Positions 1 to 64,000 of a stretch of 64,000 nucleotides of DNA are shown in pieces. Numbering within the stretch: position 1 is the first letter of the stretch; each line of letters opens with the position of its first letter. The DNA is from Tachypleus tridentatus (lineage: Eukaryota > Arthropoda > Merostomata > Xiphosura > Limulidae). A program made the translations under genes and the position numbers. The stretch spans positions 139,864,127 to 139,928,126 of the forward strand of contig NC_134833.1 in the NCBI RefSeq assembly GCF_004210375.1. Reading direction: 5' to 3'. The notes under the pieces are model-generated. The model did not search any database. It saw only the letters and a program-made list of their open reading frames with translations, and was not told the DNA's origin.

Positions 1-365
1 TTCAGACCAAGAAAGAAAATTTTGTAGTGAAATATTTTTTTTTTCCTTGGTCGCTTTATCAAAATAAGATATAACTTAATAACTTAATAAAGTGTTGCAG
101 AATGGCATAATTCTGTTATTTGACTTTGTAGTTGTTGTTTTTTTGTAAAGCTAATTGTACATATTAAGGATTATGACACAATCTAATAATAGATATGCAT
201 TTGCTCTGGGTTATTACAATATATCAAGATCAACATATGGCAAGGAGGCCTCAATAGCAAAGCTTTCTTTGTTGCCAATTTGCCATTTTAGATCATGGGC
301 TGTTATAGGTTGTCAGTACCATGGGGAATGGGTGACAAGGGTTCTGTGATGTGTGCTGTGTTTTA
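1..365. other. unassigned AT-rich DNA
   Basis: I see no gene, SINE or tandem array here. The only open frames are short and have no recognisable motif. Confidence 0.4.
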
Positions 366-473
366 CGTTAAACACAAAGCTGCACAAATACCTGTGCTCT
401 GCCCACTACGGGTATCAAAACCCAGTTTCTAGCGTTGTAAGTCCGCAGACATAGCACTATGTTAATGGGTGGG
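366..473 (-). repeat. SINE-C copy (tRNA-derived)
   Basis: Read on the minus strand this begins with a tRNA-like head: an A-box-like segment, then a B-box-like segment matching GGTTTCGATACCC with changes. It ends in the tail CACAGATAGCCC...GCTTTGTG. It is homologous to the better preserved copies at 63261-63390 and 63935-64000. Several substitutions mark it as old. The family identity rests on comparison within this window. Confidence 0.7.
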
Positions 474-595
474 ACCATTGTGTTGTTAGTCAGATGAGGA
501 ATCAGTTTTATGTAGTAGAAAGCTCAATATCATCTCATAACTAAAGGAAGTCACGTAGGCTGTAGTTATTACTATTAAATAACTTTACTTGCTGG

Positions 596-650
596 TTTTT
601 TGTTAAACTACACATGGACTATCTGTGCTCTGGCTACCGCGGATATCGAA
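596..650 (-). repeat. SINE-C fragment
   Basis: Only the tail and the adjoining part of the body are present, with the tract ATCTGTGCTC on the + strand followed by a degraded B-box region. The tRNA-like head is missing. Confidence 0.5.
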
Positions 651-836
651 TTTTATTTTTTTATAAAAATAAATTTTTATAAAAAAAACTGAGTTACAGG
701 GAGCAGTATTAACGAGCTCTCATCTGTCCTGTTTGAAACGAAGACATTCTATAAAATTACCTAGAACAGTGGTTCTAAACAAATTCTTCTGCGGACAGAA
801 AGCCCAACGGACCACTTACTATTCACGTCTCCACAA

Positions 837-971
837 GGCCCGGCATGACCTGGTGGGTTAAGGCATTCGACTCGTAATCTGGAAGATCAAGAGTTCGAAT
901 CCCCGTCGCACCAAACATGCTCGCCCTTTCAGCCGTGGGGCGTTATAATGTTACGGTCAATCCCACTATTG
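837..971 (+). repeat. SINE-A copy, 3'-truncated
   Basis: It starts with GGCCCGGCATG, followed by A-box (GGTGGGTTAAGGC) and B-box (GAGTTCGAATCCC) like segments and the body motif CATGCTCGCCCTTTCAGCCG. It stops just after TCAATCCCACTATT, so about the last 120 bp of the roughly 270-bp family consensus is absent. Confidence 0.8.
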
Positions 972-1093
972 ATAGCTAGAACAAAATAATGTCGGACACC
1001 CTTATCCATGCTTTGTCGCTATGACAGTATGGAAACTAAATAATCAATAATTTGGAGTAATGCTATATTAAGGTAGAAGATAAGGGGACATTG

Positions 1094-1378
1094 AAATTAA
1101 GACAACAGTCTTACAGACATGTTGACCCCAAAGAGGCACCGTCATAAATTAAGACAACAGTCTCACAAACATGTTGCACCCTAAAGAGGCACCGTCATAA
1201 ATTAAGACAACAGTCTCACAGACATGTTGATCCTAAAGAGGCACCGTCATAAATTAAGACAACAGTCTCACAGACATGTTGATCCTAAAGAGGCACCGTC
1301 ATAAATTAAGACAGCAGTCTCACATACATGTTACACTCCAAAGAGGTACCGTCATAAATTAAGACAACAGTCTCACAG
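1094..1378. repeat. tandem repeat, about 52 bp x 5.4
   Basis: The unit starts AAATTAAGACAACAGTCTCA and contains AAAGAGGCACCGTCAT. Unit starts lie at 1094, 1146, 1199, 1251, 1303 and 1356, a period of 52-53 bp. The central units are nearly identical and the edge units more diverged. No coding frame runs through the array. Confidence 0.9.
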
Positions 1379-2609
1379 AAAAATTCCAGATGATAAACTA
1401 GAGCTGGAAAGACACACATGATGAAACGCCTTTTGATTTGAAATTTTTAAGACAGGAATGATATGAAAAATAAACATTTTGGTAATGTTGCTCAGTTTGC
1501 CCTGGAAATGTTAACACTATTAATTTCAAATGCCAGTGTGAAAAACAAACAAACAAACTGTAATCACAGTAACTAACAATGACAACAAAACAAAGAAATC
1601 CTCTTCAGATCATAGCACTAGAAACCTGCTGCACGAAAAAGAAAGTGCAATAGAAGATACAGGACTATAAGAGATTTAATCCAATACAACAAGTGTTGCA
1701 GAAGTTGACTTGAAACACACACGATGTTCCAAAGCATCAGAAACTACTTGAATATCTTTATTAAATAAATAAGAGATAAAATAACGCATTTGATTCCTTT
1801 GCAGCATCCCAGTTATATAATAGGTATAAGGCACAATATTCACTTTCTATATATGTATATTAATAAGGGTTAAGTTAAAAGTATATTTTTTACGTATGTA
1901 AGTTGATTTATTAAAAACTCATTTTCCCTTTTAAATCCCACAATAAAGTTCACTCGGACACTAATAAAAGTTGGTAACTTAACCACTACAAACCGTGCAC
2001 TTCAAATGACAATTTAAGTCGTCTTTTCCAGACATCCTTTTGCCAACACCCTTTTCTCTGGAGAAGTATCCACTGTTGCTATAAAGGATAACTTTTATGA
2101 CAGTAAGGAACTAATATTTTTTTCAGATACTTTCCTGGTTGTTGTGTCTCTGACATGTAGAACAGTGAAAGTTGTTGTTTATGCCTACGACTTGGAGGTT
2201 TATACTATCGTATCAAACATATTGTTAACGTGAACGTGCTTTGTAGCCTGTATGAGAAAAACCTATACAATGGAAAGGTGAAGTGAAGAAGTGTCATTGG
2301 CCACTGTTCATTTCTTCACATTATATAGCCGCACAATAGCAGACATAATAAATGAACTTCGACTTCGAAATTAAACAATTTTCAAAATACGAGACTTATT
2401 TATTGTGTTATAAGATTTTTTTTGAAAACTGTTTAGAGTAACCAATCTGAATAAATTGATTTTTAAGTTTATTTTATAACTTATCTACTATATTCTTTTT
2501 TCGATTAGTCTATTTTATAATATTTTTCTATCCAACTAGCATACAATTTTGTATATGTTGACAAAATCTTTTTCCATGGTGTTTGCTCATCTAGTAAAAC
2601 GATGAACGA
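1379..2609. other. unassigned AT-rich DNA
   Basis: I recognise no gene or repeat family in this stretch. It carries AT-rich low-complexity DNA with a few homopolymer runs. Confidence 0.4.
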
Positions 2610-2622
2610 ATAAACTTGTTCA

Positions 2623-2893
2623 TTGTTTGTTTGTTTGTTTTTTAATTTCGCACAAAGCTACTCGAGGGCTATCTGTGCTAGCCGTCCCTAATTTAGCAGT
2701 GTAAGACTAGAGGAAAGGCAGCTAGTCATCACCACCCACCGCCAACTCTTGGGCTACTCTTTTACCAACGAATAGTGGGATTGACTTGGCCCCCACGGCT
2801 GAAAGGGTGAGCATGTTTGGCGCGACGGGGATGCGAACCCGCGACCCTCAGATTACGAGTCGCACGCCTTAACACGCTTGGCCATGCCGGGCC
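2623..2893 (-). repeat. SINE-A, full length, with 13-bp TSD
   Basis: A complete minus-strand SINE-A: the (TTTG)n tail at 2623, the tail core, the body and the tRNA-like head ending in GGGCC at 2893. It is flanked by the 13-bp duplication ATAAACTTGTTCA at 2610-2622 and 2894-2906, which defines the insertion precisely. A short internal deletion follows GGGATTGAC. It abuts the Tc1-like element that starts at 2916. Confidence 0.9.
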
Positions 2894-2915
2894 ATAAACT
2901 TGTTCAAATAACATA

Positions 2916-4175
2916 CACTGCTGGCCAAAATCTAAAGAACAATGAACTAAAAGAAAAAATGTGCATTTTGCGTTGTTAGACTCAAACAATTATTTGAGTA
3001 GATCTTCGAAAGATGAATACAAGAAAAGAAAAAATATAAAACTTTTTTTAGCATTTAATAGGGAAAATGTGAACACTATGAAATTAGCTTAAATACTAGC
3101 TGGTCGAAAGTTTAAGACCATACCAAAAGAAGTCCTAAACAAGTAGGAAATGCCCAACAAGAGGTCTCAGTAGTGAGTTGCACAGCCGTCATTGCAAATA
3201 ACTGCAAACATTCGCTTTGGCATGGTCGATATAAGCGTCCATTTCTATCGACTTCCCTTGCCATCCACCCCCAAACATTTTCAATGGGATTCAGTTCGGG
3301 CGAAAACTTTGGATGGTCCAAAAGAATCACGTTATTCGCCATGAAAAAGTCCTATGTCCTGCGGGCATTGTGGATTGCAGCATCGTCCTGCTGAAATATC
3401 CAGTCATTTCCACACAAGCGAGGCATTCAGTCAATAAGGATGCTCTCCAACATGTCAATGTAGTCAGCTGCTGTTTGACGCCCCTGTATAACCTGAAGCT
3501 TCAATGTTCCATGGAAGGAGAAAGAACCCCAGATCATGATGAAACCTCCTCCACTGTGTCGTGTAGAAAATGTCTCCGATGGGATATCCTTATCGTGCCA
3601 GTAACGTTGGAAGTCATCTGAACAATCCAGGTTAAATTTCTTCTCCTCAGAGAACAAAACCTTCGTCCAATTTTCTACGTCCCATGTTTGGTGCTCTTCT
3701 CAGCAACGTTTAACCGAGCTGTTTCGTGGTGTGGAAGGAGGCGTGGCCTTTGAAGATGTTTATGGTTTTTAAAGCCTTTCTCTCGTAGATGCCGTCTTAT
3801 TGTCCTTGAGCTGCATTCTGCATCTGTAAGGGCCCTAATCTGGTTCGACGATCGGCTGGTGTCTTGCTGGACAACACGTCGAATCCTGCTGCTCAACGCC
3901 AGCGACATTTTCTTGGGCCGACCACTTGAAATTCTCGTTCCGTATCCATCAGGGTCTTTTAAGAAATTTGCAAGAGCAGTTTTACTACGCCCAATCTCAC
4001 CAGGCTAATTTCGTAGTGTTCACATTTTCCCTGTTAAATGCTAAAAAGTTTTTTTTATTTTCCCTTTTCTTATTGTCATCTTTCGAAGTTCTACTCAAAT
4101 AAGTGGTTGAGTGTAACAACGCAAAATGCATATTTTTCTTTATGTTCATTGGTCTTAAGATTTTGGCAAGCAGTA
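2916..4175 (-). mobile_element. Tc1-like DNA transposon (decayed)
   Basis: A 1260-bp element flanked by TA dinucleotides (2914-2915 and 4176-4177). The left end reads CACTGCTGGCCAAAATCTAA and the right end, reversed, TACTGCTTGCCAAAATCTTA. The two ends stay similar inward for about 175 bp: both contain GGGAAAATGTGAACACTA followed by GAAATTAGC near 3060-3090 and 4000-4035. The transposase remnant is on the minus strand. Element length, TA target and a DDE transposase identify the Tc1/mariner superfamily. Confidence 0.92.
3112..4005 (-). pseudogene. Tc1-like transposase pseudogene
   Basis: The remnant of a cut-and-paste DDE transposase, which in life would bind the element ends and catalyse excision and reinsertion at TA. 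In order I see a GRPKK motif followed by the second helix-turn-helix region (about 3675-3920), then the catalytic domain with QQDDAAIHNA and SPELNPIENVW, the D34E signature. The first acidic residue, normally D in a W/F-S-D-E context, is E (FSEEKKF, codon 3646-3648). Breaks: a frameshift between about 3657 and 3690, a stop at 3427-3429 and another before 3342. The first helix-turn-helix and the start codon are not recognisable. It cannot encode an active enzyme. Confidence 0.9.
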
Positions 4176-4287
4176 TATTTGTGTCATATCCTTACCGTTG
4201 TTGTTATTGCATTTCGTCCGTTTATTAACCTGGGACACTCTTAAAATATGGAATTTTTCTTGATTCTCATGTATCAATATTGAATAG

Positions 4288-4357
4288 TGTGTGTGTGTGT
4301 TTTCTTATAACAAAGCCACATTAGGCTATCTGCTGAATCCACCAAGGGGAATCGAAC
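4288..4357 (-). repeat. SINE-B, 5'-truncated, with 9-bp TSD
   Basis: Read on the minus strand this is the B-box end and tail of SINE-B (GGCTTTGTTATAAGAAAAC). The A-box half is missing. The duplication ATTGAATAG flanks it at 4279-4287 and 4358-4366, so it probably inserted already 5'-truncated, as expected for target-primed reverse transcription. Confidence 0.75.
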
Positions 4358-4366
4358 ATTGAATAG

Positions 4367-4862
4367 AGAGAGTGCTGAATGAAAAAGTGGGATTATTTAG
4401 TTTGACTTTCGAGTGCCACCAGAGAGATACAGACTCTGTCAAAAATCAAGGAGGTGATCCTAAATATTTTCTTCTTATGTTGTTGCAGAACACAAAATTC
4501 CCTTTTATAGATAATAATTAGTTATTTAATACACTGTAAAATATACTATGATGTTTCAACTGCCTTAACACACAGTCTAACTCAGACTCAATATCTGTGT
4601 ATCTTGCTTTGCGTTTTATGTATTCTCTTCTTTCAAGATTTTATTGGTATGTAGTGAAAAATAGTTAACTTGAGACTGAAAGAGGATATATAAGAAATTA
4701 TTCACCATGCATTGGTTTCAAGGCAGATATTACATTTAACTATAATTGCGTTAAAAATGTGTAAGCGTAGTTGGCTCTTTGCAATTAATTAATGTACAAA
4801 TATTTTTTATTATTTTAGATTTAATGCTAATTACTAGTATAATTACTGTAATTATTCATGTA
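4367..4862. other. unassigned AT-rich DNA
   Basis: No gene, array or SINE recognised. Confidence 0.4.
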
Positions 4863-5759
4863 TTAGGTTGTCCAGAATTCTCACGATGACATCTAGAAGC
4901 CGAATATTGAGTAACTTATCGTTGGTTGGTTGGTTTAATTTCAACGTTTGTCGCTTACAAGGTGTCTTAACTGTTTGTTGTTTCAACTCTACTCATAGTA
5001 AGTTTTGCAACCCCAAGGCAGCATGGACACAAGGACTTTCGTCTGCTGTTCCTCTATTACTTCAAACTTGGACGAAAAGCTACTGAAACTACATAAAACA
5101 TCAGCCAGACAATCGGCCATGAATCTGATACTGAATGTACATTTCAGCATTGGCTCCAAAGGTTTTGACATAGAGATGAAAGTCTTGAAGACCACGAAAG
5201 TCGTGGAAGGAAGCCATCCTTGGATGAAAATACATTAATGGAAGCAGTTGAGACAGACCTTCGCACAACAGTACATAAGCTTGCAGAGAAGCAAGACACA
5301 AGCAAGTGAAGCATTGCCAACCATCTGAGCGCGATTGGAAAGACGAAAAGGTTTGATAAGTGGGTTCCGCATGAGCTGATTGAAGATCAACAAAATCGGC
5401 GTTATGAGACTTATCAAGGATGACGCTTCAAATGTTAAACGAATTGGGAATCGAGATATTGCCTCATCCACTTTATTTCCCAGACCTTTCTTCTACATTT
5501 TTTTTTCAAGCACTTTGACAACTTTTTGAATAATAAACGCTTTCAAAACCAGGCAGCTGCAGAGGATGTTTTCAGGGAATTTATTGACCATAGAAACTCT
5601 GATTTCTACAACAGGGGCATAAACAGCACTGTTGCACGTTGGCAAAAGTGTGTTGAAGCAAATGGTGCTTACTTCGATAAAAGCATGTTTTACAACACTG
5701 GTTTATAGTTTTCCAAACTCCACAATTCAAAAAACTACATTTGTTTCTGGACAACCTAA
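4863..5759 (+). mobile_element. mariner element with internal deletion
   Basis: An 897-bp element flanked by TA (4861-4862 and 5760-5761). The terminal inverted repeats begin TTAGGTTGTCCAGAA at the left and, reversed, at the right; the match then decays. Full mariners are about 1.3 kb, so roughly 400 bp are missing. The internal sequence reads as mariner transposase on the + strand. Confidence 0.92.
5000..5708 (+). pseudogene. mariner transposase pseudogene, catalytic core deleted
   Basis: The N-terminal DNA-binding region is recognisable at about 5020-5310. It is followed by the mariner linker motif WVPHELIEDQQNRR (about 5362-5403) after a GK-x-K-x-x-DKW context. The sequence then jumps to a HPLYFPDL stretch (about 5466-5490) near the third catalytic aspartate region, and to the C-terminal motifs FYNRGI and RWQKCVEANGAYFD (about 5604-5680). 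The segment with the first two catalytic aspartates is gone, and stops and frame changes interrupt the rest. It is a dead, non-autonomous copy. Confidence 0.9.
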
Positions 5760-6039
5760 TAATTATTTGGGATTGTGTACTTATTCTCGTAGTATTATTA
5801 TTAATGTACCATAATTTCAAATTTGAATTATCATTTATAGGCAAGTGACTAATAACTACGATATTTTAGTTTGTGTTATTTGTGCATTTGGTCCTTTTTG
5901 GGGGTACTTTTATATTGCAAATACTTACTTAAAGTGTTGGGTACAGGCACTTTATTATTCTATTTTCAAACATATTTGTTTTTTTGTTTTTTTACCTAAA
6001 TTCGTGTAACCTGAAGTTGTAGTATAACTTAACGTTGTG

Positions 6040-6121
6040 AGTAATATTTCAGGTGTAGCGCTGCGAATGCGCAGAGACGTCATTCAAAATTAGGCTAAAG
6101 TTTCTATCCTTTGACGTTATC
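6040..6121 (+). promoter_or_regulatory. putative promoter (NRF1-like and CRE-like motifs)
   Basis: In an otherwise AT-rich region, GCGCTGCGAATGCGCAGAGACGTCATT carries a partial NRF1-like palindrome (TGCGCA half-sites) directly beside a CRE-like ACGTCA. These are frequent in TATA-less housekeeping promoters. The site lies just upstream of an ATG and close to the left edge of the CpG-poor domain. No expression evidence is available, so this is inference. Confidence 0.35.
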
Positions 6122-6165
6122 GATGCCTAATTCTCCAAGAAGAAAAATTCTTCCGGAGAAATTTC
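6122..6165 (+). CDS. candidate first coding exon (unidentified gene)
   Basis: An ATG at 6122 opens a 15-codon frame (MPNSPRRKILPEKFL) with a stop at 6167-6169. A possible GTGAAT splice donor sits at 6166, which would end the exon in phase 2. The peptide is basic and not recognised. The case rests on the upstream promoter-like motifs and the adjacent CpG boundary. The donor is weak and the exon may be untranslated or spurious. Confidence 0.25.
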
Positions 6166-6169
6166 TGTG

Positions 6170-6931
6170 AATTACAAAATGCTTTATGATCGATTATTAT
6201 AAAGTATCGTGTCACGTACTGCCAGAGTGATATTTTTATACTGTTAGTGTTAGTCAAACACATATTTTAAATGGAATCAGTAGTTAGTTACATGGATTTT
6301 TAAAGTATGAAAATGAACATTTCATAATAGAATAATAACCTATTTTTTATTTGACAGATTAGGTAAATTATATACAGTGCTGCCGCAAACCCTGTGTGAG
6401 TGAAACCTGTACCTGAAAATTGAAATTTCTTTTTATAATTCATATGCTCTTTCAAAGCCAGAAGTATCGGGAATATAATTATAAGGTTTTTTTGCGGCTT
6501 ATGCATAGCTTAGAGGTGACAACGAGCCGAGAATTTCTAAAAGTTTCATGATGGCTGCATTCCTATATAAATACATTTTTTCACTTTTCATGTGTTTTGT
6601 TTTTAAAGTAAATGTTCGTATTTGTGCTGCACAAAAACATGGGAAAGAACAAAAATGTTTTTTTTTTGTGATTTTGTTCTTATTGTACTTGATTTTCGTA
6701 ACGAATATATGAAGATAATTTCAGTTGTAGTTATTTGTGCACTCACAAATACTGTTTTCACATGCAAAGCAGTAACATCAGTCGCTAATTCTCTTTTTTG
6801 TTACTTTTGAAAATTTTCTGTGAAAATGTTATTTGCAATCAATCTGTATTTAATATATTACTAGATGCTTTTTAAAAACATCTTAATATTTAAAGTTTAA
6901 ACAAAAAATTCAACATTCTTCTCATTTTTTT
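6170..6931. other. unassigned DNA, possible first intron
   Basis: No exon or repeat identified. CpG dinucleotides are still present here up to about 6.78 kb and become scarce beyond. Confidence 0.3.
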
Positions 6932-7177
6932 CAAGGCCTGGTGGTTAGGGCACTCAGCTCTTAACCTATAGGTTGCATGTTTGAATCAATATTACTGAAC
7001 ATGCTTGCTCTTTCAGATGTGGTGATGTTATAATTGCCATTCCTGTTGTTCATTGGTAAAAGGAGTTACCCAAGAATTGATGGTGTTGAGTAGCTGGCTT
7101 CCCTCTAGTATATCACTGTTAAATTAGGAACAAGTAGCCCTGAGTAGTTTTGTGTGAAATTCAAAAGTAAACAAACA
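6932..7177 (+). repeat. SINE-A, old CpG-decayed copy
   Basis: Near full length, from AAGGCCTGGTGGTTAGGGC to the AAATTCAAAAGTAAACAAAC tail. Consensus CpGs have become TG or CA, for example TTCATTGG for TTCGTTGG and TTTGTGTG for TTTGTGCG. The B box is degraded. Confidence 0.75.
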
Positions 7178-10100
7178 TTTTTGCAAGATCATGTAAATAG
7201 GTGCAAAGTAATTGGCTACTGAATGTATAAATTTGGTCGAAAGAAACTATCTTTTGTATTCTCTGAAATTATAATTTCTCATCAGTTTTTATTCTCCTGA
7301 AACTTGAACTATCAATAACTTTCTTTAATATTTACTTTCAGCAAGAAACTTGTTCAGAACATGTCTTTCTTCATGTTATAAAGCATACTGTTTCTTACAT
7401 TTGTTTATTACTTATTATCAGTTTCATTACCTAGAGCATTAAGAGTGAAATAGTATGTATAGGACTCTTTATCACCATGTAAAGGATTGCTTTGTAGTTG
7501 TGTGCTGTTCATGGCTATTTGTACTCACAGTATGTGTATCCACATTCCACTGCATGATCTGACTAAATCATCCTGTTATCTCTGTTGCTGCTGGTTATGG
7601 TCCTATTAGCTTTGGCTTTATTTTGTTGTCTGGTACTTCACATCTATAATTGGTAGAAGTATGAATGTTATAAATTACAGTTTTTGCATGCTTTCATGTT
7701 CTTGCCTAATAAGTGAACCTAAGTTGTCTTCTGTTGGAGGAAAGTTTTCTATATATACCTTTTCTTGCCTGTGGCCTTTTCATTGTGTACTAAAGGAAGT
7801 ACACTCCATTTCACAGTATAGTGTATTGAGGGAAGTACACTTCAGTTTTCCTTGGATAAAACTGAAAGTAACTTAAATGTATAGATATGCACTTATCATT
7901 CATGAGCATCTAAACAAAATGTGACATGTGAATGGAGCACAAAGTGTTATCTAAGCCTCTAATATCAATTGATTTTTATGTCTTTCCATTCTTCAAATCA
8001 GAGGTATATTCAGGTCACACAATTCTTGTCGAGTAACATAGTATTGATGATAAGTGTTATGCCACAAGGATGCTATTCTTTAATGATAATGAACATCCTA
8101 CTATAATTTGAGAGAAGTTTGTTTCTCCTTCAACTTTTCATAGATTTTTATATTTGATAACAATATAGTTTAATCAGCTGGGAATGATTCAGAAGGAGCT
8201 ATTTATCTTTTATAATGTATATATTTCATAGCTCCAGTGATGGCTATATATATCAGTCTGTGGAGATGGCTACTAAGTGGTGCTGATTAAATTTTTTCAG
8301 TTTCTTCTCATCACATTGGGTATACACACAGTCTAGTATATGGACTTTCAATCATTACTGGCATATTTAGGATAAAAATGTAAAAAAACCTATATCTGTA
8401 ACTGGTGAACATTAATTCTTCATTTGCATTTTGTTTTCATTAAATGAGATGTTTTCAAGTTACATGTTACTTATTGCTTTTCAATAACAGAACTGAAATA
8501 TAAAATATAACTTTTATAAACCCCTTCCATGCAATTCACAGCTACTTCTGCTAGTAAATTAAATTCTCAAGTTGTAAAGCATAATTTATATAGCACTTAA
8601 TGCATTAATGAATATTTAATATGGCTTTATTTACATTTGAAAATTTGTGCCTAATATTGACATTGATTGTTATTTGAACCAGTTTGTTTCAGCAAATTTC
8701 ATCAGCCCCAGTTCTTTCTTCTTAATTGCTTAGTGTTAGCTTGTTAAATGGACATCTGAAATATTTGTAATTTAAACATTTCAATATGCTTTTAGTTTTA
8801 AAATTCCCTCAAAACAATGAGTGTTTTCACTACTGAGTTGGTCTCTTTCTCTGTCACATGTATGATTTAAAGTATAATAATCAAAATGTATCATTATGCA
8901 CTTACTGTAATTTGAGGTTATTTAACAAATATTTGTTCTACTTACCAATTAATATGAGCCATTTTTGGAAAACAAGAGATGATTTAATTTTTCAAGGTTA
9001 TTCTTGCACATCTATCACCCTGAGAAAAGAAAAGTAAACATTTAAACCAATCCTTAATTTCTCCAGATTTCATTAATTTAAGTCATAAATTCCTGTAAAG
9101 TGGTGGTCTCCACTACTGCTGATGGTAACTGGAGTTTAGCCTGTCCTTTCAAAATCAAGTTTGTCACCTCATCCTGTCAGAGTGTAGTATTAAACAAAAT
9201 TGGAAGTTTTTATGCCACTGATCACTTGGATAATCTTATAAGCTTCAGTAAGACCACTTCATATCCTTCTTTTATCAAGAGAATATCTATTCTTGCATGA
9301 TAACCCTTTCAGTCATGGAGTCATCTTAGTAGTGCTCTTACTGAATCCTCTCCAATAACTTAACCTTCTTTGTAAGATCAAAACTGTACTTGATATTTCA
9401 ATTTACATCCAAGGAATTAATGTATGTGATTCAAATAAGTTTCAATATTTTCCATGGAATACTCATGGTCAGATATATTGCTAATATATTCTCTTGTAAA
9501 AAATAGAAGAAAACATTTGACTATCTTGTAATTTTCAATAAAATCCTTACCACCAGTAAGAGTATAATCCACATTTTAACATTTTTATTACCTTTTCCAT
9601 ACCTACAAATATTGTTGCCATTATTTTAGCATTATGAATTGAAACTGATAAGCACTTCCAAATATTCTGTTTTTTGTGTTAAGTAAATCTAGCTTCAATA
9701 TAGTTTTGAAAATCTTCTTTATTTATCAGTTTAAACATACTAAACTTATAGAATTTAACTTAATTTTTTTCATTACGTTTTTACTAAAACAAGTCTTGTG
9801 ATCAATTCTGTTATCATTTAATGTTGGTTTTTTTTTTACATACATACACAACTTATAATTATTGAATTAAGAATTTGTGCTTTATGCCCTTAAAATTTGT
9901 TTTATAAAACTTTAGCAACTTAAACTTGTTTATTTTTATCTCAACATCTATAACAATATCAAACCTAATTATGCAATGAACACTCTTCTCCAAACATTTC
10001 CCAACTTCAACTGTTGCAACTTTATCCTAATTAGTTATTAAAATAATTTTGAGGTAAAGGAACAATTTTCAGAAAATAAAAGTTTAGAAATAGTTTGAAT

Positions 10101-10895
10101 GGATAGCGGGAGAAAATTCATTACAGATACCCACTTTATTTAGTGGTTAATATTCAGCTAAACTGACTCCTTTTCTTATTCAAAAACCCTTCTGAATCAC
10201 TTGAAAAGTCTTTCTCCTCTCACTGTTTGACTCCTTACATTCCCAATCACTGTGTTTCCCAGAGTGATTACATCACTGTTCTTATTAGTAACTATCATGG
10301 TCTTGTTATACAATTTCTTCTTGATGTCATATGTCTGATAAGTGGCATATAACATTTTCCATCCTTGAAACCCCTTATTTTAACCCATACAGGTTCAGTT
10401 TCATAACTACCATAATATTTATGGTTTAATTCCTAGCAAGGTGCAGTTTGTCTGCAGTATAAAAAGCCTCCCCTCACACACTCGCTTTAAAAATGCCTAT
10501 CATTATTAAATAGCTTATGACCTGAAATGTAAAATAATTTTAATTATTAGTGTGTTCTGTACCTAATAAAATGTTGGTAATTCCCATTATGTTGTATAAT
10601 AATACTTCTCTATTTTATTTAGAACCTGAACTCAACCATTTTGTTCTCAACAGTAGAATAACAACAAGTTAATTTATCTGCGTTGATCATTACAATTATT
10701 ATTTACTTTAAAATACTTTTCTGTTCTCCATGTTGCTATAGCTATCTCACCAGTTTGTTTATTTCTAGTTCTACGACCTCTGATCATTGCTCAAGTTTAG
10801 TGTAAATTATTTTTAATTAATATATATATATGTATTTACGTATATGACAGGTTTTGTGCTAAATTAGTGTAATTTTATCACGTTTTATATTTTAG
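7178..10895. other. long AT-rich stretch, probably intronic
   Basis: I find no recognisable gene or element. From about 8030 to 9774 I see no CpG dinucleotide at all. Short open frames (for example 7661-7876, 9100-9300) have no motif and look random. Confidence 0.35.
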
Positions 10896-10934
10896 TCTTA
10901 TTGTGAAATTATGATTTTAAACTTGTCAGAGAAG
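10896..10934 (+). CDS. candidate internal exon (unidentified gene)
   Basis: An acceptor (TATATTTTAG) and a donor (AAG|GTAAAT) bracket 39 nt open only in frame 0, reading SYCEIMILNLSEK. A 180-bp intron would join it in the same phase to the exon at 11115. The peptide is unidentified; the support is splice signals plus phase agreement. Confidence 0.3.
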
Positions 10935-11114
10935 GTAAATTATAAGAGAATGTGATATTTGATTTTTTAAAAGAAGAATGGATTATGTAGTTTATATATA
11001 AACATTATAGCATAAAAAATACTAGTAAACCAAATGTTTAAATTTTATATGATGACAGATGTCATGATAGGGCAAAGATTCATAGTGTTTTCTATACATA
11101 ATTTACTTTTTTAG

Positions 11115-11189
11115 GTAACACCAACTATAGAACTTGTTGGACTTGGTAAATTTTCAGTTGAACCAGAAAGAGATACAGGAATGAAATGA
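11115..11189 (+). CDS. candidate terminal exon (unidentified gene)
   Basis: After a pyrimidine-rich acceptor (TTTACTTTTTTAG) the frame reads VTPTIELVGLGKFSVEPERD then TGMK and a TGA stop. The amino-acid mix looks protein-like, unlike the leucine/phenylalanine/serine-rich noise elsewhere. No GT donor lies before the stop, so it would be a last exon, perhaps an alternative one relative to 16934-17071. Function unknown. Confidence 0.35.
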   Translation, partial: VTPTIELVGLGKFSVEPERDTGMK

Positions 11190-12286
11190 GATTTATATGA
11201 ATTCTTCCTTATGGCCATTGTTTATTTAAAAACAAATTATTATTAGACATTTAAGTATGTGCACAATGTATGTGTATAGGAATGTATATGTAGTTTATAG
11301 AGAGAATTTTGCACATGGATAAGTGCTCACAGCACTACTAGTGCTTGAAACTGTTGTATTAATTTTTTTTTAAATAGTGTTATCAAAAAGTTCAAAGAAA
11401 CTTCCATTTGATAACAAACTATTCATACATAATTTTCATTGAATGATTAAGTTTTTATAAATGATGGTTTTATTTAAAGATTACAACTTAAGATTTCAGC
11501 ATATTTTTTTAGATATCTAGGAATTGGCAGAATACTGAATAGTTCACACAAAACAGTTTTAGTTTGTTTCTGGTCAAAATTGCAAACATAACCAGTTTTT
11601 AGTTTAAGTTCAGAAATGTTACCTCTTCACCATTAAGAACTATTACCTCACCCACAGTTGCTGTGTAATTTCCTTTTTGTTCCACAAGCCTTAAATAAAC
11701 ACTCACCTTTATATCTGTCTATGTGTATTGTACCACCGTATAACATAATCATCGTAATGCTGTACCCCTTCACCAAATAAAGGGTGATACAACCTCCATG
11801 TGCAGTAATCCTGGTGAGCAGTAACACATGAACAATTGATAGAGACTCATTCTTTTCTTGGAATTGCTTGGGTTCAGATGTGTTCTCCAGTGCTTTTGGA
11901 GTTTCTAATCACTTTGAGCTACTGCGTTTCCTCATTAAGTGCATTTTTGTTCCATTATACCTGATTGCAACTTTGTTTTATTTAGCCAACACATTTCAGC
12001 TTTGTGCTGCTTCAAATAACAATTGCATATACAAAAAGTGAATAAATAATCTTCCTAAGGCTCAATCTAATCATTTTTCTTCAAGCATTTTCTCCAGCTA
12101 TGTCAATAACAACTAGAGAACACCTAATCTGTTCATGGAGCTGATGTTCAGTAGCTATCTCTTTAGTGTACCTAGTAAATTAAATGCTTGGCACGTGACA
12201 GATCTTAAAGTTTAAGTTATAACATGGCACTGTGATTATATTGGACATCTTAAATTATAACAAACTTATAGTGCTATGGTGAGAAA
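11190..12286. other. unassigned AT-rich DNA
   Basis: No gene or repeat family recognised. Confidence 0.35.
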
Positions 12287-15200
12287 TTGTGTGACAACAA
12301 GTTTACTACTGACATTACTGCTATCATGCATCAGGTAGTTGTTTCACTCCTGGCTATATATTCTCCTATTCAAGTATATCATCATTCAGCTTCATTCCTT
12401 TTTGTGGAATCTGCCTTACTTGTGTATAATTTTTGGCAGCTCTTCCACCTCCAGCCTTTGCTTCTGACTCATCACTGTTTGATGAGGAATGACCATATCT
12501 CCTTTTGTGTTCAATTCTCTAAAAAATCAGTATGTGACTTTCTATATATATTTTATGTAAATCATATTAACTCTTTGGTTGTTTTTGTTTATGAGCTTTC
12601 TTCTGTCCTACCTCCACAATTGTCTTCATCTTCCTTGTCCTTCTCATCTGTATGATTCATTTGCTGTAGCTTTCTATTGCTGTAATCCAATTTCTTGTAT
12701 TCTTTTTATCTCCTTAGGATGTTACTCTTTCTCCTTCTATGTCTCTTTCTTTTTTGCAATATATTCTTCCTCTTACCTTCACTCTCACTATATCACTACC
12801 ATTTACATTCTCATTGTAGCTTTTCATTATGCTACTGTGTATTTTCAGGTGGTCACTCATTCCTTATTTGCCTTTTTGTTTTCTGTTTCTTCTTCTATTA
12901 CCTTTATTTGGTTTTCACTCTTCTTGGGGTCTTCTCAGACTGGATGCTTGTCTTTCAGGTGTCCACCCTCCTTCTTCGTCTTTCCTCGCCACGTATCTTT
13001 ACCCCTTTTCTCACTGCAACTTTCCATGGGGGTGTTCCAAATTCCTTGGTTTCTTGAGCTGCAGGCACATGATAACAATCATTCATTCATTTCCTGGTTT
13101 TCTGACTCACTTTAACTGATCTCAGAAGTTTCATGAGGCTAACCCTCTCTCGTCTTATCACTTCTACTTGTCATTCCTCTTTCCAATGGGCATACAATCA
13201 AGATACTCAATGGTAACTATTTCTTGGAGACCTTTCATGGTGCTGGAACATTTGGTGGCTGGCTTTCTTCCTCTTTCACAACTATAGTCTTTCTTTACAT
13301 GGCCCTCTTTGGGTTGTGGATTGTGTAAGCTCTATTTTTAAGCTTTGTTTCTACTTTCTATACATCATTTTTTTTTCATCATCTCACCTATCTTTTTTTC
13401 ACCCAATATTTTACACTTTCATTGGCTTCATGGAAGATTTCTTTATTTGCTTACATGATGGGCTCAACCATTTTCCTTGACTCTTTATGTCATGGAGACC
13501 TTGGTATTGTAGATTCTTCATTGTTCTGCATTTTCTGCACTTAATTTTCTCTTCCTTTTGGAGTCTCTGGTTTTTATCTGCATGATGCTGCTGTGAATCT
13601 CTTGCACATGTCCTGTAATCCACTTTCTGCTCTTCTACCTTTCTGTTCTTCATTCCCTTCAAGTCTGTTGTGGTGGCTTAATCACTTTACTGTGTCCTGT
13701 GGTACTCCATCCCATCCACCTCATTTACACTGGTGCCTTGCTTTCCATGTCGAGAAATGGCAGTTTTTAACATTCAATTTTCTATTCAGTTTGATCTCTA
13801 GTGGAGTAATTTCTGTTTTTGGAATTATGAAAATATCTGCAACTAGGAATGCATTCTCTTTTGGGGCCTATGCTTTACCTAATGTTTTGTCATAGCCCCA
13901 GCTATTTTAATAATTGCTGGTTAAGGAGTGTTATTATCTACACTTTTTGTCTTTTGTCCAGTTGCCTTCATTCAGATATTCACATATTCTATTCCTCCTG
14001 TCCTCTATATCATTAGGACCTGTTGCATTATTTCCAAGTTATTCCTTTCTTCTGAAGCCTTGGACTGTCCAGAGGATGACTAGTTGTTTTCCTCCAGTCT
14101 CTTTCCCTTTTATTTTCTCATTATACAATAATCACATTCCTGATTACCTTTTATGTCCACTAAAGGCTGTCTTTTGCTAACCTGCTCAGAAACTCCCTTT
14201 TATGAACACTACTATTGCCTATGTTCCTCCTCTAGGAACTTATCCCCTTGTACTTTTAATCAGTTTGGTTCATCAGTTTACTGGCAAATTTCTTTTTTTG
14301 GGTGAGTCTAACTGCTTTTTATCTGTTATCTCCCATCATATTAAGCTTTTTTGTCTCCTTTTGATGATGACCTTCAATGGAGATCTTACAGGCTGGTGTG
14401 TGGACTTCTGTGACATTCATCTTCCATTACACCATTGTGCTTACAGTTTTCAACTAATTCTGGTCATCATTCTCTTGACTACCTGGAGGATCTCATATGG
14501 TGAGCTTTGCCTGTTGATGTTTTTTGCCAGCTCCTTTGTTGATCTAGTTTGTTCTCCATGTCTCTCACACATTTCATGAAACCAACATGTGTATACCATT
14601 CCTTGTAAAAATTCAACTGAAACAAATAAGAAACAAAGCAGGAGTGAGCAAAACACACGAACATAAACTGTCATGTGTAACTAAGCATAATACTCATTAT
14701 GTGTGTGGTACCTCTGAATCTTTCTCAGTGTTTGGTGTTGCCACATAGAGTGTGGGAGAGAACAGAAGGTGTTAAACCCACCTTTTTTTTCTCATTACCC
14801 CCAGTGAGATGGAATTTTTGGTAAGATTGGTTTAGTAGTATATCTATATAATTGATATTTTCATTTTCTGCACTTTTAATTAAAAAAAACAAACAACTAA
14901 ATGCAAAATGGACAGTGCCAAGTATATTCCTGCCTTTATACTAGACTTAGGTTTACTGTCTTTAGCTGTAGTAACTCATTGAACCCTCTCTTGGTGGGAA
15001 CCAAATACCAAATGATTGTGCCTGTTAACAGTGGTCCATGCACACACTGATGGTTTTTATCTATGCATTTTCCTCTCTCTCATACCTGCAGTGGTTAATG
15101 GAAGAACCCTTATTTCTTTGGGTCCAAACATCTGGGGGTGCCAATATGGAGAGTTTCTTCTGCAAGTGGTGCTTCTCCACTTTTCTGCTAAGAGATTGGT

Positions 15201-15790
15201 TGGACTCACCCCTCATTTGAGACTTAAAGCTGAATTGTTACCAAGAAGTGTAGTACAAGACACACTGCTATAATATCTCATAAGCAGATCCCTGTGGATA
15301 TGTCCATCTAGATAGGACTTGGAATTTCTGCAGGATACAGACAAGGGCTCCTCCTCTCTCTCCATCTGTTGTTATAGTAACTATTTCATATAAGTATTTG
15401 ACAAAGACAAAATGTCTAAAGCCCTAGCCATATTACACATTTTAATATTCCACTCTCTTGGTGACACATTACCACTGGCACTGGATTTTCATGATATCCA
15501 TTTGCTGTACTGTCTTGGTACAAAACAAAATACTGTGTGAAGAGTGCTCCTTGCTTGAGAAGGATGTGGCCTCCTACAAGGTGCTATTTCATTAAGCAGT
15601 CCTCAACTTGTGGTTAATAATACTCCATATGCTTTCTGTCACTATTTCAGAAAGGATTCCCTCTTGTGAGTGATAACCATTGGCCCTTCACCATCTTCAG
15701 TGTGTGATTATAGGTCTTAATGGTGTAGATAGGCAAGTAAAAATTCTGAAGTTAACAATTTTCTTACCTGAAAATCGATTTCATAGTATT
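12287..15790 (+). mobile_element. decayed DIRS-like retroelement (copy A)
   Basis: A T/C-rich block with long but broken + frames. Two patches resemble DIRS polyprotein domains. Around 12905-13040, LRLDACLSGVHPP fits the reverse-transcriptase motif D-A-Y-L-H-V-P-I-H-P, followed by a WGCSKFLGF-like stretch. Around 13650-13740, LLWWLNHFTVSCGTPSHPPH fits the linker before RNase H (LxWWLD...GVPLHPP). The right limit is set by a motif at 15749-15790 that is shared with copies B and C. The left limit is uncertain. The sequence is saturated with stops and CpG-poor. Confidence 0.5.
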
Positions 15791-15958
15791 TTTTCCCCAC
15801 TTTTGATGCATTTTATTTGCATCACTGAAATGAGCTTATGATCATGTGTAGTGCTCATGTTGATGGAAAGACACACAGTATAATAATTGCATCATAAACT
15901 GATATACTGCATTTAGAAGTTGGACTTTCTTCAAGGTTTGTGGAATGTAGAGAAATTA

Positions 15959-16318
15959 CCGTGTTTCTCCGAAAATAAGACAGGGCTTATATTAATTTTC
16001 ACTCCAAAATATGACACTAGGGCTTATTTTCAGGGGATGTCTTATTTTGATATATTAAAAAATGAAGTTACAAAGTAAAACTATTAAACTAACCATTTAA
16101 AATAAACTATTATTAAACTATTAAACTAACTGATTAATACTTAAACAAACTAATTAACTAACTATAAACTAATTAATAAATTAATTTTTTTTATTTCTTT
16201 CCTCTTCCTGCCACTCTTAACTAGGGCTTATTTTAAGGGTAGGGCTTATATTAAAACTATCCCCAAAAATCACACTAGGTCTTATTTTATGGTAGGTCTT
16301 ATTATCGGAGAAACACGG
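15959..16318. mobile_element. MITE with mariner-type ends
   Basis: A 360-bp element with TA on both sides (15957-15958, 16319-16320). The inverted repeats begin CCGTGTTTCTCCGAAAATAA (left) and CCGTGTTTCTCCGATAATAA (right, reversed). The repeated GGGCTTATTTT / AAAATAAGACC motif extends the symmetry inward. The core (about 16070-16190) is AT-rich with AACTAATTAA-type repeats and no ORF. Ends and target fit a non-autonomous Tc1/mariner derivative. I recall closely similar ends in repeats of other animals but cannot verify this. Confidence 0.88.
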
Positions 16319-16933
16319 TATTATGGCAGTTGAACATGAAGTAATAGTTCTTACTGTTGGAAAAAAAGATAAGTTATCTCTCTGAAATATGTTTTGAAGT
16401 AAGGAAAGTGTTAGCTTGTGATATATTGGCACATGGTGCTTTATCAAAATTATAAGATTTTGTTTAAATCACCAGTATAAACAGTAATGAATCATTATGT
16501 ACAGTAGTAATTAATAGTAGTACTGTGATGAAACATAGTGGGATCTATAAAAATTGTCTGTTTAAGGCCATTTTTAAAGTGTCTGAATATTAACAATGAC
16601 CATTTCACACTATTAGCTGCTCATAATGAAAACGTATTGTACTTATAAAACTGTAAATTGCTATATATGCATTTATGGAATGAATCAAAATTTCACTACT
16701 TCAATAAATTTTTATTTAAGTGAGCAATTATCCATACTTTGGCTCAAACTGACATAATTTTGGTGATTTAGTAACGGGAATAAATTTTGTAAAGTTTTTG
16801 TAGGTTTTAGTTTCTTGTTTCAATGCTTTTCGTGTCATTAAAACTTTCTATGTTACTATAGCTACCTAGGTTATGTATATATCACACTAAACTTTACAAA
16901 ATAAAACACAATTTATTATACTTATTATTTTAG
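16319..16933. other. unassigned AT-rich DNA
   Basis: No gene or repeat recognised; it would be intronic if the exon at 16934 is real. Confidence 0.3.
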
Positions 16934-17071
16934 CAGTATGTTAATAATGGAGATATTGGTGCAGTGTTAGGCAGTCTTAACATGTCAATAGAACAAGTCA
17001 CTAACATAAATAAAGATATTGCCTACTTAATGTATGATCAGAAAGAAGCTTGGATTAACAAAGGATACTAA
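16934..17071 (+). CDS. candidate terminal exon (unidentified gene)
   Basis: After the acceptor TTATTATTTTAG a 45-residue frame runs to a TAA at 17069-17071. It begins QYVNNGDIGAVLGSLNMS and ends QKEAWINKGY. The sequence is balanced, acidic/basic and helix-like, quite unlike chance translations of this AT-rich DNA. It is open for its whole length in one frame only. I do not recognise the family. This is the best single coding candidate in the window; the upstream exons of the same transcript remain unclear. Confidence 0.5.
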   Translation, partial: QYVNNGDIGAVLGSLNMSIEQVTNINKDIAYLMYDQKEAWINKGY

Positions 17072-19746
17072 TTAAAGTGTAAGATTTAAAAAATGTGTTG
17101 TCTTCTTATAAGGAGTAAAAAAAACAAGTTTTAATAATTTTTTTATATACTTTTGATGAAAGTGTTGCATAATAAGTTCTGTCTGTGTGACTTTATTCTA
17201 CAGTATTTGTTCATGTTAAAGTAATAATTAATATATTACAATTTTTCTTACTCACAATGTACTTATTCCCTTGCTAACACTGATCAAATGTTTTTTAAGT
17301 GATGCGTGTATACGTTTTCATGTCAATTTAGTTAAAAATGTCTTCTCTGAAAGTATAGTAACTGCATGAACTCCATGGCTCATTTTATATTGAAACTGTG
17401 TATGTAAGTTATATATGTGTTTTTCAAAAAATAATTCATATGATATAGCATACTTTATATTATATGAATATCAACTATGCAATTCTTGTGGTTTTATTTT
17501 GTGTGTTATAGTAGATCATGAAAGGTCTTTTACAGATTTTTAGTCATAAAAATCGATAAACATTTTTAATATTCTAAATACATGTAATGTGTAATGAACT
17601 GGTGTTATTGGAACTAATAGACAATTATGTCTATTATAAACAGAGTAGTTCAACACATCTGCAGATATTTAGTTAAATATATCGAATTCCATTTGTTTTC
17701 TTGAGTTGCTTGTGAACATTTTTTCCTGGTTTTACTTTTTTTTTAGATAGATAAGATTCATTCTTTTATTGGTTAAAGTATCTTAAGATTGTTAAACTGT
17801 GTCTTGTCTTAGTATCTTAAGATTTGTGCTAGTGTAAAGATGCAATGAAACATTGTTAAAAGCAGTAGGTAAAAGAACATGTTATGAAACTAAGAAAGTT
17901 TAGCACAAGTTTAACATTATTTATAAAATTAACTGTTTAGTTATAGATGTTAATTTTGTTCAGTTGGATTACTTATTGTTGGCTGTTATTTAAATAGAGG
18001 TTTTTTGCTTTGTAGCAGCTGAACATAAATCAATTATTATTATTTTTAAAATTGTAATAAATGCATACTTTTATGAAGTATTAGCTGAGCAAATGTAAAC
18101 ACTGTTAAGAAATACTGTGAGTTCAAAATTCTCTGCTCCTGAATATCAGGAGGTTTAAAAGTCTGGATTAGTAAAACATTGTTGAAGTTTTTATTTCTGA
18201 TAATTATAAGATATATATCTTCAGTACAATCATATAGCAGCAACTGTTTTTTCCCCTGTTGGTAATCTTATCCAAGTACTTGTTCTTAGCTTTATATGAC
18301 TTCCAAATCTTAAAATTACTTATGTAACCTTTTTAAATTCTCTCTAATCCCTTTATATTATCCATATCATTATTAGCCTTAGAATATGTTAGTGACATCT
18401 ACCCAAATTAAAAAACTGGCAACCTTAAACCATTCTCTTTTTGTTTTAGACTTAAATATTCTTAACTTTTTACATATTTCCCTTTCTGATGCAGGATTTC
18501 TGATTACAAACTGGTCTATTGTAAGAAGTGTTATTACAGTTTACTGAGAATAACATACATATATACATACATACATCAACCTGAAAAGAAAGATTGATTA
18601 CTTATAGCTAACCAAAGAATAAGTAACGAAGGAAGGATATACTGGTTTGGATTTAGCTTTCTAAAATGTTCCAAATGATCAAAATACATGTTTTTTTTTA
18701 AACACATTTATTTTGGCAGTTTGGTTTTTGTTAATACAAGTAGGTGATAGAGTGGAAATTTTTGTTTTTTTTTAATGGAATGAAAGCTAATACTTCCAGT
18801 GACTTTTTGGCTAATGATACCTGCTATATTTTCAAGTTATCAGTATGTATATATCATTGATATTATGGAATGTATTTTGTTAAACACAAATATCTATCCA
18901 TATGTACACAAAATAGTGAGCAAATGCACTTCGATTTCCAATATTCTTTGTGGGGTAGGGTATAGCTCATCATTTTCTAGAGAAAACACTTGAAAGTAAA
19001 TATTTAAAAATAAAACTTGCTGTTCTTTCATTCTTTGAGACTTGGATGTGTAAATTTGATACACGTTATATGGTTTGTTAAATTGTATTGTGAGAATGAA
19101 AAGTAGTGGATGGAAATGCTTGAAAATGCAGAATTACTTTCTACAGAGTAGAATATTTTTATATGTTGTTTTTTTTAAATTTTCAGCTTTCATTGTGATA
19201 TATTTTATTTAAGAAACAATTAAGAATGATGACCTTTGTTGTAGAAATTAATTGCTGGTTTTACATGTCTTCCTAAAAACTTTGAAAGATTTATTTGAAG
19301 TTTATATTTTATAAAATAATATTAAATTTTTGTTTTGATTGAGAAAGGAAGGAATGTAGTTTTATTGTGTTTAAAATAACTTCTTTTACCATACCAAAGT
19401 TATAGACATGTGATGTCATTTTTTAAAAATTGTTAATCAGTTGTTTCATTGTAGTATATGTAATAGTATTTAAACCTATTTTACATTTATTTATATGTTT
19501 GTTTTTCATTTTGTTTTGGTGATTTTCTTTGCTCATTAAATCAGTTACTTGAACTAATATTACCTAATGCAAACAAGGCCTAGAACAGCTGCTTGTTGGC
19601 AAAACAAAACATGATATGGTCAAATGCAAAATGATTTAACTAAGCCTAACTCATCATGTTTCTGAGAAACATGCTTTATTATTTTATACTTCATTTGAAT
19701 TACAATGCTGAAGTATGATAGCAAAAGAATCAGTAATTTTCACAGA
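17072..19746. other. unassigned AT-rich, CpG-poor DNA
   Basis: It could start with the 3' UTR of the exon ending at 17071. A weak acceptor/donor pair brackets a 26-nt stretch near 18496-18521, too short to call. No repeats recognised. Confidence 0.3.
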
Positions 19747-20160
19747 GGTTATAATGAAGAAAAGCTGCCTGTGAACAGAAAGTATTACTGCTGGTTATAA
19801 TGAAGAAAAGCTGCCTGTGAACAGAAAGTATTACTGCTGGTTATAATGAAGAAAAGCTGCCTGTGAACAGAAAGTATTACTGCTGGTTATAATGAAGAAA
19901 AGCTGCCTGTGAACAGAAAGTATTACTGCTGGTTATAATGAAGAAAAGCTGCCTGTGAACAGAAAGTATTACTGCTGGTTATAATGAAGAAAAGCTGCCT
20001 GTGAACAGAAAGTATTACTGCTGGTTATAATGAAGAAAAGCTGCCTGTGAACAGAAAGTATTACTGCTGGTTATAATGAAGAAAAGCTGCCTGTGAACAG
20101 AAAGTATTACTGCTGGTTATAATGAAGAAAAGCTGCCTGTGAACAGAAAGTATTTACTGC
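19747..20160. repeat. minisatellite, 46 bp x 9
   Basis: Nine head-to-tail units of 46 bp beginning GGTTATAATGAAGAAAAGCT at 19747, 19793, 19839, 19885, 19931, 19977, 20023, 20069 and 20115. I see no substitution between units except one extra T in the last. There is no dyad symmetry and no spacer diversity, so it is not a CRISPR-type array. Confidence 0.97.
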
Positions 20161-21084
20161 TTTTACACTTTTTAAAATATAAATACAGGAAATTACATCA
20201 CACCATAACAGCTGAGGCTGAGAAACAGAGATTCACTAAAAACAAAATCAAAAATAAAACTACCTTTGATTTCAGGTTACAAGGACAAATAAGCATTATT
20301 TGTTTCAACAGTATTAAGACTTTCCTTCTAGGGAGCTATGAGTGACATATTTTGCCCAGAAAAAAGTTGGGAAATCCTCAAACATAAAGTGGTGATTATA
20401 CTTTATTATCAATTCAGTTCAGCAATAAGACCATTTTGCTGATTTCAGAATTATTTTTCTTTGGAAAGAAACATAGAAACAAACTTATTTACAAATCCTT
20501 TGAATAACTCATTTTAAAATTGACACTATCAGCATATTTCAGGTTTAAGGCAGTTACTGTCAGTATTTCTGTTTGTTCTGCTTTCAGAACATACTGTTTT
20601 TACCATCATCACTATTTTCAAAAACACAAATGTACCTGACATTTTAAATTGTATCAGTAGTGCAGCAAATGTAACTTAAATACTATCATATTTATATATA
20701 TAAATAGTATGCAGCTTATTGTTATCGATGTAATTCTGCTTAAGCATCATAAAGAATTAAAGCACAAGAATAGACTTAAGCAGTAAGTTTGTTTGTTTTA
20801 GGGTGTTGATGGAATTCAAGATAGTTAAAATTAAATAAAGACTGAAATTTTGCCTTACATTTTTGATTAAAGGTATATTTGCTGAGAAACAATTTGGACT
20901 AGTATATCAATCAGTAACTGTGTAACTTAGCTGGTGTTGAAAACCCATGTCTGGATGCTAATTTTACATTGAAAGCTAAACAGTATTATATGTTTTATTT
21001 GAATAACAGACTATAAATGTGTGTGTACATCAAAAACCTTCACCAAGCAATTTTCTATGCTATGAACTTCTGTTATCTGTCAAT
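20161..21084. other. unassigned AT-rich DNA
   Basis: No gene or repeat family recognised. Confidence 0.35.
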
Positions 21085-21540
21085 TTGTATCAGTTATGTA
21101 GCAATACTGATAGCAGCTGATATTGTTGAAAACTACTGACAGTCTGTGTAACTGACAGAAGCTGATATTGTTCAAAACTGCTAACAGTCTATTTCACTGA
21201 TAGAAGCTGATAATGTTCAAAACTGCTAATATCCTGTATCACTGACAGGAGCTGATAATGTTCAAAACTGCTGATATCCTGTATCACTGACAGGAGCTGA
21301 TATTGCTCAAAACTGATAACATCACTAGTAGGAGTTGATATTGTTCAAAACTACTAACAGTCTGTGTTACTGACGGGAGTTGATATTTTTCATAACTGCT
21401 GATATCCTGTATCACTTATAGGAGTTAATATTGTTCAAAAACTGGTAATAATTAGCATTGTCAGTGAGACTTTACATTGTTCACAACTAGCAACAATCTG
21501 TGTTGTCAGTATCATTGATATTTTTCAGAACTGGGGACAA
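21085..21540. repeat. degenerate tandem repeat, about 56 bp
   Basis: Repeated GCTGATATTGTTCAAAACTG followed by a CTGTATCACTGACAGG-like segment, about 7 diverged units. This is an old array in contrast to the uniform one at 19747. Confidence 0.8.
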
Positions 21541-22482
21541 TTTGTAAAATTAATCTATTGGACTGGTAATAGCACACGTTGTCCAAAATTCAAAATTTCA
21601 AATAGCCAGAATGTGGATTTGATTATAAATGACTTATTTTGGTATTACAAATCTTTAGCTTTACATTTTATTTTTCGAATTATTGAAATGTTCTGTGTTT
21701 ATAGGACATGTACAAATGAATGTGATTATAAGTAGGATTATAACTTATAGGATAAGTTGCTGTTGTAACCATTTCTGTTCTTATTAGAATGTGATTTGAA
21801 AATATTTTTGTATTGTATTTCAAATACCGAAAAAAAAAATATTGCTATACGATAGTATTTACATAAAGTTAAAAATAAATAAAATTATTCCTATAGCAAT
21901 CTAAAGATTTTCTTTGGATATAATGAGTTTAGAATTTCACATTAAACTCCTTTCCTTGTCTGTATTTTATAAAATGTTTTATTCTCGTGCTTGTTTTTGT
22001 TAAGTTCATTTATTGCATTGATTTGTATTTCCATATGTATTAATTAATTTTATTTGTATAATTGTTGTAGTAGAATTAAGGGTGTTGGGATGTGGTTTTT
22101 ATTGTCTTTCAAGCACATTTTGTCTCATATGTGATGCAATGTGGAAAATAACTTGTTCCTTTTGATAAACTGAAAAATTCCACAGCTTCAATTAAATTTA
22201 ATTTCTTTTAAGGAAAACACACAGTGGAAGTTATTTTTTTAAATAAAATAGGTTTTAATTTAAACATTTTCTTCAGAACAACATCTCAAGATTCATTTAA
22301 AGTTATATTACATTTAACTTTCATTGAAGTACTGTTGAATGGATACAACCAGACCTAATGAAAGATTATGGAGAGAGAAAAAACAGCCACAGAACATGGC
22401 TCTATTCCAAGTTTTTTTCACTGTCAAATTTAAACTCTGTATTCATAAGAAAATGCTGTCTTATCAAGATTAGTAAAAGGTA
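21541..22482. other. unassigned AT-rich DNA
   Basis: Nothing recognised. Confidence 0.35.
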
Positions 22483-22653
22483 TTAATGTGATGGTCAATC
22501 CCACTGTTCATTGGTAAAAGAGTAGCACAAGAGTTGGCAGTGGGTGTTCATGACTAGCTGCTTTCCCTCTTGTCTTACACTGCTAAATTAGGGATGGTTA
22601 GCACAGATAGCCCTCGTGTAGCTTTGCACAAAATTCAAAACAAGCAAACAAAC
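22483..22653 (+). repeat. SINE-A, 5'-truncated
   Basis: It starts at the body motif TGTGATGGTCAATCCCACTG and runs to the tail AATTCAAAACAAGCAAACAAAC. The tRNA-like head is missing. Confidence 0.85.
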
Positions 22654-23032
22654 ACATTTTTATTCAAGATTAAAGGTGTTTTTGCCCTTGTTCTTCAAAT
22701 GAGAAATTTTGGAAACAGTGATATTTCATTCACCTTTAGGCCTATTCTTGAAGTTACTATGAAAGTAAGAAGTTATTAAAGTGTACTTTCAAATTAAAGA
22801 AGATTAACTACTTGTATATATAAATATATACAATAGAATATTCTTTGTTTAGAGAATTTTGAGAGAAACTGAAATTAGTCTGTCAGCTTCAGGCTAGTAC
22901 AGAAGGGTCCAATTTTATAAAATGTCCAGAGTAAGTCTAGAGACTTATGTTTTAAATCAGGAGAATATATTTTTGTATGTTTACAATGGAGTATCTGTTG
23001 TTTGCTTATAATTGAATTTTATTTCACATCAA

Positions 23033-23296
23033 GGGTAGCATAGCTAGGTGGTTATGGTGCTTTACTTGTAACCTTAGGATCACAGGTTCGAATCCCCATC
23101 CATCCACAAATGCTCACCATTTCAACTATGAGGACATTATTATGTGATGGTCTATCCCACTATTCGTTGCTTAAAGAATACTCAAGAGATGGTAATAGGT
23201 AGTGATGACTAGCTGCCTTTTCTCTAGTCTTTCATTACTAAATTAGGGATGGCTAGTGCAGATGACCCTTATGTAGCTTTGTGTAATGTTCAAAAC
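23033..23296 (+). repeat. SINE-A, near full length, CpG-decayed
   Basis: The A box (TAGGTGGTTATGGTGC) and B box (GGTTCGAATCCCC) are both readable, with body and tail after them. Most family CpGs read TG or CA. Confidence 0.85.
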
Positions 23297-23613
23297 ATCT
23301 TATCAAGCCAATGTTTATTAATGAACTAGAATTTTCAAGAAATAATCACCACCAAAATTTTTGATGATTAATGGATTTATCTATCCCATTCTTGTGTAGT
23401 GTAAAAATGAATTTTAATGTGTTTGGAAATATAATTTTGGATTGAAAAATAGTTCATCTTAAGCATAATGTTCTTATTGAATTATCAAATGCTGACAATT
23501 AAATGAATTTTTCACTATCAACAAAGAAAAAATTGTTGCTGTTTTGCTTTTGATAATGGAAACTTAGTTGTGTAATATATGACTTCCACTTTACAAAATT
23601 GCACTAATACTTG

Positions 23614-23669
23614 CAGTGGGGAGAGCACATATAGCCTATTGTATAGCATTGTGCTTAACAACAAACAAA
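23614..23669 (+). repeat. SINE-C tail fragment
   Basis: Contains GAGAGCACATATAGCCTATT and the tail GTGCTTAACAACAAACAAA; head and B box are absent. Confidence 0.55.
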
Positions 23670-25149
23670 TGTTCTTAATATTGAATCTTCATCAGTGTCT
23701 CTCTCAGTAACTAGGAAAAGAATATCTCAGGTAAAAGATATTGGTTCATTGATGAAATGTAAAAAAAACGTGGTTTACTTTATTTTATAGGATGCTGTTC
23801 TTTCGCAGATCGTATACAGAAGATGATTTACTCTTTATAGCTATTTTTCTATGATGCAATATATATTCTAAACATGATAGGATTTAGTCGTTCAGATGTA
23901 TTAATTTATACAATATATACTTCTAATTTGTTACATAGAATTAATTTTATTAACTTGTAGAATTAGTTTATTGATGATCAGAAATTATTAATATTATGTT
24001 ATTAAGTTATTGTTGACATTACTCATCAGTGTAACTTTCAAACATGATTATAAGAAATGTTAATGTTCTGAAACACTTAAATCTGATAATGTTACTAGCT
24101 GATGTTGGTAAACCTATTTTCTCATTAAAATTCTACTTCTGTTTAACAGTTTATTAATGAAAAGGTCTTGACTGAAGAGGATTAGGTTTAAAATTTAAAG
24201 TTTCCTTATAAAGTAAGTTTGTATAATTTGTTTTTAGCCTAACTTGAAAGATTGCTTTACTTTCTTAAGAACTGAATATCCAAAAGATATTATCTTCAAT
24301 TAGTAACTTAACACATTTCTTCATAACTATTTAGTGTAGGTAAATAATGAATTAGTTAGTTTGTTTTCTATCAAATTTAATTTGTTTGATACTGGTACAA
24401 CCATGTTGATATAAATTATTTGTCACGGAGAAGTAATATGTAACTTGATTTAAATAAAGAACATTTTTAATCTATATAGTTAAAACATTATTTGTATTAA
24501 TATATGATTGTGTTTTAATGCTAAGTTGACTGTGATTATGACCAAAAATGTTTTTTTTTTCAAGTTTGGAAACATTTGAAATGTTTGTTTTATATATAAT
24601 GTTTTGATTTTAACATGATAATGTTATGAAACTAATAAAAAAATTGTAACAACTTTTGCTAATTTAGACAAATGATTTACGAATTACTATTTTTATGGCC
24701 TTATGTATTGTTACATATATGTTCTCTAGTGTCCCTTTATTGAAATAAAAACTACAATTAGTGTTAGAGAATGAAGAAACTAACTTAAAATTAATTAATA
24801 AGTTTTTTTCAAATGTTTAGTATTACTTAAAGGCTAAAGTAAGTTTTAAAGGACTGAGGAAAATGTACTTAGTGAGGTTAGATATAAAAAAAATATTGAT
24901 TAGAATAATCACACTGAGGTAGAACACAGCAATAAACAAATGTACATTTACATATGCAGGTGTGATGCTATAGATAAAAAAGAAAAGAAACATTTACTTA
25001 CTTTATACACTTTCACTTTAGAAATATATATGTATATAAGAAATCTGCATTAAGATTTTCCTTGATGACAATGGATAGAAATGTTCAAAGTCAAGCATTG
25101 ATTCTGAAGATAATGTTTTCACTTTGGGTTCATCTCATTTGTATGATGC
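23670..25149. other. unassigned AT-rich DNA
   Basis: No gene or repeat family recognised; CpG-poor. Confidence 0.35.
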
Positions 25150-26135
25150 CATACTTTAGGCCACAGGTGTGGGCAACCCATCAGGGGATTTATTAGCATT
25201 TATTTGCTGGTAAAATGAGCATTATATGGAGCAACTTTTGTTTCCTCCCTCTTTTTCCTGAGCCTATCAGTCATGGCCACATTGGTGAGGATCTCAACCA
25301 TTTGTTCCCTCTCACTTTGGGGTTTGCTGTGCCTTTCCACACTCTGAGGATTCTGTTTAACTCTCATTGGGTTTTTCAGATTTTATTTTTGAGGTATGTG
25401 ATGTTTTGTCTGTTGCTCTTATTTTTATCACTCAAGTTCTACCCTTTTACATGATTCTTCCTCCCAACCTTATTTAGTTCCCCCCATTCCCTGATATTGT
25501 GATTCACAATGAGTGATTTACTTCCCAGTTGGGTAATGGCATTAGTATGCCTCATTCCCTGTGGTCTTTAGATCACTTCTTTCTCTTATCATAGGACAGA
25601 CTGCCCTTATCCAAATGGTTAGGGGGGGCAGGTCCTGAATGTTACAGATGTCCTGTATTCCAATCTTCACCTTTACATATTGACTGGGTTGCAGTATCTC
25701 TCCTCAATCCATATTCTCACTTCTACGTTGGTTTTATCTGTCATCTTTGGCTCTGGCTCTACACACATGGTTTCTTTGTTCATGGGACCATTTGGGTCAT
25801 GATTCCATGTTGTCACAGACCTGTCTTTCAGCTCCTTAATCTATGAGACCTTTGTTTGGCCAGCTTTTAAGAGGTTATATGTTGGACAAGAGTCTAAAAT
25901 CTTTGGAGTCAAGAGTTGCCTTAGTTCAACAACAATCCACTCTTTCTTGTCTGGTGTCCAGTTTGTCACAGTTGGAGCTGAGTATGGCATCGATTCTTGT
26001 CTCCTGTCACTCCAATTCTCAGCCCTTTCCTGTTCTTTTTTACTGCAGTGCCATTGTTTGTTGATTTTCATGATGACACAAGGTATGCTAACTACAGTTC
26101 CAATGACTACCTGATGGGAGCTTATTCAATAGCCT

Positions 26136-27100
26136 TTGCTCATTGGTGGTGATCTTTCATATCTGACATTTGGGTTCATAAAGTTTTGTTTGAAAGTTTC
26201 ATCATCCCATTTCTTACTTCTCATTCCTTTCCAGTATGCCTCTTTCCTTTCCTCCTATTCAAGATCCCCTGTCTCATCAATGATTTTCCAAAACAGTACA
26301 AGATCACTTCATACAACAGGCTGTTAAATCTGTCCCACACAGTTTGGGGACATTTACTCCTGCAAAACAAGACTGGGAACTGGAGGCTGCTCATCGACCT
26401 GCCCCCTCTCAATCAGTACATTCATACCCCACGATTCACCATATAATCCTACCTTACATTTTGGTAAGCTGTTTCTCCAAGTTTAGGGTGATTATCTGCA
26501 CATTTACATATCAGAGCATACTTGTTCTTACCTTTGTTTTCTTTTCATTGTGTGGTGCTGTAGCAATTTTGGGCTTTACCCTTCAGGCTGGCTTTGGCAC
26601 TGTATATCGTTTGTCAGGTGATGTGAACCTTTTGTCTACATCTTCATGTCCTGTGGTTGTGCTTTCACTTCTACATGGCTTCTTCTTGCTCATTTCAAAC
26701 AGGAGTTGGCTTGCTGTACTTATCAGTTCCTTCTTGAAGCTGCTTGGGTGGGCTGGTTAATAAAATTGGAGAATACTTTCCTTTATCCTATGCAGTACCT
26801 CTTTCATTTGGGTGGTTTCTTCAATATCTGTCTCAGTCAGGCCCAACATTATTCTCTTTGTCTTTGTTTAATGGAACTGACCATTCGGAATGTCCTGTCT
26901 GTTTTTTTACTTTCTGCTTGGGTGGGCTGATTAATAAAATTGGAGAATACTTTCCTTTATCCTATGCAGTACCTCTTTCATTTGGGTGGTTTCTTCAATA
27001 TCTGTCTCAGTCAGGCCCAACATTATTCTCTTTGTCTTTGTTTAATGGAACTGACCATTCGGAATGTCCTGTCTGTTTTTTTACTTTCTGTTCATGAGGT
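26136..27100 (+). pseudogene. DIRS-like reverse transcriptase remnant
   Basis: A fingers motif TGNWRLLIDLPPLNQYIHTP (about 26367-26430) fits the DIRS K-x-GGWRPVIDLxxLN signature. Further on, TWLLLAHFKQELACCTYQFL followed by AWVGWLI (about 26661-26760) fits the segment around the YLDDWLL catalytic motif and the following helix up to GWLIN. The catalytic YLDD itself is lost (S-T-W). A 174-bp in-place duplication (26741-27088) repeats the region after the active site. Multiple frames are needed, so it is non-functional. Confidence 0.8.
26741..27088 (+). repeat. 174-bp tandem duplication inside the RT
   Basis: Two copies, from TGCTTGGGTGGGCTG at 26741 and again at 26915, almost identical over 174 bp (GGTTAATAAAA versus GATTAATAAAA near the start). 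A length of 174 is divisible by 3, so one reading frame passes through both copies. Confidence 0.95.
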
Positions 27101-27750
27101 TCTGTTGCTTTTGGGAAGGTGATCTTCAATGACTTCTCTCATACCGCTTCGTTGGGCTCATATGCATGTATCCTTCATGACCAGTGAAACCTTTCTCGAG
27201 ATCCTTTAAATTCTCTCATCACCCTTCCTTCATACACTATTTTATGATCTATGATGGTGGTTGGATAAGGCTTATACTTCTGTAGATGTCCCATTTTCTC
27301 CTCAGTGCCCAGATTTATATCTTTTCACAGATGCATCCCTTCAGGTCTGGGTTGCGTGGATTGACCTACAAGTGGCTTTGAATCATTGGTCTGTGGAGGA
27401 ATGTTTTCTTCGTACTGATATCCTCTAACTTCTTGCTATTTATTAAGCTTTGAATCATTTTCTTCCTGTCTTAACGGATCAGCTGGTCATGATCCACTCT
27501 GACAGTTCAAAAGTAGTTATACATGTCAGTTGCCAAGGAGGCACCTGCTTGAGATCCCTGTGTTTTTCACCTTGAATCTTCTCTTTTAGGCCAAGTCATC
27601 ACATTCATTTAATGTCATGCCATGCAGCAGGTGCTTTCAACCTTGTGGCAGATCACATCTCCTAACCACATCAGGTTTACCTGATAGAGTGGTTTCTTCA
27701 TCCCCTTGTTTTTCAATGGCTTTGTGATTAGTGGGATGCTCCTCATATTG
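27101..27750 (+). pseudogene. DIRS-like RNase H remnant
   Basis: PDLYLFTDASLQVWVAW (about 27308-27360) contains the first catalytic D of RNase H (T-D-A-S). It is followed by NHWSVEE, LNHFLPVLTDQLVMIHSDSS (about 27448-27510, catalytic D in HSD) and SCQGGTCLRSLC. Next come HAAGAFNLVADHIS and a IEWFLHPLVF stretch, typical of the DIRS RNase H end (N-x-V-A-D-x-L-S-R). Stops replace several residues, including the expected E in the ILEL-type motif. It is inactive. Confidence 0.82.
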
Positions 27751-28029
27751 TGTACTTGCCACTTCTCTCAATCACTAATTACTTTATTTTGGCCCCCTGT
27801 TCCCCATCCTTAAGTTTTTACTATAGATGCCTTCAGTCAGAATTGGTCAAACAAATTCTTTTATGTTTGTCTTCCTATCCATTTACTTCATTGGGTAGTT
27901 TTCCTCATCCATACCACTCTGTGCAAAGTCCTTCTGGTTACTCCTTACTGGCCTGCTCAACCATGGTTTCTTGCAATGCAGTTGTTCTCTCCTGTCCCTC
28001 TCCCCTCATTTGTGACCTCCTTTGTTAAC

Positions 28030-29070
28030 AACAGTCATCAGTCTTCATCCCGCATTTCATGCCTGGCTTTTTGTCCAGTCCTTGGTGAGGAGATCCAGTT
28101 CCTCACATCAAGTGGCATTTCATTTAGCTCATTCAATTCATCCATGACTGTGTATCAGTGGAAATGGAATGTTTTTTGCACCTGGGCCCTGGCTTGGGGG
28201 TCTAGCTTCTCATCCAGTGGATACTGGTGTCCCTGAGTTTCTTTAAGGGCTTTTTGAGAAGGGATATTTGGTCTCCTTAATATATGGGTATTGGGCAGCT
28301 CTATCCCATACTTTCCATTTTTTCTTGTTGCTGCAGGGTCTTTCTTTCTCCTGTTCTTTCTCTTTTGATATATTCTTTCTGGATATGTTAGCTTCCTAGG
28401 CATCCAGTACTTTCCTATTGAAACATTAATGTTATATTTTATTCCCTAACTTTACCTATATATGAGTCCATTTCCTTGTTTTCTTTGTTTTATCCATCCC
28501 TTAAGGCATATTTCCTTCTCCTTTTGGCTTGCAGGCAGCATTAGTCAGATATATTTCCTACTGATGTCACTCATACACTGTACCACCCAACATATCTTCT
28601 CCTATATAACGAACTTTCTTTCTTTCCGAAGACCTTGGTGGCTTGTGAAGGTAACTCTCCATTTCACCCATTTCCCTTCGTTGCATTTTTCATTTCTATT
28701 CTTGTGTGAATTCAGATAGATTTGTATGCCCGGTTTGTGCCCTTCATTGTTATATTGCATGTAAAGTTTCTTTCAGGGGTTTCCATTCCCATCTGTTTAT
28801 CCTCTCAGAATCTTTCTCCTTCACCCTTACCAGTTGGGTTCATCATTTAATCCAGTTGGCTCATTCCTCTTTGTCCCCATCCCAACATACATATTCCATG
28901 TTACCTCCTATCAAATCTGTCACCTCACCTTTTCCCTTGCTTCTTGTCTTGATTGGCTTTTGGAAGAAACTCTTTAGTTGGACATGTAGACCACTTCTCA
29001 AATGTTCATATCCCAGTATCTCCATCACATTGCAATTTATGCATCCTTGGGGTATCACCTACCACATGTA
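28030..29070 (+). pseudogene. DIRS-like tyrosine recombinase remnant
   Basis: STMTVYQWKWNVFCTW (about 28139-28187) fits the core-binding domain start (S-T-x-x-x-Y-x-x-x-W-x-x-F-x-x-W). Later, RFVCPVCALHCYIACKVSFR (about 28720-28780) followed by HLFILSES and SWVHHLIQLAH (about 28830-28865) fits the catalytic-domain stretch DRLLCPVRALxxYL...LF. The conserved R-H-x-x-R and tyrosine motifs are not intact. It follows the RNase H in the expected order. Confidence 0.72.
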
Positions 29071-29963
29071 ACTGTACTTCAGACTTCAGTGTGGCAATGA
29101 CACTATGTAAGTCTTTGTTAATGATTTCTTTTCTTTCAAAGACCCTTGCTTTGAATTTCATTTATTTGATCCTGCTCTGTGGCAAGTGGTGTCTGACCAG
29201 GTATTCTTTCTACATGAATCTGCATGTTGATTTGCATGCTCTTTCGATGGTTCTTCTTACTCATCTTTCAGATGGGATGTTTCATGAGATCATTGGAGGG
29301 TCAATAACCTCATGATATATGCTTCATAAATTGGTTCCTCCCAAACTATGGCATACCACCTATAAATGGCATGGGTAAAGCAGAAAAGGATAGTTGCACA
29401 TCCTTGCCATGCCTTGATTGAATAAATCGGTATGATCTGATTTTTAGAATAGGGTTTTATGATCACCCATTGCACTGTCTCAGGTGTAGCAGTCCCTCTG
29501 AATCCTCCAATGCTCTTCTTTCCCCCTTTCTTCTAGTGAAGTATGGAAGCCCTTAACACTTATCAGTTCTGAGCTGCTGGGGTGGTTGACTATAGAAGCA
29601 TCTTGCTGGATGGGTTCTGCAAAAATGACTATAACCATTCAGTTCAGAATATGGCAGTAGTGTTTTGCTAGTCTAGAAGGTGTACTATCCTCTGGATTTA
29701 ATGATACATATGATAGAGTGAGAAGCCTTGATGCAGTTTACCCTTTTCATTGGGTGCCCTAATCCTATCCTTGTATGGATGTCAGTACCCCATGGGCTAG
29801 TTTTGGATATTGAGTGAACCAATCAACATAAGTCCTCACACATGTTTGAGGTTATCCATTCTCCTCTCTCAATTCTGTATTGTTGGTCATGGATGGTGTA
29901 GGTGAGTTGTTTCAGTCCCTATCCTGGAAATACATTTTTTACTTTAGGAAAATCATAACTTTG

Positions 29964-30298
29964 AAAACAGTAGGATTCTGGTTAATAAAAATTAAATAGT
30001 AAAGTAATTCACATGGCTGGAATAAATGGTATGCAATTATTATTCATATAAGTGTTATTAATTTAATAGTAATAATTCAATAATTTCTTCAAATGGTGAA
30101 TTTAACAATTTTTTACACACTTTCAATATGGGTTTTTTCAAGTGAATTTCATACAGTTATAGGCAAGCATACCTGTATATATCAGTTAGAATTATAACAT
30201 TTTAAAGGATTTATATGTATGTTGCATTTTAATACACGTAAATTAAAAAAACAGTTGGGATTTGTTTTGTGCTTTGGTACTTGGTCTTTTAGAATTTA
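29964..30298. other. unassigned AT-rich DNA
   Basis: Nothing recognised. Confidence 0.35.
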
Positions 30299-30572
30299 GG
30301 CCCAGCATAGCCAGGTGAATGAGGCACTCAGTTCATAATCCAAGGGTCGCAGGTTTGAATCCCCATCACACCAAACATACTCACTTTTTCAGCCATGGGA
30401 GCATTATAATGTGATGGTCAATCCAATTATTCATTGGTAAAAGAGTAGCCCAAGAGTTGACAGTTGGTGGTGATGACTAGTTGCCTTCCCTCTAGTCTTA
30501 CACTGCTAAATTAGGGACGGCTAGCACAGATAGCCCTCGTGTAGCTTTGTGTGAAATTCAAAACAAACCAAA
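30299..30572 (+). repeat. SINE-A, full length, with TSD
   Basis: A complete copy from CCCAGCATAGCCAGG to the AAATTCAAAACAAAC tail. It is flanked by CTTTTAGAATTTA (30286-30298) and CTTTTAGAACTTA (30573-30585), a 13-bp duplication with one change. Family CpGs are partly lost. Confidence 0.92.
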
Positions 30573-30585
30573 CTTTTAGAACTTA

Positions 30586-31269
30586 TATTATTTCTAAAAG
30601 TTATTCATTATTATTAATTATGATAAATTTTTTAAACATGATGTTAATTATAACAATAGAAGAGGTCACCTGTTGTCAGGACACCTACACTAACTGTCAG
30701 AGTAACGTTCTGATCCATTCGGCTGAAGTAGTGCTTATTATTGTATCGAAAATCTCATCATTTTTGACATCATGGTGTTATATTATATATGTATATTTTT
30801 TGTATTAATTTGTAGCTTATACGTGTATAAGAATTAACTGTGTTAAGAGTTCCAATGAGACTAGTAAAAATAAAAGAACTGAGAAAAAAGTAAGTGATAA
30901 TTATAAATTGTTGGTTTAGTTGCACTCTCCTAAAATGGTCAGTTTAAACAAGGGAAAAGACATAAGAAAAATGTTTATTAATATTCAGAAATGTATAGCC
31001 CAGAGAAGTGAATACAAAGCTCTGATAATTATGGATTATTGTTTTTAATTTACAGAAAGAAATGAAGAAAGAAGTAGGGTTAAGGAAGTGGCCCAGTATG
31101 TCTGTGGCACATTTCTGAGACAGAAATGATATGTAAGTAGTTAATTGTTTTGTGTTTGTATTAAAAAAATATTTTTGTGCTCTGCAATTAATTTTTCATT
31201 ACTTATTAATAAAACAATGTAACCTGCTTTGAAACTACTCGTGTTTTTGCATGAATATGCGATATTGTA
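30586..31269. other. unassigned DNA with splice-like signals
   Basis: GTAAGTGAT at about 30889 and an acceptor TTTACAG with a donor GATAT|GTAAGT bracketing about 31056-31131 could mark two lysine-rich exons. Each has stops in some frames and no frame is clearly preferred, so no gene is called. Confidence 0.25.
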
Positions 31270-31797
31270 TATCAGTGATAAATATCCCATAATAACCCAC
31301 ATTACACTGCTTCATTATTTTCATCTGTATGAAACACATTCAGTTTGTCAAATTATCCTTGAACAAACCCATGTCCCTGAAGAGTATATTCTTATCCATG
31401 ATACAGCTTATCAGGTTCTCCTAGAATGTGTTACATAACAGCATATTCATCTCCATGATGCACACAACTTATTAGATTTTATTAGAACATCAAAGTGTCA
31501 CATGTCAATATATGCATCTCTAGGATACACTACACCTTATCAGGTTATCTTGGAATGATGCAATATCACTCAACAATATATAATTTCTAGAATATGCACA
31601 ACATATCAGGTTATCCTAGAACAACCCCATATCCCGCAATAATATATTCATCTATATGACACACATAAAACGTACCAAATTATCTTAGAACAACCCAATG
31701 TCATACAGCATGTTCATCTCTATGAAGCACACAACTTATCAGGTTATCTTAGAACAACAATATATCACACAACAGTATATGCATCTTTAGGATACAT
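31270..31797. repeat. degenerate tandem repeat, about 66-70 bp x 7
   Basis: Recurring CTTATCAGGTTATCTTAGAACA followed by an ACACAACAGTATATTCATCT-like segment and a TCTATGATACACAC-like segment. Repeats of the TATCAGG block near 31407, 31536, 31602 and 31736, with diverged ones between, give the spacing. Units are considerably diverged. Confidence 0.8.
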
Positions 31798-32013
31798 GGG
31801 CTGAGTGTGGACCAATAGTTAGTGTGCTACACTAGATATGTTCTCTGAATTGCACCCTGTTACTGAAGGGGAAAAAAAAAAAATCATGCTCCACACTTTG
31901 GTGCCAGAGATGCATTATAAGAGTGACAGTTCACTCCCATTATTTAATGATAGTAACTCAAAAGTTAACAGTGGATTATGCTGACTAGTTTTCTTCCCTC
32001 TATTCTTTCATTA
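31798..32013 (+). repeat. SINE-A-related variant, decayed
   Basis: The body contains TTTGGTGCCAGAGATGCATTATAAGAGTGACAG, then GACTAGTTTTCTTCCCTCTA. It differs from SINE-A by the ATTATAAGAGTGA segment, shared with copies at 40110 and 42846. An A-run at about 31870 and a degraded head are seen. Confidence 0.6.
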
Positions 32014-32332
32014 GGGACAGATTTTTCTTGTACCATGTGAATGTACTACCAGTCAGTTAGAAAATAACATACATTAGTTATTTTGAGCTTTAGACTTAAG
32101 GAAGTTATTTGTTTACATATTTTGTCATTTTACAAAGTTATCGGTAATATTAAGTAGAGTTTCATATGATTTGATACAAGTCTTACCAGAGTTACCTGAC
32201 TTACTTTTTCATTGTTATTTCTGTGTAAGAAGTTGTATGAAATATCTTCCTCTTGAATAGGTTGGTTTGACAAGATACAAGATAATAAAAATGCTTTTAG
32301 CCACAGCCAAAATATTGGGGTGTGGGAAAAGG

Positions 32333-32420
32333 TTAAAAATTATAGGGATCGTATATGGGAAGAGATTGAAAATTATAGAGATCATATATAAGAAGAGATT
32401 GAAAATTATAGGGATCAAGC
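32333..32420. repeat. short tandem repeat, about 36 bp x 2.4
   Basis: AAAATTATAGGGATC-type units separated by GTATATGGGAAGAGATTG recur three times with few changes. The matching minus-strand frame reads as repeats of IIFNLFPY, a by-product of the repeat. Confidence 0.85.
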
Positions 32421-33221
32421 TTTCACCAGCTATTTCTTAGTGATCAGAGATATTATAGCTCATATACTTATTCATATGACTTTGCTTCTTACAAGACTAA
32501 ATTCCACAGCTTCACAGTAGGAGTAATTTTTATCATTCAATACAAAATGTACATTTTTCTCAAGGTTTTCTATCTTTATTAGAATTTGAGCAGTTTTAAG
32601 ATTACATTACATTCCTGAGCTACAGGCATGAAGTTAGTAGATACTGGCAGAGCCTGAACACAGGAAATGTTTGATTGCTGTAGGATAACAGTGTAGTTGA
32701 GGCTGAAATGAAAGATGAATTCATTTACTGCAATCTAAGGTAAATCCACATTTTCCCAATTATGAAAAAAAAAAAAAACATAAGTTGGGTGGTGTAAAAA
32801 ATATTTTTCAAGTTTGAATTAATTTTATGAAACTGCTTAAATTCACAGTTTGCATTTCAAATAAATTTGGACAAAAAAAATCTGTGTTCTGAGTCTGAAG
32901 TAATTTTCAGTGCTACTTGAGGACACCATTCAGGAACTAGAAATGATTTTGTATTTAAACACTTGTCTAAAAGTTGACTAAACTGTCAATACTTCATATT
33001 AAATCCACATAACTTCACTAAATGTTAAATGTTAGATAATTATGTAAAAAGTGTTGAATATCCTGGTATATTTTAACTTTTCTTCAAACATTTTTTCAGC
33101 AAGTTCTTTAAAACTGAGGAACAGTTGTATGGACTTCTTTAATTTATTATCAGATGATCAGTCATTAGAGTTATAACATATCATGTTTGTATGTTTTCAG
33201 CTTATGTACTTACAATGCTAT
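32421..33221. other. unassigned AT-rich DNA
   Basis: Nothing recognised beyond homopolymer runs. Confidence 0.35.
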
Positions 33222-33438
33222 ATTCCAAAATACTGACCTATTCTGACACTTATAGCTATTACTCATCCTCCAGGGTTTCTTCTTCTGCTCATCTAAACAA
33301 TGGTCTGATTTCTTCTTCTTTGCACCAGTCTTTTAAAGCTTACTCAGTTACCCTCGGGGATATTTGCCTTGGGATACTATCCACCTGCATTAATGTACCC
33401 TCTATCCTAGTACTGTATATAAGCACCTCATTCAGGTA
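33222..33438 (+). repeat. left inverted terminal repeat of DIRS copy C
   Basis: Matches the reverse complement of 39588-39802. Both carry TCTGACACTTA, CTCCAGGGTTTCTTC, CACCT(A/G)CAT(T/C)AATGT and CCCTCTATCCT(A/G)GTACTGT in the same order. Translations of the two arms (33191-33439 plus, 39583-39813 minus) share SDTYxxYSxSRVSS and INVPSILVL. Confidence 0.92.
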
Positions 33439-34623
33439 ATGTTATCACTTTTTCTCAACAAAGTGCTCATCAACAGGTTTCTTTGTACTAGTACTACAGT
33501 TGTTGGAGTTACTTTGAGCATTCTTAGTGGCATCTGGTTGAGTTTCGTAAAGGAAAAAGCCAGTATACACTATAAATTCTTGAATTATTGTTTCCAGCAC
33601 AAACACAAAGTAACTCTTTTCTCTCCCATTGGTGATATCTATCATCACTTAATATCAAGGAGGGGGTCACTCTCAGTTGAGACTGTCAGTGGTTTTATTC
33701 ATAGTGAGATGGAAACATATATTTGGTTCAGTGGTATTCCTTTAGGAAAACTTGAGGCTGCAATTGCAAATTATTGTGTACATTCTGGAGAGAATTTTGA
33801 TTAGTTTTATCCAACACCTTTATTTACTTTGTTAGTTTCTCACTCCATGTAGGATAGTGTAAACTTATGTCAATGCTGAAGTCTGGGATTTGTTCTCCTA
33901 TTGGGGAAACAGCAGTTAACCCAATGTTATTTTGTTCTAACACTAAACTTATCTTACAATATGTTTTTCTTAACAACTGTTATCACAAGTGCCTTTACAA
34001 GACATAAGAAAGAATGCCACTTTAGAATCAGCTGCTTCTGAGTTGTTTTCTTCTGTTGATACATTGACATGATGTTTTGGGTCTTTTTTTCTCCAGTGGC
34101 TTTTAAGCCTGAATTGACTTGACTGTAAGGTTTGGTCATGAATATTTAGTTCTATCACCATCTATAGATGATGTAGTTCATGCAAGGATGTTTACTGCTC
34201 AGTTACGAGACAAAACAGCTAGGCTTTAACCATCAAGGTTGTTGGAACTATATGATCTAGCTTACCATCACCACCACCACCAGGTTGGCATACATTTCAA
34301 CTAAAGTACTACATCTACTCCTCAAAATTAGAAATTATAAAATATAGTTAGTAGTTTACCTGAATAGATCAATGTCCCATGGTTGTACAGAGGTATCTCT
34401 GTAGATCTACAACTGTAACATAGAGCATATTTTTTTCTGAGTACTAATCTTTGTTGGCAGATTCTCAGGGTCTCAAACTTCATATACGGAGGAGCTGGAA
34501 CCATTGTTAGCATGCTCATTGGTTCAGTTGTGGGCTTCTACATTTACCCCTGTTGTTGTTGGCACCTGGCCATAGTTTCACCCCTTTTCAAGGGTCCTAG
34601 CCTCCAACATCAACTCCTTGTTA

Positions 34624-36246
34624 CAGTTACGACAGAAAGTGTTCATACCCCTGCATTGTGAATAGTTTTTCCTCATAACTTAGAAAGTATCATGATTAGG
34701 ATAATGAAAGTAAAGTATATTATAAATATTATACTAACACATATCTACATAAATTTTTATGTAAATTGAACGACAAATAAAATGCTTATAAACAAATAAC
34801 CAAACATAGGAGGGGCAGAAAGTGTTTGTGCATCTACTTTAATGGTCAGTTGTGTAGCCTTTCAGGTGAATTACTTGAAGCAATCTCTCCACATAGCCGT
34901 CCATGATCATTTAACAGTACTAGACTGGTATTTTCTTCCATTCTTCTTTACAGAAGGCCTTCAACTCTTGCAAGTTTTTCGAATGAAGCTGATGAACCCA
35001 GGTCTTCAACTCATGCCAAATGTTTTCAATTGGGTTGAGATCAGGTGACTGCGATGGCCACTCCAGAACGCTTATATGGTTCCTCTGCAACCAGGATTGC
35101 ACATATTTCGATCTGTGCTTAGGGTCATTGTTGTGCTGGAAGATCCAACGCTGCAAATGCCACAAGTTTTGAGCATCATTCTTGATATAAGTGCCTAATA
35201 TATCAGCGTACTCTTCTTTTTTCATGATTTTGTTAACGTGGTGAAGGCTGCCTACACCAGAAGAGCTGAAGGAACCCTATAACATGATCGAGCCACCTCC
35301 GTGTTTAACTGTAGGGACGGTGTTCTTTGGAAGATTTCGTTTTCCCTTCTTACGGAAAATATTGCGAACATCATTGTAGCCGAAAAGCTCGATTTTTTCT
35401 CGTCTGACCAAAAAATACTCTTCCAATAGGTAAAGGGTTTATCTACATGCTTTCTTGCATACCTAAATCATGCTTCTAAATGAACAGGCTTTAAATATGG
35501 AGCTCTACGAGGACGGCATGCTTTAAATCCAGAAGAGCGTAGCATGTTTGTAACTAAGGAGGTGCTTATTTCAACCCCAGTTTCCCTTGCCAGTTTCTGT
35601 ATGTCATTACGTGTTAAACGAGGGTTCCTGCTAACTTCTCTGAGAACCTACCTCTTGGTTCTGTCTGTAATTTTGGTGGGGTGTCCGGAACGAGGGAGGT
35701 TAGCAGTTGATTTTGTAAGCTTAAACTTGGCAATTATGCTTTGAACAGTAGATTTTGGTACATTACGTCGTGTAGCAATACTAGAAAGAGACACATGAGA
35801 CTTGTATTTTACAATAATTCAGTTTCTTAAATCACTGGGCAGTAGTTTCCTGTTTGCCATGATGACCAAGCAGATAATGACGGAGACAGCGCTAAATTGC
35901 CGGAAGTAAATTTTTTGATGGCTAAATTCGAATAATTATGAACCAAGTGTCTAGTTCTGGAATGGTATAAGTAGTTTATTTGCCAAACTAAACAAAATTT
36001 TTATTGGAATATCAGTTTTTTCATAAGTTCCTGAACTGTGCAAACACTTTCTGCTCCTCCTATTTTTGGTTATTTGTTTATAGACAGTTTATTTGTCGTT
36101 TAATTTACATAAAAAAATATGTAGATGTGTGTTAGTATAATATTTATAATATAATGTACGTCTATTAGCCTAATCGTGATATATTTTAAGTTATGAGCAA
36201 AAAACTACTCAGGACGCAGGGGTACGAACACTTTCTGTCGTAACTG
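34624..36246 (-). mobile_element. Tc1-like transposon with IR/DR ends, nested in DIRS copy C
   Basis: A 1623-bp element between TA dinucleotides (34622-34623, 36247-36248). The ends begin CAGTTACGACAGAAAGTGTT on both sides. The inverted repeats run about 210 bp. Each has an inner copy of the AGAAAGTGTT motif (34808-34833 and 36037-36069), so there are two transposase-binding direct repeats per end, the IR/DR layout known from Sleeping-Beauty-type elements. CpGs are frequent, in contrast to the surrounding DNA, implying a later insertion. Confidence 0.95.
34920..35860 (-). pseudogene. Tc1-like transposase pseudogene
   Basis: An ATG at 35860 opens MANRKLLPSDLRN, then a stop, then the paired helix-turn-helix DNA-binding region. 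The catalytic domain follows, with WSDEK (D codon 35402-35404) and SQSPDLNPIENIW (E codon 35025-35027), spacing as in DD34E Tc1 enzymes. The second aspartate, normally in FQQDNDPKH, reads FQHNNDPKH (N codon 35130-35132). There are several stops, and a frameshift in the A-run just after WSDEK (about 35393-35398). Length (about 313 codons) is close to the family's usual 340. The protein is inactive, yet the breaks are few, as for a fairly recent copy. Confidence 0.93.
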
Positions 36247-36310
36247 TATATGGGTACCCAGAATAGATTCTGTTCATTTCCATGGGTCTGTAGGGGGCCT
36301 AGTTCTGAGA

Positions 36311-38100
36311 ATGTTTGGACACAAGGTAACTATATCCTTGGATCCATGGGCATTACAAGTCCCTGAATTGGGATTAGTGCTGCAGTTCACACCTTCAACA
36401 TCACTATCCTCCCATCCTGTAGGGTTTCTTTCTTCCCCAGATCTATGGATTAATGAATATAAATCTATAGCTATCAGAGTTTTCCTGGTCTAGGGGCAGA
36501 TAAAGTGTCATGCTAGTTTTTATGAGGTTTTATTCCTCTCAACTGCTGAGTCTAGGATATAGGAGATTGGTGTCAGCCATCTATTTTTCTCATCTGTATC
36601 AATGCCTAGATTCTTCACAGTTCACAAGTGATTCATTCCTAAATCTGAGTTGGCTTTTTCTTTAGATCTGTGAATGTCAAAGTTGCATCTAGTCATGGTG
36701 AAGGTCAGGTACTGCAGTTTAGAGTTCTTACCTTTTGACTAGCTTTGTCACCGCATAGGTTCTGGCAATTCATATGAGCTTTTTCGTGTCACCTCTATTC
36801 CATAGCCTTGTGCAAACACCATTCAGTGGATGGCTGGTTACTGCTGTCACCATCTTATCAAGTGTCTGAATATCACACCCAGATTTTACTTTCAGAACAA
36901 CCAATTCAGCCTTTATATTCAGTGTTGAAACATCTATTCTTGTTACAATGCAATATGTAATCAGTCTGGATATATTTTTTCCATCACATATTTTAGCCTG
37001 GTTTTACACTATAGAACAGGAGGCCTGTCTCTTACTCCTGTCTCCTTTTCCCATGACACATATCATTTTTTTCTTTTTTGGGAATGTGGGCATCACTCCA
37101 GTCCCACACTCCTTTGAGATGAATGCACAAGAGATCCTTTCATTGTGCTTTACGTGACCAAATGATCATCAATATTGATTCACTAGGTTCTACAGTTTCC
37201 ATAATGAGGATCTGCTTTGATCTTGATGGGTGGTTAAGTCAAGACAGTACTAAGATATCAGTTCCTCTGCCATCATCTTGTCAAAGATCATAGATTTATG
37301 AACCACTTACTTCAGAGATGGAGTATGTATCTCAACAGTCAGCAATTTCACAGTCTATGCATGGACATTAAGGCTTACATAAACAATGTTTCAGTCATTC
37401 TTACTTTTCAGGCAATGATGCCTCATAGTCTTGACTTACTAAGGAATAATCTTCAGTCTTCACATTGACAATTTCACAGTGACATCTTGCTTAGTCCAGG
37501 GCCTCTTGTTTTAAAATCTTGAATTTTTTTATCAGGACCATTTTCATCATGTTGTCCTATTAGTTTGCCATGTTCTATAGGTGATGACTGCACTAGGAGA
37601 TCATTTGTCTCAACTCAGCTAGATTTTCCCAACAGAATAGATGTTGCAGTGCTAGATTTTTTGTTGGATTGGCTCTCATTTTGAAACACTGATTGATTGG
37701 TTTACCACTCATAGGAACACCCAACCACTGACAATTTGGTCTTCAATACTTTACCTTTTGGTTTTGGTAGTGGATGCATTCTGTGAAGATGGGATGGGAT
37801 TACCACTCTACATATTCCTTATAATTCACATGTTATCCAAGGTACTAACATTGATTCATCATTGGTTACATTGACAAGGTGGGTACGACATTGTTCCATA
37901 TTCTTATTCTGGGCTCTCTTTGAAGGTTAAGAATCTTTTAAGTGTTATGTATAATCAAATTCATCACATTTCTATTTCTTTAGTAGCCCAGTTGTATTTT
38001 TCACTGGAGGACACTGTGTGGGCTGGTATGGGAACTCCCCTCAATACCTTTATCTCACATTATTTGCATTATCTGGCAGTATCGTTATATGAAGGTGTTT
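36311..38100 (+). pseudogene. DIRS-like RT and RNase H remnant (copy C)
   Basis: The sequence starts with GHKVTISLDPWALQV...GLVLQF (36314-36390), the conserved region before DIRS RT (SDPWVLxxVxxGxxLxF). Around 36510-36580, DIGDWCQPSI then AYFHSS-like remnants fit the first catalytic region. FRVLTF then DGWLLLSPSYQV (about 36720-36860) fit FxxLPFG and the YLDDWLL motif, the latter degraded to SVDGW. HIDNFTVTSCLVQG (about 37460-37500) and THRNTQPLTIWSSILYLLVL (about 37705-37760) fit the RNase H and post-RNase H stretches. Many stops; not functional. Confidence 0.75.
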
Positions 38101-39456
38101 GACTACCACCTGTAGCTGGCTTTACCACTTCCACTAGATTATACAAAGTGGTGAATATTTTCATTGCTGTGTGTGTCTCTTCGTTACCTTTCACTTTCTT
38201 TACTTCATTTTCACAGGATCCCACTTTATGATGAATATTTCCCAGGCAGGTGTGCTTTACCTAACCAATTCCACATTAAAAATCACTATTTCACTATACT
38301 TACTACTGGTTGCAAAAGGCTCTGTAGAAATGAAGTGTTCGTAGGAGATCACAAGGTGGTATTACCATAATATGCTGGACTGCCACTCATGGGTAAAGAT
38401 AAAGGGGATTCTGTCAGTCCTTATCAATAATCAGATTAAATAAAATTGGGTTTGGTTTGCTTTTAAAAATTTAGGGAACTTGGTTCACCTTTACACTGTT
38501 CCTCAGGGCTCCTCAACACATGTTATCCTCTTGATTCTACTAGTGAAACTAGGAAGTTCTTAGTTAGTACACGCAGTTTCCAGTCATTAGGGTGGTGGAC
38601 AGAGGCTTTCCCTCCTAGAATGTTAGAGTAAATTCCTCCACTCTTGAAGAAGAGGGTTTAGTATGGGACTCTCCTAATCCAGTTGCTGGATGTTCTTTCT
38701 CAAATGTTAGTAGTAGTGGCAACAGTCTACATGGGAGTCTACTAGTAATACCAATTCAGATTTGACACTCGGCTCGCCAGTTGGAGCATGTATGGCTATT
38801 CTTTTTGATCAATATCAGTCCAAAATATTGTTCATGGAAAGGGGTCCAATATTTCCTTATAATTTCATTTCTGGAGTGATCCTGTCCTGGTTCCTTGATT
38901 GAGCACATCCTCCTCATAATTCTGGGGGCAAGTGGAAGGCTCCTTTCCCATTTGGTTGGGGAAATAAGGACAAATGTTCATAATTCCAGAGCAGATGAGT
39001 TCTCTTCCTTTGATTGAGTAAGGCATACGTGATCCTATCATTTCAAGATATTTTTGGTGGAGGAGAGAGTTTGTCCACTTTGATGTCATGATTCTAGTGA
39101 TTTGGAATGCATCACTCTGTAGATTCTGGTTAGAATCCAGTCAAAATTGTATCTGTATATATGATTACAGCCCAATTTCTCTAGTCATCAATATGGGGTA
39201 TGGGGACCAAAACCCCATAATTCCAGCCCTAAGTATTGGAACTTCAACTGTTTGGCCTATAATGATGATCACACATGTACAATTCCACCCTTGATACAGG
39301 AGCTAAATTTAGGGTGAAGAGCATACCTTTTCTGGATGTTGTGTGTTATCCTCACTGACTTTCCAATCTTCTACTGGTACATTCATGATCTATGCAGGTG
39401 CTTTCTGTATGTATAATGTCCTTGCACAGCCCTCCATCTTATCAATTGTGTTTTGG
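38101..39456 (+). other. 3' part of DIRS copy C, not resolved
   Basis: CpG-poor, T/C-biased sequence like the rest of the element. I could not match it to recombinase motifs. Confidence 0.4.
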
Positions 39457-39587
39457 AAGTTAACATTTTCTTAAATTGAAAATGTATTTCCAGTAATACC
39501 TCTGCTGACACTCTTCTGCTCTTCCTTCCCCATACGAGCTGGTATTAGAAACTGGGATTGAGTGTCTTGAAAAGGAATAAAATTATC

Positions 39588-39802
39588 TTAATGAAGTACT
39601 TCTACACAGTACCAGGATAGAGGGCACATTGATGTAGGTGGAGAGTATACCGAGACAAGTATTTCTAAGGGCAGTTGAGTGAGGTGTAAAAGACTGGAAC
39701 AACCAAAGAAAAATCAAACGAGTGCTTAAATGGGCAAAGGAAGAAACCCTGGAGGTTGAGTAACAGGTGTAAGTGTCAGAGTAGGCAAATATTATTGGAA
39801 AT
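39588..39802 (-). repeat. right inverted terminal repeat of DIRS copy C
   Basis: Reverse complement of the left arm (33222-33438) with perhaps one in five bases changed by eye. Just outside it, 39790-39834 is itself an inverted copy of 39457-39500. Confidence 0.9.
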
Positions 39803-39984
39803 AGATTTTTCAATTTAAGAAAATGATAACTTTGATTACTAGGCCGACTTCTACTGTTTATTATTATTATTAAGAGTAGGCTACTTCTATTACAATTTTC
39901 CAGAACATCTGAATTTAAACTAGTGAGCCTTTCTTAAAGGCTTTTATTTTCCAATTGGTATTAGTGTAGTATCATTGCAAGTGT

Positions 39985-39985
39985 A

Positions 39986-40014
<29 letters not shown>
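39985..40014. repeat. (TA)n microsatellite
   Basis: About 30 bp of uninterrupted TA. Confidence 0.97.
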
Positions 40015-40017
<3 letters not shown>

Positions 40018-40109
40018 TTCACTGATCAGACCAAACATAATGTAGTATTAATAGTGCTATAATGTGAGTCTAAGAATCCATTGTTCTTGTTCCATTGTTT
40101 CAAAACCAC

Positions 40110-40205
40110 TTTCCACATTTTGGGGCTGTGAGTATACTATAAGAGTGATGGTGGTCAACTCATACTATTCAATTAGAGTCATCCAAAAGTTTGCCATTGA
40201 TATCT
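40110..40205 (+). repeat. SINE-A-related variant fragment
   Basis: CATTTTGGGGCTGTGAGTATACTATAAGAGTGATGGT and ATTCAATTAGAGTCATCCAAAAG match the variant seen at 42846; both ends are missing. Confidence 0.55.
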
Positions 40206-42845
40206 AAAATGGAACAGTTTCAAAGATTTTTGCAACTTTGTTACAAAGCTATTTCATTTGAAAATTATATGTTTACCAAGTCCAGAGCTGTATAAACAGA
40301 CAACGTTTATTTTGAAAACACTCATCTAACCCTGACCACAGCAGAAACAACAACATAGAGAAGTGCCACAACCAGAATGCACTATTGCAGTCTTCCTCCA
40401 GCCCCTTCACACCAGACCTATGATGCTAATCAAATTATTCCTCTTCAGGCAAGTCTGGCAACATAAATCATAGAAGCAGAAAGTCTATGGGCGATGAATG
40501 TCGCAGTAAGGTCTTTTCATTTGATAAATGTGATGATGTTAGTCACTCACCAATAGGTTTAGAAAATGAAACATTAACAAAGTTGTCATATGTTTTTTTG
40601 TGTTTGGATAGCCCAGAACCCTCTGCTAAAGAAATTGGAGTATGTCCTTAAAGAAAAAGTAGTTATTGATGATGCCATATTGAATGGTAAGACCACCACT
40701 GATCAAGATGAAAAGCAATTTAATGTGCTTATTAGAAACTGGTCAGAAACACGAAATCAGATTATTGGGGGATATCTTGTATCTTTCTATTTGGTCATAC
40801 CAAAGTAAAGTATGCATAAAAAATTGTGCCTTTGCTAAAAAAGATAAATAACTATTCTTATGAGGCTCTTTATAAGATTATTAAGTAACTTGGTAAGAGA
40901 CCAATTATGCCCTGGATGAAGCTGACTTTGAGGGTCTTCTCTTATTCATTCCTTCATGCCATACTTAATACATTCAGAGCTAGCCTAGATGCATCCAGAA
41001 AACCTTATCCACGACCTCCACATGTTTTTTTTTAAATATATCCTGCCAAATATAATATTTCCAATGACAATGAACTGGAGATGTGAATAACATTTGGGTG
41101 ACATTGGTACCAGCTCTGGATTGTATCAGTTAAAAATGATATATCAGAAAGAAATATTTCCTGACATCACTCAGGAAAGACCATGAAGGGGATAAACAGT
41201 CTTCCAAAAAATAAACATTCTGCCAGAACACCTGTTCTGTTCATGAGAACAGAAATAAGAGATTGCCATGTGAAAACGTCGCTGATGATTGTCTCTAAAC
41301 TTCATCAATCACAATAACTATTATGTTGTCAACATACCCTTTATCTGCCATAATTTTGAGACAGCTGCCTTATATTGTCCATATATTTGTTTCATTATAT
41401 TTCTTATTTCATGCCTGGAATTGAATGGAATGCCTGCAGTCACTTTTGGAATCCATGCTGATCTTTCTAAAGAAATTATCATTATACAATTAGGATGGAC
41501 TTCTCAGCTGTAACTAATAATGTTTTATAAAATATCAAAGGTATATTTATTTTGACCATAATTTTATCTCCACGTAGGATCTATTTATATGTTCATACCG
41601 AGGGTGCATTTATAACTGAATTATTTTTTCTGTGAAATTACCTTAGTTACTTCCATAAATAACACAGACCCTGAGCTAACCATAAACAATTGTCTTATAT
41701 GGTTTTACTCTCACAGTATATAGTAGCACAGTTTCTTCTTAAAATACCATTACTATCATCTGTATTTCCAGCGATTAAGAATATCTTATTCCTGCATCAG
41801 AACTTAAACATTCTGAAGGTTATTCTCAATATATAATTTGATGTAATCTTAAGCCTGAAACATGACTGTGTGTTCAGTATGTAAATATTGTTTGAGTATC
41901 TTAAAAAGCAACTGTTTAATTTGAAATTTGCATTATTCTAATTTTCAAATACTATAAATAACTAAATTTATATTTTCAGCTAATATTTATTTTGTAATAA
42001 ATCAGAAGCTGTTATTTTTTTTTATTTTGAACTTAAACAAGGCCTTCTTTGACCTAAATCATGGTAAAAGTTATATTGGATAATAACAAAATTTGCATAA
42101 TAAAAGGTTTCACAAAAGGTTTGTGAAGATCCTAAACTCCAAACCTAAGTGTCACAAGAATTAAAATGAATGTACTACAAATTACAGTTACGTGTCACAA
42201 CACTTTATTTAAGCAATCTCACTTCATAATGCTGAAATGGTTATTACTCTACAATTTGATCTTGAAAAATATAATTTGTCATTTCTAATTATCAGTATTT
42301 AGGTCATTTGGGTGCACCAAGGTGGGTCAGTTACAATCTTGACCTCTTCAGTACACTGAATATTTAAGGCATTTTTAATTACAGATGTGTTAGAGTCATT
42401 TTCCCACTGAAATTGACAGAATATTTGAACCTAGTGTTGAACCTCAGAATGAACTTCTCTTTGATCAAAACCTACTTTGCTACTAGTTATGATGCTGGAT
42501 CTCAGAATGAACTTCTCTTTGACCAAAACCGTACAATTAGTTAACACTACAACTATCTTAACTTTATCTTAGTATTAATAACACTAGTTGATTTACACCT
42601 ACAGTTTTTCATTAGATGTTTGTATAGCTATTTTTTATGTGATTGAGAAATTATTGTTTGGCAACTTATATTTATAACTCAATAAAATCTCAATGGTTAT
42701 GTTTATTTCTTTTAGTAAAAAAAGTTACTGTATAATTACTATACAAGAACATGGTATTTTTAAAAATGTGTTGTGTTTATAGTGTTTTTAACTTGTCACA
42801 GTAAATCTATATTTATGTAGAACTTGAAGACTGAATTCTTCTTCA
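40206..42845. other. unassigned AT-rich, CpG-poor DNA
   Basis: An open frame at 40590-40808 contains a plausible-looking stretch (NPLLKKLEYVLKEKVVIDDA) after a TTGGATAG acceptor-like site. Neighbouring frames are full of stops and I cannot tie it to a family; it may be a decayed transposon gene. A 28-bp direct repeat (CTCAGAATGAACTTCTCTTTGA...) occurs at about 42443 and 42499. Confidence 0.3.
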
Positions 42846-43134
42846 GACGTGCTGGTTAACACAATAGTTAACATGTCAGACTGTAGGTGTGAGGTTCTGT
42901 TGTTCACGTCTCGTTACTTATAAAAACAAAATCATGCTTAGTTCATTAGAGCCTGGCTCTGAGTACATTATAAGAGTGATGTTCAAATTCTACTAAAGAA
43001 TTAGAGCAGGCCATGAATTAGTGGTGGGTGTTGTTAACTAGTTGCCTTCCCTCTAGTCTAACACTTCAAAATAAAGAATGGCTGGTACAGATAACCCCAG
43101 AGTAGCTGCGTGTAAAATTCAACAAAACAAACAA
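42846..43134 (+). repeat. SINE-A-related variant, near full length
   Basis: The head GTGCTGGTTAACACAATAGTTAA is followed by a degraded B box, then GAGTACATTATAAGAGTGATGTTCAAATTCTACTA. From GTTGCCTTCCCTCTAGTCTA it joins the normal SINE-A 3' half and ends in AATTCAACAAAACAAACAAAG. CpGs are lost. Confidence 0.75.
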
Positions 43135-43842
43135 AGACACTTTTAAAATACTAAAACTAAATATCATGGCCTTTCCACCATCTAGTTGACCACTTGTCTT
43201 GAGTTAAAACCAATATAACTGTGATAACAAGAAGTAAACTGGTTGATAGATTGGGTATCATATTTAAAAAAATGAGTTATTAGATTTGGACACTTAAAAA
43301 TGTTTATATTTTATATGGTTGTTCCTTTGTTTTCTCACTTCATGTCTGATATTTATTATTTGTAAGAATATTTTTTGCACACACTATCTGAATATTTAAA
43401 TCTGTTTATCTAGTTATCATGATGTATTGACAAAGAAAATACTGATGTTTTTAAACTATGTTTGTGAAATTATTTCTGTGTACTTGAATAATAAAATTTT
43501 CAGCAGGACTGGTCTCATAAAGATTGCTTGTTAACTAATCTGTTATTTATTAAAGTATAAGTTGATAATTTCTAGAGTATCCAGAAATTTAAATTAAACT
43601 TCCTTTGTAAAAATGACAAAAGTTAAATTTTTTTTTTCTTGTTTAGTGTCCTAGGTACTTCTTTCACAAGTTTGAGCTGTAAACTTTAGAAAGACGACCT
43701 GTTTTTATTAGTACAGTTTTCATCAAATGATGACGTCATAATACATATTTTACTTTTTTAACTCCAGGTGAAAGAACTGTTATCAACCTTTTTTATTTCC
43801 ACAAACAGTAACTTACTTAAACTTATTAAACTAAAGAAAAAA
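43135..43842. other. unassigned AT-rich DNA
   Basis: Nothing recognised. Confidence 0.35.
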
Positions 43843-44690
43843 GTATTGTATTATTGGTATTAGATGATTTCAAATAAACACAATTTAGTTTTTACAGGTG
43901 TTTATTGTAATACAAACAATAAAAGTTCTTCAGAAGTTAAAAGACTCAGGTATCATATTATTGGTATTACATGATTTCAAACAAACACAATTTAGTAGAT
44001 AACAGGTGTTTACTGTAATATGAACAATAAAAGTTCTTCAGAAGTTAAAAGACTCAGGTATTGTATTATTGGTATTACATGATTTCAAACAAACAATTTA
44101 ATAGATAACAGGTGTTTACTGTAATATGAACAATAAAAGTTCTTCAGAAGCTAAAAGACTCAGGTATTGTATTATTGGTATTACATGATTTCAAACAAAC
44201 AATTTAATAGATAACAGGTGTTTACTGTAATATGAACAATAAAAGTTCTTCAGAAGCTAAAAGACTCAGGTATTGTATTATTGGTATTACATGATTTCAA
44301 ACAAACAATTTAATAGATAACAGGTGTTTACTGTAATATGAACAATAAAAGTTCTTCAAAGCTAAAAGACTCAGGTATTGTATTATTGTATTACATGATT
44401 TCAAACAAACAATTTAATAGATAACAGGTGTTTACTGTACAATAAAAGTTCTTCAGAAGTTAAAAGACTCAGGTATTGTATTATTGGTATTACATGATTT
44501 CAAACAAACACAATTTAATAGATAACAGGTGTTTACTGTAATATGAACAATAAAAGTTCTTCAGAAGTTAAAAGACTCAGGTATCATATTATTGGTATTA
44601 CATGATTTCAAACAAACAATTTAATAGATAACAGGTGTTTACTGTAATACAAACAATAAAAGTTCTTCAGAAGCTAAAAGACTTAGGTTT
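43843..44690. repeat. tandem repeat, about 106 bp x 8
   Basis: Units contain GTATTATTGGTATTACATGATTTCAAACAAAC, AACAGGTGTTTACTGTAATA and AACAATAAAAGTTCTTCAGAAG. The marker AAAAGACTCAGG recurs at 43939, 44047, 44153, 44259, 44364, 44462, 44570 and (as AAAAGACTTAGG) 44676. One unit (44364-44462) has a 10-bp deletion; the first unit is the most diverged. Confidence 0.96.
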
Positions 44691-45013
44691 GGTCCATTTG
44701 TATCAGTTCTTCAATTTTGTGTAAGAAATTACTATTTTTGAAAATAGGAACTACGTTTTCAACATACATTTTGCAGTTGGAATTTCGTGTATTTGATTCA
44801 AGAAATTCTGCTGAGAGTAATAAAAGTAAACGATGGTATTGTACTTTTTTATCTGTCATAATTTATGTAAGGTTAGTGAATAACAGAAGTAAAGTCGTGA
44901 TGATAGTTGACAATCTTAACTTAAACGTTCATTGTCAAATTTCAGAATCGTGTGACATACTAAGACCAAACAGTTTGCAATTTTGAATTTGTAAAAATAT
45001 TAATACCCGTTGT
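44691..45013. other. right edge of the CpG-poor domain
   Basis: CpGs reappear here (for example near 44752, 44785, 44832 and 44896). No gene recognised; an 89-codon open frame (44717-44986) has no motif. Confidence 0.35.
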
Positions 45014-45121
45014 TTCCTAGTGGGACAGCATAAAGTGCAGGGACATACAGTGCTAAAGTCTAGAGTTTGAATTCCCACTGTATACTCAGCAGATAACCCA
45101 ATGTGGCTTTTTAAAAATAAA
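45014..45121 (+). repeat. SINE-B copy, diverged
   Basis: TTCCTAGTGGGACAGC, then GAGTTTGAATTCCCACTGTA (B box) and CTCAGCAGATAACCCAATGTGGCTTTTT give the SINE-B order. Confidence 0.65.
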
Positions 45122-45460
45122 CAGATTTATGGAGTTCATTTGTATGATTTTGTATGTGTGTGTGAATTGCAGGTGAATTTTAAAATGACGCGAATATTAC
45201 ATTTTACTGTTGTTATTACTTTTATGTGTTTTCAATTTAATTACGAAATAACATTTTCTTTTAATAAAAAAATGAAACCCTGAAAATGCAAGTGTTAATT
45301 AAAAAATAAAAGTCATAAAATTGTGTTAGAGAAAATCATTTGTTTGGTATAATCTTGGAGAGAATCATTTATGTGATATTCGTATACACTATATGAGCAA
45401 GGCTCGAATACGTTACTATTTTGCAATGTAGGGCAGCACATCCGAATCTTTTGGGTTGCC

Positions 45461-45729
45461 GGCCCGGCATGACCAATCGTTTTAAGGCGTGCGACTCGTA
45501 ATCTGAGGGTCGCGGGTTCGCATCCCTGTCGCGCAAAACATGCTTGCCCTCCCAGCCGTGGTGGCGTTATAATGTTACGGTCAATCCCACTATTCGTTGG
45601 TAAAAGAGTAGCCCAAGAGTTGGCGGTGAGTGGTGATGACTAGCTGCCTTCCCTCTAGTCTTACACTACTAAATTAGGGACGGCTAGCACAGATAGCCCT
45701 CGAGTAGCTTTGTGCGAAATTCAAAAAAC
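45461..45729 (+). repeat. SINE-A, full length, CpG-rich
   Basis: One of the best preserved copies. It has GGCCCGGCATG, GCGACTCGTAATCTGAGGGT, the B box GGGTTCGCATCCC, CATTATAACG-type body motifs and the tail GAGTAGCTTTGTGCGAAATTC. The tRNA-like head has a CTCGTAA loop-like segment, but it does not fold as a functional tRNA. Confidence 0.95.
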
Positions 45730-45750
45730 ATATTTTGGGTTAAGGGTCGA

Positions 45751-45879
45751 GTGTGTGTGTTTTTTGTTTTTTCCCTTATAGCAAAGCCACATCAGACTAT
45801 CTGCTCAGTCCACCGGGGGGAATCGAACCGCGGAATTTAGCGTTGTATATCCGTAGACTTACTGCTGTACCAGCAGGGT
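45751..45879 (-). repeat. SINE-B, full length
   Basis: On the minus strand: GCTGGTACAGCAGTAAGTCTAC (A box), a B box within TTCGATTCCCCCCGGTGG, CAGATAGTCTGATGTGGCTTTG and an A-rich end. It lies 22 bp after the SINE-A at 45461-45729, in opposite orientation. Confidence 0.9.
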
Positions 45880-46219
45880 AGAAGGGATAAGTGAAGGTAC
45901 CAAACTGATGACATAAGGTCATAGACGTTTTTACTTGTTACTCGTAATTAAGACTATTTATTATTAATTGTAATTATTACTTTAGAGTTCTGTCAGCTCA
46001 TTTGGTAGAAGCTATTGCATAATTTTTTATCATTTTAAAATTTTGGATTGAAAGGTTTGTATTAAAAATCAATTTTTACGGCGATGATGGGAAAATGTTT
46101 TCTATTCGACAGATACGGTCCGATAGTAATTTATATCTACCAAAATTTTTCTAGTATTTTTTTGTTATGTTTTTTGACCAAAGAAGTACATTTTTTCGTG
46201 AGCATAGCATGCTTTAATG

Positions 46220-46389
46220 GGTAGTTTGGTTTAGAGCTATCTGCTTCTTTCACCGCTAGGAATCGTTGTAAGTTTGTAAACTTACCGCTGTCCAACCAGG
46301 GTACATTTAGTGGCTGGCGTTTCGAGTGTGGGTTTGTTATAATCAGTTAGTAACCCTGAAGTAACTTTGTGTGAGATTCAACAAACAAT
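46220..46389. repeat. SINE remnants (SINE-B-like, then a SINE tail)
   Basis: GAGCTATCTGCTTCTTTCACCGCTAGGAATCG and AACTTACCGCTGTCCAACCAGGG resemble a minus-strand SINE-B. From about 46340, TAACCCTGAAGTAACTTTGTGTGAGATTCAACAAAC looks like a plus-strand SINE-A tail. Confidence 0.45.
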
Positions 46390-46711
46390 GTACCAGTGTT
46401 TGTAATACTTTTACAACACCTAATATTTACTTTTAATCTCATGCAGTAATAGTAGATTTTTCATACAAAGTTCTGCCCTACAAGTAAACAGAAATTAAAC
46501 AATTTTTGCCCTTCTAAAAGTAATCTAGAAAAATACTGTAAGATGTAACATTTTATAAAATTTTGTTTTTGTTCAATGTGACTAAAATATAAGTATTGAT
46601 TTCCAATTATTAGTTCGATGCTTGTCTGACGCAAGACAACATGAGAAAGAAAAAAACAACACAGTTACGGTTAAGAAGATTACAAAGAATATAACATGAT
46701 TTACCGTTAAT

Positions 46712-46864
46712 CGGCCCGACATGGTCAGAGGTTCGAATCCTCGTCACACCAAACATGCTCGCCCTTTCGGCTGAGGGACCGTTATAATGTAACAGTTAAT
46801 CACACTATACGTTAGTAAAAGAGTAGCCCAAGAATTGGTGTGGTAATGACTAGCTACTTTCCCT
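46712..46864 (+). repeat. SINE-A with internal deletion, 3'-truncated
   Basis: The head CGGCCCGACATGGTCAG jumps straight to AGGTTCGAATCCTCGTCACACC, so the segment between A and B boxes is deleted. The copy stops after GACTAGCTACTTTCC, where a different repeat begins. Confidence 0.8.
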
Positions 46865-46950
46865 GAAGATGATCTAAGAAGGTCGAAACGTTGTTCTGTA
46901 CTTTATTTTAATTAAAGTGTTAATACCCACACCAGTCGTCTTCAGAATAC
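46863..46950. repeat. repeat tail with stem-loop (Penelope-like / hammerhead-like?)
   Basis: CTGAAGATGA (46863-46872) pairs with TCGTCTTCAG (46936-46945). Inside, GATCTAAGAAGGTCGAAACG resembles stem II plus the GAAA core of a hammerhead ribozyme (CUGANGA...GAAA). I recall similar motifs at ends of animal retroelements. The family assignment is tentative. Confidence 0.35.
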
Positions 46951-47610
46951 ATTATTACTTTAAGTGGGTTTCTCGTCATCACGAATGTTTGTTAATTCTG
47001 ACTTTAGAATGTGAAACGGTTTAAAATTGTAGTAATGGTGATGGGTTTATATTAAGTTTGCTCCCTTTTATGATACACAATGTAGTTCCTACCTGAGTTA
47101 TTCCATCTTTCAATAAACCTAAAGTTTTAAACATCAGTATTTTCGGTCCAGGATAATTTCATTTTAAACAATGTATTCTCATTCACAGAGAACTTATTAT
47201 GCAAATAAATTTGGAAGTGGTATATTCAGAGTCAATTGTTTTTGTTCCCCATAAGATATAGCAGACAATATTTTCTTGTTTTTAATTTCATCTAAATATT
47301 TTTTTTTAATGATGAAAGAAGAGTTTTTATCAGAATTCAAACACAAGCACGGTAATATATTAGTAAAGATCATTATAATACCAGAAGATGGCGCTAGCGT
47401 TATCGTTAATTTGAAGAATGTTCTTTACGTTTAATGTCGAAAGTAAATTAACAAATGTTTAAATTAATAGCAACGAATTTTTCACAGGAGCAATATTACT
47501 ATTTATGGTAAGTTTTTGTTTCTTTTTGAAGTAATGAAAGGTCCAGGAGCACACAGTATAGTCATAGTGTTACGTATTGAGAGAAAAATGACTAATTGCT
47601 TCATATGAGA
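46951..47610. other. unassigned DNA
   Basis: No gene or repeat recognised. Confidence 0.35.
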
Positions 47611-47884
47611 GTCCGGCATTGTCAGGTGGTTAAGGCACTTGGCTCGTAACCTGAGGGCCGCAAGTTCGAATCCCTGTCACATCAAATATGCTCGCCCTCT
47701 CAGCCGTGGGGACGTTATAATGTGACGGTCAATCCCACTATTCGTTGATAAAAGAGTAGCCCAAGAGTTGGCGGTGGGTGGTGATGACTAGCTGCCTTCC
47801 CTCTTGTCTTACATTACAAAATTAAGGATGGCTAGCGCAGGTAGTTCTCGTGTAGGTTTGCACGAAATTCAAAACAAACCAAAC
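47611..47884 (+). repeat. SINE-A, full length
   Basis: Runs from GTCCGGCATTGTCAGGTGG through the B box AGTTCGAATCCC to the tail GCACGAAATTCAAAACAAACC. CpGs are well kept. Confidence 0.93.
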
Positions 47885-48060
47885 CAAATATTTCACTTAA
47901 AGTTGAAGAAAAATGTTGATACTGTACGTGACTCTACAGCGAGGTGTTTAAAATCATTATATTATTTACAAATGTTTGTTTTTATTGGATCAAGCTTTCA
48001 TTCAGTTTTTAAAGCTCCTCATTTTCACGAGTTATTTCTTCACAATCAATTCTTGTCCGT

Positions 48061-48150
48061 CGCTGGTACAGCGGTAAGTCTACAAATTTACAACGTTAAA
48101 ATCAGGGGTATCAGGAGATAGCCCGATGTGGCTTTGCTATAAGAAAAACA
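48061..48150 (+). repeat. SINE-B with B-box deletion
   Basis: CGCTGGTACAGCGGTAAGTCTAC, TTACAACGTTAAAATCAGGGG, then a deletion of about 25 bp over the B box and CAGATAGCCCGATGTGGCTTTG-like tail. A weaker SINE-C-like remnant may follow at 48239-48331. Confidence 0.85.
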
Positions 48151-48331
48151 CAATAAACTATCATAGGTTACATCGAAAACATAGGAACTTGACATTTGTG
48201 TGTTTATTCATAAGGTATTCAGGGTTCAGAAGTAATCATGATGGCTTATAACGCAAAAATTCGAGGTCTGAACTCAACATCAGACATAATCTAAATAGTC
48301 CGCTGTGTAACTTTGTACTTAAAATAACAAA

Positions 48332-48798
48332 CTCATGTTACTAAAAAGTAGTTGGACACGTCTATTATATTATGAGCCCCAAACTGTAAACTTCTAATGT
48401 ATAATTAAATATCATTTAAATATTGAGGTTACAAAGTTAAAACATTTATTAACAAAAGAAAGGTATCAGAACCTTTACAAACCTCTTTACTGAGGGGTGA
48501 CATCGAGATCATAATGTTCTCGTGGTTTGATGGGCTTTCGTTTTATTTTTGTCTTGCTTTCTTTGTGTTGTTGTAAAACCGCCTCAGTCATTTTTTTTTG
48601 TTTCGAGTATTAATACACAGAGTGGTATACTAAACACAGAATATATCTCTTGATGACAAGAAACCCACTTGAAATAAAAATGTATCTCAGAACGGCTGGT
48701 ATGTTTAAAGATAGGAAATGCTATAATTCTTATCTTGAACTGTCAAAATACACATCACCTTTCATGTTGTATCATGAAGCTACCAACGGATTTTAAAG
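48332..48798. other. unassigned DNA
   Basis: Nothing recognised. Confidence 0.35.
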
Positions 48799-49240
48799 TT
48801 ACGTGTGAGAGTAAACTGGTATGTTGTTGCATTTAGACTTATCTTGAACTGTGAATGTTACGAGAGTAAGCTGGTATGTTGTACTTTTAGACTTACCTTG
48901 GACTGTGAATGTTACGTGTGAGAGTAAGCTGGTATGTTGTACTTTTAGACTTACCTTGGACTGTGAATGTTACGTGTGAGAGTAAGCTGGTATGTTGTAC
49001 TTTTAGACTTACCTTGGACTGTGAATGTTACGTGTGAGAGTAAGCTGGTATGTTGTACTTTTAGACTTACCTTGAGACTGTGAATGTTACGTGGACTGAG
49101 TTACGTAAGCTGGTATGTTGTACTTTTAGACTTACCTTGGACTGTGAATGTTACGTGTGAGAGTAAGCTAGTGTGTTGTACTTTTAGACTTACCTTGGAC
49201 TGTGAATGTTACGTGTGAGAGTAAGCTGGTACGTTAATGT
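48799..49240. repeat. tandem repeat, about 58 bp x 8
   Basis: The unit contains GTGAATGTTACGTGTGAGAG, TAAGCTGGTATGTTGTACTT and TTAGACTTACCTTGGACT. Central units are nearly identical; the first two and last are diverged. Most units keep the CpG in TTACGTG. Confidence 0.96.
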
Positions 49241-49288
49241 TTTCGACTTACTCTGAAGAATTAGGTAGGCTATTTGACGAACGAAGCT

Positions 49289-49570
49289 TGTTTGTTTGTT
49301 TGTTTTGGAATTTCGCACAAAGCTACTCGAGGGCTATCTGTGCTAGCCGTCCCTAATTTAGCAGTGTAAGACTAGAGGGAAGGCAGCTAGTCATCACCAC
49401 CCACCGCCAACTCTTGGGCTACTCTTTTACCAACGAATAGTGGGATTGACCGTCACATTATAACGCCCCCACGGCTGGGAGGGCGAGCATGTTTGGCGCG
49501 ACTCAGGCGCGAACCCGCGACCCTCAGATTACGAAGCGCACGCCTTAACGCGCTAGGCCATGCCGGGCCG
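49289..49570 (-). repeat. SINE-A, full length, with 11-bp TSD
   Basis: A complete copy with (TTTG)n at its 3' end, flanked by CGAACGAAGCT at 49278-49288 and 49571-49581. High CpG content and a perfect duplication mark a recent insertion. Confidence 0.96.
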
Positions 49571-49581
49571 CGAACGAAGCT

Positions 49582-49974
49582 AAAAAACTCGTTTTTTAAC
49601 CGTTAGATAACGAATTCAGTAGTTTTTTTAGAGTGATTAGTTAATAGCGTTATTGTTGGTATATTTTTATATGACTTACATTATTAAGGAATCTAACGAA
49701 TCAAGTCATGTCCTCACAATAGATTTGGTGTACAAATATCGAAATCTACTAATCGTTAATTCTTGGATTAGGAAACAACGGTAAAATGTCCAGTGAATGA
49801 CGATTATAATGAAGATTCATACATGTGAGAGATATTAACACGTTTACATTAAAATAAATAAAGATTTACACATGGCTCGTGTTATTCCACGGTATTTAAA
49901 GAAAAACAAAAGATTAAAGTGTGAATTCGTAAACGGATAAGAATCCGTTCAGCGTGTTGGCTTATTCATAAGGA
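49582..49974. other. unassigned DNA
   Basis: Nothing recognised. Confidence 0.35.
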
Positions 49975-50545
49975 AGTGTTTATAAAACAAAACTCACTTT
50001 AATTAACGTATTAATCTAGATTCATGAAAAATTGTTTATTAAACAACTTGAAACTCACCAATTACCGTACTAATCTAGATCCATAAAAAAGTGTTTATTA
50101 AATAACTTGAAACTCACTAATTACCGTACTAATCTAGATCCATGAAGAAGTGTTTATTAAACAACTTGAAACTCACTAATTACCGTACTAATTTAGATCC
50201 ATAAAAAAGTGTTTATTAAATAACTTGAAACTCACTAATTACTGTACTAATCTAGATCCATAAAAAGTGTTTATTGAACAACTTGAAACTCACTAATTAC
50301 CGTACTAATCTAGTTCCATAAAAAAGTGTTTATTAAACAACTTGAAACTCACTAATTACCGTACTAATCTAGATCCATGAAGAAGTGTTTATTAAACAAC
50401 TTGAAAGTCACTAATTACCGTACTAATCTAGATCCATAAAAAAGTGTTTATTAAATAACTTGAAACTCACTAATTACCGTACTAATCTAGATCTATGAGG
50501 AAGTGTTAATTAAATAACTTGAAACTCACTAATTACCGCAATAAT
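49975..50545. repeat. tandem repeat, about 59 bp x 9.5
   Basis: Units read GTGTTTATTAAACAACTTGA, AACTCACTAATTACCGTACT and AATCTAGATCCATAAAAAA with small changes. The AACTCACT block recurs about every 59 bp from about 50050 to 50523. The first unit is the most diverged. Confidence 0.95.
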
Positions 50546-50680
50546 TTAATTTTAAAATATTTATTTATGATCTCGAAAAAGAAGATAAAATCGGAAGACA
50601 CCAGTATTTTTTCATTGGTCATACTTACCACGATATATTAATTTTAAAATAATACTAGCGAGTTAATAAACTTTTTTTTT

Positions 50681-50920
50681 CATGTCTGATGGCTAGGGCA
50701 CTCGACTCGCAATCTGAGTGTCGCGGATTCGAATACCTGTCACCGAATACACTTGATGTTTCAGCTGTGGGCACATTATAATGTGACAGTCAATCCCATT
50801 ATTCGGTGGTGAAAGAATAGCCGTAGAAATGACGGTGAGCGGTCTTGACTAGCTGCCCTGCCTGTAGTTTTATCATTACTAAATTAGGGACGGTTAGCGC
50901 AGATAAAACCTCATAATTTT
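50681..50920 (+). repeat. SINE-A, diverged
   Basis: TGATGGCTAGGGCACTCGACTCGCAATCTGAGTGTCG, the B box GGATTCGAATACC, ATTATAATGTGACAGTCAATCCC and TAAATTAGGGACGG are readable; the tail is damaged. Confidence 0.8.
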
Positions 50921-51450
50921 ATGCTATCAGCTTTACATTGTAGAATTTGTTTAAAATATTTATATATTAATTTCACACTATTTGGGTGACCTAACTTAAC
51001 ATGAACATCGAGTTAGAAATACAGATGTGGTTCAATTTATAAAATTAACCTTTATAATTCAGTAACTTAAAACATTTCGTAGAAGAGCAATAATTTTTAT
51101 GGCATGTTATTCAAATGTTAACATGTGATACTTTGGACATTGAAAAATGTAATACATTTCTCTTCAACGCCATATTTCATTAACCACACAGGAAGCAATT
51201 TATGTTTGTATAACAACGGTTTTGTACGTTTTCTCCAGGGACAGTTGTTAAAAACCTTGCTCCATTAGAACAAAATATATCCTCCACACCTTTCTCCGCA
51301 ATTCAGTTCTTTTTAAAGGTAAACAGCTTCCTGGGTAGTAGTCCTCTCATATCTTCGTTTCCTCCCACCCTTTTGGACAAATTTTAGCAAATTGTAAAAA
51401 TCTCACGTCTTTTAACAGTTTCGCTAATATTTCATCTCTGATACCGACTT
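50921..51450. other. unassigned DNA
   Basis: Nothing recognised. Confidence 0.35.
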
Positions 51451-51462
51451 ACTTAACGATTA

Positions 51463-51735
51463 AGGGCCGGCATAGCCAAGTGGCTAAGACGCTCGATTCG
51501 TAAACTGAGGGTCGCGGGTTCAAATCCCCGTCACACCAAACATGCTCGCTCTATAAGTCGTGGGGGCGCTATAGTTTGCGATCAGTCTCACTATTGGTTG
51601 GTAAAATAGTAGCCCAAGAGATAGCGGTGGGCGGTGATGACTAGCTGCCTTTCCTCGAGACTTACACTACTAAATTAGGGACCATTAACGCAGATAGCCC
51701 TCGTGTAGCTTTGTGCGAAATTCAAAAATAAACGA
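51463..51735 (+). repeat. SINE-A, full length, with TSD
   Basis: Flanked by ACTTAACGATTA (51451-51462) and ACTTAAAGATTA (51736-51747), one mismatch. The head GGGCCGGCATAGCCAAGTGG and the B box GGGTTCAAATCCCC are well preserved. Confidence 0.92.
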
Positions 51736-51747
51736 ACTTAAAGATTA

Positions 51748-52150
51748 TCATATACTTTAAAATATTATATCTCTTTTAACCTTTTAAAACAGTTGAAAAT
51801 AGAACAAAATATACAATTAAAAGTGTAAAATGAGAAGAAAAACTCGTAATTTAATAAGTTCGTTAACTACGCTCATCGAATGTGATAAATTATAAAATGA
51901 TCATTTATACTTAAAACGTTCAAATAAATGTATGTAAAATATTAGGTAGTTCTATTAATATATTTGTTTTTTGTGGATACATTTTGTTATCAGTTTTATT
52001 AGTTACAGGTTGACGACTCTCAAGCTGTAGGTGAGTTATAATAGTAACTGTCAATTCCTTGGGTATGTCCTTGTTTATTGGCTGCCTTCTCTTCGAAAAG
52101 ATGGCAGACAGCTTTCCCATATATTAAAAATAAAAATGTTATTGCTCGCA
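51748..52150. other. unassigned AT-rich DNA
   Basis: Nothing recognised. Confidence 0.35.
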
Positions 52151-52156
52151 TCTAAT

Positions 52157-52437
52157 ATTTGAATTTCGTACATAGCTACACGAGAGCTATCGGCACTACC
52201 CGTCTCTAATTTAGCAGTGATAAAAACTAGATTCAAGGCAGCTAGTGATCACCACCCACTGCCAACTATTGGGCAACTCTTTTACCAACGAAGAGTGGGA
52301 TTAATCGTCACTTTATAACACCCTGACGGCTGAAAGAGCGAGCATGTTTTGGTAAGACGGGAGATTCGAACTCGCGCCCCTCAGATCGCGACTCAAGCGC
52401 CCTAACCACCTGGCCATGTCGGGCCGCACCTCTAATG
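52157..52437 (-). repeat. SINE-A, full length
   Basis: A minus-strand copy from GGCCCGACATGGCCAGGTGGTTAGGGC to a degraded tail. The short match TCTAAT at 52151-52156 and 52441-52446 may be what is left of a target duplication. Confidence 0.92.
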
Positions 52438-54599
52438 ACAGTCGTATTATTTGTACTATTACGTGTATGTAAACAGCGTAATTCAAAACGTTAACACAAG
52501 ATATTGATAACATTTCATATACAGGATGAGTTCTCTCCATCATTTGAGATTCGTGGCTGAAAAAGAATCATCGTGGAACCGGATGGGGGGGGGGATCCTT
52601 CTACGAGAACTTTCCTCGTTTTTGTTGAAAACAAAATAAATGTTATATTTGTTGACGAACAGCGGTTAAAGATCACTCATTGAGTAAAAAAAAAACAAAG
52701 TTTCACTATTTTATGTGATGAGTCAAACCACGTGCACATAAATCACCGTGAGCAGCGAAGTTTCCTCTCGTTATGTTTTTTTTCATTTCCAGGAAGATGC
52801 GAGTTCAAACATTTACGGACTTTTCAACAGACACGTGAAAACTTATAAACCATCGTGTTGATGTTCTTACCTTCAACATAAAACAAAAATTTTTGAACGA
52901 ACTCCAGTTCAGGGAGAAGTGTACCAGGTGAGACATGTCGTTCTTCATAGTAAATAGGCTTAATGTTTTTCCTGCTTCCTGTTGAATATCTTAAGCTTCT
53001 AACACATCGGGCAGAAGGGATACACGTTCACCTCTCTCTTTTTTACCCAGTTAGTTTACATACACCAGTATTAACACTATGTTAAATTGTCTTAGCGTTC
53101 CTAACCCCCACATACAAACATTCACTTTCTAACGAAAGTTAAGCATACATGTTGCATACAAACTGTAAGCATCATTAACTGTTCCTTCTAGACTTTGGAA
53201 AACTTATCTTTTCATGCTTGTCTGCCATTCCCTAGGCATCAAATCTCGATGAGCGCTGAACGAATGGTGATTGTGGTGTTTGCGCGTTTAAGTTAATGTT
53301 AACATCTGATGTTCAATCGCCAAACTATAGCCTCCCACCCCCACCTCTTCCGACCACAAAGCTCATCAAAGCAGTACCTTACAGTATCGGACTTAGTTTA
53401 TAATTTATTCTCGCGTTTATAGTACCATGAACACAAACACTAAAACACAACAATTGGTGTCAGTTTGTAATATCACAGTAGAAACACGGTTACGTGGTCG
53501 TTCATGAACGTTTACAAGTAAAACAGATTGACCATTACTTTTCTTATACACCTATTGTTTGTTTACTAAATGTTTGGATCTGTTTATTTGTGTGCCTCTT
53601 TTCAGTATTCAGTTATCTGTATTTCAGTTGTCTGCTATCTGTTGGTTGTGTTTTATTTTTATCGTTATTCTTTCTGTCTTTACTTTTTATAGGTATTAGT
53701 TTTCTGGGCTACTGGTTTATGACGTCAGCATTTCTAGCCAGTTTTTATTATTATCATTACTTTTAGTACAGGGTTGTTTCGTACGCTTTTAAAGTAGCTT
53801 GTATTTGGTCTATAGCTGGTTTTAGAATGTGACTAACCGTAGATGAATGAATTGGAAATATCCGTATTGTTACGTTACACCTATAGAGCTCCGAGTGCAC
53901 TCGGAGCAAACAACAAAACGTCATGTTGCTTCAGGTATAATACATGAAGTATAACAAAGTTTGTTGGTCACTACTAGCGAAACGATAAATTTAAATACCA
54001 CATAAAAGAAATATGGCACTGTTGTCTACTCTTTTTACTTCCTGTTGATGCAGTTTAAGATGGTGAGTAACACAAACATACACCGCTTGTATCTGCTTCT
54101 CCAAGATGGTGATCGTAAAATGTTATTTTGTTATGGTGAAGGTAAGACGTTGATATTGACGATTTATGTGGTTCCTCGGTACTTCATTATTGAATTTTAT
54201 GTCACTGCTAGGCCTTTATTTGATTGAGTAATTTAGCCCACCTCTATAAAACTTCATCACAAGATGTTGGTTAATGATATCTTTTATGATCTGTTATAAA
54301 GTGCGAAGTAAATAATAAAAAGGAAAAATTTCTAACTCTACTAGCAGCGACATCTAGCGATATAATGTCTAAGTTCTATAGTATATATGCATTATGTCCA
54401 TCAACAAATGTCGTTTTTTATTCTTATCTTTAAATAAATAAAATACTGCTGATATACTGTAAAAAGATCTGTGGCTCTGTATGAATACAATTTAAAATAA
54501 TTAGCACTTTGTTCATTAATAATTAGATGTTTTTTTGCAAGTTCATCAAATCAAAAAAGAGCATATAAACAACAAGAAATGTACTAAATGTTCCACCAT
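52438..54599. other. unassigned DNA
   Basis: Contains a G9 run near 52584. T-rich open frames (for example 53494-53766) lack motifs. No gene or SINE recognised. Confidence 0.35.
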
Positions 54600-55318
54600 T
54601 TAACTATAGATATTGGTAGATAACATACACATATCGGTAGGTAGATGGAAAGATAACAGCCATAGGCAAGCAGTTAGGCTGGTTAGACAAACAGACAAAT
54701 CTAGATTTTAGCTATTTTTGAACAAAAATAACTGAAGTTATGAATAGATGACAGATATAGGCAGGCAGATGGATAGCTTAGACAGAGATAAATCTATACC
54801 TTATTTATTTTTGACAAGAATTATAAACTTTAAATCGTGCTTTAGACAACAACAACACACAAAATTTAAATTTCCAAATTATAATGTTTCAACTGTTAAC
54901 TACAAATTTTGACAATGAGCAGAAACAAACACACCGGACTGCTTGTGTGTGAATAAGACACTCAGATCGAACCAGGCACACCTAGTCTACACACGTACAA
55001 ATAATGGAAAGACACACACACGGTGAGAATGGTGAACCTTTCACGTTTTTTATTACGTGTAAGACTAAACCACAATGTATACATTTTCTTAGCGACCCAA
55101 TTTACTGGTATTAAACACCCGACAAGTCAATAATTGTTTATTTAATTCAACATATTTTTGTAGCCAAATAAAATGAGGTGTGGTTTGTGTAGTGCAATTT
55201 TGTTTGTGTACAACGACAGACGAACACAGAGTGACATACAGATAGACAAAGATGAACAGACTAATAGATTTATACAGACAGACAGGACAAATTAAGATAG
55301 ACAGATGTCCAACGATAG
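54600..55318. repeat. degenerate TAGACAGA / GATA-rich low-complexity DNA
   Basis: Clusters of AGATAG, TAGACAGA and GATGGATAG at 54605-54810 and 55205-55318, interspersed with non-repetitive AT-rich DNA; an eroded microsatellite. Confidence 0.6.
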
Positions 55319-55560
55319 ATAAGTGACTAGATTGATACAGAGAAATAGACAGATGAATATATTGATACAGGTAGACAAGACAAAGACACAGACGAACAAA
55401 TTAGATTATTGAACGAAGCTAACTCTATGCTAATTCTCCACGTACGATATATACACTATCACAACAAATTGGACAATAACTAACACTGATGTTTTAATGT
55501 GCTAGTAGAAACATTCCATTGCCTACTTTGTGTAACAATTATAAGTTCTACTTTCGTCTC
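55319..55560. repeat. segmental duplication, copy 1 (empty site)
   Basis: Matches 58335-58690: GACTAGATTGATACAGA, AGACAAGACAAAGA, GAACAAATTA, GAAGCTAACTCT, TACACTATCACAACAA and TTGGACAATAACTAACACTG occur in the same order. Copy 2 carries a SINE-B that is absent here. Confidence 0.9.
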
Positions 55561-55699
55561 TATCCCCGTGTCTTCACATTTATCATTAACAGGCTGAATC
55601 AGTAAAACCTTCTGATGTAAAATATTGCCATACCGTGGTTGTATTATTTTTATTTGGTCGTAAATTCCTTTGTGTGTGTATGTGTGTGTGTTGCACATA

Positions 55700-56107
55700 A
55701 GGTTTTTCTCATTGGTTGGGTGTGCAGTGCCTTGCTATTGGTTAACAAGAGACCCCGGGAAGTTGTGAACAGGCCTCGAGGTGGCCGGATAACTGAGCAT
55801 CTTCAGACAGGCCACCAGCGTTGCTGAGAGTGGAGCTGAGGTCGATGGTTCAATAACAGCGACTCGTAGTTTCACTTTTCCTTTCCCAACTCTACTGATC
55901 GGTTCATCGTTCCTGTGGAACAACTAGCAAAACGTTCATTTTTCCCACTCCCTCAGACCAGCTATTGTATCCCTACTCGAAGTGATTCCATTATTCAGAA
56001 AATAAAGAATTGTTTATCCCACTTACAGAAAGCTGGAAACACGTGGGGTGAGGTGCGTGGAGACATTGTCGAGCACGCGGCACGTGACTGCAACAAAGTG
56101 ACTTGAA
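55700..56107 (+). promoter_or_regulatory. putative promoter and 5' UTR region
   Basis: Less AT-rich than its surroundings and CpG-bearing. Two inverted CCAAT boxes (ATTGG at about 55711 and 55735) lie upstream. A CACGTG E-box is present in GCGGCACGTGACTG (about 56080). The region precedes an ATG in good context and a strong splice donor. No TATA box seen. Confidence 0.35.
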
Positions 56108-56133
56108 ATGGCACGCACTATTGTTAGTTTCAG
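56108..56133 (+). CDS. candidate first coding exon (unidentified gene)
   Basis: AAATGGC places an ATG at 56108 in favourable context. The frame MARTIVSFR runs into TTTCAG|GTAAGTG, a near-consensus splice donor at 56134, leaving phase 2. An in-frame stop (TGA 56104-56106 is in another frame) does not decide the start. No second exon could be found in the rest of the window. Confidence 0.3.
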
Positions 56134-57039
56134 GTAAGTGTGCCAGTTTTTCTATCACGTTTAACGAACAGAGAGATGGAGTTTATCCAAACAATTCAAT
56201 CCAGCTTTTAAAGAGATGTATTGTAAAGTCACAAAGTGACAAGCAACACGAAAGTTTCCGAATTTTACAAAACTTGTAATTTTAATATGAACACACCACG
56301 TATTATCGCTAACACTTGTGTTAGGTGAGTACAGGAGGGACACCTGTTACGCGACACTTGAGAGAAATATAAAACGTTACTGTGAAAAACAGTGACCAGT
56401 AATAGAATATTCAATCATCTTTTACTTCCGGGGGAAAATCTAGTCAATCGAATCCCAAAATTATTATCTTGGTGTATTTCAACCTACTTTTACTCATGAT
56501 TCGTTTGAAACTTGAAACGTCGCAAATTAAGGATTTTAGTAAGGGAAATTGTTTTCATAGCACATGTACAATAAAAATAATATATTAGAAACTAAGAACA
56601 ATTATTGATTCATGTATATATACTGTTAATATTTAAAATTGTTAGTGTGTTTTAATGTGAGACTTAATAATAAACACTTCCAAGTTCTCTACAACAATAT
56701 ATTAAAACTAATTTTACAGTGTCAAAGTAAATTTTAGATCGATGTAAATTATTAAAAATAGTTATGTTTAAACCTATGACAGCTAACAGTTATTGTGAAA
56801 GTCAGGTCATAAAGAAAATAAAATGTAGCAACAAAGATAAAATGATACCAGTTAGAAGATGAGAAATTATAAACCAAGAAAACATTTAATAATTTACTAC
56901 ATTACAGTATGTACCTTAACATCGTTTGTTGTATACCTGTTACTATGCTATTTTGTTTCCCTGTATGGTTTGGTCCTGAAACGAGCAAGCGCACGCACAC
57001 CTCGCGTGGGATTTATTTCGTTGTTTTCACGGGAATGGG
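56134..57039. other. unassigned DNA
   Basis: Possibly intronic if the 56108 exon is real; nothing else recognised. Confidence 0.3.
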
Positions 57040-57156
57040 TCCCCCGCTTGTACAGCAGTAAGTCTACGGATTTACAACATTAAAATCAGGGGTATGATTC
57101 CCCTCGGTGGGCTCAGCAGATAGCCCGGTGTGGCTTTGCTCTAAGAAAACACCCAC
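57040..57156 (+). repeat. SINE-B, full length
   Basis: CCCCCGCTTGTACAGCAGTAAGTCTACGG (A box), GGGGTATGATTCCCCTCGGTGG (B box), CAGCAGATAGCCCGGTGTGGCTTTGC and CTAAGAAAACACC. Confidence 0.93.
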
Positions 57157-57569
57157 CCAAGTACTTCGCGGGGATGGCGAGACGGTGCGCGTGTGCGTCA
57201 TTCGCTTGACGCGGCGTTGAACGTGACTCTCGTTCAGCGTCAGCTTCACCTATTAAATAAATATTTAAACAGTTGCCAAACTCGAAACGTTCGTCCGATT
57301 GCTAATACATGTAAACTCGAGTTTTTCTAGCAAAATTTAATTGAAATTGGCTCAGCCAGTAACAACAACTTGTGATATCAAGACACTAGCTGTCTTTTAA
57401 ATTTACCACATAAAGTTTTGTCTGAGAAACATTCTCAGACGTGATTTTCGGAAGTGTAACAGGTATTTGCTGTATAAGACAACGACTTGGAGAATAAAAT
57501 TTGTACCTGATTATTAACACTCCTACGGAGAGACGTTTCTAGTCCTGATTTCTCCAAGCCCGTTCTCCA

Positions 57570-57603
<34 letters not shown>

Positions 57604-58334
57604 TGGGAATCTCGTTAATCCATTCATTAATGAATTTAAATGGCAATTTCATTTAAGTACAAAATTATTAGCCTAATATTAATAACCTTTCAAGTTGCTC
57701 TGGGGCCTATTAGGCCCCACTTTTCGTAGGAGTGTTAAAGGATACTTTTCCTCAAGACAGAACGAACGTTTCGAATACCTACACTAATCTCTTGATTTGC
57801 TAGAAGAACAAAACTGCTACCTAATCCACTCGATTTTCTGTAAAACTGTCAGCTCACGCCAGAAAAGGGGTGCGTAGCACTTGAAGCACGTGACTAGTTA
57901 GTTGTGAATGGATGTTCGCCAAATGTAAATTGCAGCTCGTGACGTTCAACAAGACACGACTGATGAAAAACAAAATTGTCTGCGTATTCTTTGTAGTGTT
58001 GTATAATGTGTGATTAACTATTTAATCGATTGAAATATCTATAAACGATTTGGAAATTAACTTTTTATGCTTTGTATTCATTTTTTTAAACCTTACAATG
58101 GTAAGTCTCAGAGTTTAATCCGCACAACTGACATAAAGACTTAACCCATTGTATAACTTTGTATTAACACAGATAAAAATATTTAAAGAAGGCACGTGAG
58201 TTTAGATGAACGTAGGAATGAGGTGATAGACTTTACGTTTGTTTGATTAGTTGGTATTGGATTTCATGCAAATCTATTCGAGAGCAATCTAATTTTGAAA
58301 TGATAGATTAGAGGAAAAGCGGCCAAACATAGTT
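57157..58334. other. unassigned DNA
   Basis: No gene recognised. 58250-58327 may hold a decayed minus-strand SINE-A tail (ATTTCATGCAAATCTATTCGAGAGCAATCT and AGATTAGAGGAAAAGCGGCC). Confidence 0.35.
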
Positions 58335-58690
58335 AAATGACTAGATTGATACAGATAGACAGGACAAAGATAGGCAACAGACACAGATGAACAAATTAAT
58401 TTAATGACGTGAAGCTAACTCTCTATTTATATACGTCACTCTCAACCACTTTTTTTGTTTGTTTGTTTTCTTATAGCAAAGCCACACCGGGCTATCTGCT
58501 GAGCCAACCGAGGGGAATCGAACCCCTGATTTTAGTGTTGTAAATCCGAAGACATACCGCTGTACTAGCGGGGGGCACACTCTCAACCACACGATATACA
58601 CTATCACAACAAGCTGGACAATAACTAACACTGATGTTTAAATATGCTAATAGAAACATTTCACTGTCACGATTACAAGCCCTACTTTTA
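58335..58690. repeat. segmental duplication, copy 2 (with SINE insertion)
   Basis: Homologous to 55319-55560 on both sides of the SINE-B at 58450-58577. Between the copies lie about 2.8 kb without similarity. Confidence 0.9.
58450..58577 (-). repeat. SINE-B, full length, with 13-bp TSD
   Basis: A well preserved minus-strand copy with A box GCTAGTACAGCGGTATGTCTTC and B box GGGGTTCGATTCCCC. It is flanked by CACTCTCAACCAC at 58437-58449 and 58578-58590. The paralogous site at about 55445 is empty, which confirms the insertion limits. Confidence 0.97.
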
Positions 58691-58696
58691 TTTACA

Positions 58697-58800
58697 ATTT
58701 GGGCTACTCTTTACCAATTAATAGTGGGACTGACTGTCACATATAACGCCTCCACCACCCTCAGGCTGCGAGTTGAGTGTACTAACCGCCAGTTAGTAAG
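58697..58800 (-). repeat. SINE-A fragment with internal deletion
   Basis: TTGGGCTACTCTTTACCAATTAATAGTGGGACTGACTGTCACAT is the minus-strand SINE-A body. It then jumps to CCCTCAGGCTGCGAGTTGAGTG, a remnant of the head. Confidence 0.7.
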
Positions 58801-59821
58801 TAACGTGGTTACTTAGGGTTAGTGGAAAGCAGTGCCATCTACTGTTTTGCTTTGCTTAAACTCTGAAAAAAGTTCATTATTCCGTCTGACGTAATTGTTT
58901 TTTTTACTTGTTTTTTTCTATTGTGTATCAGAGAAGTAACCGTCACAAATAAGGGTCAGCCCATAATTACCGAACTATAAATAAAAACTAATTAACGTAA
59001 CGGCCGCAGGTTATGAGCCATGAATGAACCACGCCACATATGGCTGACTTAGGTATTTAGAGGATGAAGACTTAATCAAAAGGTGAAGATGGGTTCTACT
59101 TTAAAATACGTGGTAGAAATGACAGCCGTCATCTTGTGAAAAGTAAGATATCCCAGAATATTGACTTTAGTCTTACTTTGTCAGTGAAAAATATTGACTA
59201 CTTTCAAACTTTCTTTTCTTCTCAGCACCGGAACCCATTTATTTCTAGGATTTGTCAACCTTGAGTCTCTACCGAAAACCAGCATCAACCTTTTGAGTAA
59301 TTCGAATATTTTACACAAATCATAAATGTAAATATTCAGAAAGCTCCCCTAGCGGCAAGTGAGTACAACTTACTAGCAGGAAATGTCAACTCTACGGTTT
59401 TATGTTTCAAACAAGACTTTTATAATCGTGTGCTTACATGGGCTAGCCAGGTTCGAGCGGACATAAACAAAATTTAATGTTCTTCTATTACATATCTCAA
59501 AGACTTAGGCTTAAGATACTTTGGATAGCAAAGTATCGAATGTAACTTATAAGCTATATCATACCGTAAAGAGAAAAATGAACTTAATTTCACAGATATC
59601 TGTTCTACACTGGAATCTCATTCCATCTTTTATTTACTCGTAATTTAATTTTAATACATCATAGTTTGACAAACATTGTGTATACACACGTTCCTTTTTG
59701 TATTTTCAGAGACAGCGTATCTGAAAAACAAACAGTCCATATCAGTTTTGTGCGATGTATCCGTACTTATTAATCTATTAGTTATACCACTACTTTTTAG
59801 ACAATTTTAAAGCGTACAAAA
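58801..59821. other. unassigned DNA
   Basis: No gene or repeat recognised. Confidence 0.35.
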
Positions 59822-59918
59822 ACTTCCACTGACTTAGCGTTAAGTCTGTAGGCTTGTAATGCCAACAATTAGGTTTCGATAACCTTTATGTAACTTTGTG
59901 TTCAACGAAAACAAAGAA
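59822..59918 (+). repeat. SINE-C-like copy, decayed
   Basis: CACTGACTTAGCGTTAAGTCTGTAGGCTTGTAATGCC (A box and following), AGGTTTCGATAACC (B box), then GTAACTTTGTGTTCAACGAAAACAAAG as tail. Confidence 0.6.
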
Positions 59919-59940
59919 TAAAAGTAGCAAAAATTACGTC

Positions 59941-60056
59941 CCCCACTGGAACAGCGGTAAGTCATCGGATTTACAACGCTAAAATCAGGGGTTCAATTCC
60001 TCTCGGTGGATACAGCAGATACCCCGATGAGACTTTGGTATAAGAAAAAAACACAA
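59941..60056 (+). repeat. SINE-B, full length
   Basis: CCCCACTGGAACAGCGGTAAGTCATCGG, GGGGTTCAATTCCTCTCGGTGG and CAGCAGATACCCCGATGAGACTTTGG with an A-rich end. Confidence 0.92.
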
Positions 60057-60078
60057 ACAATACTCCGCTACCTTTAAA

Positions 60079-60359
60079 GGCCCGGCATGGTCAGTTAGGT
60101 GGTTTGAGGCATTCGACTCTTAATCCGGGGGACGCGGGTTCAAATCCCCGTCACACCAAACATGCTTGCCCCTTTTGCCGTGGGGGCGTTATAAGATTAC
60201 GGCCAATCCCACTATTCGTTGGTAAAAGAGTAGCCCAAGAGTTGGCGGTGGGTGGTGATAACTAGCTGCCTTCCCTCTAGTCATATACTGTAAAATTAGG
60301 GATAGTTAGCACAGATAATCCTCTTGTAGCTTTGCGCAAAATTAAAAAAAAACAAACAA
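60079..60359 (+). repeat. SINE-A, full length
   Basis: GGCCCGGCATGGTCAG, B box GGGTTCAAATCCCC, body and tail with AAATTAAAAAAAAACAAAC. It follows the SINE-B at 59941 in the same orientation. Confidence 0.94.
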
Positions 60360-61478
60360 TTTGAGCTTAGTAGTTAATTAAATGTTAATATATATTAAAT
60401 TTGTGTTATTGGCCAACAAGACTGATACACACAATTTCCTATTTTAACATAAATATATTTTAGTATATAAACAAGAAAACAATACAATTTATAATACTGG
60501 TTATTACTAATAGTTATTACACATGGTAGTTTATATATTAGAGTTTTACAAACTTAAAGACAACACTTAATATTGCATCTGGTCTAGAACTTAATGTTTT
60601 ATCGACGATCCAGGTCTACGACGCGCAAATTAATTCTGAGTTGATATTGTTGCACCTCGCTCGAGTTAAAGACGTCTTCTTTACTTGCTTTATACCGGTT
60701 AGAAATTCACTTGTTATCGAAGAAAATATTTAATGTCCTTGTAGAAACAATAACGTCCGAAGTATTTCACTGAAGTTGAACAATTTGTTATGTTTGAAGT
60801 CTGTTAACGTTCCTGATCAAATTCTGTAGTTTTCCGATTAATAGGCGTTAATCAAAATTACAGCTTCCTAGATCTATAGCGTCCTGACTGCAGCTGTCCA
60901 ATAATATCCTCCCCCCTGTATCTCAGCTAGTCGCCTTTTTATAGGAATCACGTGAGTTTGTAGAGCTTTCGACAATATTCTCGCACGCTTTCGTCAAACA
61001 AGTATCGTTGATTTTCACTTTCAAGAATTCTCTACAGGTTTCGAGAACAAGAGAGACTTACGTAACACGGAGTCAATAATAAACGTCACATGCAAAAAAG
61101 AAAACTTTACTGGAAAAAGACTGGGCAATAAAATAAATGTACATTGGTAAATTCGTTACAGACGTCACATAAGAGACGCTTAACGTTACAATTTGTACTG
61201 TCGTGACATCAGTAAGCATGCACATGCCATGAATCACGAGAAGAATTGTTCACTCTGTAGGCTTCAACACAACATGACATATGAAGTTCAAAAGCAAGAA
61301 GTAAAAATACTTGTTACTCTTAATTTTGGGGTTATTTACTCTTTAAACAGAACACCTTCGGTGATCTGCGCAAGTACAACTAGTAATGTACACATTCTGT
61401 GTTATACTGTCATTGTGACCTACGAGCTGAGTAGCGTTACTGGCGTTTTATGGGACTATTATGATAAGTTTATTGTTA
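60360..61478. other. unassigned DNA with regulatory-looking motifs
   Basis: CTTTTTATAGG (TATA-like, about 60936), ATCACGTGAG (E-box) and several ACGTCA sites (about 61083, 61162) cluster here. It could be a promoter or a solo LTR, but I found no terminal repeats or target duplication, so neither is called. Confidence 0.25.
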
Positions 61479-61498
61479 ATCTGTGTGTGTGTGTGTGG
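61479..61498. repeat. (GT)n microsatellite
   Basis: An uninterrupted GT run of about 18 bp. Confidence 0.9.
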
Positions 61499-63111
61499 CC
61501 AAAGTTATCTAACTTTTCTCATACTCTTTAACGAAAAATTTCATTTACAAACTTTATCTTGCGATTCAACGTTGAAACAACATAAATAAGATTATTTTGT
61601 TATTCTAAGTTTTCAACTCTCCAGTTTATCTGCATCATCATACAAACTCATTCCTTTGACCCTCAGTTTCTCTTGTACTTTTAAAACCGACAGGAATTCG
61701 TTTGGCCTAGATTCATCTCCACGATATTTTTTTCTGCTCGCGTTTCTTTCATTCTCCAGTCTAGTGACCTTCTTTCCTTCAGTCTCTCGCCTCCAGTCAC
61801 ATATGGTTGTTTTTATTCCAAGGAGGAGGAGGAGGGGGGAGAACTGTGCAGGGATTGCTCCACAAGGTTTAGTTGTTCCTCCCTGTTGCGAAATACAGAT
61901 ATCAGAAAGTGTCAAGAAATAAAAAAAACTTTGTAAATAAACAACTTGAAGAAGAATTTGAAAGTCTTTGTAGAAGGGGAAAGTTGGATAACACAGAGTT
62001 AGAAATAAAGAGTCCCCCCCCCGTTCTACCAGTTAGGGGGATTCATGAAATCCGTATAAAAAAGGGACCATCTATATTATCCTGGATTATTTCAGTTGAC
62101 TTACCATATTTTTGTAGCTGCATTTGGAGTTGCGTATTTTCTCTTTTCCATTTAAAGAAGTGACCTTGTAGATTGTAGTGTGAAATACACACTTTACAAC
62201 AAACATTGTTGGAAACATTTGAAAAGCTGTATTAGAAAAACGATAGAATTGGACATTAAGTTAAATACTGCGAGAAGTATTTCTTTCTTTTCGTGGATTT
62301 AATGAAAATATTCAAAACCTGTGTGTCACGTGCCTTAACTTTTGGCTAAGCTTGTACAACACTGTTCAGTAGGTAATAGAAAGATAAGAGGCCACTGACC
62401 TACCATTTGACGGAGGAACAACCGTCCTTTAATCCTGGCCATGAATAATTATTAAATTCAAGTGGTAATGGTTGCCAATCCTTCAATGTGTGATAATACA
62501 AGCAGTTGACTCTCTTATTTGTGACAACCACTATGTCGTTGTCTCTAAATGTAAATGAAGATTGATAGTGTCTGACCCCAGAGGGTACAACGAAAAATCT
62601 TCCAGATGTATGGAGGAGTTACTCTAGTGTTTAAAATACACTGCTACGGAAGTCGAGAGGATTATAAAATATACTCTTCTAAACAGCAGAAACATCTATT
62701 TATATTTAGTCAGTTTTTAGCTGTAAGTGCCCCTAGTATTTTACTGTATCACTATCGCTTATGAAAATAGTTTTTTAATATTAAAAACTTTTCATATATC
62801 CAGTAAAAATTTTACGTATTTTACAGAAATTAACACTTTATAACTGTCAAACAATGGTTTATAAGAATAATGAAGTGAAATGTTTTTGGGAAACATACTA
62901 CATGTTTCTCCAAATTATTTGTCTATTTTTTTAGGCCCTATATTCTGTCGATACATGTGTTAGATTCGCCCAGAAATAGATCACATCATTATGCGTATAA
63001 GTCGTTGTTTATCAACTTAATATTATATTAGCATAATGTGTTTACTTATTTGAACGTTTCTTTAACTTTATTTGATCTTTTTTATATAAAAATGTAATTT
63101 TAGTCTTTTTT
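61499..63111. other. unassigned DNA
   Basis: A GGAGGAGGAGGAGGGGGG tract at about 61823 and a T/C-rich stretch before it. Overlapping open frames (61613-61915 minus; 61656-61922 and 61873-62163 plus) have no recognisable domain. Confidence 0.3.
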
Positions 63112-63238
63112 CTGTATGTGTGTGTATTTTCTTATAGCAAAACCACATCAGGCTATCTGCTGAGTCCACAGAGAGGAATCGAACACCCTGATTTTAGCGT
63201 GTTAAATCCGTAGGCTTACCGTTGTACCCGCGGGGGAC
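63112..63238 (-). repeat. SINE-B, full length
   Basis: CCCCCGCGGGTACAACGGTAAGCCTACGG as A-box region, a damaged B box (GGTGTTCGATTCC), CAGATAGCCTGATGTGGTTTTGC and an A-rich end. Confidence 0.9.
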
Positions 63239-63260
63239 TTCTCTCTGTATCTCTTATAGT

Positions 63261-63390
63261 TTGTTTGTTTGTTTGAAGTTAGGCACAAAACTACACAATG
63301 GGCTTTCTGTGCACTTCGTGTGCCACAGGTATCGAAACTCGGTTTGTAGTGTTGTTAGTTTGCAGACATAGCGCTGTGCCACTGGGAAGC
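63261..63390 (-). repeat. SINE-C, full length, with 10-bp TSD
   Basis: Flanked by CTCTTATAGT at 63251-63260 and 63391-63400. The head CCCAGTGGCACAGCGC, B box GAGTTTCGATACC, tail CATTGTGTAGTTTTGTGCC and (CAAA)n end make this the reference copy of SINE-C here. Confidence 0.92.
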
Positions 63391-63400
63391 CTCTTATAGT

Positions 63401-63934
63401 CAACGTGTTGTATATGAATAGACAAATAAAAAGAACTAAAGCTTGTCGTTGTTAGAGTTCGAAAGTGGCTGTTGGACTCCTAGGATCAAATACGGGTCCA
63501 CGGGTCAAATATACCGCCTAAGGTCACCTTGAAATAAGATTAAAATTGACTTGTAGATTGTGGAACGAAACAAATTCCCAAGTTTCTATAAAATTTTACA
63601 AAAAAATTGCTTTCTTATAAGAGATGAAAAACAGTGATGTAAGTCAAACGTTTGTCTGCATGATTGATCGTTAACCAGTGTTTGTCAAACGTCAAACTAA
63701 GAACTAAAATAATTCGCCATCGTGTTGGTCTCAACGTTTTATTACACGAGATAAGCTTTCATCCTTCTCAGGAACGATGCACGTGATGACAGTGTAGTTC
63801 CTTTTTTGGAGGGTCAGTTTTGTATCATACACTAGTTTTCACAACTTACGTGACTCAGCGGCTAGGGCCCTCTTGATGAACAATAGTACCATACTTTTAA
63901 TATTACTGTACCAATTAATTAGCCAAGAGAAAGT
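63401..63934. other. unassigned DNA
   Basis: Nothing recognised. Confidence 0.35.
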
Positions 63935-64000
63935 CTGTTTGTCTGTACTTAAGCACAAAGTTGCACAATGGGCTGCCTGTGCTCTTCCCACCACTTTTAG
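63935..64000 (-). repeat. SINE-C, cut by the window end
   Basis: The tail and the start of the body (minus strand GGTGGGAAGAGCACAGGCAG, CCCATTGTGCAACTTTGTGC) are present; the head lies beyond the window. Confidence 0.85.

Follow-up and report, generated by a model that had tools for sequence, protein, structure and literature searches.

Why does CpG, common on either side, become scarce over some 38 kb of the horseshoe crab (Tachypleus tridentatus) genome, and does this scarcity mark a transcription unit that is otherwise hard to see? The window, which is the whole 64,000-nucleotide stretch analysed here, gave CpG observed/expected (o/e) ratios of 0.73 over positions 1-6500, 0.15 over 6800-44700 and 0.93 over 44700-64000. 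The profile is thus not flat, and the scarcity between about 6.8 and 44.7 kb, with more CpG on both sides, agrees with the original observation. For GpC, the corresponding o/e values were 1.08, 0.91 and 0.91, while the 6800-44700 block showed an excess of TG and CA and a slightly lower GC content (0.33 versus 0.36). The longest CpG-free run of the window extends from 8030 to 9776, where one had been claimed by eye at about 8030-9774.

Two-state segmentation, with rates chosen after the profile had been seen, divided this region into a poor (6785-35051), a normal (35052-36243) and a poor (36244-44753) segment, placing the edges, described earlier as fairly sharp, at 6785 and 44753. The sole break lies within a Tc1-type element, and two old interspersed repeats occupy other parts of the block:

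6785..44753, + strand: CpG-poor domain, probable body of a + strand transcription unit (two-state segmentation, o/e profile)
34622..36248, - strand: Tc1-type transposon with 208-bp terminal inverted repeats (o/e 0.68, not strongly CpG-depleted)
25200..30200, no strand given: old interspersed repeat with a strong + strand excess of T and C (long genome matches, ~65-75% identity, 40 of 3400 candidates scored)
36513..39841, no strand given: old interspersed repeat (long matches elsewhere, ~64-80% identity, 40 of 7750 candidates scored)

The Tc1-type element is a younger insertion. Without it, the block holds 121 CpGs in 36.3 kb (o/e 0.12).

The cause of the loss can be read from a repeat, which by eye we take to be a SINE, with copies both in CpG-poor blocks and outside them. 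Five copies lie in the window's block:

6998..7177, no strand given: SINE-like copy, CpG kept at 0 of 9 sites
22484..22654, no strand given: SINE-like copy, CpG kept at 1 of 8 sites
23104..23297, no strand given: SINE-like copy, CpG kept at 1 of 11 sites
30332..30571, no strand given: SINE-like copy, CpG kept at 3 of 18 sites, the remaining 15 being TG or CA, with a low divergence (5.9%) at non-CpG sites
43003..43135, no strand given: SINE-like copy, CpG kept at 0 of 6 sites

After exclusion of matches of 120 bases or less, CpG survived at 7 of 80 sites in the 8 repeat copies located in CpG-poor blocks, among them three from the locus's second assembled copy, and at 719 of 1025 sites in the 60 copies outside, among them two that are likewise duplicates; in the five window copies alone it survived at 5/52. 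As the same repeat is depleted in the blocks and far less so outside, the cause of the CpG loss is its position, not the type or age of the sequence. Such a position dependence is expected of an invertebrate gene-body methylation domain, as is CpG loss accompanied by TG/CA gain and normal GpC, and both were found here.

Near-identical assembled copies of the locus provided a second comparison. Between two of them, CpG-transition differences were seen at 7 of the 106 CpG bases within the block and at 2 of the 314 outside it (Fisher p 0.0013), and non-CpG transitions at 45 of 16,874 and 7 of 6,081 bases, respectively; CpG transitions are therefore about 25-fold more frequent than non-CpG ones in the block and about 5-fold outside. 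Assembly gaps of 500 N mark the end of the second copy (-90.6 to -59.9 kb) and the start of the window, and on C1 a third copy likewise stops at one. We therefore consider it more likely that the contigs redundantly represent a single locus than that a gene has truly been duplicated in tandem at -90.6 to -59.9 kb.

Exons of DNMT1 and DNMT2 were found in the genome. A PF00145 search of the genome gave matches to these two only, with no DNMT3 seen at that sensitivity. On sequence evidence, germline CpG methylation followed by deamination is a well-supported cause of the CpG loss in the block, because of the repeat comparison, the TG/CA excess, the CpG-transition differences between copies and the DNMT1 exon, in line with the mechanism first put forward for this locus. 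For Limulus polyphemus, one report describes a full set of DNMTs and evidence of exon methylation (PMC6409797), and the species appears in a genome-wide survey of arthropod methylation (PMC7343188).

Regarding the edges, two signals lie at opposite ends of the block:

6067..6156, + strand: promoter-like cluster of one NRF1-type, two CRE-type and one ETS-type motif (motif scan)
43843..44688, + strand: 106-bp x 8 tandem array, putative 3' end region (densest + strand AATAAA run in 264 kb, 9 in 850 bp)

The cluster, located 0.6-0.7 kb left of the block edge, is with its second assembled copy the top of its kind in 264 kb, for a motif set that was picked after reading this very sequence and whose NRF1-, CRE- and ETS-type names and patterns are assumed. 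At the other end, the - strand of another tandem array (~50.0 kb) is equally AATAAA-rich with no CpG edge there, which indicates that such runs can arise by chance in tandem arrays. The + strand of CpG-poor blocks also carries an excess of T, with a mean AT skew of -0.124 (n=12 windows) versus -0.005 in normal DNA (n=42), part of which is accounted for by old repeats. The skew of a + strand CCT gene has the same sign as that of the blocks, while two - strand DNMT loci show the opposite sign. This CCT gene (C13; one of several with matches) is itself located in a CpG-poor block and is immediately preceded by DNA richer in CpG. From the cluster on the left and the AATAAA-rich array at the right end, we infer that the block marks a + strand transcription unit; together with the T excess and the CCT gene in a similar block, they lend weight to the earlier suggestion of such a unit with a promoter near its left edge.

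We therefore regard it as probable, with good confidence, that a + strand transcription unit runs from about 6.1-6.2 kb to the AATAAA-rich array at 43.9-44.7 kb and that the block represents its methylated body. Under this model, transcription in germ cells or early embryos would attract CpG methylation across the whole body and not to exons only, DNMT1 would maintain it, and deamination of methyl-C would over long times convert CpGs into TG and CA. An unmethylated promoter and the end of transcription would set the two edges.

To what product such a unit might lead was addressed by searches for coding exons and RNAs. The 5.6-45.3 kb interval holds 341 stop-to-stop ORFs of at least 40 aa, of which 337 were scanned against Pfam, the other four lying inside Tc1 (two) or at 36.2-36.9 kb (two), and nothing was significant except Tc1 among the families listed (best 25 of 33, best 25 of 27). 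The best non-Tc1 scores among the matches listed were those of DUF5732 (0.00036) and IBR_1 (0.0012), for which ~0.1 and 0.4 matches are expected by chance at 337 scans; ten ORFs scanned singly gave none below E 0.02. A PDB sequence search with six + strand read-through frames (stops as X, covering the + strand outside 21-30 kb) returned no match at E up to 1, and Rfam and tRNA scans of the window returned no match. An exon finder, using assumed splice and codon tables, proposed candidates at 40449-40505 (+; score 10.3 or 8.4 depending on background), 36393-36484 (-; 9.5, 9.5 and 11.7) and 12967-13058 (-; 8.7, and 12.9 in the second copy), to be compared with up to 9.4 on the null strand of the CCT gene. 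The first has a neighbour at 40612-40741 (+; 7.8 and 9.1), and DNA from ~40623 onward is found elsewhere too; the second sits in DNA recurring on C8, and the third in a strongly T-rich stretch. Two of these three main candidates are on the - strand, contrary to a + strand gene, and all three borderline candidates were set aside as isolated, though not disproved. Pfam, PDB and the exon finder thus gave no convincing coding exon in the block, non-coding exons being invisible to such searches.

Given that few or no coding exons are detectable, the product may be a long non-coding RNA, or the unit may encode a protein that is small or evolves fast, its exons separated by very long introns. We only tentatively entertain the narrower view of a 38-kb broadly or germline-expressed, essentially non-coding unit with whole-domain body methylation and no coding exons. 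If the unit is non-coding, it would distinguish transcription from the targeting of exons as what drives body methylation in arthropods, and methylation in the horseshoe crab lineage would track transcription itself, not exons.

A methylated block with no transcription unit of its own, being either an old-transposon domain or an internal part, such as the first intron, of a longer gene, is rather unlikely. Several old repeats do lie inside the block, and convincing coding exons are absent. Moreover, segmentation of the 264 kb around the window found two more CpG-poor blocks, one of which (~-84 to -59 kb) corresponds to the left part of the locus in its second assembled copy. The start of the third, at 146.6 kb, falls among ADAMTS-type exons (145.4 and 147.5 kb), which are CpG-poor toward their 3' side only. 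This also weighs against the favoured reading: a CpG edge does not have to coincide with the end of a gene, although here it would if two genes in tandem adjoined at this point. Against this, the SINE-like copies outside are much less depleted, which argues that the repeat alone does not attract methylation; the promoter-like cluster and the AATAAA-rich array stand at opposite ends; and CpG remains normal for about 100 kb beyond the right end of the 6785-44753 block.

That the block is a fossil scar, its driving gene dead or no longer methylated, would agree with the lack of any intact coding exon seen, but appears very unlikely given the excess of CpG transitions between near-identical copies (7 events only) and the comparison over 6000-6500, where 497 aligned columns contain zero substitutions among three assembled copies, the C1 copy having small gaps (98% over 5980-6800). 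Low CpG due to composition or to a block older than its surroundings, in keeping with its GC of 0.33, is scarcely credible in view of the normal GpC, the raised TG/CA and the little-diverged SINE-like copy with 15 of 18 sites now TG or CA, and the comparison of repeat copies already speaks against it.

The proposed methylated transcription unit resembles the mosaic gene-body methylation of arthropods and other invertebrates, in that CpG-poor domains stand on a CpG-normal background and one CCT gene carries such a domain while coagulogen-family exons carry none (o/e 0.78-1.39 at four loci). In the spider Stegodyphus, exons and introns are reported to be similar in methylation, and transposons within genes to be methylated like the host gene (PMC6409797), consistent with a scar that covers the whole domain, repeats included. 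CpG o/e serves as a proxy for methylated genes (PMC8821070); the same statistic and logic apply here, although that work concerns coding sequences, whereas raw genomic DNA with introns and repeats was used here. Judged from its sequence features, the block appears to be a new example of known gene-body methylation and an ordinary feature type for this animal group. CpG depletion in raw sequence can outline probable germline-transcribed horseshoe crab domains even where coding signals fail, and embedded repeat copies allow methylation as the cause to be tested internally, with age controlled for, an approach that could be applied genome-wide. As to whether such domains cover conserved, broadly expressed genes in this genome, the DNMT1 (o/e 0.29) and DNMT2 (0.07) loci are depleted like the CCT gene, but CpG is normal around a glutamate-cysteine-ligase-type exon (-44.4 kb) and patchy close to a GYF-domain gene.

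Two-state segmentation over 264 kb, comprising the window (C9:139864127-139928126) and surrounding DNA of its contig C9 (negative positions and those beyond 64 kb are counted from the window start), delimited the window's CpG-poor block, with a single break. The CpG observed/expected ratio (o/e) is not flat: it was 0.73 before 6.5 kb, 0.15 at 6.8-44.7 kb and 0.93 beyond, which bears out the original prediction of a CpG-depleted domain at about 6.8-44.7 kb. GpC o/e in the same three stretches was, in order, 1.08, 0.91 and 0.91, and TG/CA was raised in the block (1.27 versus 1.18 on the left and 1.08 on the right). The longest CpG-free run in the window, 8030-9776, agrees with the absence of CpG predicted at about 8030-9774. 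The features discussed are:

6785-44753: CpG-poor block, broken at 35052-36243
6067-6156: cluster of NRF1-, CRE- and ETS-type motifs
34622-36248: Tc1-type transposon with 208-bp inverted ends, containing the break
43843-44688: tandem array with 9 AATAAA in 850 bp, the + strand's densest run of this motif
40449-40505, + strand: borderline exon candidate (exon finder score 10.3 or 8.4)
36393-36484, - strand: borderline exon candidate (9.5 to 11.7)
12967-13058, - strand: borderline exon candidate (8.7; 12.9 in a second assembled copy of the left part of the locus)

The transposon at the break, whose frames match Pfam HTH_Tnp_Tc3_2 and DDE_3, is, judging from the 93-95% identity of its left end to other copies among the matches listed, a younger insertion. 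The block also holds nine copies of a 46-bp tandem repeat (19747-20161), which forms an array several kb long in the second copy (C9:139793389-139799567); among the matches listed, all 77 exact matches of a 23-base probe fell in these two places. An old interspersed repeat at 25200-30200, with long genome-wide matches at about 65-75% identity, is strongly enriched in T and C on the + strand (AT skew about -0.28).

A SINE-like repeat with copies throughout the 264 kb, scored at 22 CpG sites, served as an internal control for the cause of the CpG loss. The eight copies in CpG-poor blocks, three of which are the same insertions in the second assembled copy, kept CpG at 7/80 sites, with TG or CA at 60, versus 719/1025 kept and 234 TG or CA in the 60 copies outside (two likewise duplicates); the five window copies alone kept 5/52. 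This comparison supports the predicted germline methylation as the probable cause. Non-CpG divergence was slightly greater inside (0.135 vs 0.091), and repeat age as the reason was ruled out by the copy at 30332-30571, which is only 5.9% diverged yet carries TG or CA at 15 of 18 CpG sites. DNMT1 and DNMT2 exons are present in the genome, and a PF00145 search of the genome gave no match beyond them.

Positions 1-24691 of the window recur at -90.6 to -59.9 kb of C9 and positions 1-15146 at C1:76.17-76.19 Mb (C1:76172421-76190245), both at ~96-99% identity; the C1 homology carries on upstream, reaching at least -93.5 kb of C9. Since all three copies abut a 500-N gap at their start or end, one locus may have been assembled into redundant contigs; true duplication is a possibility. 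Between the window and the second copy, transitions affected 7/106 CpG bases in the block and 2/314 outside (Fisher p 0.0013), with non-CpG transitions at 45/16,874 and 7/6,081 bases, respectively. This suggests, on few events and between two copies that may be alleles, that CpG loss in the block is still ongoing.

Several signs led us to infer a putative + strand transcription unit spanning roughly 6.1-44.7 kb. The promoter-like motif cluster lies near the left edge, as had been predicted for a promoter, and, its own copy aside, is the richest of its kind in the 264 kb, for a motif set picked only once the sequence had been read. Window 6000-6500 had zero substitutions among the three assembled copies. 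To the left of the cluster, decayed mariner-like and Tc1-like transposase remnants were seen by eye (5000-5700 and 3100-4000); Pfam matched nothing in 5175-5306. Across 4-kb windows, mean AT skew was -0.124 for CpG-poor blocks (n=12) and -0.005 for normal DNA (n=42); old repeats account for part of the skew. Elsewhere, a + strand CCT gene is T-rich too, and two - strand DNMT loci are A-rich on the + strand. The block ends 65 bp past the AATAAA-rich array; another array near 50.0 kb is equally AATAAA-dense on the - strand. Tandem arrays of 58-bp and 59-bp units occupy 48798-49235 and 49990-50545 in the CpG-normal right flank.

The hidden transcription unit originally proposed is backed by the motif cluster, T excess and AATAAA array. 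No convincing coding exon was detected by the exon finder in the block outside the Tc1 element, the isolated borderline candidates being the only hits. On the CCT gene, the seven top candidates covered 5/5 Pfam-matched exons (scores 10-21), and the opposite strand reached 9.4 at most; in other stretches the finder recovered exons named by Pfam as GYF, TSP1_ADAMTS and glutamate-cysteine ligase. It is blind to first, last, very short and non-coding exons. The unit may yield a non-coding RNA, or it may be a gene whose coding exons are few and short.

The CCT gene used for comparison, the one on C13 alone among several, has five PF00118 matches within DNA of CpG o/e 0.05-0.29. In the 2 kb just before that DNA, o/e is 0.63 and 0.85, with CpG-low DNA (0.22-0.49) farther left; one CRE-type and one ETS-type motif precede the gene's block, rather than a cluster like that of the window. 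CpG o/e was 0.29 at the DNMT1 locus, 0.07 at the DNMT2 locus and 0.78-1.39 at four coagulogen-family loci. Coagulin-family exons gave 19 matches in the genome; one 49-residue translation aligns over 48 residues, all identical, with the PDB 1aoc coagulogen, which is from Tachypleus tridentatus. This identifies the genome as that of a Tachypleus-type horseshoe crab.

CpG o/e is a standard methylation proxy (PMC8821070). A genome-wide arthropod methylation survey includes Limulus (PMC7343188). Another article reports the full set of DNMTs and evidence for methylated exons in Limulus, and methylation of exons and introns at about the same level in a spider (PMC6409797). Our literature search found no paper on Tachypleus DNA methylation or bisulfite analysis, or on horseshoe crab germline CpG methylation. 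The block adds another case to a known phenomenon, and only the lack of a convincing coding exon is unusual about it.

The limits of CpG-poor blocks and of genes need not coincide. ADAMTS-type exon candidates on the + strand span 115.6 to 151.6 kb, and a CpG-poor block begins at 146.6 kb; up to 145.6 kb the candidates have a CpG-normal setting, and from 147.5 kb onward they fall in the block. Five were compared with Pfam, giving TSP1_ADAMTS at 145.4, 147.5 and 149.8 kb, weak TSP_1 at 115.6 kb, and weak DUF2703 and ADAMTS_CR_3 at 134.5 kb. These exons may form one gene; the 145.4-kb exon has a near-repeat at 130.6 kb, which leaves room for tandem genes, and the edge at 146.6 kb either cuts through one gene or separates two in tandem. 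CpG-normal DNA surrounds a glutamate-cysteine-ligase-type exon at -44.4 kb, and a 9-kb C1 stretch with a GYF-domain gene has patchy CpG o/e (0.0-0.67). All three loci count against a simple rule equating gene and block.
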